Made by a program: the position numbers and the translations under genes
Assembly: GCA_029204225.1 (NCBI GenBank)
Contig: CM055099.1
Coordinates: forward strand, 65,375,852-65,439,851
Reading direction: 5' to 3'
DNA from: Diphasiastrum complanatum
Lineage: Eukaryota; Streptophyta; Lycopodiopsida; Lycopodiales; Lycopodiaceae
DNA: 64,000 nt
Notes under the pieces: model-generated
The model's database searches: none
Told to the model about the DNA's origin: nothing
Seen by the model: only the letters and a program-made list of their open reading frames with translations
Part shown: positions 1 through 64,000 of the stretch, piece by piece
How the letters are laid out: each line of letters begins with the position of its first letter
How positions within the stretch are numbered: the stretch's first letter is position 1

Positions 1-2
1 TG

Positions 3-532
3 CAAGATTTAAAAGTCCAGATATCTGAAGTTTCGATGGACAAGCGGCAAAAGACACCTTCTTCCAATCCTAACGTTTGGTGTAAAAAGTGCGGATCCCC
101 AGGTCATAAAAACAATGAATGTAAAGCTAAACAAGTTTCATATGTTGAGAGTGTAGATGGCGATGTTTTGTGTCTATGAAACAGATCCGAAAGAGCACTG
201 TCGTTACGTTCAAGGCTCGTCTACACCAGTGTTGCAGCCAACCGGAATTTGGACCAAAGTGCTTCGTATCTATTCAGACAATGAGCTCAAATCAAAAGAC
301 TATTTATGCACCAGTCAACCTACCGCCGAAGAAGCAAGGCCATTATTCACATGATTGCCCAAAGCCTCGACGACCAATCAACTATGTGCCATTATGTTCA
401 AATTTCTCAGGAGAAGGACATCAAGTTGCAGACTTCCCAAAGCCTCAAAAGCCAAAGGTGCTATACAAATATGTCCAAACTCTAGGTGCAGAACCAGAAT
501 CTAAGAAAAAACAAGAAGATGCAGTTGTGTAG
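3..532 (+). pseudogene. Retroelement Gag zinc-knuckle remnant (partial, frameshifted)
   Basis: The reading frame open from base 3 ends with a TGA at 177-179. It encodes a canonical CCHC zinc knuckle, CKKCGSPGHKNNEC (C-x2-C-x4-H-x4-C), of the kind used by retrotransposon Gag proteins to bind RNA. A second frame (170-532) continues with two damaged knuckles: a GHYSHDC half-site, then CSNFSGEGHQVADF in which the second and last cysteines are Phe. This looks like the tail of a multi-knuckle Gag, or a related retroelement nucleocapsid, broken by a frameshift and cut by the window edge. No protease or polymerase follows, so the element family cannot be assigned. A cellular CCHC protein exon is a less likely alternative. 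Confidence 0.55.
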
Positions 533-1674
533 CGAATCGAATGCTCTGACGAAGGCACCTTGTTGACTACTAACAACAATTGAAGATATTTCCGGAAGTA
601 CCAAAAAAACAACATGAATATTATTAAAAGTTCCAAAGGTTTAATTCTAATGACCACAACGCATTCATAAGCTTCAAAAGAATGAAAAGTACCAAACAGA
701 CTACCAAAAAATTTACCTTCATCTTTGCATACCTCCCTTTCGAGGGACTGGGCATCCACTTGCAATTCTACCTTTTTTAGCATGCGCCTATTTAAATTAA
801 GCTCATCATCCACTTCTTTTATCTCATCTTCATTGGGAGGAGTCTGTGTCCGCAACTCAACCAGGCGCTTCTCCAGCTCATGAATCTCGTCCTTGATTAC
901 TTAGACGACCGTGTTTTCACCCTACCTGACCAGCAGTTTTTCCTTCTTCTTCTAAATGTTGTCCTTTAATTCTGACAGCCTTGCAAGCATCCTCCCTGAT
1001 CTTTCTGTGACTCTCTAATTCATTGCCTCCACCTCAGACATATATCCTGGAGTGGACAGAGGAGCGTGGGACACACTGTCCTCACCTCCGAACTTGCAAG
1101 AGTGCTCTCTTGCCTCCAACTCCTGGCTGCCCACTCTGAGGGGGCCCATTAGCCATCATCATCAAGCATGGAGGAGGCACATTGAAATAGTGGCAAATTG
1201 GTGGAGTACTCTTCAAAGATATTGGCAAGAGATTTCTACCAAAGAGATCTTATCATGGATTTGGTGAGGTGCTGCTATGATGGATCCTTTCGCTGGTTTT
1301 CTACTTCATATACATACAAAAGGATCTACTCAAAAAGTTTCACAAACTTCTCAAATGGTCTAGTACTTTTGCAAGCTATCTTTTTGAGGAGTGTGAAAAA
1401 TTGGCAAAAATCTAGCTTGGCAATTTTATGTCTTTTATGTTTGTGAGTACATTTCACATGTGTGGAGCATGTTCCCACATGTGTAAAATAGTTTATCATA
1501 GCTTTAGGGGTTTCATGGCAAATTGGCAAATTGGCAAAGTCCACATGTAATGCCGCTATTGAGCCAAAAGTGAATCATGATGTAATCTCGAGTAGGTAGG
1601 CATATGAATAGGGTCTTGACACTTTTGACAATGTAATTTGATGAGTGATGGAGTCAAAAGTCAGTTTTGACCAA
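533..1674. other. No gene recognised
   Basis: Only short ORFs without recognisable domains occur here. A minus-strand frame at 445-855 has a charged, possibly coiled-coil stretch followed by a hydrophobic one, but no homology I recognise. The sequence is low-GC with imperfect repeats of the TTGGCAAATTGGCAAA type near 1400-1545. It is probably decayed repeat DNA. Confidence 0.4.
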
Positions 1675-1830
1675 GGGGTCCAATAGGATTAAGGAGGTGA
1701 TCATTAGAGGTCCAATAGAATTAAGGAGGCTATGATTAGGGGTCCAATAGAATGCAAGAAGCTATGAATAGGGGTCTAATAGAATTGAAGAGACTATGAT
1801 TAGGGGTCCAATAGCATGCAAGGAGGGATC
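1675..1830. repeat. Tandem repeat, about five 32-bp units
   Basis: Five successive units begin GGGGTCCAATAG or GAGGTCCAATAG and continue with an AATTAAGGAGGCTATGATTA-like half. Spacing is a regular 32 bp and the units differ by a few substitutions each. It lies just upstream of a CT-rich LTR-like stretch, so it may be part of a retrotransposon U3. Confidence 0.8.
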
Positions 1831-1859
1831 TCCGCAAACTCTATATGTATTTCTCCTTA

Positions 1860-2160
1860 TAATCATTATGTAAGTTGAGTTTTGAGTCAAACTTTTGTTG
1901 GTGAGATTTGCTTGTTTACTCTTCTCTCTCTACACGAGTTGGAATTAGTTCTATTCTCTCTCTACTCGAGGAGAAGAGCTTAATTTTACTTTGTTTTTTT
2001 AAAAAGCTTTTCCTCTCATGTGTATGAACTTTGGTCATCAACAATTGCATCGATCTTTTCCTCTATGCCTTGGGTTTTTTATCTAGATCTTGAAAATCAA
2101 TCTAGAATCCATTGACAAGTGCACAAGCTTGCTTAGGAGATCAATCACGCACTTTAGAGC
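1860..2160 (+). mobile_element. LTR-like remnant (R-U5 portion)
   Basis: This stretch shares its layout with the better preserved LTR of element O at 7.6-13.3 kb. Both have a pyrimidine tract, the block CTCTACTCGAG, a T-rich run, and a right end close to CTTAGGAGATCAWTCAC. No primer binding site or gag follows it, so it is best read as a solo or truncated LTR of a related Copia family. The left boundary is not defined. Confidence 0.4.
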
Positions 2161-2186
2161 ATTGCCACACGTGTGAAATTTCACAT

Positions 2187-2550
2187 TAAGTACCAAAAGA
2201 AGCAAAGTACCAATTAAGTACCAAAATCAGCTAAAGTACCAAATTAAGAACCAAAAGCAGCTAATTATTATCACAATATCAAAAGTACCAAACTAAGTAC
2301 CAAAAACAGCTAATTACTACCACAGTATCAAAAGTACCAAACGTAGTACCAAAAGCAACTAAAGTACCAAGTTAAGTATCAACAGCAGCTAAAGTACCAA
2401 ATTAAGTACCAAAAGCAGCTAAAGTATCAAGTTAAGTACCAAAATCAGCTGAAATAGTCGATTAAGATCTAAAACCAGTTATAGTTGCAAATTAAAAACC
2501 AAAAGCAGCTAATTACTACCATAATACTAAAAGTACTAAAAGTAACGAAG
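2187..2550. repeat. Minisatellite of AAGTACCAAA-type units
   Basis: About ten imperfect copies of a roughly 28-30 bp unit built on TTAAGTACCAAAAGCAGCTAA. A longer higher-order variant (AATTACTACCACAGTATCAAAAGTACC) is interspersed near 2255-2340 and 2510-2540. It is a degenerate tandem array with no coding potential. Confidence 0.8.
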
Positions 2551-2554
2551 TTCA

Positions 2555-2818
2555 TTACAAACAGAACCCTACGATGTTTAATTTACCCTTTCTCTTGTGG
2601 CTTGAACGATCATCGGCCGCAGCAGCCATCCTCTCAAACGATTCGTCAAGCTGTGAATGTGTGGTTTCTGATTGATCCATGACCCCCGTCCTAGCTGGTG
2701 ATCCATCGTGGTAAATGGTCCGTGGCCGTTTGTGTATGCTGGGAGGTGTGCTCGATGTCTCAGGATTTTCAGCAGTGGCCTTAGAGGCGGCTTTGCACTT
2801 CCTTGCAGGTGTCCTCAT
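2555..2818 (-). CDS. Small hypothetical ORF, 87 aa
   Basis: A true ATG at 2818 opens an 87-codon frame ending in TGA or TAG near 2555. The product is basic and Ser/Pro/Lys-rich, with a KRPR patch near residue 32 and KRKGK near residue 76 that could act as nuclear localisation signals. I recognise no family. It sits between two degenerate tandem arrays, with no neighbouring exon, TATA box or poly(A) signal that I can support. It may be chance, or a fragment of a transposon accessory ORF. Confidence 0.2.
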   Translation of the reverse strand: MRTPARKCKAASKATAENPETSSTPPSIHKRPRTIYHDGSPARTGVMDQSETTHSQLDESFERMAAAADDRSSHKRKGKLNIVGFCL

Positions 2819-2844
2819 CTTTTATAGTAGATGATCGAGATCAA

Positions 2845-3115
2845 TTTTGCGAAATGCAAGAATATGTTTTGAACAAAAGACAACAAAAGAAAAACGACAG
2901 CAATGAACTGATAGCAAAGAGCAATGATAGCAGTGAACTGATCCAATAGAAAGCAACGATAACATAAAGGAACGGTAGCAATGTCATGAGAGCATAAATA
3001 AACAATAGCAATGAACCGATCTAGCAGAAAGCAAGAGAGATAGAAATGAACTGATAGCAGAAATCAAGATAGCAACATGAACTGATCATAGCCGAAAGCA
3101 ACAATATGTTCACTG
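2845..3115. repeat. Degenerate AGCAATGAACTGATAGCA repeats
   Basis: Purine-rich sequence in which AGCAATGAACTGATAGCAGAAAGCAA-like words recur about seven times with variable spacing. It appears to be a decayed tandem array. No coding content. Confidence 0.5.
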
Positions 3116-4249
3116 ATAGTGCATTAACTCGTGGGATCTATCAAGCTCCAAAAAGGTTGAAATGTACTACCGTAAGTATTGTATTAGAAATATAGATTAT
3201 GAGTAATAAAATCCACAAAGATTGACATACACTACCAAAAGGTACTATGGAAAATGGGTTCTTTTTTTGTATCACCAAAATATGCTTTTAGCCAAGAAGC
3301 GGCATATCGGCTACTAAAGAGTTGCGCACTTTCGCACTCGCTCCCTCTATGTACACCACTTACGCTTCAATTCAACCACCAAATCTTTTCAGGAGATCAC
3401 AAAGAGAGTTTGAGTCTTTTCCCTGCTCTTCACTTTCATAAGCTTTTGCTTGCTGAGTTCTTTTGTTTAGAACAGTTGGTAAGCCTCGACTTGTCGGATG
3501 TGCCTGTGATTGTAACTTTGGTCAAACAATTCTTTAGCCTTGATACTGTCGTATGTGTGCAACTGTAAATTCGCTACTAAAGTTGTCTTAAAACTCACTG
3601 ATTATTTGGTTGCCTATGTGATTGAATAATCGATTGTTTGGAACTTAATTGTGATGACAACATTCGGAATCATTGTTTCATTACACTGATGTATATCTGT
3701 TCTTACACATACTTTATTGTATTGTTGTGGATCGATACTCTGAATCTTGCATATGGATAATGTGCAGTTTAAATATGTGGTTGATCGTCCGTTTGAACGA
3801 GCGACAATCCGTTGTTGAGGACAGATAGTCGGGGACTACACTTAAATTGTGCTGAGAGATTTGTATGTTTCTATGGGTCGGTTTATCTGATGCAATAGAC
3901 TATGCTTGTCTGACAAACTTAATTAGGTGCACAGAATGGTAAATCGCTCTGCCGCTAAGTCGGATACACTAATCAACAATGAAACATGTTTGATATGAGA
4001 ATTGTCGTCATCAATATCTTTTGTTTTTGCATGATTGACACCACATCTTAATTAGTGATACTGGTTGCCGATTCTTTGAATGTCTGTTGACAACCAGATT
4101 TTAAGCCAAGAACATTAAATGAGTTAAAAACATCTAAAATAACAACATTAAACAGTCTCTTTGGGGAACGACAATCTTTTATACTACATGTCCTTACATA
4201 TAAGATAAGTATATTGCAACAGTTGATCCACTCATATGTGCATTTTGCT
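3116..4249. other. No gene recognised
   Basis: Unique-looking AT-rich sequence. The ORFs present are short and unlike any family I know. Confidence 0.4.
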
Positions 4250-6083
4250 AGCACAAAGAGCAATGGTGGAGCTATCTTAGTCTTTTTGGAAGATCCTAAG
4301 CATAAGGGAATGGATCCCACACCTTCAACTTTTTCGCAATGCCATTTTGTTGTGGAGTGCATGAACTAGTGAGTTGGTGCCTAATTCCATGCTTATCACA
4401 GAAATTATTAAACTCATTCGAAATGAATTCACCATCCCTATCGGTGCATAGGACTTTAATTTTCTTATCACATTCATTTTCAACAAGATTCTTGAATTTG
4501 ATGAATGTATTAAAAGCATACGACTTGTTCTTAAGAAAATAAGTCCAAACCTTCCTGGAATAGTCATCAATAAATGACATGAAGTAGTACGAATGCCCAT
4601 TTGATCTGGTTTGTGCTGGTCCCCATAAATCACTATGAATGAGATCTAGAACTACAATAGCACGATAGGAACTAGTATCAAAGGGTTTCTGTGCTTGCTT
4701 ACCATAGACGCAAGCTTCGCACACATACCTGTGAAAATGGCAATATGTGGCAATCCTCGAACCATCTTTGCATCAGACAACTGCTTCAAGCTCCTATAGT
4801 TCAAACGCCCAAATCTTTCATGCCCCAAGTCACTCTCGCTTGAGGTACTAGGTGTAGAAGTAGCTGAAAATGCGGTCTCCAACTCATACAACTTATTCTC
4901 ATCTCTTGTTCCCTTTGCTATAACTGCAAGTTTCTTTTTGATGTCTTTTATTAGGCACCTATCTTGATATAATTCCACTTTATAACCTTGATCTGTTAGG
5001 CATCCCATTGATAGAATATTTTTGGCAAGTATCGGAACATAGAGTGTATTTCTAATGTGGACAGCATTTGATGCCTTATTGTTCATCAAGCCTACTTTCA
5101 TATCTCCAACTCCATCAACAGAATGTGAATTGTCATCTTTTAAAACCACTGAAGATTTCTCCTAAGCTTCATTGAGATGTGAGAACCACACTTTATGCGA
5201 GTTCATGTGAGCAGATGCGCCTGAATCAATGTACCAGGCATCTCTTTGAAGTTGAGCACTAGCACACATGAGGGAGGTATTACTTTCTTGGGTCTTTGGC
5301 TGCTCATCTACCACATAGTCGGTAGCATTTCTTGGTCTACCTCAACCTCCGCCAAAGCTTCTACCTCTCTCACTTGCTTGATTCGGCACTCGCTTGAGAT
5401 GTGACCGAATTTTTCACAGTAATAGCAAGTGACGCTCTTCTTCTTAGTGTCACCACCCTTAGAACTGCTAGTATTGGTTGCTTGCTCTTGCCTCGGTTGA
5501 TTTGACTGTCGTTGGTTCTTGTTGCCATTGTTGTTGTTGCCTCTACCATGTTGCTGGTTTCGGCCTCTACCTCTTCCTCTGAATGAAGTCACAAGTGTTT
5601 CACTAGACCCTCGGGAGTGAGGTTTGCGAAGCAGCTCTTTTCGCAACAAGTACGCACAAAATTCCTCAAATGTGGGTGGTTGCTCTCTCTCATCATTACG
5701 GAAGTCATCATGTGCTTGTAGGATGTTGGCAAAGCACCCATAACAATCGTCAGCAAATCAACCTCTGAGCATATTCCAAGCTTATGTGGGTGTAGTGTCC
5801 GATGCAATATGTGGAATAATGTGATCCACAACCGACATGTTGATCATTCCCATTGCCCTTGTAGCTCGCTTATCATAATCAATTTGCAGCCTTTCAATTT
5901 CTTCCATACTTGTTTGGCCCGCATTAGAAGACTCATTTCCGGTCTTCTTTCTTCACCTGTAACCAACTGCCACGAGTCCTGCATCATTACAAGATTTTGC
6001 ATTTGGAATTTCCATACTGGATAATTCTTGCCATTCAACTTGCTTGTATCCGGAAATAACAATGCCAATTCTTTATCCACCAT
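4250..6083 (-). mobile_element. Ty1/copia fragment, gag-protease-integrase, 3' truncated
   Basis: Reading right to left, Gag starts at an ATG at 6083 (MVDKELALLFPDTSKLNG, then a YPVWKFQMQNLV stretch of the Copia gag type). It passes through Arg/Gly/Asn-rich sequence to a CYYCEKFGHISSEC zinc knuckle near 5420. A protease-linker region follows (LYVPILAKNILSMG), then the pre-integrase block (HERFGRLNYRSLKQLSDA). The integrase core keeps its first catalytic Asp in HSDLWGP, the FIDDYSRKVW block, a damaged second site (CTDRDGEF) and the PQQNGIAKK block holding the catalytic-Glu position, where Glu is missing. Coding identity stops at about 4310. RT, RNase H and a 3' LTR are absent. Several frameshifts and in-frame stops show it is dead. 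No 5' LTR could be identified to the right of 6083. Confidence 0.85.
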
Positions 6084-7539
6084 TGCGTAGGTAATGGAAA
6101 ACTGACAACTTTTGCTTTTCACTTCACCAGAAATCGAGCTACGGATTAAAAGTTATGGCAAATACTAAAAATTGCCAATTATAGTAAGTCCAAGTAGCCA
6201 ACTAGCAATACATGCTACCAGAAGTAAAAAAAAATTGACTTCACGATTGAACTTACTACACCCAAAACATATATATCAACTACTAATTTGTTAAAATCCG
6301 AGCTACTGACAAAAAGTTGTGTTTTCGCAAAAAGTACACTAGAATGGGGCTAAAAATGGGACTCCTCCAAATTTGGCTGAAATGACCTCCAAATGCAGAA
6401 CTGATGTCACCAATGAATCCGGAGCATTGAAATTAGGTTGGGTAGACTTCACTTCACTCCAATCGGACGCTTTATGCACTCTCCACACTTTCTCCAACTT
6501 TAAAATTTTAAAAACAAAAAAAGATTCCCGTGGAATCTTGACGTGCAGCCACTCGATACGTCCGACTCTTTGTTGGCTACGCTCCTGTCCAAGCCCCCAT
6601 TGAAAATAGTTCACCACTTGGCAGATTTTTATTTGCTGTCACAGGGGTACCAAAAAAGTATGTCACTAGGAATATAGACAAGAAGCCAGTTTGGAAAATG
6701 CCTAATGGGAAAAGCACCCAAAAGTTGGGCCCTTTTAAACTGAAAATTTTTAGACTTTAAAGTGACCAAAAACATTCGTATGAAGTGCCCCTTAGTTCAA
6801 CATTTCTTCAATGCCTTTCAAAACCCATTTTCATTATTGGATAAAGCCTTTCAAGAATCTGTGGCTTACAATAGTTCGAAGTAAGCGGCTAAGATTTGCC
6901 TGATAAGCAACCAAAGGTAGGATTTCTTTGAGTAGTAAACTCCACAAGCTCGGAGGGCTCCTAGAAGTGTAGTCGGATCATTCTCCCAAATCTCTCCGTG
7001 GCTGCGAGCGGGGCTTCACGGCTGAGGTCGCCCTACTACTGTGGAGCTATTGTGAAAAACTTGGTTAAAAATGATGACCGTTTTGGCAGAAACAACCACC
7101 TCCAAGTTTATTAAACCCTTGCTACCAAAAAATGGAGTTTTCAGGTTTTGATCGGCTTCAAGAGAGCTTGTGGGCCCAGAACTGAAGCTACAGTCACTTC
7201 CATTGATAGTCAAAATATAGAGATGAGTCACGCTTGATTTGGTCCAATATCAGCTTCAAACCAACAGAAAACATATTTGCAAAAAAAATTTGGTGAAGTT
7301 AGCACCAAAATGCACCAAAGGAAGCTCAAAAATGAGCAATAGAAGTTGATATGGGCTCCAAAAACAACAGCTTTTGCATAGGGTGTCCATTTCAGGCATG
7401 CCGACAGTCCACGGAATTGGAACAATGCCAATGAAGCTGATGGAATGCTCCAATCCACTAGATTTCAGCTGTTGATATTAATCAGAGTGCAATTTTTGTC
7501 TCACTATTGTGTCGTTCATTTGCGCATTCTGTATGAATT
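6084..7539. other. No gene recognised
   Basis: Low-GC sequence with short ORFs only. The right part probably belongs to the U3 of the LTR of element O, but its left edge cannot be fixed without a second intact copy. Confidence 0.35.
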
Positions 7540-7643
7540 CTTCTACTTGAATATTTCTGCTGCTAACTGTTGCGTTTCCATTCCTACACGCCGCGCTCAA
7601 TCCTTGAGCTTCCGCTGCTGCTCACGCCCCCATGGTTTTACAA

Positions 7644-7707
<64 letters not shown>

Positions 7708-7796
7708 CGAGAGCAAACCACTTTTTACTTAGGTTTTTTTTTTATCACAAGTTGCTTTCAAGTGTGTTTGTTGAGTGGTGAATGATTCATGCATGT
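7540..7796 (+). mobile_element. Element O 5' LTR, left part (interrupted by element A)
   Basis: This segment ends at 7796 with CATGT and resumes at 13241 with the same CATGT, the 5-bp target duplication of element A. The 3' portion of the LTR is at 13246-13341. A related uninterrupted copy at about 31846-32020 reads continuously across the junction, which proves that the two sides were once joined. The part contains the (TC)n tract and the CTCTACTCGAG block. The left LTR edge is unknown and 7540 is a working limit. Confidence 0.65.
7646..7705. repeat. (TC)n microsatellite inside an LTR
   Basis: About 30 uninterrupted TC dinucleotides followed directly by CTCTACTCGAG. CT-rich tracts at the equivalent LTR position also occur in the E-family LTR (21985-22067) and in the remnant at 1.9 kb. 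Confidence 0.95.
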
Positions 7797-8438
7797 TGTG
7801 AAGGATTTCAGATCATTCAAGATCCAATCCAAGTCCCAAATCTTTGGTTACAATAAGGAGCAAACCAACAATCCTGCCAATGTAGAAAAATCAACATCTA
7901 CATACAAAATGAGATGCAAACTCTAAGAGATATTGATCAAACATGAACCAAAACATAAAATATGTTTGTTGTCCATACAATTACAGTACCATACTGTATT
8001 TCACACGTGTGGAACCAAAAATAGCAATAAATGATCATTCTACACACAAGATTGCAAGATAACACCAAGATTGTGCACCAATGAGTAGTAGAACCCAAAG
8101 AGAACCATGTATAATGATGAAATGAGAGATAGAAGAGAGAAGATGTGTCTCTCCACAAGTTACATCCTTTTATAGAGTTTCCAAACCCTATTTGGCCACT
8201 TGGCTTTTCCTCCAAAATGTAAACCCTACTATTTTTGGGTCTAGATTCAATGTACCCAAAGTTCAAATTTGAATCTCTCTCAAACTTGACTACCAACTTT
8301 CTCACACTTTTCAAAAGTGTTTATTGAATGTATTTTAAACTAATATAACTTCAAAAAGTTTATCTTTAAGCCTAAAATGAGTTTTGGCCTCTTATTGACA
8401 ATTTACCAAAATGTGACTAAACTAGACTAAACTAGTTG
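7797..8438 (-). repeat. Element A 3' LTR
   Basis: Near-identical to 12587-13228, running from TGTGAAGGATTTCAGATC to CTAAACTAGTTG. It then diverges where the partner continues AAATCTCTCACA. The minus-strand orientation follows from the primer site next to the other LTR. Confidence 0.9.
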
Positions 8439-8782
8439 TTTTGGCATAGTTTTGACAATAGAACTTTGATCCAACTTTAGAATGATCTCCATCCTAAGTA
8501 TAGATCTTCTTTCTAAGGTTCTAAAGTATCTTGCATAATTGATATAGAGAATAGTGTCCAAATTGGATGCTTCACTATTTCTTACATCAATTTTGCACAT
8601 CAAGATATAACTAGAACATGAAGAACCAAATAGAATGTGAATGAAATAATTCCTCCATGTTTCAAACTTTGTACTCTCTGGAAAATTACAGCAACCAAAC
8701 AATAAATGTGAGTGATGACCATTTGCTTGCTTGTATCCTGCAACTTTCTCCTTTCTTGATATGTCTCCACCATAAAACTCCA
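8439..8782 (-). other. Element A 3' untranslated or decayed interior
   Basis: Region between the stop of the 1007-codon ORF and the 3' LTR. A 118-codon frame exists (8427-8783) but matches no domain. The sister element E at the same place has a Copia RNase H C-terminal tail (DIFTKTLG) that A lacks. Confidence 0.5.
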
Positions 8783-11700
8783 TTAATGAGCCTCCATCTC
8801 ATCTTGCCACAAGAAACCATCAAGCCTTGGAAATCCATGAGTAGGTGAGTACATACATGATGCAAATCTAGCACCACATGACTCCATAAACCAAGTAGTT
8901 TGCACTAGTCCATCTTCAAGATCTACTTGACACAAGAAAATGACCATGAATTCACCAAAAATTGACAATCTCCAAGTATTGGCACCAAGTAGCTCAACAC
9001 TTGAGAACTTAGCCATGGATGAGTGACATAATGAACCTCCATTAGCTTCATTTCCATCAGCAAAACCAGCCAAGAATGCTAGTACAACTCCAACAATAAG
9101 ATATTGCAAGACAATGTAGCTAGTTTGTCCATATCTTGACAATTTGCACACATCCACATGAAATAGCTCAAACATGAGATAGAACAAGTAAAGTAAACTT
9201 GAACAACACTTCCTTGCTGCTCCTTTGACCTTACTTGAGTCTTCAATAAGCTGCAAAAACAGATCCATAACATCTTTGCCAATTACCTCTCCTTTGATGC
9301 TCTTGACTAGCTCCAAATTGCCACCTTTCCTTTTGTGTTGTTGAAGTCCTTTGAGACCAACCTCTTGATCTTTCTCTTGACCATCAAAGTCATTGAGAAA
9401 ACTTTTTTTTCCAGATCCATTACTTGCTTTTCCAGTATGAAAACCATGAGAACCAATATCTACTTGCATAACATCATCTACACAAGAAAATTCTCCAAAA
9501 CATGTGAGTAAAACAAAGTGAGTCGCTTTCACTTGCTTACCTTTCTCTTGATCATCAAAGATATCAAAGATATGAATATCTTCAGACCTGAACCTTTGGA
9601 AATACTCCCTCTCAAACATATGATCAATATCCAACAAGAACTCATCAATGCTTGATCTCGAATTTCCACAAAGGTTAGTGAAAGCAATGTCACCAATGTC
9701 ACCATCATAAATCAAAAGATAGATTCCAAACTTTCCATCCAACATGAAGTAGAGTAGGTGAAGATGAGTATCAAACCTAAGAAATCCAGCCCTCTTGAGT
9801 CCATAACAAACCTCAATAAGCTCACCAATGAGATCTCCCTTGCCTTGAAGAAATTGCCTCTCGATTTGCTCCATGTAGTCTTCTTCAACCAACCTTTTGC
9901 CATCTTGATCATGAGTGATCAATTCATAATCATAGAATCCTTTGAGTTGATGAAGAGATGTGAGATCCATGCCTTGGATCTTCCCAAGAACCAATCTTCC
10001 ATTGCTCTTCCCTTCATAAGACTCCCTCTTAATGATTGCATCATGAGAAGTAGAAACCTCAAAAACATTAGAAGCCATGAAAAAAATGATTAGTACCTTC
10101 AACATAAGGATGATTGAAGTACTCTCTTTTTTCAAACAAGAACTTCTACTCAATGTTTTAGGTAATGAATCATATGATAATGATTCTTCCTCACTATCAT
10201 TCAGAATGACATCATTCAAAGTACATCCTACTTTGAACTCTTCACATACTTCTCTTCTTCTTGACTTGTGACTATCTCCCTCACTAAGTCTCTTGATAGA
10301 ACCATTTGATCTACTCTCTTTATAAAGACATGTGACTCCACTTGCTGGAAAAATGACTTTCTTGGAATCATAACAAAAGAATGTAGAAGAACCACCTCCT
10401 TCATGCATGCACCTAGCAACATCCTTTTCCATATGATCAAAGAAATCATTAACAACAATCTTTTCCAAGGAAGAACCTTCACCTCCATTGATGAAGTTAG
10501 CTCTTTCCTTACCTTTTGCATGCTTGCACTTGCCATGAAGAACCATTGAAACACCATCATTATCCTCAAGACTAGCCAAGTTAGCACAAAGATGAACATC
10601 TCCAAGAAGCATATTAGATCTTGACCTAGATCTAGCATAAGGAAGCTTGTTAGACTTTGCATAAGATCCACCAATCTTATTGATGCTAAAAGGTAACTTT
10701 GGAAAGTTGAGACCAATCTCCTTTTCCATTCCATCCTTGTTAGCCATAACAAAAGCATCAAGCTTGAAAAGTCTACCTTGTCTATTGCCCCTAGCAACCA
10801 AGATTTCTTCCTTTGTAATGAAACAAGCATCACCACCAAACTTTACCATGTATCCTTTCTTTATCATTTGACCAACACTTAGCAAATTCTTTGAAAGTGA
10901 AGGAATGTAAAGAACACCATCAAGTCTTGCTTTCCTATTAGTAGAAAGACAAATAGGATTTGAGCCAATACCTTCGATCACACACTCACCACCATTGGCC
11001 ATGTGAATTGCTTTCTTGGCTCCATCATAAGTGACCAAAGAAGTAAGGAACTCCTTGTGACTAGTCATGTGTGAACTAGCTCCACTATCAATCCACCATG
11101 AATCTTTGTCACCTTCACTTGATATTAAACTTGAAGAACACATCAAAAGATAATCACCACCACCTAGATCCTCATCATTAGTAGTAAAGTTGATTTGCTT
11201 GCTACCTTCATCTCTTTGCTTCTTCAAACATTCATTTGCAAAATGCCCTTTGATTCCACAATAAAAGCATTTCAACTTAGACTTATCTTTCTTTTTGCCA
11301 AAAGAAGAAGTCTCACCTTGATCTTGCCCTTTAGACCACTTGCATTTGCCTTTGCCCTTGAACTTGCCTTTGATGAACATAGCATCCTCTTCATAATGAG
11401 ATGTCGATGTAGATCCACCTCCTCTTGATTGATGCCTATACTCCTCATTCACCAAGATCTCTTGCAAATCCACAATACTTGGCAAAGTCTTTTGAATAGC
11501 AAAACTTTGAACAAGATTAGCATGATCATCCAACAAGCCATTAAGTATAACTTGAACAAGCTCTACCTCCTTAATGCTTTCATCAATACATGCTAACTCA
11601 TCATTGAATGCCTTAACCCTCAAAACAAAAGCATGAGTACTCTCTTCCTTCTTTTGCAAACTTTGAAAGATTTGCCTCCTAAGAGTAAGCACTCTTGATG

Positions 11701-11806
11701 TAGACTTGGATTCATAAAGCTTCTTCAAAGCTTCCCAAGCCTCCAAAGATGATGTGCACTTACCAACTTCCTTGAGAAGTTCATTGGTAACATTCATCTT
11801 GATCAT
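8783..11806 (-). CDS. Element A polyprotein: Gag zinc knuckle, protease motif, unknown region, RT-like patch
   Basis: An uninterrupted 1007-codon ORF from an ATG at 11806. Residues 1-130 are Copia Gag (UBN2-type, LTLRRQIFQSLQKKEEST). A CFYCGIKGHFANEC zinc knuckle lies near residue 180. At about 237 comes WWIDSGASSHM, the Copia aspartic protease active site (DSGA), with the LYIPSLSKNLLSV block after it. The integrase that should follow is absent. Instead residues about 360-660 are Ser/Lys-rich with unfamiliar sequence and a hydrophobic stretch (IILMLKVLIIFFMA, about 570). At about 668 YGLKRAG, and at 695 YLLIYDGDI, resemble the RT motifs YGLKQA and LLIYVDDI, but the catalytic Asp pair is not intact. 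The C-terminus has two more hydrophobic stretches (about 867 and 893-915). The sister copy E shares this arrangement. Function of the unknown part is not known; it may be relic pol drifted beyond recognition. Confidence 0.8.
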   Translation of the reverse strand: MIKMNVTNELLKEVGKCTSSLEAWEALKKLYESKSTSRVLTLRRQIFQSLQKKEESTHAFVLRVKAFNDELACIDESIKEVELVQVILNGLLDDHANLVQSFAIQKTLPSIVDLQEILVNEEYRHQSRGGGSTSTSHYEEDAMFIKGKFKGKGKCKWSKGQDQGETSSFGKKKDKSKLKCFYCGIKGHFANECLKKQRDEGSKQINFTTNDEDLGGGDYLLMCSSSLISSEGDKDSWWIDSGASSHMTSHKEFLTSLVTYDGAKKAIHMANGGECVIEGIGSNPICLSTNRKARLDGVLYIPSLSKNLLSVGQMIKKGYMVKFGGDACFITKEEILVARGNRQGRLFKLDAFVMANKDGMEKEIGLNFPKLPFSINKIGGSYAKSNKLPYARSRSRSNMLLGDVHLCANLASLEDNDGVSMVLHGKCKHAKGKERANFINGGEGSSLEKIVVNDFFDHMEKDVARCMHEGGGSSTFFCYDSKKVIFPASGVTCLYKESRSNGSIKRLSEGDSHKSRRREVCEEFKVGCTLNDVILNDSEEESLSYDSLPKTLSRSSCLKKESTSIILMLKVLIIFFMASNVFEVSTSHDAIIKRESYEGKSNGRLVLGKIQGMDLTSLHQLKGFYDYELITHDQDGKRLVEEDYMEQIERQFLQGKGDLIGELIEVCYGLKRAGFLRFDTHLHLLYFMLDGKFGIYLLIYDGDIGDIAFTNLCGNSRSSIDEFLLDIDHMFEREYFQRFRSEDIHIFDIFDDQEKGKQVKATHFVLLTCFGEFSCVDDVMQVDIGSHGFHTGKASNGSGKKSFLNDFDGQEKDQEVGLKGLQQHKRKGGNLELVKSIKGEVIGKDVMDLFLQLIEDSSKVKGAARKCCSSLLYLFYLMFELFHVDVCKLSRYGQTSYIVLQYLIVGVVLAFLAGFADGNEANGGSLCHSSMAKFSSVELLGANTWRLSIFGEFMVIFLCQVDLEDGLVQTTWFMESCGARFASCMYSPTHGFPRLDGFLWQDEMEAH

Positions 11807-11984
11807 GTGTAGAGCTATACCTCACTTGATCTTGAGGTGCTTGAGGTCTCTCCTCCACACCTTCAACAATCTCCATCAACTCATTCATCTCCAATAAGGA
11901 CTCCATCCTCACCTTCCAAGTAGAATAGTTGATTGAGGTAAGCCTATCATTGCTCTCCAACATAAATCCACCACTTGTAGCCAT
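11781..11984 (-). CDS. Element A gag N-terminus (frameshifted from main ORF)
   Basis: ATG at 11984 starts MATSGGFMLESNDR, followed by INYSTWKVRMESLLEM, the usual beginning of Copia Gag. The frame runs off into the wrong register and stops at 11781, overlapping the main ORF by 26 bp. Comparison with element E (23842-23890) shows that A has lost 17 nt (E has DKRAKKAL here), so this is a deletion and not evidence for programmed frameshifting. The internal ATG at 11806 may still allow the long ORF to be translated. Confidence 0.75.
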   Translation of the reverse strand: MATSGGFMLESNDRLTSINYSTWKVRMESLLEMNELMEIVEGVEERPQAPQDQVRYSSTHDQDECYQ

Positions 11985-12572
11985 GTTGAAGTGACCTGAT
12001 CTTCTTCTTTCAACCTGTTCCAATGCACAAAGCACTCTCTTGAATGTCAACAAATGAACTCAAGAAGAAATCACAAAGATATGGAACCTCTCAAATCTAT
12101 TCTAGCACTTCTAACTAGAAAATCAACACATAGAATAGTGAAATCTTGATCAACCTATGATCTATCCTCAATCTAATGATTCTTGCCACTTCCTAAGATT
12201 GAAATACACTCAAATGAAGTTCAGTAACCTCACAAACTAGAGATCCAATCAAAATTAGGGTTTTGACAAAATAACAAAAAATTGAATATCTTAAATTCTA
12301 CATGCAATTTCTAAAAACTTGGTATATCTTCTTGTAGACTCCAATGAGACCTTCCTAATGCACCAAATATCATCTAAATCCAGTAAACCAAGTGTGAAAT
12401 CGGAATTGATCAAGTATATAACCCTATATTGAGTTTTGACCTACAAAAGATCAATTCTACACATGCAAAAATGCTGATTTTTGAGTAGAGATCAATCTAG
12501 CATGCTCTAGCATTGCTAACTCCTCCAAATCCTTGCTAAAGATGGCTGATCCTTTCATAACCTGAAACACAA

Positions 12573-12586
12573 GAGATCTGATACCA
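12573..12586 (-). promoter_or_regulatory. Element A primer binding site (tRNA-iMet type)
   Basis: The minus strand reads TGGTATCAGATCTC directly after the 5' LTR terminus TTCACA, with no spacer. This matches the usual plant Copia initiator-methionine primer site TGGTATCAGAGC at its first ten bases, fixing both the LTR boundary and element orientation. Confidence 0.85.
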
Positions 12587-13240
12587 TGTGAAGGATTTCA
12601 GATCATTCAAGATCCAATCCAAGTCCTAAATCTTTGGTTACAATAAGGAGCAAACCAACAATCCTGCCAATGTAGAAAAATCAGCATCTACATACAAAAT
12701 GAGATGCAAACTCTAAGAGATATTGATCAAACATGAACCAAAACATAAAATATGTTTGTTTTCCGTACAATTACAGTACCATACTATATTTCACACGTGT
12801 GAAACCGAAAATAGCAATAAATGATCATTTTTCACACAAGATTGCAAGATAACACCAAGATAGTGCACCAATGAGTAGTAGAACCCAAAGAGAACCATGT
12901 ATAATGATGAAATGAGAGATAGAAGAGAGAAGATGTGTCTCTCCACGAGTTACATACTTTTATAGAGTTTCCAAACCCTATTTGGCCACTTGGCTTTCCC
13001 TCCAAAATGTAAACCCTACTATTTTTGGGTCTAGATTCAATGTACCCAAAGTTCAAATTTGAATCTCTCTCAAACTTGACTACCAAATTTCCCACACTTT
13101 CCAAAAGTGTTTATTGAATGTATTTTAAACTAATATAACTTCAAAAATTTTATCTTTAAGCCTAAAATGAGTTTTGGCCTCTTATTGACAATTTACCAAA
13201 ATGTGACTAAACTAGACTAAACTAGTTGAAATCTCTCACA
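12587..13240 (-). repeat. Element A 5' LTR
   Basis: 654-bp LTR. On the minus strand it begins TGTGAGAGATTTCAACTAG and ends CCTTCACA. It contains the palindrome-like CACACGTGTG that recurs in the LTRs of E. It is flanked outside by CATGT. Confidence 0.9.
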
Positions 13241-13245
13241 CATGT

Positions 13246-13358
13246 TCTATGTGCTCTTGCCTTAGAATTTTCAAGATAGATTAAAATCAATCAAGTGCAA
13301 GATCTTTGTGCAAACACAAACATCTTAGGAGATCATTCACATTGTTTGTATCAGAGCC
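13246..13358 (+). mobile_element. Element O 5' LTR right part and primer binding site
   Basis: Continuation of the interrupted LTR after element A, ending about 13341 with GATCATTCACA. A 5-bp spacer and TGTATCAGAGCC (13347-13358) follow, one base off the tRNA-iMet primer site TGGTATCAGAGC. This sets element O as a plus-strand Copia element. Confidence 0.7.
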
Positions 13359-14079
13359 TACCTAAGGTTTGCATGCATGCATCAAGTGTGATGAAAATTT
13401 TGGCTTGAAATCTTGATTTTGGGAGTGTAGTTGAATCTCTATAGCTATCAACGGGATTTTGGGATCAAAAGGGGTCTAAATCACATTGATTGGATCCATG
13501 CTGGGTATTGTACAAAATTCACTGCTCATACATGTGTGAGATCAGTCAACTTTGACTTATTGGTGTATCTCCAAGGTTGATCCAAAATTGGTGTATGATA
13601 GCTTAACATAAAGCTAGTGGAGTCTAGTTTGTGTTGCAATTTGTTTCAACTCAACTGGATGTGTCTTGTGAAAGTTATAGCCATTTGAAGTGAGGTAGGT
13701 AGGACACCCAACTTGGTTGGACACACCGAGTTTGACCCATATATAGCTTGTTTCATCCAAAAACTCAAGATAGTGCTTGTCAATCTTGTCTAGGTGGGAT
13801 CTAGGTATGACTTTGAAGCCATAGCCACATAGTTTCATACAAATCAAGTGTATTTGAGTCTTTTGTGGAGTCTTTGAGTGCTTTACATGTGCTTGAGAGA
13901 ATTTGGTTTTGCTTCATCTTTGTATTGGAGCTTGATCTAGATTGGCATAGCTTGTGAGATTGATCTCAAACCTTGTTGCAAGATCCCAAGTTGTAGTTGG
14001 TAGAACACCATTATTGGATCCTTCATTGAGAAAGAAGGAACACTTTTAGATCCATTACAAGATAATTTCTCAAGATAAG
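13359..14079 (+). other. Element O untranslated leader
   Basis: About 720 bp between the primer site and the first gag ATG. No ORF with a known domain is visible. A leader of this length is normal for plant Copia elements. Confidence 0.5.
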
Positions 14080-14483
14080 ATGGCTTCCATGGGATCCTTT
14101 CTCTTGGAAGAGATATTGACCACCTCCAATTACTCTATTTGGAAGGTGAGCATGGAGTCGATTTTGATCCTCCAAGATGTGATGGGTATTGTCCTTGGAC
14201 TTGAGAAGGAGCCTCAATTGCTTCAGGAAGTACAAAGGTACAAGAAAAGAGCAAGAATGACTCTTCACTATATCAAGATGAATGTTTCAAATGAAGTGTC
14301 GAGAGAAATTAGTACTTGCACCTTAACCAAGGAGGCTTCGGACACCCTCAAAGTCATTTATGAGGTCAAGAATACCGAAAGATTTTCATAGAGAGCTTGC
14401 TTGCATAGAAGATCACCTCAACCAAAGTAAATTAGTGCAAGTGATCCTAAATGTATTGAAGGATGAATTTGGCAACCTTGTAC
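14080..14483 (+). pseudogene. Element O gag, truncated and frameshifted
   Basis: ATG at 14080 gives MASMGSFLLEEILTTSNYS, then IWKVSMESILILQDVMGIV, a Copia Gag N-terminus similar to that of element A. An internal deletion joins YEVKNTERF to HRELACIEDHLNQ in another frame. At 14483 the coding sequence stops abruptly at a TGTTGGAC block that starts a different repeat. Nothing downstream of gag remains of O. Confidence 0.8.
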
Positions 14484-14629
14484 ATGTTGGACTATTCTAC
14501 TATCGGAGTGATTCATATCCAAATAATCAATTTTTAATCTTCATCCACTTTTATCTAGTTCTGCAGTTCTATTCGTGTTTTTACACAGTCTGCATAAATA
14601 CTTGGGAATCGCTCTAGAGGTGGCTCCGA
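14484..14629 (+). repeat. LTR-like repeat, partner of 17103-17219
   Basis: Starts TGTTGGACTATTCTACTATC and ends GGTGGCTCCGA. The same sequence with modest divergence begins right after the polypurine tract of element B at 17102. It is therefore a truncated 5' LTR of B, directly fused to the middle of B gag. Confidence 0.7.
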
Positions 14630-15612
14630 GTGTGGAAGATTAGAATGGAATCATTATTGATTCTACATGATGTAATGGACATTGTAAGTGGAGTTGAAGA
14701 AGAACCTACAGCTCCTAATAAAGCTGCAGCATTCAAGAAGAGAAAAAGGATTGCTCTTCATTTCATAAAAATGAATGTCACAAATGAAGTGCTAAGGGAG
14801 ATCAGTAAGTGCACCACTACCAAGGAGGCTTGGGACACTGTTAAAACAATCTATGGAATTAGAAATATTTCTAGATTGCTTACACTTAAAAATCAAATCT
14901 TTCTAAGTTATCAGAGAGTAGATGAGAGTGCTTCAAATTATGTAATGAGAGTTAAAGATCTTCATCAAGAGTTAGCTAGTATTGGTGATGCTCTTAAGAA
15001 CATTGAGCTTGTTGAAGTAGTCCTTAATGGACTAAGAGATGAGTATGACAATATTGTGCAGACTTATGCTGCCAGGGAGGAGCTTCCATCTTTGGGACTC
15101 TTCAAGGTGTTCTCATTGCTGAAGAAAGCAAGCAAGAGAACAAGATGCTGAGGATCAACAAACTTTCATTAAAGGATGGTGGAGATGACAAAGCACTCTT
15201 CACCAAGGACAAGTCAAGAGGCAAGGGCAAAGGTCAACAACGCTTCAAGAAGGACAAGGTCAAAGAAGGTAGTGAGGATCAATCCTCACAAGCTGCAACA
15301 TCCAGTGGCAAAAAGAAGCTATCAAAGATCAAATGTTTCTTTTGTGGCAAGAAGGGTCACTATGCATCAAATTGTTTCAAGAAGAAGAACCGGTCCAAGC
15401 AAGCTAACCTTGCTAATGAAGAAGAGTGTGAGGGTATTGAGAGTGAAAGAGAAAATTCTTTAATGATGTTTAGTTTTTCATCTTCTCCTTACAAGAATGA
15501 AGAAATCTGGTGGATAGATAGTGGGGCTAGTTCCCATATGTCTAGTTCTAGAAACTCTTTCACAAGTCTCATGCCATATGAAGGTGCAAAAAAGATCAAT
15601 CTATACTGCTAA
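14630..15612 (+). pseudogene. Element B gag-protease
   Basis: Gag begins mid-protein at VWKIRMESLLILHDVM and reads through the UBN2-type region (NEVLREISKCTTTKEAW, LLTLKNQIFLSYQRVDES). A frameshift occurs near 15100. The Lys-rich linker is followed by the zinc knuckle CFFCGKKGHYASNC at about 15340-15380 and the protease active site WWIDSGASSHM at about 15508-15540. The ORF ends at 15612 in a frameshift; related protease C-terminal sequence continues to about 15790 in other frames. The 5' part of gag is missing. Confidence 0.85.
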
Positions 15613-15790
15613 TGATGTAGAGTGTAGAATTGAAGGAATATGCATGCATCATCATCAAAATCCTTTTGTTTGCATGATGTACTTTATGTGCCTAAACTAA
15701 CCAAGAACTTCATTAGTGTAGGATAGTTGTTTGATAGTGGATTGGATGTCAAATTTCATGTTGACAAGTGTGTAATCTCGAGGGAGAGAA

Positions 15791-16471
15791 GTGATTGCTA
15801 GAGGATCTAAAGTTGGAAAGTTGTACAAGCTAGATTCTAGGGAGAGTGCTAACATTTTTTATGTTGCTTATGAGACCAAGGTTCATATTCCAAAGACACT
15901 ATCAAAGGAGCTACAACCCTGTGAAGTTTGTGTTTTGGCAAAATCACATAGAAGACCTTTTCCAAGATCCAACATCAAGACTCAACAACCATTTGAACTC
16001 GTGCACTCTAATGTTCATTTCTCCTCTACCAAGAGCAAAAGAGGAGCAAACTGTTTTGTCTCTTTCATAGATGATTACACAAGATATTCTTGGATCTATA
16101 TGTTATCTTCTAAAGCTATGGTTTATGATGTCTTCCTTACTTTCAAATCTTATGTAGAAAAGAAGTTTTCTTTCAAGATAAAAGCTTTGAGAAGTGATAG
16201 TGGAGGTGAATATACCTCTAATAAGTTTAAAGACTATTGTGAACAAGAGGGAATACATAGAAAAAAAATTTGTTCTTATACTCCTCAGCAAAATGGAGTT
16301 GCTAAAAGAAAAAATAGAACATTATGTGAATGTGCAAAAGCCATTAGGCTAGAAGCATTTCTATCTAAAGAATTTTGGGGAGAAGCAGTTGCATGTGCAA
16401 ATTATCTTTGTAATAGGCTTCCTAATCTTGCTATAGAAGGAAGAACACCATTTGAGATGTTGCAAAATCTT
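15791..16471 (+). pseudogene. Element B integrase
   Basis: Copia integrase with the zinc-binding half-site CEVCVLAKSHRRPFP and the core catalytic triad in recognisable blocks. These are HSNVHF (first position changed from Asp to Asn), LRSDSGGEYTS (second Asp) and PQQNGVAKRKNRT (Glu replaced by Lys). FWGEAVACANYLCNRLP and GRTPFEM follow. The loss of two catalytic residues shows that the enzyme is inactive. The frame is open for 235 codons but the last ten are out of register after a deletion at about 16467-16472. Confidence 0.85.
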
Positions 16472-17101
16472 GTGATACACCTATGGAGTCCCATGTAAAG
16501 CAAACTATAAGAGGTAATGAAAGATCTTTCAAGGACATTACTATCTATAGAAAGCTGGTTAGGTCACTTATCTATCTAACCATCACAAGACCAGATCTAA
16601 GCTATTGTGTTGGTAGATTGAGTCAATTTATGCAAGATCATAGTGAGGAGCATTGGAAGCTAGGAAAACGAGTTTTGAGGTATATCATGGGAACTCGAGA
16701 TTTTGGCATATTGTATGTTCACAACTCATAAATCTATCTTCTACTGAATCAAAGTATATCAGAGCCTCTCATGCTACAAAGGAAGCAGTATGGTTAAGAA
16801 ACTTACTTTCAGATGTTAGTCTGAAACAATGTGCTTTGACAATTTTATTTTGTGATAATCAAAGTGCCATTGCCTTGTCAGCCAACCCTAGATTTCATTC
16901 TAGGATAAGCACATTGAACTCAAGTATCACTATGTTAGAAACAAAGTTCTCGACAAAGAGGTAAAGTTGCAGTACTATCGAATGCAAGATATGACTGCGG
17001 ATATTTTCACTAAAGCATTAAGCTTGGATGCACACAAAATTTTGTGGTGCAGAACTAAGTTTGAAGGTCAAAGCATTCATGGAATTAAATTAAGGGGGAG
17101 T
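16472..17101 (+). pseudogene. Element B RNase H region and polypurine tract (RT deleted)
   Basis: Directly after GRTPFEM of integrase the sequence resumes at the end of RT (CDTPMESHVKQ in one frame) and continues into RNase H: RSLIYLTITRPDLSYCVGRLSQFM, STESKYIRASHATKEAVWL, FCDNQSAIALSANP, then ADIFTKALSLD. All of RT, including its catalytic YVDD, is missing. The element ends with the polypurine tract AATTAAGGGGGAG at 17088-17100. The deletion joint lies in a shared GCAAAA, suggesting illegitimate recombination at microhomology. Confidence 0.85.
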
Positions 17102-17102
17102 T

Positions 17103-17862
17103 TTGGATTATTCTACTATCGGAGTGATTCATTCGAATAATAATCGGTCTTTAATCTTCATCCATGTTTCTACACAGTCTACAAGAATACTCAGGAATCG
17201 CTCTACCGGTGGCTCCGACATATCGAACATCATCCGACATATCGACGACGATGATGAAAGTCGAAAAAGTTGGCCATGTCAATGAACAACAGTTATTGTT
17301 CCACTTTATATGAAGCTAAAGAATTGCCCTAATTGCTTTGCAAGTAAATTTTCAGAAAGTCCTAACTGGATGAATGTCAGCGCATTACGACCAACAAGCT
17401 ACTGCGATCTGCAACCTGATTAGTTGTCCTACTGGATACGCGTTAATTTCTTTAGTATAAATAGTTGATCATTAAATACTTACATAACTTAGTTTTTGTC
17501 TTAGCTCAGTTATTGTTATTCGCGCTTACTACTTTATCAACGGAAGTGCATCATACAGAGTTTTTAGCTACTTAGAGATAGCTTAGAGTACGTGGTTTTT
17601 ATCCGCACTTGTTTTGTGCTCTCATCATCTGATTTGTACATGCTACTTATTGAATCGATATAACTTCTTATTGTGTTTAGTATCATGTCAAAATGTATGC
17701 TTCTTTGTAGTTATTTGTAACTGTAAAATCTCTTATTGTTTTGTCTGTTCACTGCAATACATCATTGTTTGGCTACGAAATCACTTTAGTGCTAACAATT
17801 TCAAAGTTGGTTGCTAAAAGATTGAACATGACTTCTGTCATTATATGTTTGTTCAATATTGA
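17103..17862 (+). repeat. Element B 3' LTR (probable)
   Basis: Begins right after the polypurine tract with TTGGATTATTCTACTATCG. It contains a plausible promoter core TATAAATAG at about 17456-17464 and TTAGAGATAGCTTAGAG-like direct repeats. The right end is set by the start of element C integrase sequence near 17865. Only the first 117 bp have a second copy in the window. Confidence 0.6.
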
Positions 17863-17864
17863 TA

Positions 17865-19183
17865 GGCGTAGTCATGCGAGTGCTATTCTGGATGGAAGGA
17901 CACCTTTTGAGATGCGATTTAAGAGGAGCTCGAGTGTCAACTTTCTTAAAACTTTTGGATGCACATGCTATGTCAACATTACTCTTGATTATAGGACCAA
18001 GGAGGATCCATCTTCAAGGAAAGGTATTTTTGTTGGATATAGTGAGGTGAGTAAAGCCTACAAGGTTTACAATCCTTCTACTAACAAAGTGATTGTTGGT
18101 AGAGATGTCATTTTTTATGAGGGGAACATTCCAAAAGTATCTTCAAGCATTATTGATGGTGATGTGGATGGATCTAACATTCTCGATGTTGATGTGAAGG
18201 ATCCTACTTTGGATGGTGATGATGAAGGACCATCATCAAGTCAAAAGCCAAGGAGAACATCAAGGGAAAGACAAATGCCTTCAAGGCTCACATATGATGA
18301 GAAGGGCAAGCAAGTAGTTTCTGGAAATTACTTTGCTTTACTAACCTCTTTTGATGAACCTACATGTGTATATGAAGCAAGGAAAGAAGAGGAGTGGATC
18401 CAAGCAATGGATCTTGAGTATCAAGCTCTTATGAAAAATGGAACATGGAGATTGGTGGAGTTATCTAAGGACAAGAAAGCTATTGGATGCAAATGGATCT
18501 TCAAGGTGAAGACAACCAAGATGGATCTATCAACAAGTACAAGGCAAGGTTAGTGGCAAAAGGATATTCTCAAGAACATGGGATTGACTATGATGAAACC
18601 TTTGCACCCATGGCAAAGATGGTAAGCATTCGGGTCATCATCTCTCTTGCTACTCTTTATGGCTGGGATCTATGGCAATTGGACATTACAAATGCATTTT
18701 TGAATGGTGATCTTGAGGAGGAAATGTACATGGATCAACCTGAGAGCTACATTTCATCTACAAAGCCAAATCATTTGTGTCTTCTACAAAAGAGTTTGTA
18801 TGGCCTTAAGCAAGCACCAAAAAGTTGGTATGCTAATTTAATACTTTTTTACTCTCTCAAGGCTTTGTTATGAGTGAGTATGATCATTCACTTTATTATA
18901 AGTTTGTTGGAAATGATGTTACCATCTTGCTAATCTTTGTGGATGATATCATCTTGAGTGGTGAAAACAATCAAGATGTGGAGGATCTCAAGAGTGCTCT
19001 TAAGAAGGAATTTGAGGTGCATGATCTTGGTAACTTGCATTACATTTTAGGAATAGAAGTAATTAGATCTTCTCAATCTACTTTCATTTGTCAAGAGAAG
19101 TATGCTAATTCAATTCTAGAAATATTTCATATGGTAGATGCAAAAGCTTGTGATTAACCAATGGAATCTTATGTAAGGCTAAT
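17865..19183 (+). pseudogene. Element C: Copia integrase C-terminus and reverse transcriptase
   Basis: Starts at the GRTPFEM block of integrase and continues with LKTFGCTCYVNI, KGIFVGYSEVSKAYKVYNP and the acidic linker. The RT region then runs EEWIQAMDLEYQALMKNGTW, KARLVAKGYSQEHGIDYDET, LDITNAFLNGDLEEEMYM, QKSLYGLKQAPKSWY and LLIFVDDIILSG, keeping the catalytic Asp pair. A frameshift lies near 18485-18540 and a stop near 18872. The sequence ends at AKACD, stop, PMESYV, where an LTR begins at 19184. RNase H is absent. C contains the very interval that B lacks, although the two are diverged and from different copies. Confidence 0.85.
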
Positions 19184-19263
19184 TGTGGGAGATTTCAACC
19201 AGTTTAGTCAAGTTTAGTCATATTTGTCAATATTAGGCCAATATGCATTTTAGACTTAGAGAT

Positions 19264-20011
19264 TGTTGGAGGGTTTGCGGATCTCAAGGCCACCCTAACC
19301 CTAGTTAATAAGTGAGAGGGATTTGGCACCTTGCGTTTGTAAGTCCAACCCAATGATCACATAGTTATTTGATTGATTAGTTAAAAGTTAATAAAAGGAC
19401 TTTAGGCCTTTTTGCGGGACTTTTAATGTCGCAGGGCCTAAATGTCAAGTTAGTGAATAAAGTTGGGTTTCCCTCCAATTTTGATGGTTCCCACACTTTT
19501 TTAAATTTGAATAAAAAGAGAAACAAGACTGGACCAATAGGATTCAGAGGCCAGGGTCCTCCTCTCTACTATAAAAAGGGACCAACTCGAGTTGCTCCTC
19601 ATGTTCATTTCCTCATTTCAATAAAGCAGATTGGTTCTCTTTAGAAATGGATTGATGAATGTCCTTGCTCTTCCTTTCTTCTCCTCAATTTCTCATGTTT
19701 TCTTTGGATTTTGCTAATTGTTGGATTTGATCATTATTGGGATTGCTATTTCTTATGCTTTTTGTGAGAGAGAAAGGGAGAAAGAGAAGAGTAAGTTTCT
19801 ATCATTGTTGTGGATTTAGGGTTAATGGAAGTAGGGTTAATGGATGTAGTGTTAATGGATGTTCGTGTTAGATCCTCCATTCATGTTGAAATCTGAACTA
19901 TACTATCGCTCTCATGGGAACGAACCTACGCGTGACAACTAACTCCGTCTCTTTGATGCTAGATTGACTAGATCTTGGATTCAGGTTAGGCAAGGAAAGA
20001 AACCCACTACA
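19264..20011 (+). repeat. Element D 5' LTR
   Basis: 748-bp LTR beginning TGTTGGAGGGTTTGCGG and ending AAACCCACTACA. A promoter-like CTATAAAAAGGG lies near 19569-19580. Confidence 0.92.
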
Positions 20012-20015
20012 ATTT

Positions 20016-20033
20016 TGGCGCCGTTGCCGGGGA
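20016..20033 (+). promoter_or_regulatory. Element D primer binding site (gypsy type)
   Basis: TGGCGCCGTTGCCGGGGA, four bases after the 5' LTR. This sequence is widespread at the 5' LTR junction of plant Ty3/gypsy elements and not of Copia elements. Confidence 0.85.
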
Positions 20034-20205
20034 GCTACGCCAATTTTTCAGTTTGCAACATGTTTGGTTGATGGTTAGCTTGCATTAGGCATCTTGTCGT
20101 GGCATCTAGGGTTAGCTTTGCATTATGGATGTGATTTGTGAGAGTCATGTCCAAAAACGTTCAAAAAATGAGTGGTGACTGTATTTTTTGTTAATTTTTT
20201 GCCTC

Positions 20206-20780
20206 TTTTTATTCAATTTTTGCCCTATTTTTTGTTTCCTATAATTCAATTTGAATAGAGATATTGTAGAGCATTGAAAGGGCTTTCTTTCCATCTAATT
20301 TTTTTTTTTTAATTCCGTTTAGTATTGAGCAAGTTACAAATTTTTGAAATTTGCAACAAAATTCTGTTAACTTGTCAAAAACCAAAAACTTCCAAATTCG
20401 TTTTTTTTTTTGCCCTGTTTGATTCATTTTTTGCCCTACTTTTTATTCTTTGTATTTCAATCTAAATATGAACAGTTGTAGAGCATTATAAGGGCTTTCT
20501 ATCCATATAATTTTTTTTGGATTCCGTTCAGTATTGGGCAAGTTACAAATTTTTGAAGTTGGCAACAAAATTTTGTAAACTTGTCAAAAACCAGAAACTT
20601 TCATATTCATTTTTTTTCTGCCCTGTTTGATTCATTTTTCGCCCAGCTTTCTGTTCTCTATAATTTCATCTAAATAGCTATAGTTGTAGAGCATTGAAAG
20701 GGCTTTCTAGAGATATAATTGTTTTCTCATTTCGTTACATATTGAGGAAGTCAAAAATTTTTGAAAATGTCAAAAAAAAA
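20206..20780. repeat. Element D internal tandem repeat, three units of about 195 bp
   Basis: Three imperfect copies, starting near 20206, 20405 and 20620. Each contains TTTTGCCCT runs, a TTGTAGAGCATT(G/A)(A/T)AAGGGC block and GGGCAAGTTACAAATTTTTG-like sequence. They fill most of the element interior and have no coding content. Confidence 0.8.
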
Positions 20781-20810
20781 AAAATTGCAGTTACCTTGTC
20801 GTTAGCTTCA

Positions 20811-21005
20811 ACAATGTCATTGCTAGCAGGTGCACCTATCTACAAGGATCAACATCAACAAGCATTATCTTGGGATCTTTTTTTGGATGGTGTCGACTAC
20901 CCATTTGTCAATGCACAAGGTTATCATGAATGGCCACCGGACCCATATAAATATTCAAGCATCGAGGTTGGTGTCGTGGGACCGCCACCAATTTTGGTGG
21001 GGGAT
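20811..21005 (+). other. Element D short open frame before the polypurine tract
   Basis: An open frame containing two ATGs encodes MSLLAGAPIYKDQHQQAL and then a Trp/Tyr/Pro-rich stretch (HEWPPDPYKYSSIEV). No family is recognised. It differs in composition from the T-rich tandem repeats beside it, so it may be a relic of a lost gag or captured sequence. It is short and could be chance. Confidence 0.25.
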
Positions 21006-21007
21006 AC

Positions 21008-21752
21008 TGTTGGAGGGTTTGCGGATCCCAAGGCAACCCTAACCCTAGTTAATATGTGAGAGGGATTTGACACCCTGCGTGTGTAAGTCCAACCCAATGA
21101 TCACGTAGTTATTTGATTGATTAGTTAAAAGTTAATAGAAGGACTTTAGGCCTTTTTGCGGGACTTTTAATGTCGAGGGCCTAAATGTTAAGTTAGTGAA
21201 TAAAGTTGGGTTTCCCTCCAATTTTGATGGTTCCCACACTTTTTTAAATTTGAATAAAAAGAGAGGCAAGACTGGACCAATAGGATTCAGAGGCCAGGGT
21301 CCTTCTCTCTACTATAAAAAGAGACCAACTCGAGTTGTTCCTCATGTTCATTTCCTCATTTCAATAAAGCAGATTGGTTCTCTTTAGAAATGGATTGATG
21401 AATGTCCTTGCTCTTCCTTTCTTCTCGTCCATTTCTCATGCTTTCTTTGGATTTTGCTAATTGTTGGATTTGATCATTATTGGGATTGCTATTTCTTATG
21501 CTTTTTGTGAGAGAGAAAGGGAGAGAGAGAAGAGTAAGTTTCTATCATTGTTGTGGATTTAGGGTTAATGGATGTAGTGTTAATGCTTAGTGTTAATGGA
21601 TGTTAATGTTAGATCCTCTATTCATGTTGAAATTTGAACTATACTATGGCTCTCATGGGAACGAACCTACGCATGATAACTAACTCCGTCTCTTTGATGC
21701 TAGATTGACTAGATCTTGGATTCAGGTTAGGCAAGGAATGAAACCCACTACA
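21008..21752 (+). repeat. Element D 3' LTR
   Basis: 745 bp, nearly identical to the 5' LTR apart from scattered substitutions and small indels in the GTTAATGGATGT-repeat zone near 21555-21605. It is followed by the TSD GAGAT. Confidence 0.92.
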
Positions 21753-21982
21753 GAGATAAACTTTTTAAAGTTATTTTAGTCAGAGTTCATTTGAATTACC
21801 ACTTTTGGAAAGTGTGGGACATATATTAGGTCAAATTTGGACACATTCAAAGTTGAATGTTAGATGCATTAAATCTAGTCATATTGATGATAGGGTTTTT
21901 GAACTAGAGGAGGTTTGGAGAGAAACCAAACTCTAAATGAGACATGGATCTACTATATATAGTGTAAATTCATGGGAGAACA

Positions 21983-21984
<2 letters not shown>

Positions 21985-22062
<78 letters not shown>

Positions 22063-22067
22063 CTCTC
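21985..22067. repeat. (CT)n microsatellite in element E 5' LTR
   Basis: About 40 CT dinucleotides with a single CG interruption near 22060. The 3' LTR of E has only a short CTCTCTCTC at the matching place (about 29223), so the tract has expanded since insertion or differed in the parent copy. Confidence 0.95.
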
Positions 22068-23090
22068 ATTTCATGCTTATACATGAGTTCTCTTGGGTTC
22101 ATCTATCCATTGGTGCACTATCTTGATGATATCTTGCAATCTTGTGTGTAGAATGCTCATATTTTGCTATTTTTGGATCCACACGTGGGAGGTACAGTAG
22201 AGTACTGTTGTTGTACGGAAAGCAACTTCATTTTATCATATATTTGATGTTTGATCAAGTTTTTATTGAGTTTGCATCTCTTTCATTGAGTAGATGCTGA
22301 TTTTTCTACATTGGCAATGTTGTATGTTGTGTTGTCTTTCTAACCAAATATCAAGGGACACATTTTGTGTGAAAAGTACAGTACTAAGGACCATAAATGG
22401 ATCTTTGAATGATCTACAAGGTGATTGTATGCTTGTTGAACAATCTATCAGAAACTAGTCATCAGAAAACAAGATCTAGTTTAGCAGCTTGATAGGAAAC
22501 AAGTAGAGACAATCAAAGCATTGATCAAATAGTCTAATCCAACTCCACACGTGTGGAAATAAGGCTGTAGTACGGCCTGTAGACAGTGTTTACAAAGTGC
22601 CAAAGCTGGGTTTCATTGGAAAAATAGAGTAATCACCATACAATGAGAGAAAACTCGAGTTTCTCCTTGAGGCTCCAAAAAGTTTCTATCTTCTCACTAT
22701 GGAGAATGGAAATACATAGTAAAACACACTTCCTTTGCAAAGTTAGGTGAAAATCCAGCATGTAATAAAGAAGTAGACTCCACTTTCTTGCCCTAATGTG
22801 AAAACCCTAGCCTAGATCCAAGAGTCATGCTTGGTAGGTGCATGGTAGGTACAAATCTCATCATAAATCATGGTCTAGATCCTACAAAGTAGGAATCACT
22901 ACCAAATAGACACAACCACTCCTCTTGACTCATGGTAACCTACTTTAGGTGTGTATGTACAAGTGGCACTTTGGCCATTCAAGTAACCAACAAACAATAT
23001 TGACAAAATGTACAATATTCTACATGGCTAGATTTGCCAATGTAGGCAATTTTTCACATTTTAGATCTTAATGATCTGAAATTTTTCACA

Positions 23091-23104
23091 TGGTATCAAA
23101 GCTC
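23091..23104 (+). promoter_or_regulatory. Element E primer binding site
   Basis: TGGTATCAAAGCTC immediately after the LTR terminus TTTTTCACA. It is a one-mismatch version of the tRNA-iMet site used by Copia elements and is at the same position as in element A. Confidence 0.85.
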
Positions 23105-23682
23105 TTGTGTTTCAGGTTATGAAAGGATCAGCCATCTTTAGCAAGGATTTGGAGGAGTTACCAATGCTAGAGCATGCTAGATTGATTTTCACTTAAAAAT
23201 CAGCATTTTTGCATATGTAGATTGGATCTTTTGTAGGTCAAAACTCAATATAGGGTTGTGATATTGAAGAAATTCAATTTCACACATGGCTTACTAGATT
23301 TGGGTGATTTTTGATGAATTAGTAAGGTCTCATTGAAGGCTACAAGATTCGATATCAAGTTTTAGGCAATTGCATGTAGAAAGTGGAAGATTCAATTTTT
23401 TGTGATTTTGTCAAAACCCTCATTTTGATTGGATTTCTATTTTTTGAAGTTGCTGGACTTTAATAGAGTTTGTTTCAATCTTATGAAGTGACAAGATTCA
23501 TTAGATTGTTGGTAGATCATAGGTTGATCAAGATTTTTTCAGTCTATGTGTTGATTTGCTAGTTAAAGTGAGATAATTGAGAGTTTCCATATCTCTCTGT
23601 TTTTTGAATACATTTGTTGTAATTCAAAAGAGTGCTTTGAGCATTGGAATAGGTTGAAAGGAGGAGATTAGGTCACTTTAAC

Positions 23683-24448
23683 ATGGCTACAAGTGGAGGC
23701 TTTATGTTGAAGAGCAATGATAGGCACCTCAATCAACTATTCTACTTGGAAGGTGAGGATGGAGTCTTTATTGGAGATGAATGAGATGATGGAAATTGTT
23801 GCAAGTGTGGAGGAGAGGCCTCAAGCACCTCAAGATCAAGTGAGGTATGACAAGAGAGCAAAAAAAGCTCTACACATAATCAAGATGAATATTACCAATG
23901 AGCTACTGAAGGAGATTAGTAAGAGCAATTCATCTTGATAGGCTTGGGAAGCTTTGAAGAAGCTTTAGAAATCTAAGTCTACATCTAGAGTGTTGACTCT
24001 AAGAATAAAAAATTTTCAAAGTTTTCAAAAGAAGGAAGAGAGTACTCATGCTTTTGTTTTGAGGTATGACAAGAGAGCAAAGAAAGCTCTACACATAATC
24101 AAGATGAATGTTATCAATGATGAGTTAGCATGCATTGATGAGAGCATTAAGGAGGTAGAATTTGTTCAAGTTATACTTAATGGCTTGTTGGATGATCATG
24201 CTAATCTTGTTCAAAGATTTTCTATTCAAAAGACTTTGCCAAGCATTGTGGATTTGAAAGAGATTTTGGTGAATGAGGAGTTTAGGCTTCAAGCAAGAGG
24301 TGGATCTACATCAACATGTCAATACGAAGAGGAGACTATGTTCATCAAAGGCAAGTTCAAGGGCAAAGTGAAAGGCAAGTGGTCAAAGGTTCAAAATCAA
24401 GGTGAGCCTTCCTCTTTTGTTAGTAAGAAAAAAATAGGTCAAAGTTAA
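23683..24448 (+). pseudogene. Element E gag
   Basis: ATG at 23683 (MATSGGFMLKSNDR), then a 2-nt deletion relative to element A puts INYSTWKVRMESLLEMNEM into another frame. Stops occur at about 23936 and 23967. Near 24062-24112 a segment encoding RYDKRAKKALHIIKMNV, the same as at 23842-23892, has replaced residues that in A read VKAF, so part of gag was copied into a second place. The frame then returns to NDELACIDESIKEVE and ends just before the zinc knuckle. Confidence 0.85.
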
Positions 24449-24792
24449 AGTGCTTCTATTGTAGAATCAAAGGGCATTTTGCTAATTAATGTTTGAAGAA
24501 GCAAAGAGATGAAGATAGCAAGCAAATCAACTATACTACTAATGATGAGGATCTAGGTGGTTGTGATTCTCTTTTGATGTGTTTTTCAAGTCCAATATCA
24601 AGTGAAGGTGACAAAAATTCATGGTGGATTGATAGTGGAGCTAGTTCACACATGACTAGTCACAAGGAGTTCTTTACTTCTTTGGTCACTTATGATGGGG
24701 CCAAGAAAGCAATTCACATGTCACTTTCAAAGAATTTGTTAAGTGTTGGTCAAATGATAGAGAAAAGGATACATGATAAAGTTTGGTGGTAA
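24449..24792 (+). pseudogene. Element E zinc knuckle (broken) and protease motif
   Basis: The knuckle reads CFYCRIKGHFAN, then a stop (TAA) where A has the final Glu-Cys. After it the frame reopens with CDSLLMCFSSPISSEGDKN and the protease active site WWIDSGASSHM. A deletion of about 40 codons then removes the region between KKAIHM and SLSKNLLSVGQM that A retains. Confidence 0.8.
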
Positions 24793-25796
24793 TGCTTGTT
24801 TCATTACAAAGGAAAAAAATCTTGGTTGCTAGGGGCAATAGACAAGGTAGACTTTTCAAGCTTGATGCTTTTGTTATGGCTAACAAAAAGGATGGAATGG
24901 AAAAGGAGATTGGTCTCAACTTTCCAAAGTTCCCTTTTAGCATCAATAAGATTGGTGAATCTTATCCAAAGTCTAAGAAGCTTCCTTATGCTAGATCTAG
25001 GTCAAGATCTAATATGCTTCTTGGACATGTTCATCTTTGTGCTAACTTGGCTAGTTATGAGGATAATGAAGGTTCTTCAATGGTACTTCATGGCAAGTGC
25101 AAGCATGCAAAAGGCAAGGAAAGAGCTAACTTCATCAATGGAGGTGGTGAAGGTTCTTCCTTGAAAAAGGTTGTTAATAATGATTTCTTTGATCATATGG
25201 AAAAAGATGTTGCTGGCTGCATGCATGAAGGAGGTGGTTCTTCTACATTTCTTTGTTATGATTCCAAGAAAGTCATTTGTGCAGCAAGTGGAGTCACGTG
25301 TCTTCATAAAGAGAGTAGATCAAATGGTTCTATCATGAGACTTGGTGAGGGAGATAGTCATAAGTCAAGAAGAAGAGAAGTATGTGAAGAGTTCAAAGTA
25401 GGATGTACTTTGAATTATGTCGTTGTGAGTGATAGTGAGAAAGAATCATTATCATATGAGTCATTACCTAAAACATTGAGTCAAAGTTCTTGTTTAAAAA
25501 AAGAGAGTACTTCAATCATCCTTATGTTGAAGGTACTAACCATTTTTTTCATGGCTTCTACTTTTTATGATGCAATCATTAAGAGGGAGCCTTATGAAGG
25601 AAAGAGCAATGGAAGATTGGTTCTTGGGAAGATCCAAGACATGGATCTCACATCTCTTCATCAACTCAAAGGATTTTATGATTGTGAATTGATCACTCAT
25701 GATCAAGATGGCAAAAGGTTGGTTGGAGAAGACTACATGGATCAAATCAAAAGGCAATTTCTTCAAGGAAAGGGAGATCACATTGGTGAGCTTACT
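24783..25796 (+). pseudogene. Element E unexplained coding region, 5' part
   Basis: About 340 codons colinear with residues 340-655 of the element A ORF, at high similarity. It includes YARSRSRSNMLLG, KGKERANFINGG, SHKSRRREVCEEFKVGCTL and a hydrophobic LMLKVLTIFFMAS. Indels relative to A are multiples of three: one extra Lys, one extra Gly, and a 7-residue shortening after FFMAS. I do not recognise the fold. The frame ends where element F was inserted. Confidence 0.75.
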
Positions 25797-25802
25797 TGTT
25801 AT

Positions 25803-26311
25803 GTCCATGACCAGTAAGTAGGATTCAGTATACTCCTAGTCTTGGATACACGATACTCTTGTAAATCAAGTTGTTAGTTATGCCACGTCATACTGGATGT
25901 GACCCGAAATAATATCCTTGTGAGGTCCAGAACACACTAAATGGAGTTTAGACAAGGTATAAGACAGTGTATGCATGTGTAGAGTTATCAATAGCAATTC
26001 TATAAATAGTTGGTCCATGTATAAGACTCTATTCTAGGTGAATCTATGTATAGGGAACTTAGGGCTATGCATGGCTATGTGCCCAGGATGCTTATGGCAC
26101 TACAAAAAGAGGCCAAACTCGCCCTACTCCTCATTGTGATCATGGATTCATTGCCAGGGTTTCACTCTACATTCATGCCTCTTGTTCCTTGGCTTGGGAG
26201 TGAAGCTTCTAGAGTTGATTGGTTGCTTCTACTTGGTTGGGTGGTTGCTCCATTGTGTGTTTTCCATTGTGTATTGTCTTGTATGCAGGATCTTAGAGAG
26301 CTTTCCTTATA
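25803..26311 (+). repeat. Element F 5' LTR
   Basis: Begins near GTCCATGACCAGTAAGTAG. It carries a promoter-like CTATAAATAG at about 26001-26010, and ends CTTTCCTTATA just before the primer site. Confidence 0.8.
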
Positions 26312-26312
26312 G

Positions 26313-26324
26313 TGGTATCAGAGC
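26313..26324 (+). promoter_or_regulatory. Element F primer binding site
   Basis: TGGTATCAGAGC, an exact copy of the usual plant Copia tRNA-iMet primer site. Confidence 0.85.
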
Positions 26325-27437
26325 AAGGCTTACGAAGATTGGAGAACATGGAGAAGGGCTACCTTTCGTCGAAATTTTGGATTAGGCCCATGGGAATTCT
26401 CTTCCAAGGTGGATAGCAAGGGTGGAAGTGGGTGTACTATCCCAGTTTCATTTTGCATGTTGCTAAGATCCATTACTTTTGGGATTCTTTGTGGTTTTAT
26501 GGAGAATTGTCCTTGAAAGCCAATTTGTGATGCTTTTTTGGAGATTTTTCTTGTGTAGATCAAATCTTTGGTAGATCTGAGTTTTCCAGCAAGTGTACTT
26601 CCATTTTAGGGTTCATTAATGATGAAATTAATGATGCATGTCTGTTCTCTCCAATAATTTATGATTCTAGGCTATGTTTTGGTCAAAATTGCTTGGTTTT
26701 TCTTGTTTTTTGACACAAAATAGATAGTAAGAACCAAAATTCAGCAAGATCAGATCAATTTGATGGTTGTAATTCTGTAAATTGGTTTGCATGTATTAGA
26801 GAAAGAGTTGTATGTCATGAATTTTCATTTTATGGTGATGAAAAAAACCGGAAAAATAGCCAAATATCATCATTTTTGCTTGTTTTTTCATAAAGTTGGA
26901 TAGTAGGTGGTTGTAAAACACCATGTAGAGCTTGTAAAGAGGTGGACCAAAGTCTTTTGAAGCTTTCCCTAAAGTTAGAGCCAAGAATTTCAGCAATTGG
27001 ACTTGTAGGAAATCAAAAAAGTTCAAAAAATGATCATTTTTTGTGATTTTTGGAGGATGAATCTCTCCAAATCCATAAGGAGATCATTCTAGAATTAATT
27101 ACAGCATTATTAGCATTCTTTTTTATCTTCCCAACAAGCTATCAGACCAATGAATTGATGATCGGTGGCTTATGCACCATCTCCATCAAGTTTGAAGCTA
27201 TTTTGACTTCTACAAATCAAGAAATCTTCGTTCTTAGCCTATATTGCACCTTAGGATCAGTATGAATGCTTCATGAAAGTCTAATAGGCTATTTAAGACT
27301 GTTGGTAACATCAATTTTGAGCTTGGAGAGGTGTTTGCATTTTCCTAATTTGTAGTACTGTGCTTGCATGGATTGGCTACATGCTGATTCTCAAAGTGGT
27401 TCTGACATGCATGTGGTATTTACAATCGATTTGAGTG

Positions 27438-27937
27438 GTCCATGACCAGTAAGTAGGATTCAGTATACTCCTAGTCTTGGATACACGGTACTCCAGTAAA
27501 TCAAGTTGTTAGTTATGCCACGTCATACTGGATGTGACCCGAAAGTAACTAATATCCTTGCGAGGCCCAGAACACACTAAATGGAGTTTAGACAAGGTAT
27601 GAGACAGTGTATGCATGTGTAGAGTTATCAATAGCAATTCTATGAATAGTTGGTCCATGCATAGGACTCTATTCTAGGTGAATCTATGTATAGGGAACTT
27701 AGGGCTATGCATGGCTATGTGCCCGGAATGCTCATGGCACTATAAAAAGAGGCCAAACTCGCCCTACTCCTCATTGTGATCATGGATTCATTGACAGGGT
27801 TTCACTCTACATTCATGCCTCTTGTTCCTTGGCTTGGGGGTGAAGCTTCTAGAGTTAATTGGTTGCTTCTACTTGGTTGGGTGGTTGTTCCATTGTGTAT
27901 TGTCTTGTAAGCAGGATCTTAGGGAGCTTCCTTTATA
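27438..27937 (+). repeat. Element F 3' LTR
   Basis: Second copy of the 25803-26311 sequence, running into ATTGAGGTTTG of the host element at its right end. Confidence 0.8.
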
Positions 27938-28449
27938 ATATTGAGGTTTGTTATGGACTCAAGAGGGCTGGATTTATTAGGTTTGATACTCATATTCACC
28001 TACTCTACTTCATGATGGATGGAAAGTTTGGAATCTATCTTTTGATTTATGATGGTGACATTGTTTTCACTAACCTTTGTGGAAATTCAAGATCAAGCAT
28101 TGATGAGATCTTGTTGGATCTAGATCATATGTTTGAGAGGGAGTATTTCCAGGGGGTTGGGTCTGAAGATATTCATATCTTTGATATTCAAGAGAAAGGT
28201 GAGCAAGTGGAAGCGACTCACTTTGCTTTACTCACATGTTTTGGAGAATCTTCTTGTGCAGATAATGTTATGCAAGTGGATATTGGTTCTCATGGTTTTC
28301 ATGCTGTAAATTCAACTAATGGATCTGGAAAAGAGGTCTTAGTCAATGGCTTTGATGGTCAAGTGGAAGATCAAGAGGTTGATCTCAAGGGGCTTCAACA
28401 ACACAAAAGGGAAAGTGGCAATTTTGAGCTAGTCAAGAGCATCAAATGA
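27938..28449 (+). pseudogene. Element E unexplained coding region, 3' part
   Basis: Resumes IEVCYGLKRAGF and IYLLIYDGDI exactly where element A would continue after GEL. It ends with a stop at 28447-28449 after KSIK, where A reads on (KGEVIGKDVMDLF). The YGLKRAG and YLLIYDGDI blocks resemble Copia RT motifs that have lost the catalytic residues. Confidence 0.75.
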
Positions 28450-28920
28450 GAGTCATTTGGCAAAGATGTTATGGATCTACTTTTGCAGGTTATTGAAGAA
28501 TCAATTGGTCAAAGGAGCAGCAAGGAAGTGTTGTTCAAGTTTACTTTACTTGTTCTATCCTATTTCATGTGGATGTGAGCAAATTGTCAGGATATGGTCA
28601 AACTAGCTACATTTGGTTTGCATCATTTTAATGTTGGAGTTGTACTAGCATTCTTGGATGGGTTTGCTGATGGAAATGAAGCTATTGGAGGTTCATTATT
28701 TTACTCATTCATGGCCAAGTCATCAAGTATTGATGATATCTTGTGGCTTTGTGAGGGAGCAAGTCATGTCAAAGGAGGTGGAGCTTCAACATGTGTCCTC
28801 AATGGAATGTGTAGTTGATATCTTCACCAAAACATTGGGAAAGGATTTGTTCATGAAGCATAGGACTTCACTTGGAGTGCTTTCAAAGTCTATGCTCAAA
28901 CTAGTTGAAGATGGAATGTG
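28450..28920 (+). pseudogene. Element E 3' coding remnant with Copia RNase H tail
   Basis: Matches the A C-terminus up to FADGNEA and SMAKSSS, then diverges. From about 28803 it reads VVDIFTKTLGKDLFMKHRTSLGV, the standard end of a Copia polyprotein (ADIFTKALP-type), ending at the LTR. Confidence 0.75.
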
Positions 28921-29554
28921 AAAGATTTCAACTAGTTTTACTATTTTGGTCATATTTGTATATTTGGCAATTGAGGCCAATTTTCATATTAGACTTAGAG
29001 TTTGACTTTTCAAAGTTATATTAGTCTAAAAGCATCTGAATAAACACTTTTGGAAACTGTGGGAAACTATAGAAGTCGAGTTTTAGTAGATTCAAATTTG
29101 AGTGTTGGGTACATTGAATTTAGTCCCAAAAATAGTAGGGTTTTCATTATTGAGGAAAACCAAAGTTTGAATTTAGGTTTGGACTTGATATAAAAGGATG
29201 TAACTCATGGTAAGAGAAGAAATTCTCTCTCTCTTATCTCATTCATGCTTGGACATGGTTCTACTATCCATTGGTGCACTATATTGGTGATATCTTGCAA
29301 TTTTGTGTGTAGAATGCTTGTTAAATGCTAATTTTGTTCCACACGTGTGAAATACAGTAGGGTACTATTTTTGTATGGACAATAACTTCATCATATCTTA
29401 TGTTTGATGTTTGATCAGGTTCTTAGTGAGTTTGCATCTCTTTCATTAAGTAGATTTTGATTTTTCCACATTGGCAAGATTGGTAGATTTGGTCTATTGT
29501 CAACCCAAGATCATTTTATGGAATTGGATCTTAATTGATCTGAAATTCTTCACA
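28917..29554 (+). repeat. Element E 3' LTR
   Basis: 638 bp, beginning TGTGAAAGATTTCAACTAG and ending GAAATTCTTCACA, the same termini as the A LTR. It contains CCACACGTGTGAAATACAG. The right flank is a different Copia fragment. Confidence 0.88.
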
Positions 29555-29810
29555 ATTTATGTCAAGATCATGCTTTCACTAATCAATCTAGATATGCTCT
29601 ATCTATGCTAAAAAAGTTTCATATGGAACATTGCAAGAGTGTAGACACACCTGTGGAGCATGTTGTAAAAGATCTTATCAAGGGAGATGAAAGATCCTTC
29701 AAGGACATCACCCTTTATAGGAGTCTTATTGGCTCCTTCATTTGGTTGACTATAAATAGGCCCGATTTGATGATTGATACCTCCCATGCCATATCGAGGT
29801 TTGGAGACAA
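29555..29810 (+). pseudogene. Copia RT-RNase H junction fragment
   Basis: Encodes MLKKFHMEHCKSVDTPVEH and RSLIGSFIWLTINRPDLM, the end of RT and start of RNase H of a Copia element. It overlaps, rather than continues, the end of element C, so it derives from another copy. It stops at the poly-C run. Confidence 0.75.
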
Positions 29811-29849
29811 CCCCCCTTCCCCCACCCCCCCCCCTCCCCCCCCACCCCC
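29811..29849. repeat. Poly-C tract
   Basis: Nearly pure C run interrupted by TT, A and T. Such a tract is G-rich on the minus strand and could form a G-quadruplex. It could also hide assembly length error. Confidence 0.9.
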
Positions 29850-31435
29850 AAAGAACTTTTCTCCCTTTTCTACAATGACTTCTACATTGTCTTGAAACTT
29901 CATGTATGCCTTTTCCTCAACACCAAATGGTCTTATTCGAACCTTTTACAAAGAAAAAAAATGCTAAGAGACTTTGTATAAAAAAATAAATCCCTTTCAA
30001 ACATCGCATGTTCCTATCTCATCATCACTAAAGCCATGGTTGTCATATTTGAATTCCCTATTTTGAGAACCAAATTTGTCCCCTTTGCGTGTTTACTATT
30101 GAAAATCATCCTCATTATTTCTTTGACTATTCATTGGTCCACTAAATATTGCTTTGGAGATCTACCAACTTCAAACCAACTATTTATATGGAAACTTTTT
30201 GTTTTTGGGGATAACACTCCATAATAGTGATGACTCCCTCCATTGGACTTTGTGCTAGAATTTTTTTTCATTATGAAACATTCGAACAACCAAGAATTGC
30301 CTCATCTTTTTTGGAAAATCCACAAATATATTTTTACCAGTGCGTCAAAAATTTAGATTCCAAATTTAGCTATATCAGTATTTGTTTGATAAGTGATGGC
30401 ATCCCTTTGCACTGTGTGCTACTAATAGTAGGGATTCAACCCCACTTGATATTTTTACTTAATGTAAGGAGGCTTTTCTTAATATACTTGGATGGCCTCT
30501 ATGAGAGGCTTTTTATAAAATCGATTTTGTAAAAAGCTAATTTTGAGTCATTTGGTTAGGGGGAGAAAAAAAGATCTAAATCTTCTATTAATTGCATAAA
30601 CATAGGGTATCCAGCACTTCAATGTGGGGAGAAGAAATAGGTGAGAGAAAGCGAGAATAAGAATTGAAATGCAAAGAGAAACATATTGAGCTATAAATTA
30701 AACATCAAAATTTTGGTCTATCACTAGCAAAGCAATCTAGCAAGAATGAGTTCGTAAATGAAATCACAATATTGTGGAAATTCAAAGGTAAAGGATAAGT
30801 TCAGTTATATCAGACAGCGGCAACAAGAAGAGGAAATACTTTCAAAGTAGAGGCAATGAGGGGCAAAGCAGTGGTAGCAAAGACGATCTTCCTATCAGAG
30901 CTAGAGTGTTTATTGAGATCAACGTGCATGTTTCTCTTTCAAAAAAGCTTGCATAAATAGAATTCTCTCTTGAATGAAATTACATGGAGAAGACAATTCT
31001 AACATTTCTCAAAGTCAAAGACCTAGTTCAAACTTTTTTTGTTTTTTAATTGTTCAAAGCTAAATGTCCAAGATGGATAGAAAAGTGGAAATTTTGGACA
31101 AGGGATTATATACCAAAATCTAGGACATTCACTTCAATGTGTTGAATAGGATTGATGATTGATTGTCAAATATTTGAAAGGACCTCCATCAAACAAAAAT
31201 TCACAGCATGATGTATTTCCTTTAGATTGTTACAATAGATGGAATAAATGCTTTTTTTGTTGTGCAATTAATGACATTCGAGAAAGAGTTCACATGTCAG
31301 ATTATCTCATTAGGCTTTGTGGGGCACCCACCCCCATCGAACAATTAGCTAACACTTGTAAAACAAATAGTAGACTCACATGATGGAGATATCCAAGTCT
31401 TGGCATTTGGCAAATAGATTTTGCAAGTTTTGCTA
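29850..31435. other. No gene recognised
   Basis: AT-rich sequence with short ORFs and no domain that I recognise. It may be decayed repeat DNA. Confidence 0.4.
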
Positions 31436-31840
31436 GTTTTTCCTCACCCATGATTTAACAAAAGGTAGCACATGGAGTGCTACCCTTTTCATGCCACTAC
31501 GTGATTTTCTATAAATAAGGATTGTGGTTTGGTACATAGTTGAAATTCCACTAGCCATCAATTTTTAAATAATTCCATCAAAAGGTGACTTTGTTGCTCG
31601 CTAAGTATAGGTTTATTTGGATTATGCAAAAATGTTCATGAAGCTTTGAAGGGAGGTGTGCTAGCCTTTAGAGCTTCATGAACACTTTTCCATAATTGAA
31701 ATAGACCTTCATTTACAGGGTAGCACTGACACTTAAATAGGTCCATCAAAAAACACTTTGCTACCTTCTAAATATAGGCTCATATTTATTATAAGAATAT
31801 GTTTATGGAGCTATAAAGGCTAGCACCTCGGCGTGTGCTT
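31436..31840. repeat. Dispersed repeat, two tandem-like parts, related to 33130-33420
   Basis: Contains AAAAGGTAGCACATGGNGTGCTA and TTGTGGTTTGGTACATAGTTGAAA, then two successive variants of a CCATCAAAA...GCTAGC unit (near 31590 and 31745). The same series recurs at 33140-33420. Probably an old non-coding repeat. Confidence 0.65.
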
Positions 31841-31845
31841 AATTT

Positions 31846-32020
31846 TTTTCATCACAAGTTGCCTTTGAATGTGTATGTTGAATGGTGAATGATTCATGCA
31901 TGTATTAAGTGCTCTTGCCTTAGAATTGTCAAGCTAGAGTGATTCTATCTTGTTGGTGTTAGATCTATATGCAATCACACACACCTTAGGAGATCATTCA
32001 CATTGTTTAAGATGTCCTCA
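31846..32020 (+). mobile_element. LTR remnant related to element O; empty copy of the element A target site
   Basis: Reads ATCACAAGTTGCCTTTGAATG, GAATGATTCATGCATGTATTAAGTGCTCTTGCC and GGAGATCATTCACATTGTTTAAG without interruption. In element O the same series is split after GCATGT by element A. No primer site or gag follows, so it is a fragment or solo LTR. Confidence 0.8.
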
Positions 32021-33125
32021 CATGTGTGAAAAGTACACACAATCTCTATTCCATATGTACATGAAACTCTCATGTAAGTAACTTCTCTCCTTAATGTTGG
32101 AAGTCAAGTAGGTTATCCAAGGATAAGGAGACATGGCTTTCAATAACCATTGTGCATATCAGATCTAGACCTTGATGTACATGTTATTTTTCATCAGCTT
32201 TTTCATAACAATGAATTTCTTTGTACACTTTTTTAGTATCGTAAGCAGTCTCGAGTATCTCGTCATATCTAATTACAATTGAAAGGAATGGATCATTCCC
32301 ACCTACGATATATCCAATTATGGCCTCCATAGGCAGGTGAATGCATAATGGAAAATCCCTAGTAATAATGCTATTGAACAAAGTGGTGTAATGAGTATAT
32401 GATAGTAATGACAATTTGCTAACATGTGTAACTCTAGAGAAACTACTAGATCCCTTTCTAAAGCCACCCTTCTTTGCATCAGATTTCAAACAAATAGTAA
32501 TACCAAAGTGGATTTGTGATACAAAAGAAAATGAAAATAAATGGATCCATGAACATTATCGTGGCTAGTAACCTCAGATTATATATCTGATAGTTTGTTA
32601 CCAACTTGGTGATTTTATTATATTTGTTACTACTGAAAATTGCATTCCTTTTTTGTACAAAACATGATCCCTATGGATTCATGAATTTCCTCACTCTTAT
32701 CTACACATACAAATCTCATAAGAGTTTAACTAGCTTTTGCAGGTTTCACCCTTTCTACTTTTGGTCACTAATTTATAACTCAAATAGTGAGATCATTGAC
32801 CATTGCAAATAGAAGAGCAACTAAAGAGGATCCTTGTCTCACTAACTTGCATAATTTAACAAGTTGGATAGAATGTCCATGCAGATTCACCTGCTTGAGT
32901 TCCACATGAATTCACCTAACATAGTTATGACTAAAGCCAACAATTTCAATAAAAAGTAAGGGGAATGCCATTCAAATTTGCCATATGTCTTGGAAGGCTC
33001 CAATGAAAGAAACAAGTTGGGTTGATTTATTTTTGTCCATGCGACTTAACATCAATGACTGACATGAGATATATAAGATGCATTGATGCTAAATAAGATT
33101 TCTTTGTGATTCAACAACACATTGA
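32021..33125. other. No gene recognised
   Basis: Low-complexity, AT-rich sequence. A 101-codon minus-strand frame (32184-32489) has no recognisable domain. Confidence 0.4.
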
Positions 33126-33129
33126 GGTT

Positions 33130-33420
33130 TTGAAATTTTGTGACTTTCTTTTTTCCTATGATTCAATAAAAGGTAGCACATGGTGTGCTAATCTTTTCAT
33201 GCTATTGAATGATTTTTCATAAGGAAAGAGTTGTAGTTTGGTACATAGTTAAAAATACTGCTACCTGTCATATTTTAAATAGGTCTATCACAAAACACAT
33301 TGTTAACTTTCAAATATAGATTTATTTTGATTATGGAAAAAAGAATATTATATAGTTGTTAAGGCTAGCACACAAACATGCTATAACCTACAAAAAGAAG
33401 TTGCCAGCTCGACTAGCATG
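33130..33420. repeat. Second copy of the 31436-31840 dispersed repeat
   Basis: Shares AAAAGGTAGCACATGG, TAGTTTGGTACATAGTTAAAA and the CTATCACAAAACACATTGTTA...GCTAGCAC series in the same order and orientation. Confidence 0.65.
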
Positions 33421-33479
33421 TTGGCATGCTAACCAAGTTAACTCCAAAAAAAAAACTTTTTGTTTTTAGAAAATTCTGT

Positions 33480-34803
33480 TAGGAGTGGGATTAGCAGCCT
33501 AACTGCCTGGTGTGGTTATGGCTAAACTGCTGACACATCAAATAGATCTTTCATAGGAAATGGCTACAAAGCCTCACAAAACGTAATGAAACGGACCGAC
33601 ACATCCACATTCCACGATTCCATTGCTACAACACAACCAATAATATGGAAGAGCATAATGCTTTTCTAAAAATCAGACATTTGCAATACAACAAGACTCA
33701 TGCAAAGAGTATGACAACCCTCAATCTACTTCCACTACAATGACCAACCAATTTATTACATAAACTCGTAAAGTTGAACAGAAGTCAAAGCCCACATCAA
33801 CATTGCTCACAAGATCTTAAGCAAGGCAACTCTTCTTGCGGCCCACAACCTGACATGAACTCTCAAATACTGATCAGTGTGCTCGGCTCTCACCCTTACT
33901 ATGCTTGATCACACTTCCGCTCACCAGTGTCCACGACCAAGTGCTCTGTGCAGTCTCTTTGATCACGTCTCTCCAGTCTCTCACATATCGCTTCCCCATT
34001 TAATCATCTTGCTTCCATAGTGACAGTCTTCCTCTCCTCGTTAGGGACCGCCATCCCTTCGATATGGTTTTCTGTTCTGTTCAACCGCTACTTCGACTGC
34101 TATTGTTGCCTTTCAGTCCGTTGGCCATCGCTTACAGACCGTAGTATGGTTTCCTTTCGGTCTGTTCACCGCCTACAGACTGTGTTTGTTGCCTATCGGT
34201 TTGTTGGCCACCGCTTACATACCACTATAGTTTCCTTTCGGTCCGTTCACCGCTTACAGACCGCAACTCGACCGCATTCGCTACTTGGGCGGTTGCCTAC
34301 GGTTCATCCAACTTCGTATCAGACCGCAACAGACCGCAACCGTTGCCTTGGCAGTTGCCTACGGTCCATTTCCAACTTCGTATCAAACTGTCATAGAGCC
34401 TTGGTGGTTGCCTTCGGTCTCTTTCCAACTTCGTAGCAAACCGTAATAGACCGCAACCGTTGCTTGGCGGTTGCCTACGGTCCCTTTTCAACTTCGTAGC
34501 AAACCATAATAGACCGCAATCATTGCCTTGGTGGTCGTACGATCTTCTTTCACATAAAACCGCAACAAGGTTGCATAAGTTCGCATTAGACCGCATTCGT
34601 TACCTTTGTGGTTGTCTTAGGTCTATATAACTTCTATATTGCTAACTAATATCCTATGAAAATAACCTTTTCTTTTGTCCTAACATTATTCAACTTATGC
34701 TAAATCAACTTTTGAAATACATGACCCATGTAAATGTCTAAAATCTAACTTTATTCAAACATCAACATAATACATTGGCCCGTATTAAGGCCTTACACAC
34801 ATT
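33480..34803 (-). mobile_element. Probable 3' LTR of a Ty3/gypsy element
   Basis: The minus strand runs from the gypsy integrase region through a purine-rich GCCGGGGAA to TGTGTGTAAGGCC at about 34803, a plausible polypurine tract and LTR start. The tract to the left contains tandem repeats and no ORF of note. Its left edge (33480) is a guess, since no 5' partner is in the window. Confidence 0.4.
34070..34620. repeat. GACCGCAACCGTTGCC-type tandem repeats
   Basis: Right part (about 34290-34620) is about five units of 55-75 bp with GGTTGCCTACGGTCC, TTTCCAACTTCGTA and AGACCGCAACCGTTGCC. The left part (34070-34270) repeats TTTCGGTCYGTTCACCGCYTACAGACCG about three times. CG-rich compared with its surroundings. 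Confidence 0.8.
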
Positions 34804-34859
34804 CCCCGGCGAAGAAAACCGAGTTCCACCGAGGTGATTAGTTCATCTGTTGGGTGAGC

Positions 34860-36130
34860 TACGAACCAATGCCAATTGATGTGCCCTCAAGGTGTCATTG
34901 ATTGAAAGTTATGCCCGCTTTCACAATATCAAATAAGGAGTAAATCATGCCTCGATTAAGATCAGTCTTCCCCTCTTGAGGATAATATACCTTCACACGA
35001 CTATTGTTGACCACGAAGGGAATACCTAGCGGAAAATGCCAAGTGATTAAGACGTTATTGCTGAAGGTATCTAAAATCTGATAGGGTCCTTCCTAATGTT
35101 GATCCTTGGCCTTAAAGTATTGGTGATACTCCCTGGGTAATAAAGCACCAAATCGCCTTTCTTCCGCTCTCGTTCAGGGATGTGGCTATTTAACCATTTT
35201 GCATGTTTCTGCTTAATGATCCAGTTCTGCCAATATGCATACCCCCAATGCTCCTCCAGCTTTTCCAAAACATGCAATCGCTCATGCAGTGCCTCCTCTG
35301 GCCACAGATTATAGGTGGTTTGCACGCACAAGGACGGTAGCACAAACTCATAAGGCATGATTGCCTCCATCCCATATACCAGCTGAAATGGCGTGAAACA
35401 GTAGAGATTTTGTAGGTCGCCGTGCGATAAGCCCATACTGTTGGCTGTAAAATGCCATGCCACGATTCGCCTTTTTCCAATACCTATTTGGCTAATATAG
35501 CCTGCAGTGTTTTATTGGTAGCTTCTGCCTGACCATTACCCCGTGGCTAGTATGGAGTAGATGTCTTATGCACAATTCGGAACAGATGCATTAGCTCCGC
35601 TAAGGTATCATTGATAGAGTGTGGTCCTCAATCAGAAACAATCTCTAGAAGACATCCAAGGCGAGTGAAAATGTTGTTCATGATAAATTTTGTAGTAGAT
35701 TTTGCGGTATTATCCCGCAAAGCTTTCGCTTCCGCCACTTGGTAGCATAATCACTTGCCACTACAATATACTTATGGCCATTTGCCGATTGTGGGTTAAA
35801 CTTCCCAATAAAATCTAGTCTCTATCGTTAGAATGGTTCGATGGGTTGTAAGGGCACCAGCGGGTAATCCATAGTGGATACTGGACGTCCTTGCCATTGA
35901 CAGGCATCACAATGTTGGCAAAAATTTCTAGTATTCTTCCAAATACTGGGCCACCAAAAGCCTGCTTGTAAAATCTCATATGCAAAATGGCCTCCCGCGG
36001 AGCCTGAGTGCACCTCATTGATAATAGTTTGAACATCTTTAAACTGAACGCAGTGTCTCAAAATGTGATCATGGCCGCATTTATACAACTGTCCTTCAAT
36101 AACTTGGAAGGTGCATGATCCCCAAATCAG
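34860..36130 (-). pseudogene. Ty3/gypsy integrase, degraded
   Basis: From right to left: the HHCC zinc finger (HSGSAGGHFAYEILQAGFWW, CQHCDAC) at 35860-36040, and the catalytic core with DFIGKFNPQSANGHKYIVV (about 35765-35815). A damaged second Asp block follows (VSD, stop, GPHS, about 35620-35640), then GNGQAE (about 35525). Then comes AYRTA and the chromoviral/Tat-style PFQLVYGMEAIMP block (35355-35400), with the EALHERLHVLEKLEE and KGDLVL C-terminal region. Stops and frameshifts inactivate it. RT and RNase H are absent. Confidence 0.88.
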
Positions 36131-36827
36131 CTGGCATCGTTGAGATTTCTTAAAATGTGGTTGTTTCAGCTTTATGTATAGAAATAAAAGTCAGATTGAT
36201 GTTATGAGCACAAGACAATACCGGACGAAACCGTGTGCTTAGGAAGCTAGCTCCGCTCTATAAAGGCTATGAGCCTATTACTGACAATCAGTTTGAAGAA
36301 AGAATCGATGCATGAAAGCATCTACCATGTCTATCTCTCTGTAAATCACTATATTTGATCCACTTATTTCTTAATTTGATTACAATGGTCATCTATATAC
36401 AATTTACATTTGTGCAGATGACAAAGAAGATAGCATGGAGCCATTGTGCCGTTTGGAGGAGATCGTGGCTACTGCTGCCATTGTCCAAGTCGTTGCACGC
36501 AGTACAGGAAGTGAGCGTGAGAAGGCTTCGACTATTCGGAGTCGAGCTAGTCGTTGTCGTGGCCAGTTAAGTTGAAGTAGTCGACAAGTCGATATGTCGG
36601 ACAAGTCGGGTTTTTCCAATATGTCGATTGAGTCGACAAGTCGGACTCCTCGATAAGTGGGACTTCCCCATAAGTTGGCCACCTCCAACAAGTCGAATGC
36701 CATTCTCTTGTTTGTCTTCAATAATAGAGTATTTCTGCAAAATGTGCGACAATGCATGTAAAATTGCAGCGATGAATGGAACTATATTAACATGGAATTT
36801 AGGAGAGTAGAGGAGATAAATCCAACA
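36131..36827 (-). repeat. Element G 3' LTR (left edge uncertain)
   Basis: On the minus strand a polypurine run (GGGGGG, plus 36829-36834) is followed by TGTTGGATTTATCTCC, a normal Copia LTR start at 36827. The sequence to the left contains AAGTCGACAAGTCG-type repeats (36570-36715). No second LTR copy is present, so the other end is unknown. Confidence 0.5.
36570..36715. repeat. GTCGACAAGTCGG short repeats
   Basis: At least eight copies of an AAGTCG / GTCGACAAGTCG motif, variously spaced, inside the presumed LTR of element G. Confidence 0.7.
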
Positions 36828-36834
36828 TCCCCCC

Positions 36835-38300
36835 TTGATTTGGATCCGTGAATGCCTTGATCTTCAGACTAAACAATGCACAAAATCTGTTGTGTGCATT
36901 AATGCTCAATGCCTTGGTAAACATATCCTCAATGCCTTGGTAAACATATCTGCAATCATGTCTTGTTGCGCCCAATAGTACGTTAAGCTTACCTCTCTGT
37001 CGAGAACCTTACCCCTGACACAGTGATATCGAATCTCGGTGTGCTTACTCCTAGAGTGAAATCTAGGGTTGGTCGATAAGGCAATGGCACTCTGATTATC
37101 AGAAAATACAATTGTCGGGGTGTACTGACTTAGACTAACATCTGACAGTAAATTTATCGACCAAAATGTTTATTTAATAGCTTGAGATGCAACAATGTAC
37201 TCTACTTTTGTAGAGGAAAGAACAATAGAGGTTTGTTTACGACTCTTCCAAGAGATAGGACCGTCGTTGAGGAAGAATGTAAATCCAAATGTGGATTTAT
37301 AAATATCTACATCTCCTCCCCAACTTGCATTGAAATATCCACTGAGTCGATGGAGATTGTCGTTGTCGACTTCCCCACAGCAGATGCACTGGTCCATGGT
37401 AGCTCGAATATATCCCATGACTCTTATGAGAGCCTTCCAATGGGTGATGTCAGGATTAGCCATGAATTGGCTTAGTGAGCTGAATGCAAAAGCGATATCA
37501 GGTCTTGTGCATACCATTGCATACATGAGAGATCCAAGTATCGATATTGATATGGATACTCTCTCAGCTGCTCATGTTCCTGCTTCGTCTAAAGACATTG
37601 GTCCTTCGACAATTGCAGGCCTGGATCCATCGATGAGTGAGCTAATTTACAATTGATCATATTATATCTGATAAAGGTATTGTGAAAATGCCTTTGCTAA
37701 GTGATATAAATCAGCCGTTTCGCTCTATCTGTAAGGATTGGAATACCCAGACAGTAGTGAGCTTCGTCCAAATCGGTCATGTCAAATTCGGAAGACATGA
37801 TCTGTTAGGTGGTTCGACTAATGACCATGTTTGGCTCTTGATCATAGAGGAATACTCTTTGTCCATCGCTTCTCTCCAGAGATCGGAGTTTGGGTGGCTA
37901 AGTGCCTCTTCGACAATAGTTAGTTCTTGCATTAAAAGTCAAGCAGACTCAGGAATATACCTCAAGGGCTATTTGCGCACTCGATTCCGATCTTATTGGA
38001 GGTGGTGTTGGTTGATGATCCAATCCTTGGAATTGTTGTTGTTGAGTAACAACAACTTCTTCTGACTCGTTGTTATGGGCACACTTGAGCCAGAGGCTCG
38101 AATTGTCGTGTCGATGGCAAGCGTCGAAGGTTCACAATGAACTTTGCCTTTGCCTTTGAAATCGTTGAACCGATCCTCGATAAAGACTGTATCCCTATTG
38201 AACAAAATCTGCTGGGTATCGAGGTCGTACATCTTGTAAGTATTGTCAAAGGAAGTATATCCGATCATGTGTTGCCTAGTTCTTCCCAACCTACCTAGCT
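36835..38300 (-). pseudogene. Element G: Copia integrase C-terminus and RNase H, RT missing
   Basis: At 38000-38290 the frame encodes IGYTSFDNTYKMYDLDTQQI and FNRDTVFIED, the integrase C-terminal block (VGYS...YRLYDP, SRDVIFDE). RT motifs are absent. From 37526 leftward RNase H appears: YAMVCTRPDIAFAFSSLSQF, ASWGGDVDIYKSTFGFTFFL, SWKSRKQTSIVLSSTKVEYI. The end of RNase H is broken and degraded, and a polypurine tract closes the element at 36828-36834. The piece between the integrase block and RNase H is short and unreadable, so most of RT was deleted. Confidence 0.8.
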
Positions 38301-39970
38301 CCTAAGCCTGAGAAAAATGTGAACTGAGAATCTATCATCAGTCGGGTTTGCTCACAAGATCTCGACTGCCATTTCTATAGGTGCTCGTTGTAGTATGTTC
38401 ATCCTATCTGTCAAAGGATGACTTCAAGGCTTCGAACACTTTGTTGTTTATGATTGGGCACTTGCCAAATGAATCAATCACAAAACTACAAGGCAAGTCA
38501 CGATGAGCAAAACAAAAATTGCATTGCAGCATAGCTGCTCATCTTCTTGATCCTAGGAACCGTAACCAAATTCAAGAATGCTAATCTATTTGCAAAACCA
38601 GAAAACTACTCTAGAACATTCATATAACCACATGCAAGAAATAAAGAAGTAAATGGACAGCATGTCAAATGCCCAAGAATCAAGAAACACACATTTCTTG
38701 ATTCTTGGACACTCCAAGAAGATCAAGAACTAGGATGTCAATGGATCTACAAGATCTCAACCACATTCCTAGCCTATATAGTTTCTACACCAATCCACAA
38801 GTCAGATTTTACATTCAAATTACCACTATTAGAACAAAAGCATAAACATGGGATATGAGCAAATTTTTATCAAAGTGCCACAACAGATGCACCAAAATAC
38901 AAAAGAGCTCAACATGATTACTCAAAACCATGAAATATTTAAACAGGTTCACCAGTGATGTGATCGGATGGAACAATAACCTACCTGCCCTAAAATTTTC
39001 GAATGTCATTTTCTGTGAATATTGCTAGACAGTTTCGTGGTAGATAAAAACTGACTAAAGATAAGAGGAAAATCCACAGATTCTACATAAACAGATTCAA
39101 ATAGATGTAGAACTTGTACCCACTTTGGAGTAGCAAATATTGTCAAAGGTGGAATTTCAATGTAAATTTCCACAAATAAATGCACATTTCACTATAATGT
39201 TATTACAGCAAGAGCATCTGCGTCATGCAGATTGTGATGTGGATCTCACAGATGAAATACAGCGAGGAAATCTTAACATTTTAGCTGCAAAAATTTGTCA
39301 TCATAATTCTAATCTTTGACCATTATGGACGGTGCTATGATCATCCATGTCACCTGAATGCTGTACAGCAAGGTGGCACACAACGACGTTGAACACCTGT
39401 GACAGCAAAATCTGTTTGTAAAAGCCATTTGCCATTGGATAATTATACACTCCTTACAGAGATTATAAGTCTAGATCCTGACTGATGAAGGACGAAGGCT
39501 AATCAAATTAATCATGCTCCAGCTTTCCAGGAGACGAATCTGAACACTTTGTTCACGATTCATTGTCAGCATAAGTGGTATTGTTACAATCGTTTTGGAA
39601 CCATTTCTCTATTGCTGTGAATGCAACAAACAGCCTGAATGTTACATCCTCCAAAGATTCTACAGTATAATGTATGTTGATTATGCAAATTGTCTTTCAC
39701 ATAATGTTGCTTGTGAAGAGTTGGCAGCAAATTGAGCAATAGTATAATCTGAAAATTTCTGTTCCTTGGAATGGAAGGATTTCCCACTTGGATGCTTTCA
39801 GGAAAGTTTCTGCTTGGTTTGACTAGGCCTTCAACAACTATGTGCATGTAATGCACAGGCATTTTGAGTGAAATAAAGTCCTCTCATAAGAGCTGATCAG
39901 TTGCTCATAAAGGAACAGTCTGCTGCAGGATCAATTCCTGATGTCAAGGTGGCTATACTAACTTAGCTCC
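38301..39970. other. Intergenic and 3' flank of the ATAD5-like gene
   Basis: No coding region recognised. The part next to 39971 must hold the 3' UTR of the minus-strand gene, but I could not pick a convincing poly(A) signal. Confidence 0.45.
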
Positions 39971-40064
39971 TCAAGCTCCCAAGTTTGAAAGTTGATGCAA
40001 TGCTGAAGGTTTTTCTTGTAAAAACGGAAATGCTTCTGCATCAAGGTATAGCTGTTTACGAGTT
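39971..40064 (-). CDS. ATAD5: ATAD5-like last exon
   Basis: 94 nt, TRKQLYLDAEAFPFLQEK to SNLGA, TGA at 39971-39973. It fits the short RRxRxYL tail that closes plant homologues. Acceptor GATGGCAG. Confidence 0.82.
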
Positions 40065-43000
40065 CTGCCATCATCCAAAGTCAATGTTAGCCAACATTGA
40101 ATGTTGCATTCAATAGGAGGACAATTTTGAATCAAACCAACAAATGAATGGAAGATAACAAGCGGACCTGCAACTACGAGATGGAGTATTTGATCGTCGA
40201 AGCTGTTCAAGCCGGGAGATACGAGCCATGTATGTAGCAAAATCGGTAAATGCGCTGTCAGTTGCTGCCCTTGCTCTGACAGGAAGAATCGAATCCAAAA
40301 TCTCCTGTAGCTGAACTTTTGTTTCATGCCTGGAAAAAGACAATGTCTTGAGCATATTAGACCATAAATCGAAATTTGACAATACAACATTCAAAAAGAA
40401 CTCCTCCGGAAGGACTCTACAATACCACAACAGAATAAATATTGTTAAGAAGCACATCCTAAAGAATGACAAAGTAAATCAAGATGGGAGAGGGGTGTCC
40501 AGATGGGGACCCACATTGATAGTTTTTTAAGAGAGCACATGGAATTCTCAAAAGTAAGATGAGTCATAAACTTCTAAGGTTGATAACAAAGTCTCTGAAC
40601 TATAGATCAACAATTATTTCACCAGATTCTCCTGAGACAAGAGGTGCTTTTAGTAAGCTGTCAGTCAGTAGAGTCTAGACCTTCACCAAATACTTGCTGA
40701 ACATAGCCTGATCTGTTTTGCCAATATTCTTTAGAGCGTTTTGCTACTAGTGAAGTCACCTTTTCAAATCATTGCTGGATTGGCCAAGAAAATGAATTTA
40801 GACATTCAATAACATTCTCATCTTAACCTCTGTATCAGAACAATTATAAATCACATAAATCACAGATTTAACATCAAAATCCAAAAGCTAGTACAAGCAC
40901 CTTGTCAAATCATGCTCAAAACAAAATCGGCCAACATCCAACTGTAATTCTGATGGCAATGTACTCTTTTCCACAACATTGATAAGGTTATGTGCACAGG
41001 CCACATGTTGGTATTGCTGAAGACACAGCCCAAGGCCAATCTGTGCTAAACTAGCAGCCACTTCCTCCGCAAACTCTGAGTCCTGAAATGTAAACTATTG
41101 GCTTAGTCTTTCAAATGGGAAAGGAAATAAATCTGTTCAGAACTGGTAAAAAAGCGAGAGAGATATAAGAATTAAAAGGAAAATCTAAGCAGTTAAGCAT
41201 GATAAAAAAGACACCTATTGCGTTTTCTAAATGCCATGTACTTCTAGCACCAGAAAAAACACGAACTCTTGAACAGAATAAACCATTGCTTGCAATGTGT
41301 GCGCTAACATGAACATACAACATTTAAAGAGCTTTAAAATAGGACGGTTCAGTAGCAACATAGAATATCCACAGTGATTTGATTCTGGGAAGACCAAGTT
41401 CATTGAACAACTTCATTGCTTATTTGGTACCTAGAACCTGTCAGATAAAATTGGCAATGAACTTACAAGTTGAAAGACAATTTGCAAAATGGAACAGAGA
41501 TTAAAGGCTTGAAAAAGGCAAACAAGCACATCTTAAGAAGAACATGGTATCAAGAGCAATCAACTTATTCACCCAAGCTTCTTCAAAGATGGTGGAAGTC
41601 AAAACTACTGGCCAATACCAGAGAACCCCGTTAAAGAGACAGTTCACTCACTGTGACATGAGGTTCATGGACTGTAAAAATGACATCAGATGCAGATAAA
41701 ACATCTCCAAATTCGGCCAGCAAACAGCTAATCTCCAAAGCCTCCAAAGATGTCTGAGCACAATTCAGGCCTGCCTCTGCCTTTGATTTGAGAAGACTTG
41801 ACCAAAGTTTGTCTACTGGATTCAAATTAGTGTAAGTCAGCTTCTCTTCTGTGCTGCCGGGTATAGTGAGTGTGTTATCCTCTGTAACAGGAGATCGAGT
41901 AGTTAAACACTCTGCTACATCATCCAGAGGCACTGCCACTTTTACAGTTGATGGTATGTCATTATCACATGAATGAGCAGCTTCTTTAGAATATCTTCCT
42001 TCTTTTGAAAGACGTTCTACTGAGAGCAATGTCCCTCCATAGTAGGTCCAGTTACCATTAGAAGAATTTTCTAAGGACGTATCATATTTATCCATGAATG
42101 CATGTGCTGTCAATGGCACGTCAGTTTTTTGCAAAAATCTAGTACCAAATGAGAGATGTGTCTCTAAAGGCTGTGCTTCAGTTATTTCCTCCAGCACAAC
42201 TGGCACATCACTATTTGCAGAAGAGGCTTGAGGGTATTCCAAGTCTGAACAGCAGCTAACAGTTTGCCCAGTCAATTCATCGCCTTTCTCCTTCCCATCA
42301 AGCAGACTTGTGTTTCCAGAATGCAACCTCCTTAGTCTCCGAAATGCATCAGGCTTATCATAAGTCAAGCATGCATCATATGAGTTATCCAAAGCATGAT
42401 TCTGTACTGAAAATAGTTCATGATGATTTTCACAATTGCTTGGTTCCTCTGAAAGGTTTGAAAAGCTGTATGTAAACCCACATTTATCATCTACTGACAC
42501 ACTTTCAGATTTACATGTGTTCAGCACGTCATATCTACATTTTTCCTCCAATTCTGCAGGTAAAATGTCAGCTAAAGAGCAGTCATCTTCTGAATCTGAG
42601 AAAACAATAGATTGGTGTAACTTTTGTCGTCGTAACATTTTGGACAATCGTGGCTTCCGTGCACTGGGCAAAGGGCTACCGTACAAGGTTCCTGTTTCAG
42701 CAGAAATAAGCAATGATTCTTCATCGGCCCCATCAGCAAGTAAAGTGTTGGAGGCAGCAGTGATTATTTGTTCTTGAACCGGGGATTGGTCCGTGGTTGC
42801 CTTCAACTTCTTTCTCAGTTTTTGCATCTTCTGATTCTTTGTGTGGCGCATGGCAACCTTCAGTTCAGCTAACTGTGCAGCAACTGATTCAGCAAGTCTG
42901 TCCGACTCTTGCACTGCTTGTATGGCCTTCTCATTGATGCCTTGGGATAAAGGACAGGGATAGCTCAAGGAAATGACATGAGGTAAGACAGAATATTGTG

Positions 43001-46000
43001 CGTCTGATGCAAAGAGGAGCCTAGTTCTTAAAGCCCATATGTCACTTTGCTGACATGGTGGTACTTTACAGACTAAAACCTCCTCGAGCGCACCTGAATT
43101 CAAAGGACCGGTTTTGGACATTCCAGCTCGCTCTTTGACATCCGTATCAACAATCTCTTGCTCCTCCAATAAAGAGTGTCCGCTATTTTCGAAGGCACTG
43201 CTCAGACAAGCACAAAGTTTGGCAGAGTTACAATGGCGACAATTGACATTTTGGCACGGCAACTCAACCGCATGTTGCTGAGTTGAATTTTCAACAGTAT
43301 CTTGAGACACCAAACAAGCTACATCCGACTGTATAGGTACATTACAACTTTGACCCCAATATTGAAGCATCATCATAAGCTTCCTTAAATCATGGCGACA
43401 CAATTTTACAAGCTGCTCAATCAACATTGGGCTTTTTGGCATGTTTTCAGACATGCAGACCTGCACAAAAATGAAAACATAATTCAGAGCAGCAAACTCA
43501 CAGGAGGAACACTCGAGCCCATGAAATGAAATATCTCATTCAGGGTATCCTATGCAATACAAGTAGCAGCACCTACTTCCACATTCAATGACGTAAGATC
43601 ATATCATAATGATATGTGAGATGAAGCAATTCAAGTATCTTACGCTGAGTTTGCTTTTCACATTACAAAGAAACTCTTTCAAGCTTACCATAAAAATGTG
43701 AGTCACCAGATCAACGATTGATGGCTTTGTAAACTGAATCACAAGCTTCTCCAGCTGTGGCAAATGTGGCTGTCCTTCTGCAACAATGTATTCTAGTGAG
43801 AAGGGGACCAGGAACATTTTCTTTGAAGTAATTGCATGCAAGACATATTGAAACATAAATCATAAAAGTTTTAATATTTCATAAAATAATCCAAAGGCCA
43901 AAAGCTGTTATGTGTTCATAGACATTGACAATCGCACTACACAATAATCAGAATCATACTGTTGCTGGTTAAAATCAAAGGTCGTTTCGTAGTTCTGGCT
44001 AGCTGGACCAAAGCTGCCATAAATCCACGATCTTCTTCAAAAACGATGTCCACATCTTCGAAAAGTATCAATGTCATTCTTCCTCTTTGGCTTTCTGAGA
44101 AATCCAAAGTATCATCCTCTGCTGGACAATCCTGCATGGAAGGATTTTGAAAAATTGCTGCATCCTGGTTTAGATTACTCTGTTTGTGTGCATGCTTCTC
44201 ATGCTGTTTCGATCTTCCATTACAAACCTTGCTGATAGTCATATCCATTTGTGCCTCTTTTTCTCCTTTAGAAAATTTGGTCAGGTGCTTTTTCTCGCTT
44301 CCTTTAAGTGGAGAACAAGAGGAATTTACGTTCTCATCTGCAGACCTGAAAGCCATTTGGTATAGTTTAGGTCTCATCATTTTGCTCCTTGCAGCTTCAT
44401 ACAGATAATGAAGTAATTAGATTTATTTGAAATAGGGAACAGGATAAGGTGAGCTATGTAGTTCTCAAACCATTTACTCAATCCATGAGATTCCATTGCC
44501 TCCCCAAATTTGTGTTTTATTAGAGCTCCATTGCGACCTTCAGATGCATTGATCTGCAAAAGGAGCAAGGTCATCTAAACATTGGAAAAGGATCAAATTG
44601 TCCTCTTCAAGTAATCAAGTCTTGAGCATGTCAAGGGTCATACACTTGCATGCCTTGAAATTTTTGAAACCGATAATTCGCCACTTGCAATTGTCAAAAC
44701 TCAGGGTATGCAATCTTCGACTTACAGAATCCAAAAAATTTCAAATGGTTAATTCCATGCATGCACCGTCTGGTTGTTAACACAACGTCTACCAATGTCA
44801 CCTATCAGCTGAAGTAGATTAATACTACATTGGAACCAACATGTCCATGTCACTTCCATATGTGAAGACCAATGGGATTGCTATCTCTTTTCCTGAGGTC
44901 ATGCTCTACAAACTGATTAACGTGAAGGCTAGCTAGCAAAAAGAAGCAAAACAAATCATTAAAAAGTTCATGAAGGAGGTGATTATTCAAGGTGATCAGG
45001 TGGATCCGATAGCACAAATTAACTGGCACAAGAGAGATGAACTTAATTCAGGGACACAAATAACAATCACATTGACAATTTGGCTGTGAGTGCTGCCATA
45101 ATTGCCAGTGTGAAAAAGGTCAACCATGCAATCTTTAGCTTTAATAACTACGTGTATAAACGTTCAGGGGGGTCAAAAGGCCATACCATATTTTTGTGTT
45201 TTATTTACAATAGCGATGTGCCCTCCAAAAAGGTCAGCATAGATGCTATACAGATTTTAGTTAGATATGATAAAAAAGATATGAAAAGAACAAAAAAAAC
45301 CTGGTCGTTACTTGGTAGCAAAGAGGCCTTGAGTCAAGTGGAGCTCACGAGCACAGGGAGATCCCAGTTTTCTCTTTGAAATTTGTCCATATAGGACTGG
45401 ATGGGATCAACCATACTGTAATCATTATGATGGAGAATCACCCACAAAGTAGTATGGTTCTTTTCCTTTTGAAACTGATTTTCTTTCATGATGTTTAAAC
45501 TTCTGTATGCACATATGTCCAGCCACAGAAAAAGGCTAGACCAACAACACCATCAGCCATAGATGTCATCACATGATTTTTGCCAAAAGTTCAGACACAA
45601 ACTCATATAAGGATCTCATGAACAGCATACAATAATCTTCGACTAAAATTACTACACGAGGCTCCATTTGCAAAGCATGAAGCATTTCATATGCCCCTCC
45701 AAATGAATGCAGATGAGCCACCTATGAAGAACTTCAACGCCCAAATCACTCAATCGAACAATGAATAACATTAACTCCACATATACAGCTCTGGAGGCCC
45801 TTATTGAAACCTTCCAAGTAGCACCCAAATAGAATTAGGGCATACATCAGCATAGCACAGGTCCCAAGATGATCTGCACCCTACCTCATAGCCCCTGTCG
45901 CAGTCAGCCAAGTGAAGATTGGTCTACCGTCTATACTAGCATTGACTTGCAAGCTTTGAAAAACATAACAATTTTTGTCTACTTTGCAGTGGATGGAGAT

Positions 46001-47365
46001 TCTTTTTGAAAAGCTTACGTTCATGACCCCAATTTCGATCAATGATGGCCACTTAATTTTATTAAAAAGTCAAAAATACCACAGGATGTTGAAGCACAAA
46101 ACTGTGAAAAAATTACCAATCATAAACTCACTACTAGATTGCAAACAGTTTTTTATTCAAACTAAGAATAGTGGCTCTGATTCGATTGTTCTTTCTTCCA
46201 AATGCTATATAGCTGGCACATGAATCAGCAAGCCTAGAAACCTTAATGCAAGTCCACTATCCAGTTACCCTCAAGTTGGGTAGCCTCAACCAAAAGCCAC
46301 TGCTTTAGTTCCTGCACTATGAAGAGTTTGCGATGAATACAAATTTATCTAGCACGAGCTGACCACATCACTTACAAACGTCTATAAAAGGAAAGAGATT
46401 CTGAAAACAGAAGCCACAAAGAGTAGCAAACCTCAAGAACCGTAAAGCCCTGCTCTTTCGCACATGCATAGACAGCTGCTGATTTGCCAGACTGCACACA
46501 ATAATGCAAGTAGATTGAATTTGGCTCCAATACTAGTTTAATTCCCAGAAATGAAAGAGCCAAATAGTCCAGTCTAAAAAAGGAAAAGCCATAATATTAA
46601 AATTGCCAATGGAGGAAAAAGCTGGATCCAATTCTGATGGCATCCAACCATAAAGCAGCTCCATAAACCTCAGCCAGGCAGATTCTTACAAGTTTACTGT
46701 AGAGGCCACTTGTAAATGGAAACTGTACTTTAGCTAAGAATCTCTCAAATTGAGGGCTGTCATAAATAATACTTACACCAACTGGCCCAGTCAACAATAC
46801 AGTATTGCACAGCTCCTCTTCAATGTTTGTAACATCGTCACCGCTATCATCTTGGAACCATCCTCTGTCATCATTGACATCAAATTGTTTGCTCCTGCTA
46901 CTTGTAGAATAGAGTTTCTCTGTGTTTTCTGTTTTTCTCTCGCAAGCAATTTTTAATTTCCAGGAGTGAAGCCAATTATTCAAAAATGATAAGGAATCCT
47001 TATTGCCACAAACCTGAAACAGCAATATGCAAGGTGTATCAAGCAAATAAATAAGGTCAAGACAAGAGAGCATGAGATTGAAGTTAAAAGTTTAGAAGAT
47101 GAGTTAAAAGATTCACAGAGAAATATTCTCGTGCACAATTTGCTGCATCTCATCTAGCGAGCCAAAAACCTGCTTGGAAGAAGATGGCTGGTATCTCTCA
47201 GTCCATAAAACATTATGTGAGCCATTGGAAACATTATCCTCTCCCACAAAGGATGGGAAACTGCCACTGCTCCCCACAAAACAGACTTTGGATCGGCAAG
47301 TAAGGTACCAACTTAATCTGTACATAACAACAAGACATGTGCAACTATGTTAACTTAAAGCTCTC

Positions 47366-47418
<53 letters not shown>

Positions 47419-50400
47419 CTCTCTCTCGCCCCCCCCCCCCCCGGGGCCCCATCCACACCACCTTCGGATTGGAGTGTGGAATTATGCTGGCATACATTCA
47501 TCCTCTACAGCAGGGGACCTTGTTGATTTTATCACAGACAGAGATATATTATTCTTCATGAGAGCCCGGAGCGAGGACTTCCTTCTTTTTCTGGATATAG
47601 ATGGGACTCAGTATTCCGACGAGAGACTAGATCTGCCAGTGCCCGAGGTTCAGGTGGGGTCGCCTGCTTGTATAGAGAGACTCTCCATTCGAGTATTGAC
47701 TTCATCCGACATGACGAGCATGCCCCCTAGATATGGACTCGCATCGTGGGTCAGGATATTGGTTTCGATAGAGACCTTTTTATTGCAGCATGTGTTACTT
47801 TCCACCAGAGTCCTCGTCTTTTGTTGAGGGTATTGGATCTCCATACTAGGACCTCTCACCAAATATTATCAGATTCTCAGAGCGGGGGCATATACTCCTC
47901 ACAGGGGATCTCTTCGAGACAGACAGAGTTCTTCGACACCACTGATCAGCTGCGTGTTCGTGCCCTTGACAGTGATATGATTGGGGTTACTAGGACCTCC
48001 ACGGACAGTTTGGGACCTACTACTTCACATGGTGAGCACTTACTACAATTCGAAGAGGCACATGAGCTAGCCATTTATAATGGCTTACCTTGTTGGCCAC
48101 ATTCAAACAGCTATACATGCCATCCTCACAATGGAGGACAGGTGTCGTTGACTATCTCAGGGGTCACCATCCTTTGTACCCATAGTCTTTGATTTCCACG
48201 TTTCCCCCACCACCCTTTCTAATCACTCATTTCTCTCCTTCGATATCGGCCACCTTCCACCCATTCATTCATCTACACTACCCATGCTTACCCGAGCACC
48301 CACGTACACATTCGATCCCATTCACATGCCACTGTACCGGCAGTCCTTGGCTTCACTTTTACACTCCTTTCCTCAAGATAGTCCATTCGACACCCAAGCT
48401 ACTTTTCTCACCACCTCTCTCCACACGGCTGCCTCACTAACCCTCCCCACAAAACCCCATCCCAAAAAATCTCGACGCACAGCTCGACCATTGCACCCTC
48501 CATGGTACGATACCGAGTGCCTCTTCATCAATCAGTAGCCTATTCACGTATCCGTGCTCCACATATGCTCCGATCTTCCCGACGCTCTTACCATCGTGTT
48601 CTCTGCCGTAAGAAGCGTTCCTATGGTGATTCTGAAGGCAAACATCTTATTGACCTCCTTTTCAGTTCTTCGGGCGCTTTTTGGCGTGAGTTCATTCCTC
48701 GCTCTCCACCACCTCTCCTGAAGGACCTCCGCATTTGGACTGATTATGTTACTAGCTTGTATACCGTCCCCACCGGCTCACCTATCTCTATATCTCCACG
48801 ACCATCTGAGTTCTCCTTCTTCACATCTGACATGGTACTTGCAGCCATTAAGAAGATGAAGTCCCACAAGGCCAGAGACATTGAAGATCTTGAGTCTGAA
48901 CTCCTTTCCCATGCCTCTGACTTACTCGCTCCCACTATAGCCATCCTTATTAATTCCGCAGTGGTTTCTGGTTTCCCATCATCCTGGTGCACTAACATTA
49001 TCCACCCCATCCATAAGAATGGTGACCCCGTGATTCCGAATAACTACCGCACCATCATGATTGTACTATACTTCAGTCTGTTGTAAGCTCAGAGGCGGAG
49101 ACTAGGAGACTACATGCTATGGGTCAAGCAAGTTTTCGAGCCCAATATTCTACTGTAGATCACATCTTCACATTGCGGGCCCTGATTGAGGAGGCTAGGC
49201 ACAGGAGAGAGAGGGTTTACTATTGTTTTGTGGACTTTAGGAAAGCCTTTGATTCTGTTCCTCGCTCATTGCTCATCCAGAGACTCCAAGACCTCGGCTT
49301 CTCCACCGACATTGTCCTTGCTGTGATGGCACTTTATGAGCGTGTCCTGGGATGTTTCCGCATAGCAGTGGCATATCCGATCACATTTGGAGCACTATTG
49401 GGGTGAAGCAAAGTTGCTCCCTCTCACCAATCCTCTTTGGCTTGTATATTGATGAGTTGGAGAGAGTCATTACACAGTTTGGTGGTGCTGGTTGCAGGCT
49501 TGGGGACATCCTGATTGCTATCCTCCTTTATGCCGATGTGTACAAGTCTCCCCTCTTCACACTGGGCCAGCCTTTCATGATTACAGACCACCATCCTAGC
49601 TCGGTTGATTCGAGCGAAGCCTTCTGTTCCACATGAGATTCTCCTGGACGAGTTTGCAGTTCCACCTATACAGATCAAGGCAACTCTTCAGCTCACTACC
49701 TTTATACAGAGGATACATGCGTTACCAGAGATAGACAGACGATACATACAGATTGCACTATCCTCCTCACAACGACTCCATGATCAAGGCTACCGGTTAT
49801 CATAGTTCTCTCAGGCATCTCACCTTCTACTTGAGTCATTTGGTATCTCTATCATAGAGCTTCCTTTAGGCACCCATCAGTATATCAAACGATTCCTCTA
49901 TCGCGCATATCTAGAACGGACTTGGCGTAACCAGTTAGGGGTTAAGCCAGCTTTCTACCAGACCCATTTTTTGGAGCTGGATGCATCAGGGACCCCGGTC
50001 ATGCCACGCTACTTGGATATCACATTGCCTCATATTCACACCCCAGCATTTTACCTCACAGCCATTGATTACTTCATTCTTTCCGAGGTGGAGATCGCGT
50101 GATTTAGTGCCTGAGGAGGAGGAATATGACGATGACGAGGATGACAACCGCTCACATGCTCATAGAGATCAGAGACAGTGTACTTCCCACCATCACGTTA
50201 CTACTAGGATCACCAGACAACCTACGCAGAGACATACTACCACACATGCTCATGCTCACAGACGACGCCGGCAAGCTCCAGTGCCTTCTCATGTTGTAGC
50301 TCACATTACATCTTTTTACAGCATCAGCACAGCAGCAGCAGCACAGTCTTGACATCTTGACATGGATACATGTGATTATTATGCGCACACACACACTCTC

Positions 50401-50535
50401 GCAGACGTGTCTAGATTAGTTTGTACTAGATGTTTTCTTTATTATAGTTTTGGAGATGTTTTATACGTTACCACATACTTGACATCTACTTCATTAGTCT
50501 TATATGCCTTTTGGCATGGAAAAGACATTAATAAA

Positions 50536-50612
<77 letters not shown>

Positions 50613-53600
50613 CAGTCAGGAAAACAATCCATAGAGGAACTCATTGAGCAATCACCGTAAGCATGAAGCTATAAGGGAGAGTGCAAGGCTGCTGATAAAT
50701 TGAAGTATCAAGAAAATTCAAAGCTCGAAGATCTGCAAGTGTGACAGACATAGAGCGATTCTGGGGAGAACTGATTGGTTCTAGTCAGTATTGAGCGCCG
50801 CGCTACTGGTGTTGGGCTGCTAGAACGCTCCATCAGCACTGTCCTACTGCATGGCTCCATGTAACAAACGGGGGGGAGGTAACTCCCCCCACTCTCCACC
50901 ATGCCCTACTGTCTCGGAAGCTAAACCAAGCCCTACCAGCCCGGAAACCACCTCCCTGTCCATCGCATCTGAGTTTGTGGTACATGCTGCCATCGTACCT
51001 ACTTCAAGTCTGTCCATTGCATCTGCATCTGATTTGTCCATCGCATCTGCATCTTCCAAGACAGATGCCCACCCTGTTGCCGAAACATTTGCGGTTAATC
51101 AACTACCTACAATTGATTATACCCCTTCCAAACCTACTGAAGGCCTCTTTGCCTATGACATCAGCTTTATTCAGCAACAAATCCTTGGACTCAAAAGACA
51201 ATTACACTTCTTTGAAATTGAGAATGGCGAGCTGGTTTTGGATCTCTGTGGGGTTACAGAGCGAATGGACCAGCTTGAAAAAGAAAATGTGCATCTTAAG
51301 CAACGGATTGCAAAACATATCCCGCAAAAGAATGTTATGGAGGAGACTTCGAACAAAATATCCAGCCTTGAAAAACAAGTGGAAGAAACGAAGACATGGG
51401 CAGCGCGTCTCAAAAACGATGGTAAGGCTGAGTCTTCAAGCTCGGTTCAACATGCATTTGTGAATTCTACACTAGAAAATGTCTTTTCAATTCTTTGGTC
51501 ATTGTTTGGGGCTTTCTCAGGACCGCTTTCTTGCAGTTTGTTACTTTGCACCGCAAACATCATCTTTTTTCTAGGCTCTCTCAGATGATATAGTCAGCTT
51601 TGCACAATGAGGCCTTATTCTTTTAGCAAGGGATTTTAATGCTCGCACGAGCATCGGGCAGGCTGATTTCATGCAGAGAGTGACTTTCTACAGGTTCACA
51701 CACTAGATATGGAATTGGACAGGACCTCACAGGATGCAGATACTCCGGCTACCACTTTGGAGAGCAGCTGATTGGTTTAGCAGAGACCCATTCCTTAGCC
51801 ATATTGAATGGCCTTCATTGCTGGCCTTTATCGTCTTATTTTACCTGTCACCCACATGGAGGAGGACATAGTGTTGTTAACTACCTCATTGGGTCACCGG
51901 CCTTGATCCCATTTCTTCATACCTTCCACATTATACGTCCTACCATTTCTGATCACTCCCTCCTACTTCTATCCCTTGGACACAATATTACCACGGTCAC
52001 AACACACCATCCCACTTATCACCACTGCCCGGTTTTCTCTCCATCTGGTCTTCCCGTTTACACCGAGTCCTTAATCACTTTTCTCCATGACTTTCCCTTC
52101 ATCTCGTCGGTAGACCAACAAGCTGTCTTTTTATCTCCATCTCTTTTGCAATCTGCCAATACTGCCTATCCTACGAAAACCTTCTCTTCCCATAAACGCA
52201 CCCACAACAGATGGTATGATAGAAAATGCTTCTCACTGCATAAACAAGTTGTTTACACTAGATACCACTCTCCTCACACCCTAGCCTTGAAACAAAAGGA
52301 ATATCACAAAGTGACTCTGAAAAAAAATACAACCTATCTACAGTCCTTGGGACAAAAACTCGTTGATGCTATTGCCTCCCCATCCTCCTATTTCTTTTGG
52401 CGTATGTTCTCTAAAAACCCTTATAAACCCGCTCCTGTTGCTATAGAGTCATGGATAAATTATGCTACCAAGCTTTATACAGTAGACTCTCTTTCCATTT
52501 CTCTTTCCCCACGCCCTTCAGAATTCACCCTCTTCACCACGTCCATGGTTGAAAACGCCATTCAAAATGGTCAAACCCATAGAGCCACCGATGTTGACCT
52601 CCTAAGCATGGACTTCCTAAAACCAGTTGCTCACATTATTGCCCCGTACATTTCCCATATCTTTAACCAATATGTCATCTTCAACCTCCCCACATCTTAG
52701 TGCACCAACGTTTTACACCCTATCCTCAAAGCCGGGGATCCTTTGAATGTAGACAACTACCGCACTATTATGATTAGTCATACTATGGCCAAGCTATATG
52801 GATCCGATTTGCAGTCAATTATCAGCTCACAGGCAGAGACAGAGGGTTACATGCTATGGGACAAGCAGGTTTTCGCGCTGGCTACTCCACGGCTGACCAA
52901 ATATTCATCCTGAGATGTATTATTGAGGAGGCTAAGATCAAGAAACAGAGGGTTTATTGTTGCTTTGTGGACTTCCGCAAAGCCTTTGATTTTGTTCCGA
53001 GACACCTTTTACTTCAGTGCCTGCTAGTATCGCTTGGCTTTTCTTAGGATATCATTGCTGCTATCATCACATTGTATGAGAGAGTGTTGGCTCACTTTCG
53101 AGATGGTGATGGATGGTCCTCTTATATTCATAGTACAGTGGGAGTTAAACAGGGATGTCCTTTATCCCCTACTCTCTTTGCTCTATACATTGATGATCTT
53201 GAACGGATTATTAGGGAAGAGGGCGGAGATGGTTCTCTGTTAGCATATATGATTATCCCTATTCTGTAGGAAATAGAAGCCTAAGGATCCAGGATCTTAA
53301 CTATTCAATCACACAAAGCATTCTCAAAAGAAAGAGAGAGATGGCTAAAAACCCTCTTGTAGAAACTCGTGGACAGCCAAGGAGAATAGTCAGTATTGCT
53401 TACAAAAGTGTCTCATACAAATGGGATGCACACATATATGTAGTCCAAGATGAATATCTAACTTCATGACTATTGGCTATCCAACTACTTGACTATTGGC
53501 TATCCAACTTTCTATAAGTTACATAGAAAGAATAAGGTACCTCCAATATGTCAAGTTGGGGTACTTAATGTCACAATTAGGCCTAGTGGACCCATGAGTC

Positions 53601-56600
53601 CCTACCAAGTTAATTTCATACTAACTTAGCTAACTCTAAGTTTAGTAGGCCTAATATAGTAAATGACCATGGTTACACAACTCTCAACCTTTTCGGTAAG
53701 TAACCTATGGTAATGTAAGAAATTCCATTTACATTCCAACACCCTCCTTAAATGGAAATGCATAACATAACATGAAGTAACTTCTCGAAAGAGAAAAATG
53801 CAACTTGATGTCCGAACTTCATGTCCTCAAATAAACTTCGCACCAAAGTAGTCGAAATCTCATCCCCAATCATGTCCAACATATAAAGGAAAAGAATGCG
53901 TAATAATGAAGCATCAAGTCTAAGGGTGAGGATTTGCATGCTCCATCCGAAGTAGCGAACCAACATAAACTCGGCAATAAGTCGAAACATGGACCTGTAA
54001 TCCATCATAGGCTCCCACATTTTTCGAAAATACTTCTTACCATAAGGACAATAAAAAAGAGTACCAAACTCTTTTGGCATCACATCCTCCCGAACCTTAC
54101 CATCAATGACTTGCTCACATAGAATAGGCAATGTACCAACATCATGATGAAGAGTAAGTGTAGAACCAAAAAAATCAGCACGAGGTACTGATTTTAAAGA
54201 GGCATGTGCCTTCCTTTCATAGTAAGACATTTCTTTGTTGTCCTGCAAAGTCTCCAATAGCCGACAAGGAACTATTATGGGCTGTTCAACACTTTGCTGC
54301 CCAAAGTGTTCCCAACCATGTTGTCCATAATCTTCCGCAGGCTGTTCCTGAAGCATAATGGGGTCGCTCATGATGTAAAATGGACTGTAAATGACCAAAA
54401 GAAGATGACTGAACCTGTTGTCCAACGTCTTCATGCATCAACGATGGCATCATCAAAGCTGTCCCTCGAAGAGGCATGGGATGACATAGAAGATTCTTCA
54501 AGTAATGAAAAATTCTCTCCAAACAAATGCTCACTCTTAACACTTTGAACAAAAGTACTAATTGACACATGTTGACTCCCTCCTCAATTAGTACAAAAAG
54601 GTTCCAAAGAGTGCTCGAATTTTTCAGCCTTTGCTAAAACATCAAATTGAAAAGGTTCCGCATGAAACTTTTCACTAATGCATCCATCATATGCATCAAC
54701 TTGCGGTGACTTGAAAAAAGAAGATCGTTTCAACATCTACTCAATGTATCGTTGTTGAGAGATAAAAATTCCAGCCCCATGTGAAAGATCAACAAGAACC
54801 CAAGTGTGGTTCTTCATGAGTGAGTTATACTCCTCTTGCATCGCATCCTCCCAACATGGGCTGTCCAACAGCCTTACCTTTGTCAACACTTTGCTATCCA
54901 AAGTGTTCCGAACTTGGACCTTGTTGTCCAATGTTTTCCGAACTTGGACCTTGTTGTCCAATGTCTTCAATAGGCTGCTCTTCACCATAAATAGGTTCTT
55001 CTTGATAAACTACGGGCTGCAAAATTGAAGAAGTAGTGGGCTGTCCACTAGAAGTTGATGGCAGTCCCTTATCTTCATGATTAGATGGCAAAACCAAATC
55101 TGGAAATATTTCAAGATATGCATCATGGGGGAAGTCCCCTTTCATGACATGACTGGGCGTAACATCATAGAAGGTCTTTTCATCAAAACGAACATCACAA
55201 CTCACTATGATTTTATTAGTATCCATATTAAACAACCTATAGCCCTTGCTTTCGTTACTATAGCCAACAAATATGCATTTAACTCCTTTATCATCAAGCT
55301 TGGTTTTTAGCTTATCAAGAATGAAAGCATAAGCCGTGCAACCAAAGATGCGTAAGTGAGAAACAGTAGGCTTCTTACCATACCAAACTTCATAAGGAGT
55401 TAATACCTTCAAGGCTTTAGTAGGACACCGATTACTAATGTAAGCCGCCGTTATAACCACTTCAGCCCAAAACTTGTGAGGTAGGCCCTTTGCCTTGAGC
55501 ATGCATCGAGCCATTTCCATGATAGTGCGATTCTTTCTTTCGGCAACACCATTTTGTTGAGGTGTGAAAAGAGTTGTCATTTGATGATGGATACCTTTGC
55601 TTTGAAGATAAGTACCGAACTTATTCTTTATATATTCCCCTCCTCGGTCGGTACGTAGGATCTTCAAAGGGGCCCGAACTGATTTTCTATCATTGCTAAA
55701 AAAATCCTTAAAGCGTTGAAAAACTTCATATTTTGCCTTCATAGGATAAATCCATGTAAATCTTGAAAGGTCATCAAAAGAAGTAACAAAGTATTTACAC
55801 CTTCCAATGGATTCGATCCTCATTGGACCACATACATCACTATGAACCAAATCAAATTTGCCATCAACTCGAATAGTTCCATCAATTGGAAAAGCTTGCC
55901 TTTGAAATTTTCCATGTATGCATCCTTCGCATACATGTCCTTCGGGATGCTCAATATTCGGAATGTCTTCAACAATATTGAATCTCTTCAACATCTTCAA
56001 GCTAGCAAAGTTGAGATGTCCAAACCTAGCATTGAAGTCCCATAAATGCCTAGCTCTCTATTGTCCAAAGCTAGTATCCGTAAGAGATCCGTTTGGCATC
56101 TTCACATCATCTAACGCAATCTAGTGACCCATCGTTCGAGCACTAAAATCCCATCTGTCATCCTCACATCAATTATACGACCAAGGTCATCACTCATCGC
56201 GATTCTCTCAGCCCTCTTGACTATTGGTACAAATGGCATTTCCATATCTCATCTTCCCAAGCATTCCCATCCATAGATTAAGAGGTACATACAATGTGTA
56301 TATATTTAGAGAGTTTAGCAGGGCCCTTTGGGGGTCAAGCTTGACTTTCATCATACTCATTTCCTTGAGATGGATGCTACTAGAGGATTGACACTACCCT
56401 GCTATTTGAACTCTAGATTATCTCATAGCCTTAGATGTATTGTGCGACAGCTCGGAGTCTCTCCTCATCAGTTATATGTTGAGATTGGACGCTTTCAAGA
56501 TATTGCACGAGAGGAGAGAAGTTGCCGCTTATGTACACTGGATGAGGTGGAGTCAAAGGAGCACTTTACTTTCTGGTGCCTAGTATGCTAAGAGGTCGAA

Positions 56601-59580
56601 GGAAGACATCACCGTGTCTTTCGAGATCACTTAGTCAAACTTCGTTCTTTGATCTCCTATGAGGATCCATGTTTGTGTGGTTGTGATGATACAAGAGATG
56701 TTCTTGCTTCGAAGAGACATTGATCAATCCAATCAATAGAGACCGCCGACGGGAGACAACACCTCCTTATGAGATGACAATCTGGGTGTCTTGTGGGAGT
56801 TGAGACAGTATTAGAGGATGAGGTAGATAACCCAGATTAGTTTCGTCATAGAGATCAGAGGTAGTGTGGAATGTTGCGACCTACAGTCACCCAAGCTTCA
56901 CACAATATCCCTCATAGACAAAGACTTTGACACCACTCACATTGTCGTGATATATTGCAATCTTTTCCTTCTATATCTACATTAGCATCAGAAGCATGCT
57001 CCATTAGATACATTCCATGACAGCATCAATTACACACTTGAGATAAACTTTCAATCTTATATTCCTCACATAAACATAAATAAAGTTTTGCTTCTTCTCC
57101 TTCTCCTTCTCCTTCTCCCTCTCCCTCTCCCTCTCCCACTCCCTCTCCCTCTCTCTCTCTCTCACATATTTCTACTTGTTTCTAGAGTGGAAATTGGCTA
57201 CTCAAGGGACCTAGATTGGCTGTCATCGATGCAATTTTCTGCTGGGTCGGAATCCTTGCAATTTCTAATCGTGTTTTCAAACACGAGGGTGCTAAGTCCA
57301 TTTCAAAAAATGGATCTAACCCACACACTTGGTGCCCATATTAATAGGAGGGGATTCCACTCAAGGCCACTTGATAGGTGGAACTTTCATTAACCACAAT
57401 TTGGTTTGGATAACGTGGAAAGGAATCTCCTTGAATTAGGGACATGGTACCACCACTTATTGGGGGACCTCCCTTAGCAAGTGCCCTCACCCCAGGTTGG
57501 CATTGTTTCTTGCCATGTATGATGATGTCACCTAGAGGTAGGTCCCACTGCGTGAGAAAGGCAGGGAGGCCACTTAAATTGACCTCAACCAATGGGAGGA
57601 GAGTATCTAGGCCCTCTCCCACTTGCCTTGCTCCTATATGAAAACGCCCTCAAATCTGGGGCCTGACCTCTCCTAAAAGACAAGGCCAAGGGAGTTGGGA
57701 CCTTGTTTAAAGGATCTTTGGCTGCCTTCTTAGCTATCACAAATTAAAAATTGATGAGATATTTATTTTTTTACAACTTCTCCATTGCTAATATTTAGCA
57801 TTATGATCGAGCTATTACAACGACAAATCCAAGACTTCATCACATGAGAAGATGATGAGAAAATGATGGAGATTGTGCATCTACAAGAAGAAATCACGGT
57901 TTTGAAAAAGGTTAATGAGGAACCGTCCCCCAACCATATATATGCCAAGTCATCTTCAATAGGGGCAACACTTGACAACCTTTGGTAGGTCAAGGGGGCA
58001 ACAAAAGTAAGAACATCCAATTCCAACACATTACTAAAGTCTTCAGATTGTAATGTTCTTAGTACTTCAACTAAAGGCCCATGCCATCATTAATGGATCA
58101 AGCAAATAAGGACAACAAGGAGCCATCAATCTTCACATAGAAATTTAGCGTCAATGCATGTTACCTTTCTTTCAACTTCTCAAATGTAAGCCCTTCATTC
58201 CCATCATGAATATTCCAGCCTTGAGCCTCCTCCTTATCCATTGATTGGACATTTGAGTCCTTTGATTGTTTCTGAGGATCAATCACAAATCAGCAATTCT
58301 TTGACTATATAGAGCAACATAAGCAAACTAAAATAAAAGTTAGAAAATGAGTGGGCTCCACCTTTAAGTATTTAAGGAGTTCTCTCAGCCAACCGTCCGT
58401 TGACCTCTCTTCGTGAACTTCAAAGCTGCTTTCACTGCAGAAGTCTCTGAAAGAAAAATCTTCAGCATTCATGCGCAAGATAGAAGACAGAACATCACAC
58501 TCCAAGCCCTTGGGGAAACAGCCATCTCTTGATCCATTTAGCATGGAATAATTGATGGAATCAGAAGTTTTATGTCCTCTTGACAGTGTTTCAGCAGGTT
58601 CTGGTTGGAAGATGCATGCAACATCCAGTAGATTCCAGTTCCTCCAATTGAGAGTATTCTCCATACTCTGTGAAGCAACAGAGTAAACGAGCTTAAAAAA
58701 GAGTCGATATAAATCTTAATGACACGACATAAAAAGGTGATGATATCTAATCATAAATCACAGCTGAACAAAAATGCTGAATGCCATCCGAGTATGGATA
58801 CCTGAGAAACTTGAGTAACATGATATGGTAAAGAAGGAGGTGTTTCCCCGAGATCACAAGGTAGTGCGAAATCAGAACAGACTTCTTCCACATTCAATTG
58901 GGGTGAGCTTGTACAATTTATTAATGTAGATTTCTGCTGACGAGAAAAAAATGGATGGGTTGGTCTTCCAGCACTTAGTCGTGCATTTTCCTGGAGACAT
59001 GAAAAAGTTAGCCAACACAGTTCAGTAAGTAGAGAAAGCCACCCACCCATCATCATAAACATAATGTATGAAACATTCAGGGACAAATCATACTAAGGCA
59101 ACTAGAGTCCCCTAACAGTTGTAAAGTGTATGTTATCCAGCCATAAGAAGAAATCAGAAGATGAGCGAATAGGGCACCCAGATGTGGAAAATCTTCTGGC
59201 ACAAAGGTAAGCATACCACGAGCATGTCTACATGCACTTCTTTCTGGAGCTGTAAACGAGACAAAACACTACATTTCCAGCTTCAAACTAAAAGAGAAGT
59301 CAACAAGTCTAGTATGAGACTTTGGCTTCTGAAGTGCTAGAATCCTTATTGCAATAATTGCATACCTCAGCAGCAAGTTTTGCTTCTCTCCATAGATCAA
59401 TGTCGACCTTCAAAGGAAGTGAGTCAACCACGTCTGTTCCCTCCAGCTCCATTGAACAGCACTGTGATAGTTTGTTTTCTCTTCCAATCAAATTCTTGGA
59501 ACTATCTATACCAGTGGTCATCACTTTAGCCCTTGAAGATTCAGTTTCTGTGACTTTTCTCCGTTTCCTAGATGCTGAAC
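39971..59580 (-). CDS. ATAD5: ATAD5/ELG1-like AAA+ ATPase, PCNA unloader (14 exons found, 5' end missing)
   Basis: The product is the large subunit of an RFC-like clamp unloader that removes PCNA from nuclear DNA after replication. Exons (high to low): 59366-59580, 58802-58990, 58362-58667, 58165-58271, 47170-47317, 46777-47013, 46432-46491, 44471-44553, 43960-44387, 43689-43777, 41652-43460, 40901-41082, 40168-40329, 39971-40064. Every junction has GT-AG borders and matching phase, giving about 1,368 codons. Key blocks: GRPTHPFFSR near the N-terminus, LWTERYQP, Walker A GPVG/SGKS, VYACAKEQGFTVLEINASEG, Walker B LILFEDVDIVFEED, and sensor-1 RPLILTSN. Then comes a lid domain (LVKLCRHDLRKLMMMLQYW) and a C-terminal FTDFATYMARISRLEQLRR region. 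The fourth intron is 10.8 kb and TE-filled. The first exon(s) with the ATG were not found. An intact frame argues that the gene works. Confidence 0.93.
40168..40329 (-). CDS. ATAD5: ATAD5-like exon, clamp-loader collar-type region
   Basis: 162 nt. Encodes HETKVQLQEILDSILPVRA and FTDFATYMARISRLEQLRR, similar to the conserved C-terminal helix of the family (YLSSLAQISRSE-type). Acceptor TTTCCAG, donor GTCCGC. Confidence 0.87.
40901..41082 (-). CDS. ATAD5: ATAD5-like exon, C-terminal region
   Basis: 182 nt (DSEFAEEVAASLAQIGLGL to FEHDLT plus the first two bases of Arg). Acceptor ATTTCAG, donor GTGCTT, phase 2. Confidence 0.85.
41652..43460 (-). CDS. ATAD5: ATAD5-like long exon (603 codons)
   Basis: Starts VCMSENMPKSPMLIEQLVKL and DLRKLMMMLQYW, the lid region, then a long Ser/Glu-rich, probably disordered stretch. 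It contains a basic RKPRLSKMLRRQK patch and ends EPHVT at donor GTGAGT. Phase 0 both sides. The ORF runs a few codons further to a TAA at 41631 if unspliced, so intron retention would truncate the protein. Confidence 0.88.
43689..43777 (-). CDS. ATAD5: ATAD5-like exon after sensor 1
   Basis: 89 nt (GQPHLPQLEKLVIQF to LVTHIFM), acceptor GTTGCAG, donor GTAAGC. Leads into the helical lid of the AAA+ domain. Confidence 0.88.
43960..44387 (-). CDS. ATAD5: ATAD5-like exon with Walker B and sensor 1
   Basis: 428 nt. Begins SKMMRPKLYQMAF, passes a Lys/Asn-rich insert and reaches the Walker B strand LILFEDVDIVFEEDRGF, then RPLILTSN (sensor 1 Asn). Donor GTATGA, phase 1 out. Confidence 0.9.
44471..44553 (-). 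CDS. ATAD5: ATAD5-like exon INASEGRNG
   Basis: 83 nt, from INASEGRNGALIKHKFGEA to GLSKW (last base on the next exon). Acceptor TTGCAG, donor GTTTGA, phase 2 out. It matches the NASSxRSG...EATQSH region of family members. Confidence 0.85.
44554..46431 (-). other. ATAD5-like intron, 1.9 kb, no gene seen
   Basis: Between exons 46432-46491 and 44471-44553. It has short ORFs on both strands but nothing that I can assign to an element or gene. Confidence 0.6.
46432..46491 (-). CDS. ATAD5: ATAD5-like microexon with SGKS
   Basis: 60 nt, 20 codons, phase 0 both sides (acceptor TGTGCAG, donor GTTTGC). Supplies the catalytic Lys and Ser of Walker A and VYACAKEQGFTVLE. Confidence 0.9.
46777..47013 (-). 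CDS. ATAD5: ATAD5-like exon ending inside Walker A
   Basis: 79 codons from VCGNKDSLSFLNNWLHSWK to NTVLLTGPVG, donor GTAAGT. The GPVG half of the nucleotide-binding P-loop is here; SGKS is on the next exon. It also holds an acidic stretch (DDSGDDVTNIEEE). Confidence 0.9.
47170..47317 (-). CDS. ATAD5: ATAD5-like exon with LWTERYQP
   Basis: 148 nt. Its first base completes an Arg codon begun 10.8 kb upstream. It encodes GSHNVLWTERYQPSSSKQ, the start of the RFC-like AAA+ module, and ends at donor GTTTTT so that the next exon supplies VCGNKDS. A longer read-through in the same frame would break the RYQP...VCGN alignment, which is why the end is set at 47170. Confidence 0.85.
47361..47442. repeat. 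(CT)n tract followed by poly-C
   Basis: CTCTCTCGCTCGCTCG, then pure CT to about 47428, then a run of C. It starts 43 bp from the exon edge at 47317 and ends where LINE 1 sequence begins. Confidence 0.95.
47450..50539 (+). mobile_element. LINE 1 (non-LTR retrotransposon), degraded
   Basis: Plus-strand LINE with an APE-type endonuclease followed by RT. Endonuclease parts: DSDMIGVTRTSTDSLGP, AHELAIYNGLPCW, YTCHPHNGG (about 47970-48140), then SNHSFLSF near 48220. The linker includes FWREFIPRS and ISPRPSEFSFFTSDMV. RT parts: FRAQYSTVDHIFTLRALIEE, YYCFVDFRKAFDSVPRSLL, then GVKQSCSLSPILFGLYIDEL and ILIAILLYAD, after which the catalytic second Asp is lost in a deletion (about 49540). The 3' part reads FYQTHFLELDA. 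Many frameshifts and stops. The 3' end is AATAAAGCTTT directly followed by (CT)n. It is antisense to the host gene. Confidence 0.88.
50540..50609. repeat. (CT)n tract at LINE 1 3' end
   Basis: About 34 CT dinucleotides directly after ATTAATAAAGCTTT of LINE 1. It may be the element's own 3' tail or part of the target site. Confidence 0.95.
50851..51588 (+). CDS. Candidate LINE 2 ORF1 with coiled coil, 245 aa
   Basis: Open frame from an ATG at 50851. Residues 1-70 are Pro/Ser-rich with a repeated LSIASAS motif. Residues about 105-190 have heptad-like Leu/Ile spacing (ISFIQQQILGLKRQLHFF, MDQLEKENVHLKQRIAKH, KISSLEKQVEE), predicting a coiled coil. The C-terminus is hydrophobic. Its position just 5' of the LINE 2 endonuclease and the coiled coil suggest an ORF1 nucleic-acid chaperone, though no RRM or zinc knuckle is visible. 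Alternatively it is a host exon captured with the LINE. Confidence 0.45.
   Translation: MAPCNKRGGGNSPHSPPCPTVSEAKPSPTSPETTSLSIASEFVVHAAIVPTSSLSIASASDLSIASASSKTDAHPVAETFAVNQLPTIDYTPSKPTEGLFAYDISFIQQQILGLKRQLHFFEIENGELVLDLCGVTERMDQLEKENVHLKQRIAKHIPQKNVMEETSNKISSLEKQVEETKTWAARLKNDGKAESSSSVQHAFVNSTLENVFSILWSLFGAFSGPLSCSLLLCTANIIFFLGSLR
51589..53264 (+). mobile_element. LINE 2 5' part: endonuclease and N-terminal RT
   Basis: Begins with a degraded endonuclease (LARDFNARTS, about 51625-51650). It continues ILNGLHCWPLSSYFTCHPHGGGH, VVNYLIGSP, ISDHSLLLLSLGH (51780-51990), the linker WINYATKLYTVDSL and ISLSPRPSEFTLFTTSMVENA, then RT with GFRAGYSTADQIFILRCIIEE, YCCFVDFRKAFDFVPRHLL and GVKQGCPLSPTLFALYIDDL. 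A 298-codon frame (51804-52700) is still open. RT stops just before its catalytic YADD, at 53264, where the LTR of Copia H begins. Confidence 0.88.
53265..53741 (-). repeat. Element H 3' LTR
   Basis: On the minus strand it begins TGTTGGAATGTAAATGG and ends CTACA. Boundaries come from the polypurine tract on one side and the LINE 2 breakpoint on the other. No second copy is available to confirm its length. Confidence 0.7.
53748..54434 (-). CDS. Element H hypothetical ORF, 228 aa, between RT remnant and LTR
   Basis: ATG at 54434, ending a few bases from the polypurine tract. The middle part (KSVPRADFFGSTLTLHHDVG, PKEFGTLFYCPYGKKYF) and the Leu-rich C-terminus match no Copia domain that I recognise. 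RNase H would be expected at this place. It may be a rearranged RNase H or acquired sequence; expression is unknown. Confidence 0.35.
   Translation of the reverse strand: MKTLDNRFSHLLLVIYSPFYIMSDPIMLQEQPAEDYGQHGWEHFGQQSVEQPIIVPCRLLETLQDNKEMSYYERKAHASLKSVPRADFFGSTLTLHHDVGTLPILCEQVIDGKVREDVMPKEFGTLFYCPYGKKYFRKMWEPMMDYRSMFRLIAEFMLVRYFGWSMQILTLRLDASLLRILFLYMLDMIGDEISTTLVRSLFEDMKFGHQVAFFSFEKLLHVMLCISI
54737..56000 (-). pseudogene. Element H integrase fused to RT remnant
   Basis: The integrase frame (54894-56000) has the zinc half-site HVCEGCIHGKFQRQAFP and all three catalytic blocks: LVHSDVCGPM (Asp), LRTDRGGEYIKNKFG (Asp) and PQQNGVAERKNRT (Glu). FWAEVVITAAYISNRCP, RIFGCTAYAFI and IFVGYSNESKGYRLFNMDT follow. 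The linker repeats GQQGPSSE. RT begins normally (CWEDAMQEEYNSLMKNHTW, VLVDL) and jumps straight to GIFISQQRYIE, a block from near the RT end, so the RT core with its active site is absent. Confidence 0.88.
56300..57090 (+). mobile_element. LINE 3' part with CCHC-type C-terminus
   Basis: Starts near GVKLDFHHTHFLEMDATRG, aligned with GVKPAFYQTHFLELDASGT of LINE 1. It continues to RSCRLCTLDEVESKEHFTFWC, a C-x2-C...H...C zinc-binding motif typical of LINE C-termini. Ends AAATAAAGTTTTG, then a CT-rich tail. It is probably the far end of LINE 2, separated from it by element H, with the RT thumb region deleted. Confidence 0.75.
57091..57163. repeat. CTTCTC / CTCCCT / CT pyrimidine microsatellite at LINE 3' end
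   Basis: Begins directly after AATAAAGTTTTG of the LINE and shifts from (CTTCTC)n through (CTCCCT)n to (CT)n. Confidence 0.93.
57164..58164. other. Intron sequence, no element recognised
   Basis: A GC-richer stretch at 57300-57720 (GGGGGACCTCCC-like inverted pieces, a 93-codon minus frame without known domain), then unique-looking sequence up to the exon at 58165. Confidence 0.4.
58165..58271 (-). CDS. ATAD5: ATAD5-like exon before the giant intron
   Basis: 107 nt (KQSKDSNVQSMDKEEAQGW to EKLKER), acceptor ATCCTCAG and donor GTAACA, ending in phase 2. The missing third base of the last Arg codon is supplied by the exon at 47317. Confidence 0.85.
58362..58667 (-). CDS. ATAD5: ATAD5-like exon, N-terminal region
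   Basis: 102 codons from SMENTLNWRNW to LLKYLK. Acceptor TTCACAG, donor GTGGAG, phase 0 to phase 0. Sequence is low in recognisable motifs, as expected of the disordered N-terminus. Confidence 0.85.
58802..58990 (-). CDS. ATAD5: ATAD5-like exon with HPFF motif
   Basis: 63 codons, phase 0 both sides, acceptor CTCCAG and donor GTATCC. GRPTHPFFSRQQKS resembles a short conserved N-terminal block of plant ATAD5 proteins. Confidence 0.85.
59366..59580 (-). CDS. ATAD5: ATAD5-like gene, first identified exon
   Basis: Encodes GSASRKRRKVTETES and ends LWREAKLAAE before donor GTATGC (phase 0). The likely acceptor is GTGACAG at its start, which would need one base from an upstream exon. A basic RKRRK cluster may be a nuclear localisation signal. 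No in-frame ATG that fits the family N-terminus is present, so at least one more exon lies upstream. Confidence 0.75.
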
Positions 59581-60700
59581 CTGTCACCAACAAGCCTTAA
59601 ACTGGACTGCCCATAATGCATATTGAAATACACATCTAGTCCTTTATCACACTTTTACTGTGAGAGTTTAAATTCATTCACTCTATGATTTTATATGTTT
59701 ATGGATCACAATTTCTACAAGTGGACATTACATTATTCAGTGGTGACACGTGCAATAATAGGAATCAATCAGATATACAAACATGCATCGGATCGGAGGT
59801 CTTTGGTGAAAATTAGTTCAGTGGCAAAACAGCATTATCAAACATCTTGATAATTTGACGTGAAACAGTCAGCACCCCGACCAACATACCTCAAATACAT
59901 GAAAAGGACAAGTTTGATGTGTTAAGGAGTAAATAGAGGAAAGTCATTGCATCACATTCAGAAAAAATTAACAACCCACTGGGATGAACCTCCTATACCA
60001 GCTAAGTCTATGTCACTAAAAAAAGTCCTAGCTAAATGTTAAAATCCTGTTAGGATCTAGTGCAGTATGCAGATCACATCACACAATCACCATAGCCACT
60101 CCTCACAAGCTCTCAAAGATGGCACAGCAAAAGCTATTAGATTACAAAGAAACACTGTACATATAAAGTATTCACAAACTGCATGAAAAGGCAGGTGTCT
60201 TAAAATTCGCATACCACCTGTCAAACTAAGGTCGGGGCCAATATGGCCAAATTCGACCGACAAACCTGGGACATGCCCCCAAGTATAGCAAGTACTGTAA
60301 ATAACTCTGTACAGGCTAATCCTTCCTATGTGTGGCTACTCGGCTAACCCAAAACTGTACAGTAATTACATCATCACATTTAGAGCTTATACTAATGAGT
60401 CATATCAAAACTGATTTCTAACTCTCTCCCTTAAGCTCAAATGTGATAAGTGTGAAAAACAATAATTTGTAACAATGTCTGGAGTGTCCAAAAGATGTTA
60501 TGCATGTCCTGCTACTCTGTACTTGACTCACACTCAAGCACACCAACAAACCACCAGGTTTGACTTACAGAGTATCATGTAAACACAATGCTCATACAGA
60601 GAGTCTACCACATAAAGAGCAAACTGCAAGCTTCCACACACAAAATTTCAGATTGTTTCAATCAGCTGAATGACACGTTTGCCACACTGTTCTTGAAACA
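59581..60700. other. Upstream part of ATAD5-like gene, no exon recognised
   Basis: Expected to be intron or 5' region of the minus-strand gene. I found no frame resembling the family N-terminus and no convincing promoter. Confidence 0.4.
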
Positions 60701-60703
60701 CAA

Positions 60704-60897
60704 GTGGACCACATGAGCGACATGGCTCAAACTGAGGAAATCCCACTCCCACCATGAGACTTACATCCTCCATCTAGCTAGGCTGACATCCTAGCTAGGT
60801 GGAGGATGTAAGTCTCATGGTGGACCACATGAGCAACATGGCTCAAACTGAGGAAATCCCACTGCCACCATGAGACTTACATCCTCCATCTAGCTAG
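60704..60897. repeat. Palindrome with 34-bp arms plus 78-bp direct repeats
   Basis: Arms 60749-60782 and 60790-60823 are reverse complements with one mismatch (CCACCATGAGACTTACATCC... and its complement) around a 7-nt loop CTGACAT. A 78-bp unit starting GTGGACCACATGAGC occurs at 60704-60781 and again at 60820-60897 with only a few differences. The arrangement is unit, inverted partial unit, unit. The second copy borders element K. Confidence 0.93.
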
Positions 60898-62110
60898 TCG
60901 AAGGAGCCATATGCATGATGGCACACGCTCAATTGGCAAGTCAATTCTGGGCTGAGGCAATAGCTGCAGCTGTACACCTGCAGAACATATCAACAACGAC
61001 AGCGCTGGAAAGTAAGACACCATACGAGATGTGGGGACAGGAAGAAAGCCTGATCTATCATACGTACGTGTGTTTGGATGTGCAGCATACAAGCACATTC
61101 CAAAAAAAAAAAGACGCAAGCTCAATGATAAATCAGAGCAAACGATCATGGTCGGGTACTCGAACGGATCACAAGTGTACAGGCTCTACAACCCAACCAC
61201 GAAAAAGGTTGTTTCGAGTAGAGATGTGAAGTTCGATGAGTCCACATTCCCTGGACTAAAAGATGAAAGAGGCCATGAGATCTTCACACTGCTGCCAATT
61301 CAAGAGGGAGATCAAGGACAGACGTCAAATCAGAATGTTGAGCCACAGACTCAAGAGCAGCAGGAAGCAGAAGATCAACCCCACGAACAAGAAACGTTCG
61401 AGCAGTGACGAAACGAACCCAAAAGGTCAACAAGACAAAGAAGACCTCCAAACCGTTACGCTGACAATCTTCAGTGGAGCGAAGACACGCAATTTGAGTA
61501 CTGCAGCTTCACTGAAGAGCCAACAACATATCAAGAAGCTGTCCAAAGTCTCTGGAAGCAGGCAATGTCAGAGGAGATCGAGTCGATGAGGCGAAACGAG
61601 GCATGGACACTAGAGCCACTGCCAGAAAACAAAAAGATCATCGACTGCAAGTGGGTGTACAAGAAAAAAATGAAATCAGATGGCACCGTTGGCTGTTACA
61701 AGGCAAGGCTTGTCGCGAAGGGCTACACACAAAGATATGGTGTTGATTATTTCAACACATATTCGCCGATGGTCAAGATGCAAGCATACGACTACTCCTT
61801 GTATACGCCACACAGCACAATCTGGAAATTCACCAGATTGATGTGAAGACAGCCTTTCTCCACGGAGATCTAGAGGAAGAAATCTTCATGAAGCAGCCTG
61901 AAGGATTTGAAGACCCCGACAATCGACAATATATTTGTCGGTTGCAGATATGCATTTATGGTCTAAAACAGGCATCACGAGCTTGGTACAAGAAGCTCGA
62001 TAGTCTTCTGAAGTCTCTAGACTTCAATCCTACACAACCGGACTGTAATGTCTACATAAAAAGAGTAGGAAAAATTTTGTGATACTGACTATTTTCGTGG
62101 ATGATTCCCT
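60898..62110 (+). pseudogene. Element K: Copia integrase C-terminus and partial RT
   Basis: Starts in integrase (AHAQLASQFWAEAIAAAVHL, KTPYEMW) and reads VRVFGCAAYKHIPKKKRRKL, MVGYSNGSQVYRLYNPTTKK and SSRDVKFDES. It then passes an acidic Gln/Glu-rich linker (a stop at about 61406) to RT: EEIESMRRNEAWTLEPLPEN, KARLVAKGYTQRYGVDYFNT, VKTAFLHGDLEEEIFM, YGLKQASRAWY. It ends at FVDDSLIS, the catalytic site, where LINE 4 takes over. Frameshifts lie near 61060, 61410 and 61780-61840. No LTR is visible. Confidence 0.88.
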
Positions 62111-62114
62111 GATA

Positions 62115-64000
62115 TCCAGAATAAGTTCCTGTCTCTACATGAAGGCCTTGGATGTGTTGAAGACCATAACTTTGGTCTTCTCAATGTTAACTCTCAAGTT
62201 CCATCTGGTGCAGAAATTATGGAGACTGTCCAGCTGCCTTTGTAAACCCTCTCTAGTCGAGGAGACTAAAGCTACATCATCTGCATATAGGAGAATGGCA
62301 ATCAAAATATCTCCAAGCCTGCAACCTCTACCACCACTCTGCTCGATGACTCTCTCAAGCTCATCACTATATAGTCCAAATAATGTAGGTGAGAGGGAAC
62401 AACCCTGTTTCACCCCAATGGTGCTCCATATATGCTCAGAGATGCCAGCATCACCTCGAAAACATCCAAGAACTTGCTCATAAAGTGCCATCACTGCTAG
62501 AACTATGTCAGTAGAGAAGCCAAGATCACGTAGTCGCTGGATGAGAAGAAAACGTGGAACAGAATCAAAGGCTTTTTTGAAGTCAGCAAAGCAACAATAA
62601 ACCCTTTGTCTCTTATGTCTGGCTTCCTCAATAATAGCTCGAAGAGTGAAGACATGATCTGTGGTAGAATGGTGCGCAGAAAAACCGACCTGGCCCAATG
62701 CATTTAGTCTCCTAGTCTCGGCCTCAGAGCTCACCATTGACTAAAGTATAGTGCCATAAAGCTTCGCGATGACATGTCCAATCATGATAGTATGGTAGTT
62801 ACCAGGCGGGTGGCTAGGATGGGTGAGGGTATATCTGCAGCATGCATTAGAAGTTTTGATTCAAGGTCTTCTATGTCTCTAGTACGGTGGGTCTTCATTC
62901 TCTTTATGGTCTCGATGACCATTTCAGAGGTGAAGAAGGTGAATTCACTTGGATGGGGGGAGATGGAAATGGGCAAGTCAGTGGGTATGGTGTATAATGA
63001 GGTAGAGTAGGTGGCTAGACGTGTAGGTTGTCAAGCGCGAGGGATAAATGCACGCCAAAAGGCGCCTGTAGAGGAGCTAAATAGGGAAGCAACTAGGCTT
63101 CTCCCTTTTTGTTCTTCATAGGCGCGCTTTTTGCGGCGGAGTGTACGATGGAGAGATCGACGAACAGTGGGTAGAATTAATGGCTCATGTCTGCGTGCGT
63201 GTGTAACACGGAGATGGAGGGAACAACACTCATCATCAAACCATGGAGGTCGAGCAGGATGAGCTGGTGTGAATGCGTGTCGGTGGGGTGTGGATGGAAA
63301 GGAAACTAAGGCAGCTGTGTGAAGTGAGGTGGTAAGAAAACGGGCCTGTGACTCCAACAGGTTATCATGCGGGAAGTGATGGAGTAAAGACACATGGGCT
63401 TCCTGGTAAGTCTCAATGTAGGGGTGAGCGAAGGTATATCTGGGAGCACGGGCAATGGAGGAACGAGGTAAAGACCGTGAAGTTGGGACAAAGCCCAGGT
63501 GGAAGGATAAAAAGGAATGATTAGAGAGAGTAGTGGGAATGACCTCGAAGTGTGATATCAGTGGGATGAAGGATGGTGACCCCGTGAGATAGTCAACAAC
63601 AGTGTGCCCGCCACTATGAGGGTAGCATGTGTAGCTGCCTGAATCAGGCCAACAGGCTAGGCCATTATAAATGGCTATCTCGTGAGCTTCTCCTAGCTGC
63701 AACAAGTACTCATCATAACCAGTGATAGGTCCCAGTGCGTCAGCTGAAGTCCTGGTAACTCCCATATCATCACAATCAATGCCTCGTATGCGTAGCTGGT
63801 CGTCAGCATCATGGAACTCTGACTGTTACGCAGCTGTTTTGGCGTTAAAATCGCCAGTAGGAAGAATAGAGCCTCGGTCTGAGAATCTGATTATATTGTG
63901 GAGAGATCAGTGAATGGCGAGCCAATGCCCTCTATGTAAGAGGAGGACTCTGGAGGGAAGTAGCACGCAACAATGAAGCGATCTCTGACCAATCCGATAT
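62115..64000 (-). mobile_element. LINE 4, endonuclease and RT, best preserved, leaves window
   Basis: Minus-strand LINE of the same family as LINE 1. From the right: TGDFNAKTAA (about 63820-63860), GVTRTSADALGPITGY, AHEIAIYNGLACWPDSGSYT, VVDYLTGSPSFIPL and LSNHSFLSFHLG (63500-63765), then FWRAFIPRA and ISISPHPSEFTFFTSEMV. RT has VGFSAHHSTTDHVFTLRAII, YCCFADFKKAFDSVPRFLL, GVKQGCSLSPTLFGLY, then ILLYADDVALVSS with the catalytic YADD intact, and EKTKVMVFN. It breaks off at about 62120, so the RT thumb and C-terminal zinc region are missing. Frameshifts near 63030 and 62740-62780. The 5' end lies beyond 64000. Confidence 0.88.

What the first reader, a model, noticed from the sequence alone, without database searches (positions are those of the whole stretch)
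8783..28449. Two non-autonomous Copia-derived elements share a long unexplained coding region
Element A (minus, ORF 8783-11806) and element E (plus, 24783-25796 joined to 27938-28449) carry the same protein order. It is Gag, zinc knuckle, DSGA protease motif, then hundreds of residues with no integrase and no usable RT. The unexplained part stays clearly alignable between copies, and its indels there are multiples of three (extra Lys, extra Gly, 7-residue change after FFMAS). That hints at coding constraint in a parent lineage and at a mobile family that spreads with this region as cargo or as a regulatory/Gag-type product. Known parallels are TR-GAG and BARE-2 type parasites, but the extra region is not part of those as I know them.
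Basis: partly seen in the sequence, partly recalled or inferred. Interest (0 to 1): 0.75.

Follow-up and report, generated by a model that had tools for sequence, protein, structure and literature searches.

The report
Copia parasite with open-framed dead polymerase
A jumping gene, probably of a plant, still makes its own coat protein and protease but has let its integrase and polymerase decay almost beyond recognition, while its reading frame stayed open to the end, which suggests that being translated may matter even when the protein made does not.

Summary
A (7797-13240, minus) and E (19184-29554, plus) are copies of one Copia-type LTR family with Gag, zinc knuckle and protease but no working integrase or RT. 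A 24-mer of the unexplained region occurs 3,148 times in the window's genome. The three youngest copies read in full have one 1195-codon frame from the gag ATG to the 3' LTR. Intact autonomous relatives exist (L059, L060). Against them the unexplained region is partly decayed pol of the same lineage: an integrase relic, an RT relic without YVDD, and an IN-RT linker out of order. About 185 and 330 codons match nothing. Protein-level selection is not seen there: shared variants have N/S 3.09, neutral 3.06, while gag-PR is constrained. Yet the frame stayed open over about 0.4 neutral substitutions per site, when about 31 stops are expected. Best reading: a semi-autonomous Gag-protease family mobilised in trans, whose dead pol is kept translatable (perhaps against nonsense-mediated decay), rather than a cargo gene. 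Deep-time evidence for the open frame is strong; recent-time evidence is mixed. New variant of a known kind.

The parts
7797..13240 (-). Element A, whole: non-autonomous Copia-type LTR element
   Evidence: LTR pair 97.4% over 642 nt; target repeats CATGT at 7792-7796 and 13241-13245 and an empty-site paralogue at 31843-32008
12587..13240 (-). A 5' LTR (654 nt, TG...CA); primer-binding site TGGTATCA begins at 12586
7797..8438 (-). A 3' LTR; its first bases and the PPT are lost
   Evidence: compare the intact junction of L025
11807..11984 (-). N-terminal part of gag, out of frame with the rest because of a 17-nt deletion in this copy
8783..11806 (-). A ORF, 1007 aa: most of Gag, zinc knuckle, protease region, open tail
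10850..11098 (-). Protease-region domain Pol_BBD (A residues 237-319)
   Evidence: Pfam PF22936 E 1.6e-22
10490..10729 (-). Integrase N-terminal relic (L025 codons 426-505; converted coordinates)
   Evidence: z 5.3-8.4 against L060 and L059; 10.4 and 5.8 as one stretch
9938..10489 (-). U1: about 185 codons without a match, open frame (converted coordinates)
9590..9937 (-). RT palm relic; the YVDD of the relatives is gone (L025 codons 690-805; converted coordinates)
   Evidence: z 4.1-4.8 in full windows; 7.6 and 8.2 as one stretch, alignment shown
9455..9562 (-). IN-RT linker relic, out of order behind the RT relic (L025 codons 815-850; converted coordinates)
   Evidence: nt E 1e-8 against L060; z 12.3 against L060 and 4.9 against L059, but z below 1 against L059 in the window scan
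8466..9454 (-). U2: about 330 codons without a convincing match; in A the frame is broken near its end by a 1-nt deletion
19184..29554 (+). Element E: older copy of the family with inserts at about 19264-21752, 22317-23060 and 25795-27938
24804..25802 (+). E cargo, first piece (integrase relic, U1, start of the RT relic)
   Evidence: 85% aa identity to A residues 330-668
27940..28734 (+). E cargo, second piece (RT relic, linker relic, U2)
   Evidence: 67.5% over A residues 664-938; stop after 28449
28917..29554 (+). E 3' LTR

Best explanation
A and E belong to a high-copy, recently active, semi-autonomous Copia family. It descends from an autonomous Copia lineage that is still present in the genome (L059/L060 type). 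It keeps what it needs in cis (LTR ends, primer-binding site, polypurine tract) and encodes its own Gag and protease. It lost integrase and RT by deletion, rearrangement and free amino-acid drift, and must be copied and integrated in trans by autonomous relatives (inferred). The part behind the protease is no longer selected as a protein, but it has stayed one open frame to the 3' LTR in the line that amplified last. The likeliest reason is that the genomic RNA is also the Gag mRNA: a stop behind the protease would leave more than 2 kb of untranslated RNA and expose it to nonsense-mediated decay, whereas an open frame ends in the LTR. Shown: parts, relics, relatives, copy number, neutral N/S, open frame over deep time. 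Inferred: trans-mobilisation, continuing selection on the frame, and NMD as its cause. My odds by step: semi-autonomous Gag-protease family with decayed pol 0.9; frame kept by selection 0.6; NMD the reason 0.3-0.35.
For: Copies: 3,148 matches of a U1 24-mer, 0 in the control. Young copies L005, L008, L025 (LTRs 99.3, 100, 100% identical) have one 1195-codon frame. L060 is an intact-looking autonomous element (domains; LTRs 622/622 identical). Family, L059 and L060 share TGGTATCAGAGC and a 25-nt PPT/LTR-start block; the L059 LTR is 79% identical over 661 columns. Relics. Gag w 0.20-0.27 and protease w 0.14-0.21 against the autonomous elements. Post-protease N/S of shared variants is neutral; stops 5 of 271 against 5.4%. 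Deep time: on the family branch dN 0.59 in the RT relic against 0.11 in gag, gag dS 0.42; neutral drift of 0.4 gives 31 stops on average in 780 codons and none of 400 runs without one. Codon periodicity of codons 416-690 (63 per kb) is like that of L060 integrase (50.5). Indels shared by three or more copies are in frame in 4 of 4, private ones in 5 of 24 (P 0.006).
Against: Shared and private stop fractions behind the protease do not differ (5 of 271, 19 of 617, P 0.37), and private ones are below expectation too (P 0.004), which points to sampling bias because the copies were found by protein searches. The tree-based comparison shows no difference for stops (P 0.70) or N/S (P 0.20). A stop at codon 803 is shared by two sister copies, L009 and L053, and two frameshift indels behind the protease are shared by two rows each: interrupted copies may spread. 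In gag both shared indels are frameshifts. Codons 1001-1195 have a high internal N/S that I cannot explain (P 0.02). Trans-mobilisation and NMD were not tested.
Confidence: 0.5

Rival explanations
1. No selection on the tail at all now: the frame is a leftover of a line in which constraint on some tail protein ended only recently, and the present copies descend from a founder that still had an open frame.
For: Neutral N/S in the burst; no stop difference between internal and terminal branches or between shared and private variants (P 0.37); a stop shared by two sister copies.
Against: The RT relic has drifted at about the neutral rate (branch dN 0.59; 1.4 times gag dS, 0.6 times the relic's own dS) while the founder's 780 codons held no stop; about 31 are expected without selection on the frame. 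Indels in three or more copies are in frame, 4 of 4.
Confidence: 0.2
2. The tail is needed as a polyprotein extension: whatever its sequence, a long Gag-protease-tail product serves as the minor Gag-Pol-like form that feeds the protease into particles.
For: Protease stays constrained (w 0.14-0.21); one frame from gag to the LTR, as in the autonomous elements.
Against: Length is loose: a 58-codon in-frame deletion is carried by 1,012 matches. No direct evidence.
Confidence: 0.15
3. U1 and U2 are an accessory protein or captured host sequence fused behind Gag-protease, like the DUF1 of wheat RLG_Quinta, with selection too weak or too recently relaxed to see.
For: About 185 and 330 codons match no pol part; codon periodicity of codons 500-690 is 53 per kb. 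RLG_Quinta shows that Gag plus an unknown domain occurs elsewhere (PMC11302176, passages).
Against: N/S of shared variants 2.94 in codons 416-690 and 4.81 in 851-1180, neutral about 3.1; no Pfam or PDB match. A donor gene could not be looked for: family copies fill the capped hit lists.
Confidence: 0.12
4. Simply ordinary integrase and RT broken by frameshifts, as in non-autonomous RLC_Angela of wheat.
For: Part of the region is decayed pol of the same lineage.
Against: No stop in 780 codons of the young copies; relics lie in the gag frame and the other two forward frames give no signal (z at most 1.5).
Confidence: 0.03

Closest known systems
RLG_Quinta, partner of autonomous RLG_Cereba (einkorn wheat; PMC11302176, passages read)
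   Same: Non-autonomous element with an ORF for GAG plus a part of unknown function; PBS, LTR termini and PPT shared with an autonomous partner in the same genome; high copy number
   Different: Gypsy, not Copia; no protease is mentioned for it in the passages read; here part of the unknown region is shown to be decayed pol of the partner lineage and to be neutral as protein
RLG_Sabrina_SA, 'semi-autonomous' GAG-Pro element (wheat; PMC9744471, passages read)
   Same: Keeps GAG and protease, lacks RT and integrase, high copy number
   Different: Gypsy; in the passages read the coding part is the GAG-Pro ORF, with no open decayed pol behind it
Non-autonomous RLC_Angela (wheat Copia; PMC9744471, passages read)
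   Same: Copia derivative of similar size that co-exists with autonomous relatives
   Different: Its CDS is degenerate with many frameshifts and stops; here gag-PR is constrained and the frame is open
TR-GAG (for example AT5TE33540; PMC8704663, passages read)
   Same: Gag-coding non-autonomous LTR element mobilised without its own RT or integrase
   Different: Single ORF for GAG only; here also protease and 780 more open codons
BARE-2 (described in PMC9744471, passage)
   Same: Copia parasite of an autonomous sister
   Different: Opposite loss: disrupted GAG, other genes intact

Membership tests
Copia-type LTR retrotransposon | LTRs, PBS and target-site repeats | tested here: met
   Element A; E has no matching 5-nt repeat
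Copia-type LTR retrotransposon | Copia-type Gag and protease region | tested here: met
   PF14223 and PF22936 in A and L025
Copia-type LTR retrotransposon | Integrase ahead of RT, working pol (autonomous element) | tested here: not met
   Relics only in A and L025; met in L060
Semi-autonomous GAG-Pro element | Gag and protease kept under constraint | tested here: met
   w 0.14-0.30 by part; shared N/S 1.79, P 0.009
Semi-autonomous GAG-Pro element | Autonomous partner with shared cis signals in the same genome | tested here: met
   L059 and L060; which of them, or another, is the partner is not settled
Semi-autonomous GAG-Pro element | Actual mobilisation in trans, Gag supplied to both | not testable with these tools
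   Needs experiment
TR-GAG | Gag as the only coding part | tested here: not met
   Protease region and a 780-codon open tail
BARE-2 type | gag disrupted, rest intact | tested here: not met
   gag intact in L005, L008, L025; pol decayed
Element with a functional cargo gene | Extra region under protein-level selection | tested here: not met
   Neutral N/S; 48 N to 12 S between E and the family
Element with a functional cargo gene | Identifiable donor gene | tested here: inconclusive
   None in Pfam or PDB; a genomic donor could not be searched past the family's own copies

The most novel reading that the evidence does not exclude
Frame-only selection: about 780 codons of dead pol are kept as an open frame purely because the RNA must be translated through to its 3' LTR, with no selection on the amino acids. 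This would be a kind of reading frame that is coding yet free in sequence, and it could also explain other 'domains of unknown function' behind Gag in parasitic retroelements.
Probability: 0.35. Interest if true: 0.75.

Novelty: new variant of a known kind. Interest (0 to 1): 0.52.

Why it matters
Parasitic retroelements that keep Gag are known, and at least one published case carries an unexplained domain behind it (RLG_Quinta). Here autonomous relatives sit in the same genome beside thousands of copies, so selection for a protein can be told apart from selection for an open frame, and the idea that RNA surveillance shapes the genomes of retroelement parasites becomes testable.

Tried and rejected
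Match for the cargo in Pfam (best 0.069 and 0.17, a 17-18 residue stretch) or PDB (best E 2.2 and 0.91): none. Relatives in IMG/VR: none for A or for the RT of the window's other Copia element. Pol in wrong frames: z at most 1.5 in two forward frames (11 windows each) and 1.5 in the reversed protein (35 windows). Relics from a different Copia lineage: rejected, z at most 1.2 against the element at 61 kb and -0.9 against the integrase at 55 kb, while L060's RT scores 30.7 against that 61-kb element. Pooled dN/dS against one copy (gag-PR 0.41, 416-690 0.91, 691-815 0.55, 816-1000 0.67, 1001-1195 1.97) was set aside as pseudo-replicated; replace it. Weak nt matches of U2 to pol in other frames (E 0.01-0.09) were not counted as relics. 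Structure prediction could not be run, so neither could fold searches.
Full report
What is there. Element A (7797-13240, minus) has a 654-nt 5' LTR, a TGGTATCA primer-binding site, CATGT repeats on both sides and an empty-site paralogue at 31843-32008. Its ORF 8783-11806 holds most of Gag, a zinc knuckle and the protease region. The true gag start lies upstream (about 11984); a 17-nt deletion cuts it off in this copy, and the 3' LTR has lost its first bases with the PPT. Element E (19184-29554, plus) is an interrupted, apparently older copy whose own LTR pieces are 77-87% alike. A-E identity is uneven: 5' leader 87.8%, gag 88-93%, cargo 1 94.6%, cargo 2 91.9%, LTR 84%, so E may also have exchanged sequence with other copies (inference).

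Genome-wide. A 24-mer from the unexplained region occurs 3,148 times with up to 2 mismatches, against 0 for the reversed control. Protein searches scored 45, 77 and 121 copies; these are capped lists. I read 58 loci from them (L001-L058), including A and E themselves and several near-identical or overlapping ones. An LTR pair was found in 27 of the 28 longer loci (L001-L028), 95-100% identical, 100% in L008 and L025. In L005, L008 and L025 the whole internal region is one frame of 1195 codons, from MATSGG to KLVEEGV, whose stop lies in the first bases of the 3' LTR. These three are close sisters. L023 and L024 also have long frames (1103 and 1137 codons); the other 23 loci of L001-L028 have shorter ones.

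Autonomous relatives. An RT query from the window's other Copia element (14-19 kb) scored 150 RT copies, some in frames of about 1,300 codons. Two were fetched. L060 (1316 codons) shows gag, zinc knuckle, protease region, pre-integrase, integrase core, SH3-like and RVT_2 domains, and its LTRs are 622/622 identical. L059 (1317 codons; not run through Pfam) has LTRs 98.5% identical over 593 nt. Both share a 25-nt PPT/LTR-start block with the family and the PBS TGGTATCAGAGC. L059's LTR and leader are each 79% identical to L025's; L060's LTR matches over 82 nt only. Gag dS among family, L059 and L060 is 0.7-0.9, w 0.20-0.27, so the three lines are about equally far apart. A 24-mer of the autonomous clade's RT occurs 4,370 times.

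What the unexplained region is. Gag-PR aligns to L059/L060 at 76-78% nt, then similarity breaks off. A window scan finds three stretches above shuffled controls in the gag frame: codons 426-505 (integrase N-terminal part, z 5.3-8.4), about 690-805 (RT palm, z 4.1-4.8) and about 815-850 (IN-RT linker, z 6.5-6.7 against L060 but below 1 against L059). In the autonomous elements the linker lies before the RT. Wrong-frame and reversed controls reach z 1.5. Taken whole, the relics score z 4.9-12.3 against this lineage and at most 1.2 against two other Copia elements of the window; the alignment shows YVDD of the relatives replaced in the relic. Codons about 506-689 and 851-1180 match nothing convincing in pol, Pfam or PDB.

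Selection within the family. In 37 distinct copies (21 of 58 loci dropped as near-identical, probable alleles or close sisters; E not among them), variants shared by two or more copies have N/S 1.79 in gag-PR (neutral 3.08, P 0.009) but 3.09 behind it (neutral 3.06). Stops are 0 of 95 in gag-PR and 5 of 271 behind it, against 5.4% expected (P 0.003). Private variants behind it show 19 of 617, also below expectation (P 0.004), which points to sampling bias, since copies were found by protein searches. The shared and private stop fractions do not differ significantly (P 0.37). In the tail (codons 726-1180) of 18 copies found by a query that hardly covers it: private 5 of 144, shared 4 of 162, expected 5.9% (P 0.15 and 0.037). 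Of the four shared, one is no stop in context, one is two different stop codons, one is in two non-sister copies, and one (codon 803) is inherited by two sisters. A tree-based test found no difference behind the protease. Indels behind the protease: after merging the 160- and 164-nt calls into the 174-nt deletion that the finer alignment shows, 4 of 6 shared ones are in frame, 4 of 4 of those in three or more rows, and 5 of 24 private ones (P 0.049 and 0.006; one private event, 422 nt, may be a coverage gap). Of E's own four, two are in frame. In gag both shared indels are frameshifts. The 174-nt (58-codon) deletion has 1,012 matches in the genome.

Deep time. On the family branch, dN is 0.59 in the RT relic and 0.11 in gag; dS is 0.42 in gag and 0.97 in the relic, so the relic drifted at 0.6 to 1.4 times the synonymous rate. 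Drifting L060 pol neutrally by 0.4 substitutions per site gives on average 4.4 stops in the RT stretch (1% of 400 runs with none), 6.7 in three relic stretches and 31 in 780 codons (no run of 400 with none in either). The young copies have no stop there. Random sequence of the same composition would hold about 39-53 stops in 780 codons. So constraint on the amino acids was lost long ago while the frame stayed open: this is the strongest part of the case.

Mechanism. The unspliced RNA of such an element serves as genome and as Gag mRNA (established knowledge). In plants, transcripts with long 3' UTRs behind a premature stop are removed by NMD (PMC6277124, abstract read). A frame running to the LTR would avoid this without a useful protein. 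That is my inference. A required polyprotein extension, an unseen accessory protein, or a mere leftover frame are live rivals.

Known kinds. The nearest published cases that I saw are from wheat: semi-autonomous GAG-Pro RLG_Sabrina_SA and non-autonomous RLC_Angela with a CDS full of stops (PMC9744471, passages), and RLG_Quinta with GAG plus a domain of unknown function (PMC11302176, passages). TR-GAG codes for GAG only (PMC8704663, passages). I saw no report of an open-framed decayed pol behind Gag-protease in the listings; they cover open-licence papers only.

Verdict. The sequence observation is right. The cargo reading is only partly supported: much of the region is dead pol of a Gag-protease parasite. 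What deserves a specialist's attention is that the dead part stayed open.

Noticed in passing
window 19264-21752 and 25795-27938: Two inserts in E, each bounded by direct repeats (about 748 nt at 95.6% and about 510 nt at 92.4%), as if short LTR elements with little coding capacity.
   Followed up: no
window 14080-18950 (+): Decayed Copia element of the same clade (gag about 50% identical to A) with gag, integrase and RT pieces in separate frames; its RT is 82-88% identical to many genomic copies.
   Followed up: partly
L009, L023, L024, L032, L039, L045, L053, L057 near codon 1003: In-frame deletion of 174 nt at a short repeat (CAAG-TTGA), a large subfamily: 1,012 matches to its junction.
   Followed up: yes
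L025 codons 1001-1195: Internal-branch N/S twice the terminal one (w 1.94 against 0.90, P 0.02); unexplained.
   Followed up: partly
E, window 19184-29554: A-E identity is higher in the cargo (94.6%) than in leader, gag or LTRs, and E's own LTRs are as unlike each other as they are unlike A's: possible sequence exchange between copies.
   Followed up: no
window 41634-43466 (-): 611-aa ORF with a weak AAA_lid_RFC1 match (E 2.4e-5, below Pfam's cut-off): perhaps a host gene exon.
   Followed up: no
window 62138-62737 (-): RVT_1 reverse transcriptase piece (E 1.6e-26), LINE-like.
   Followed up: no
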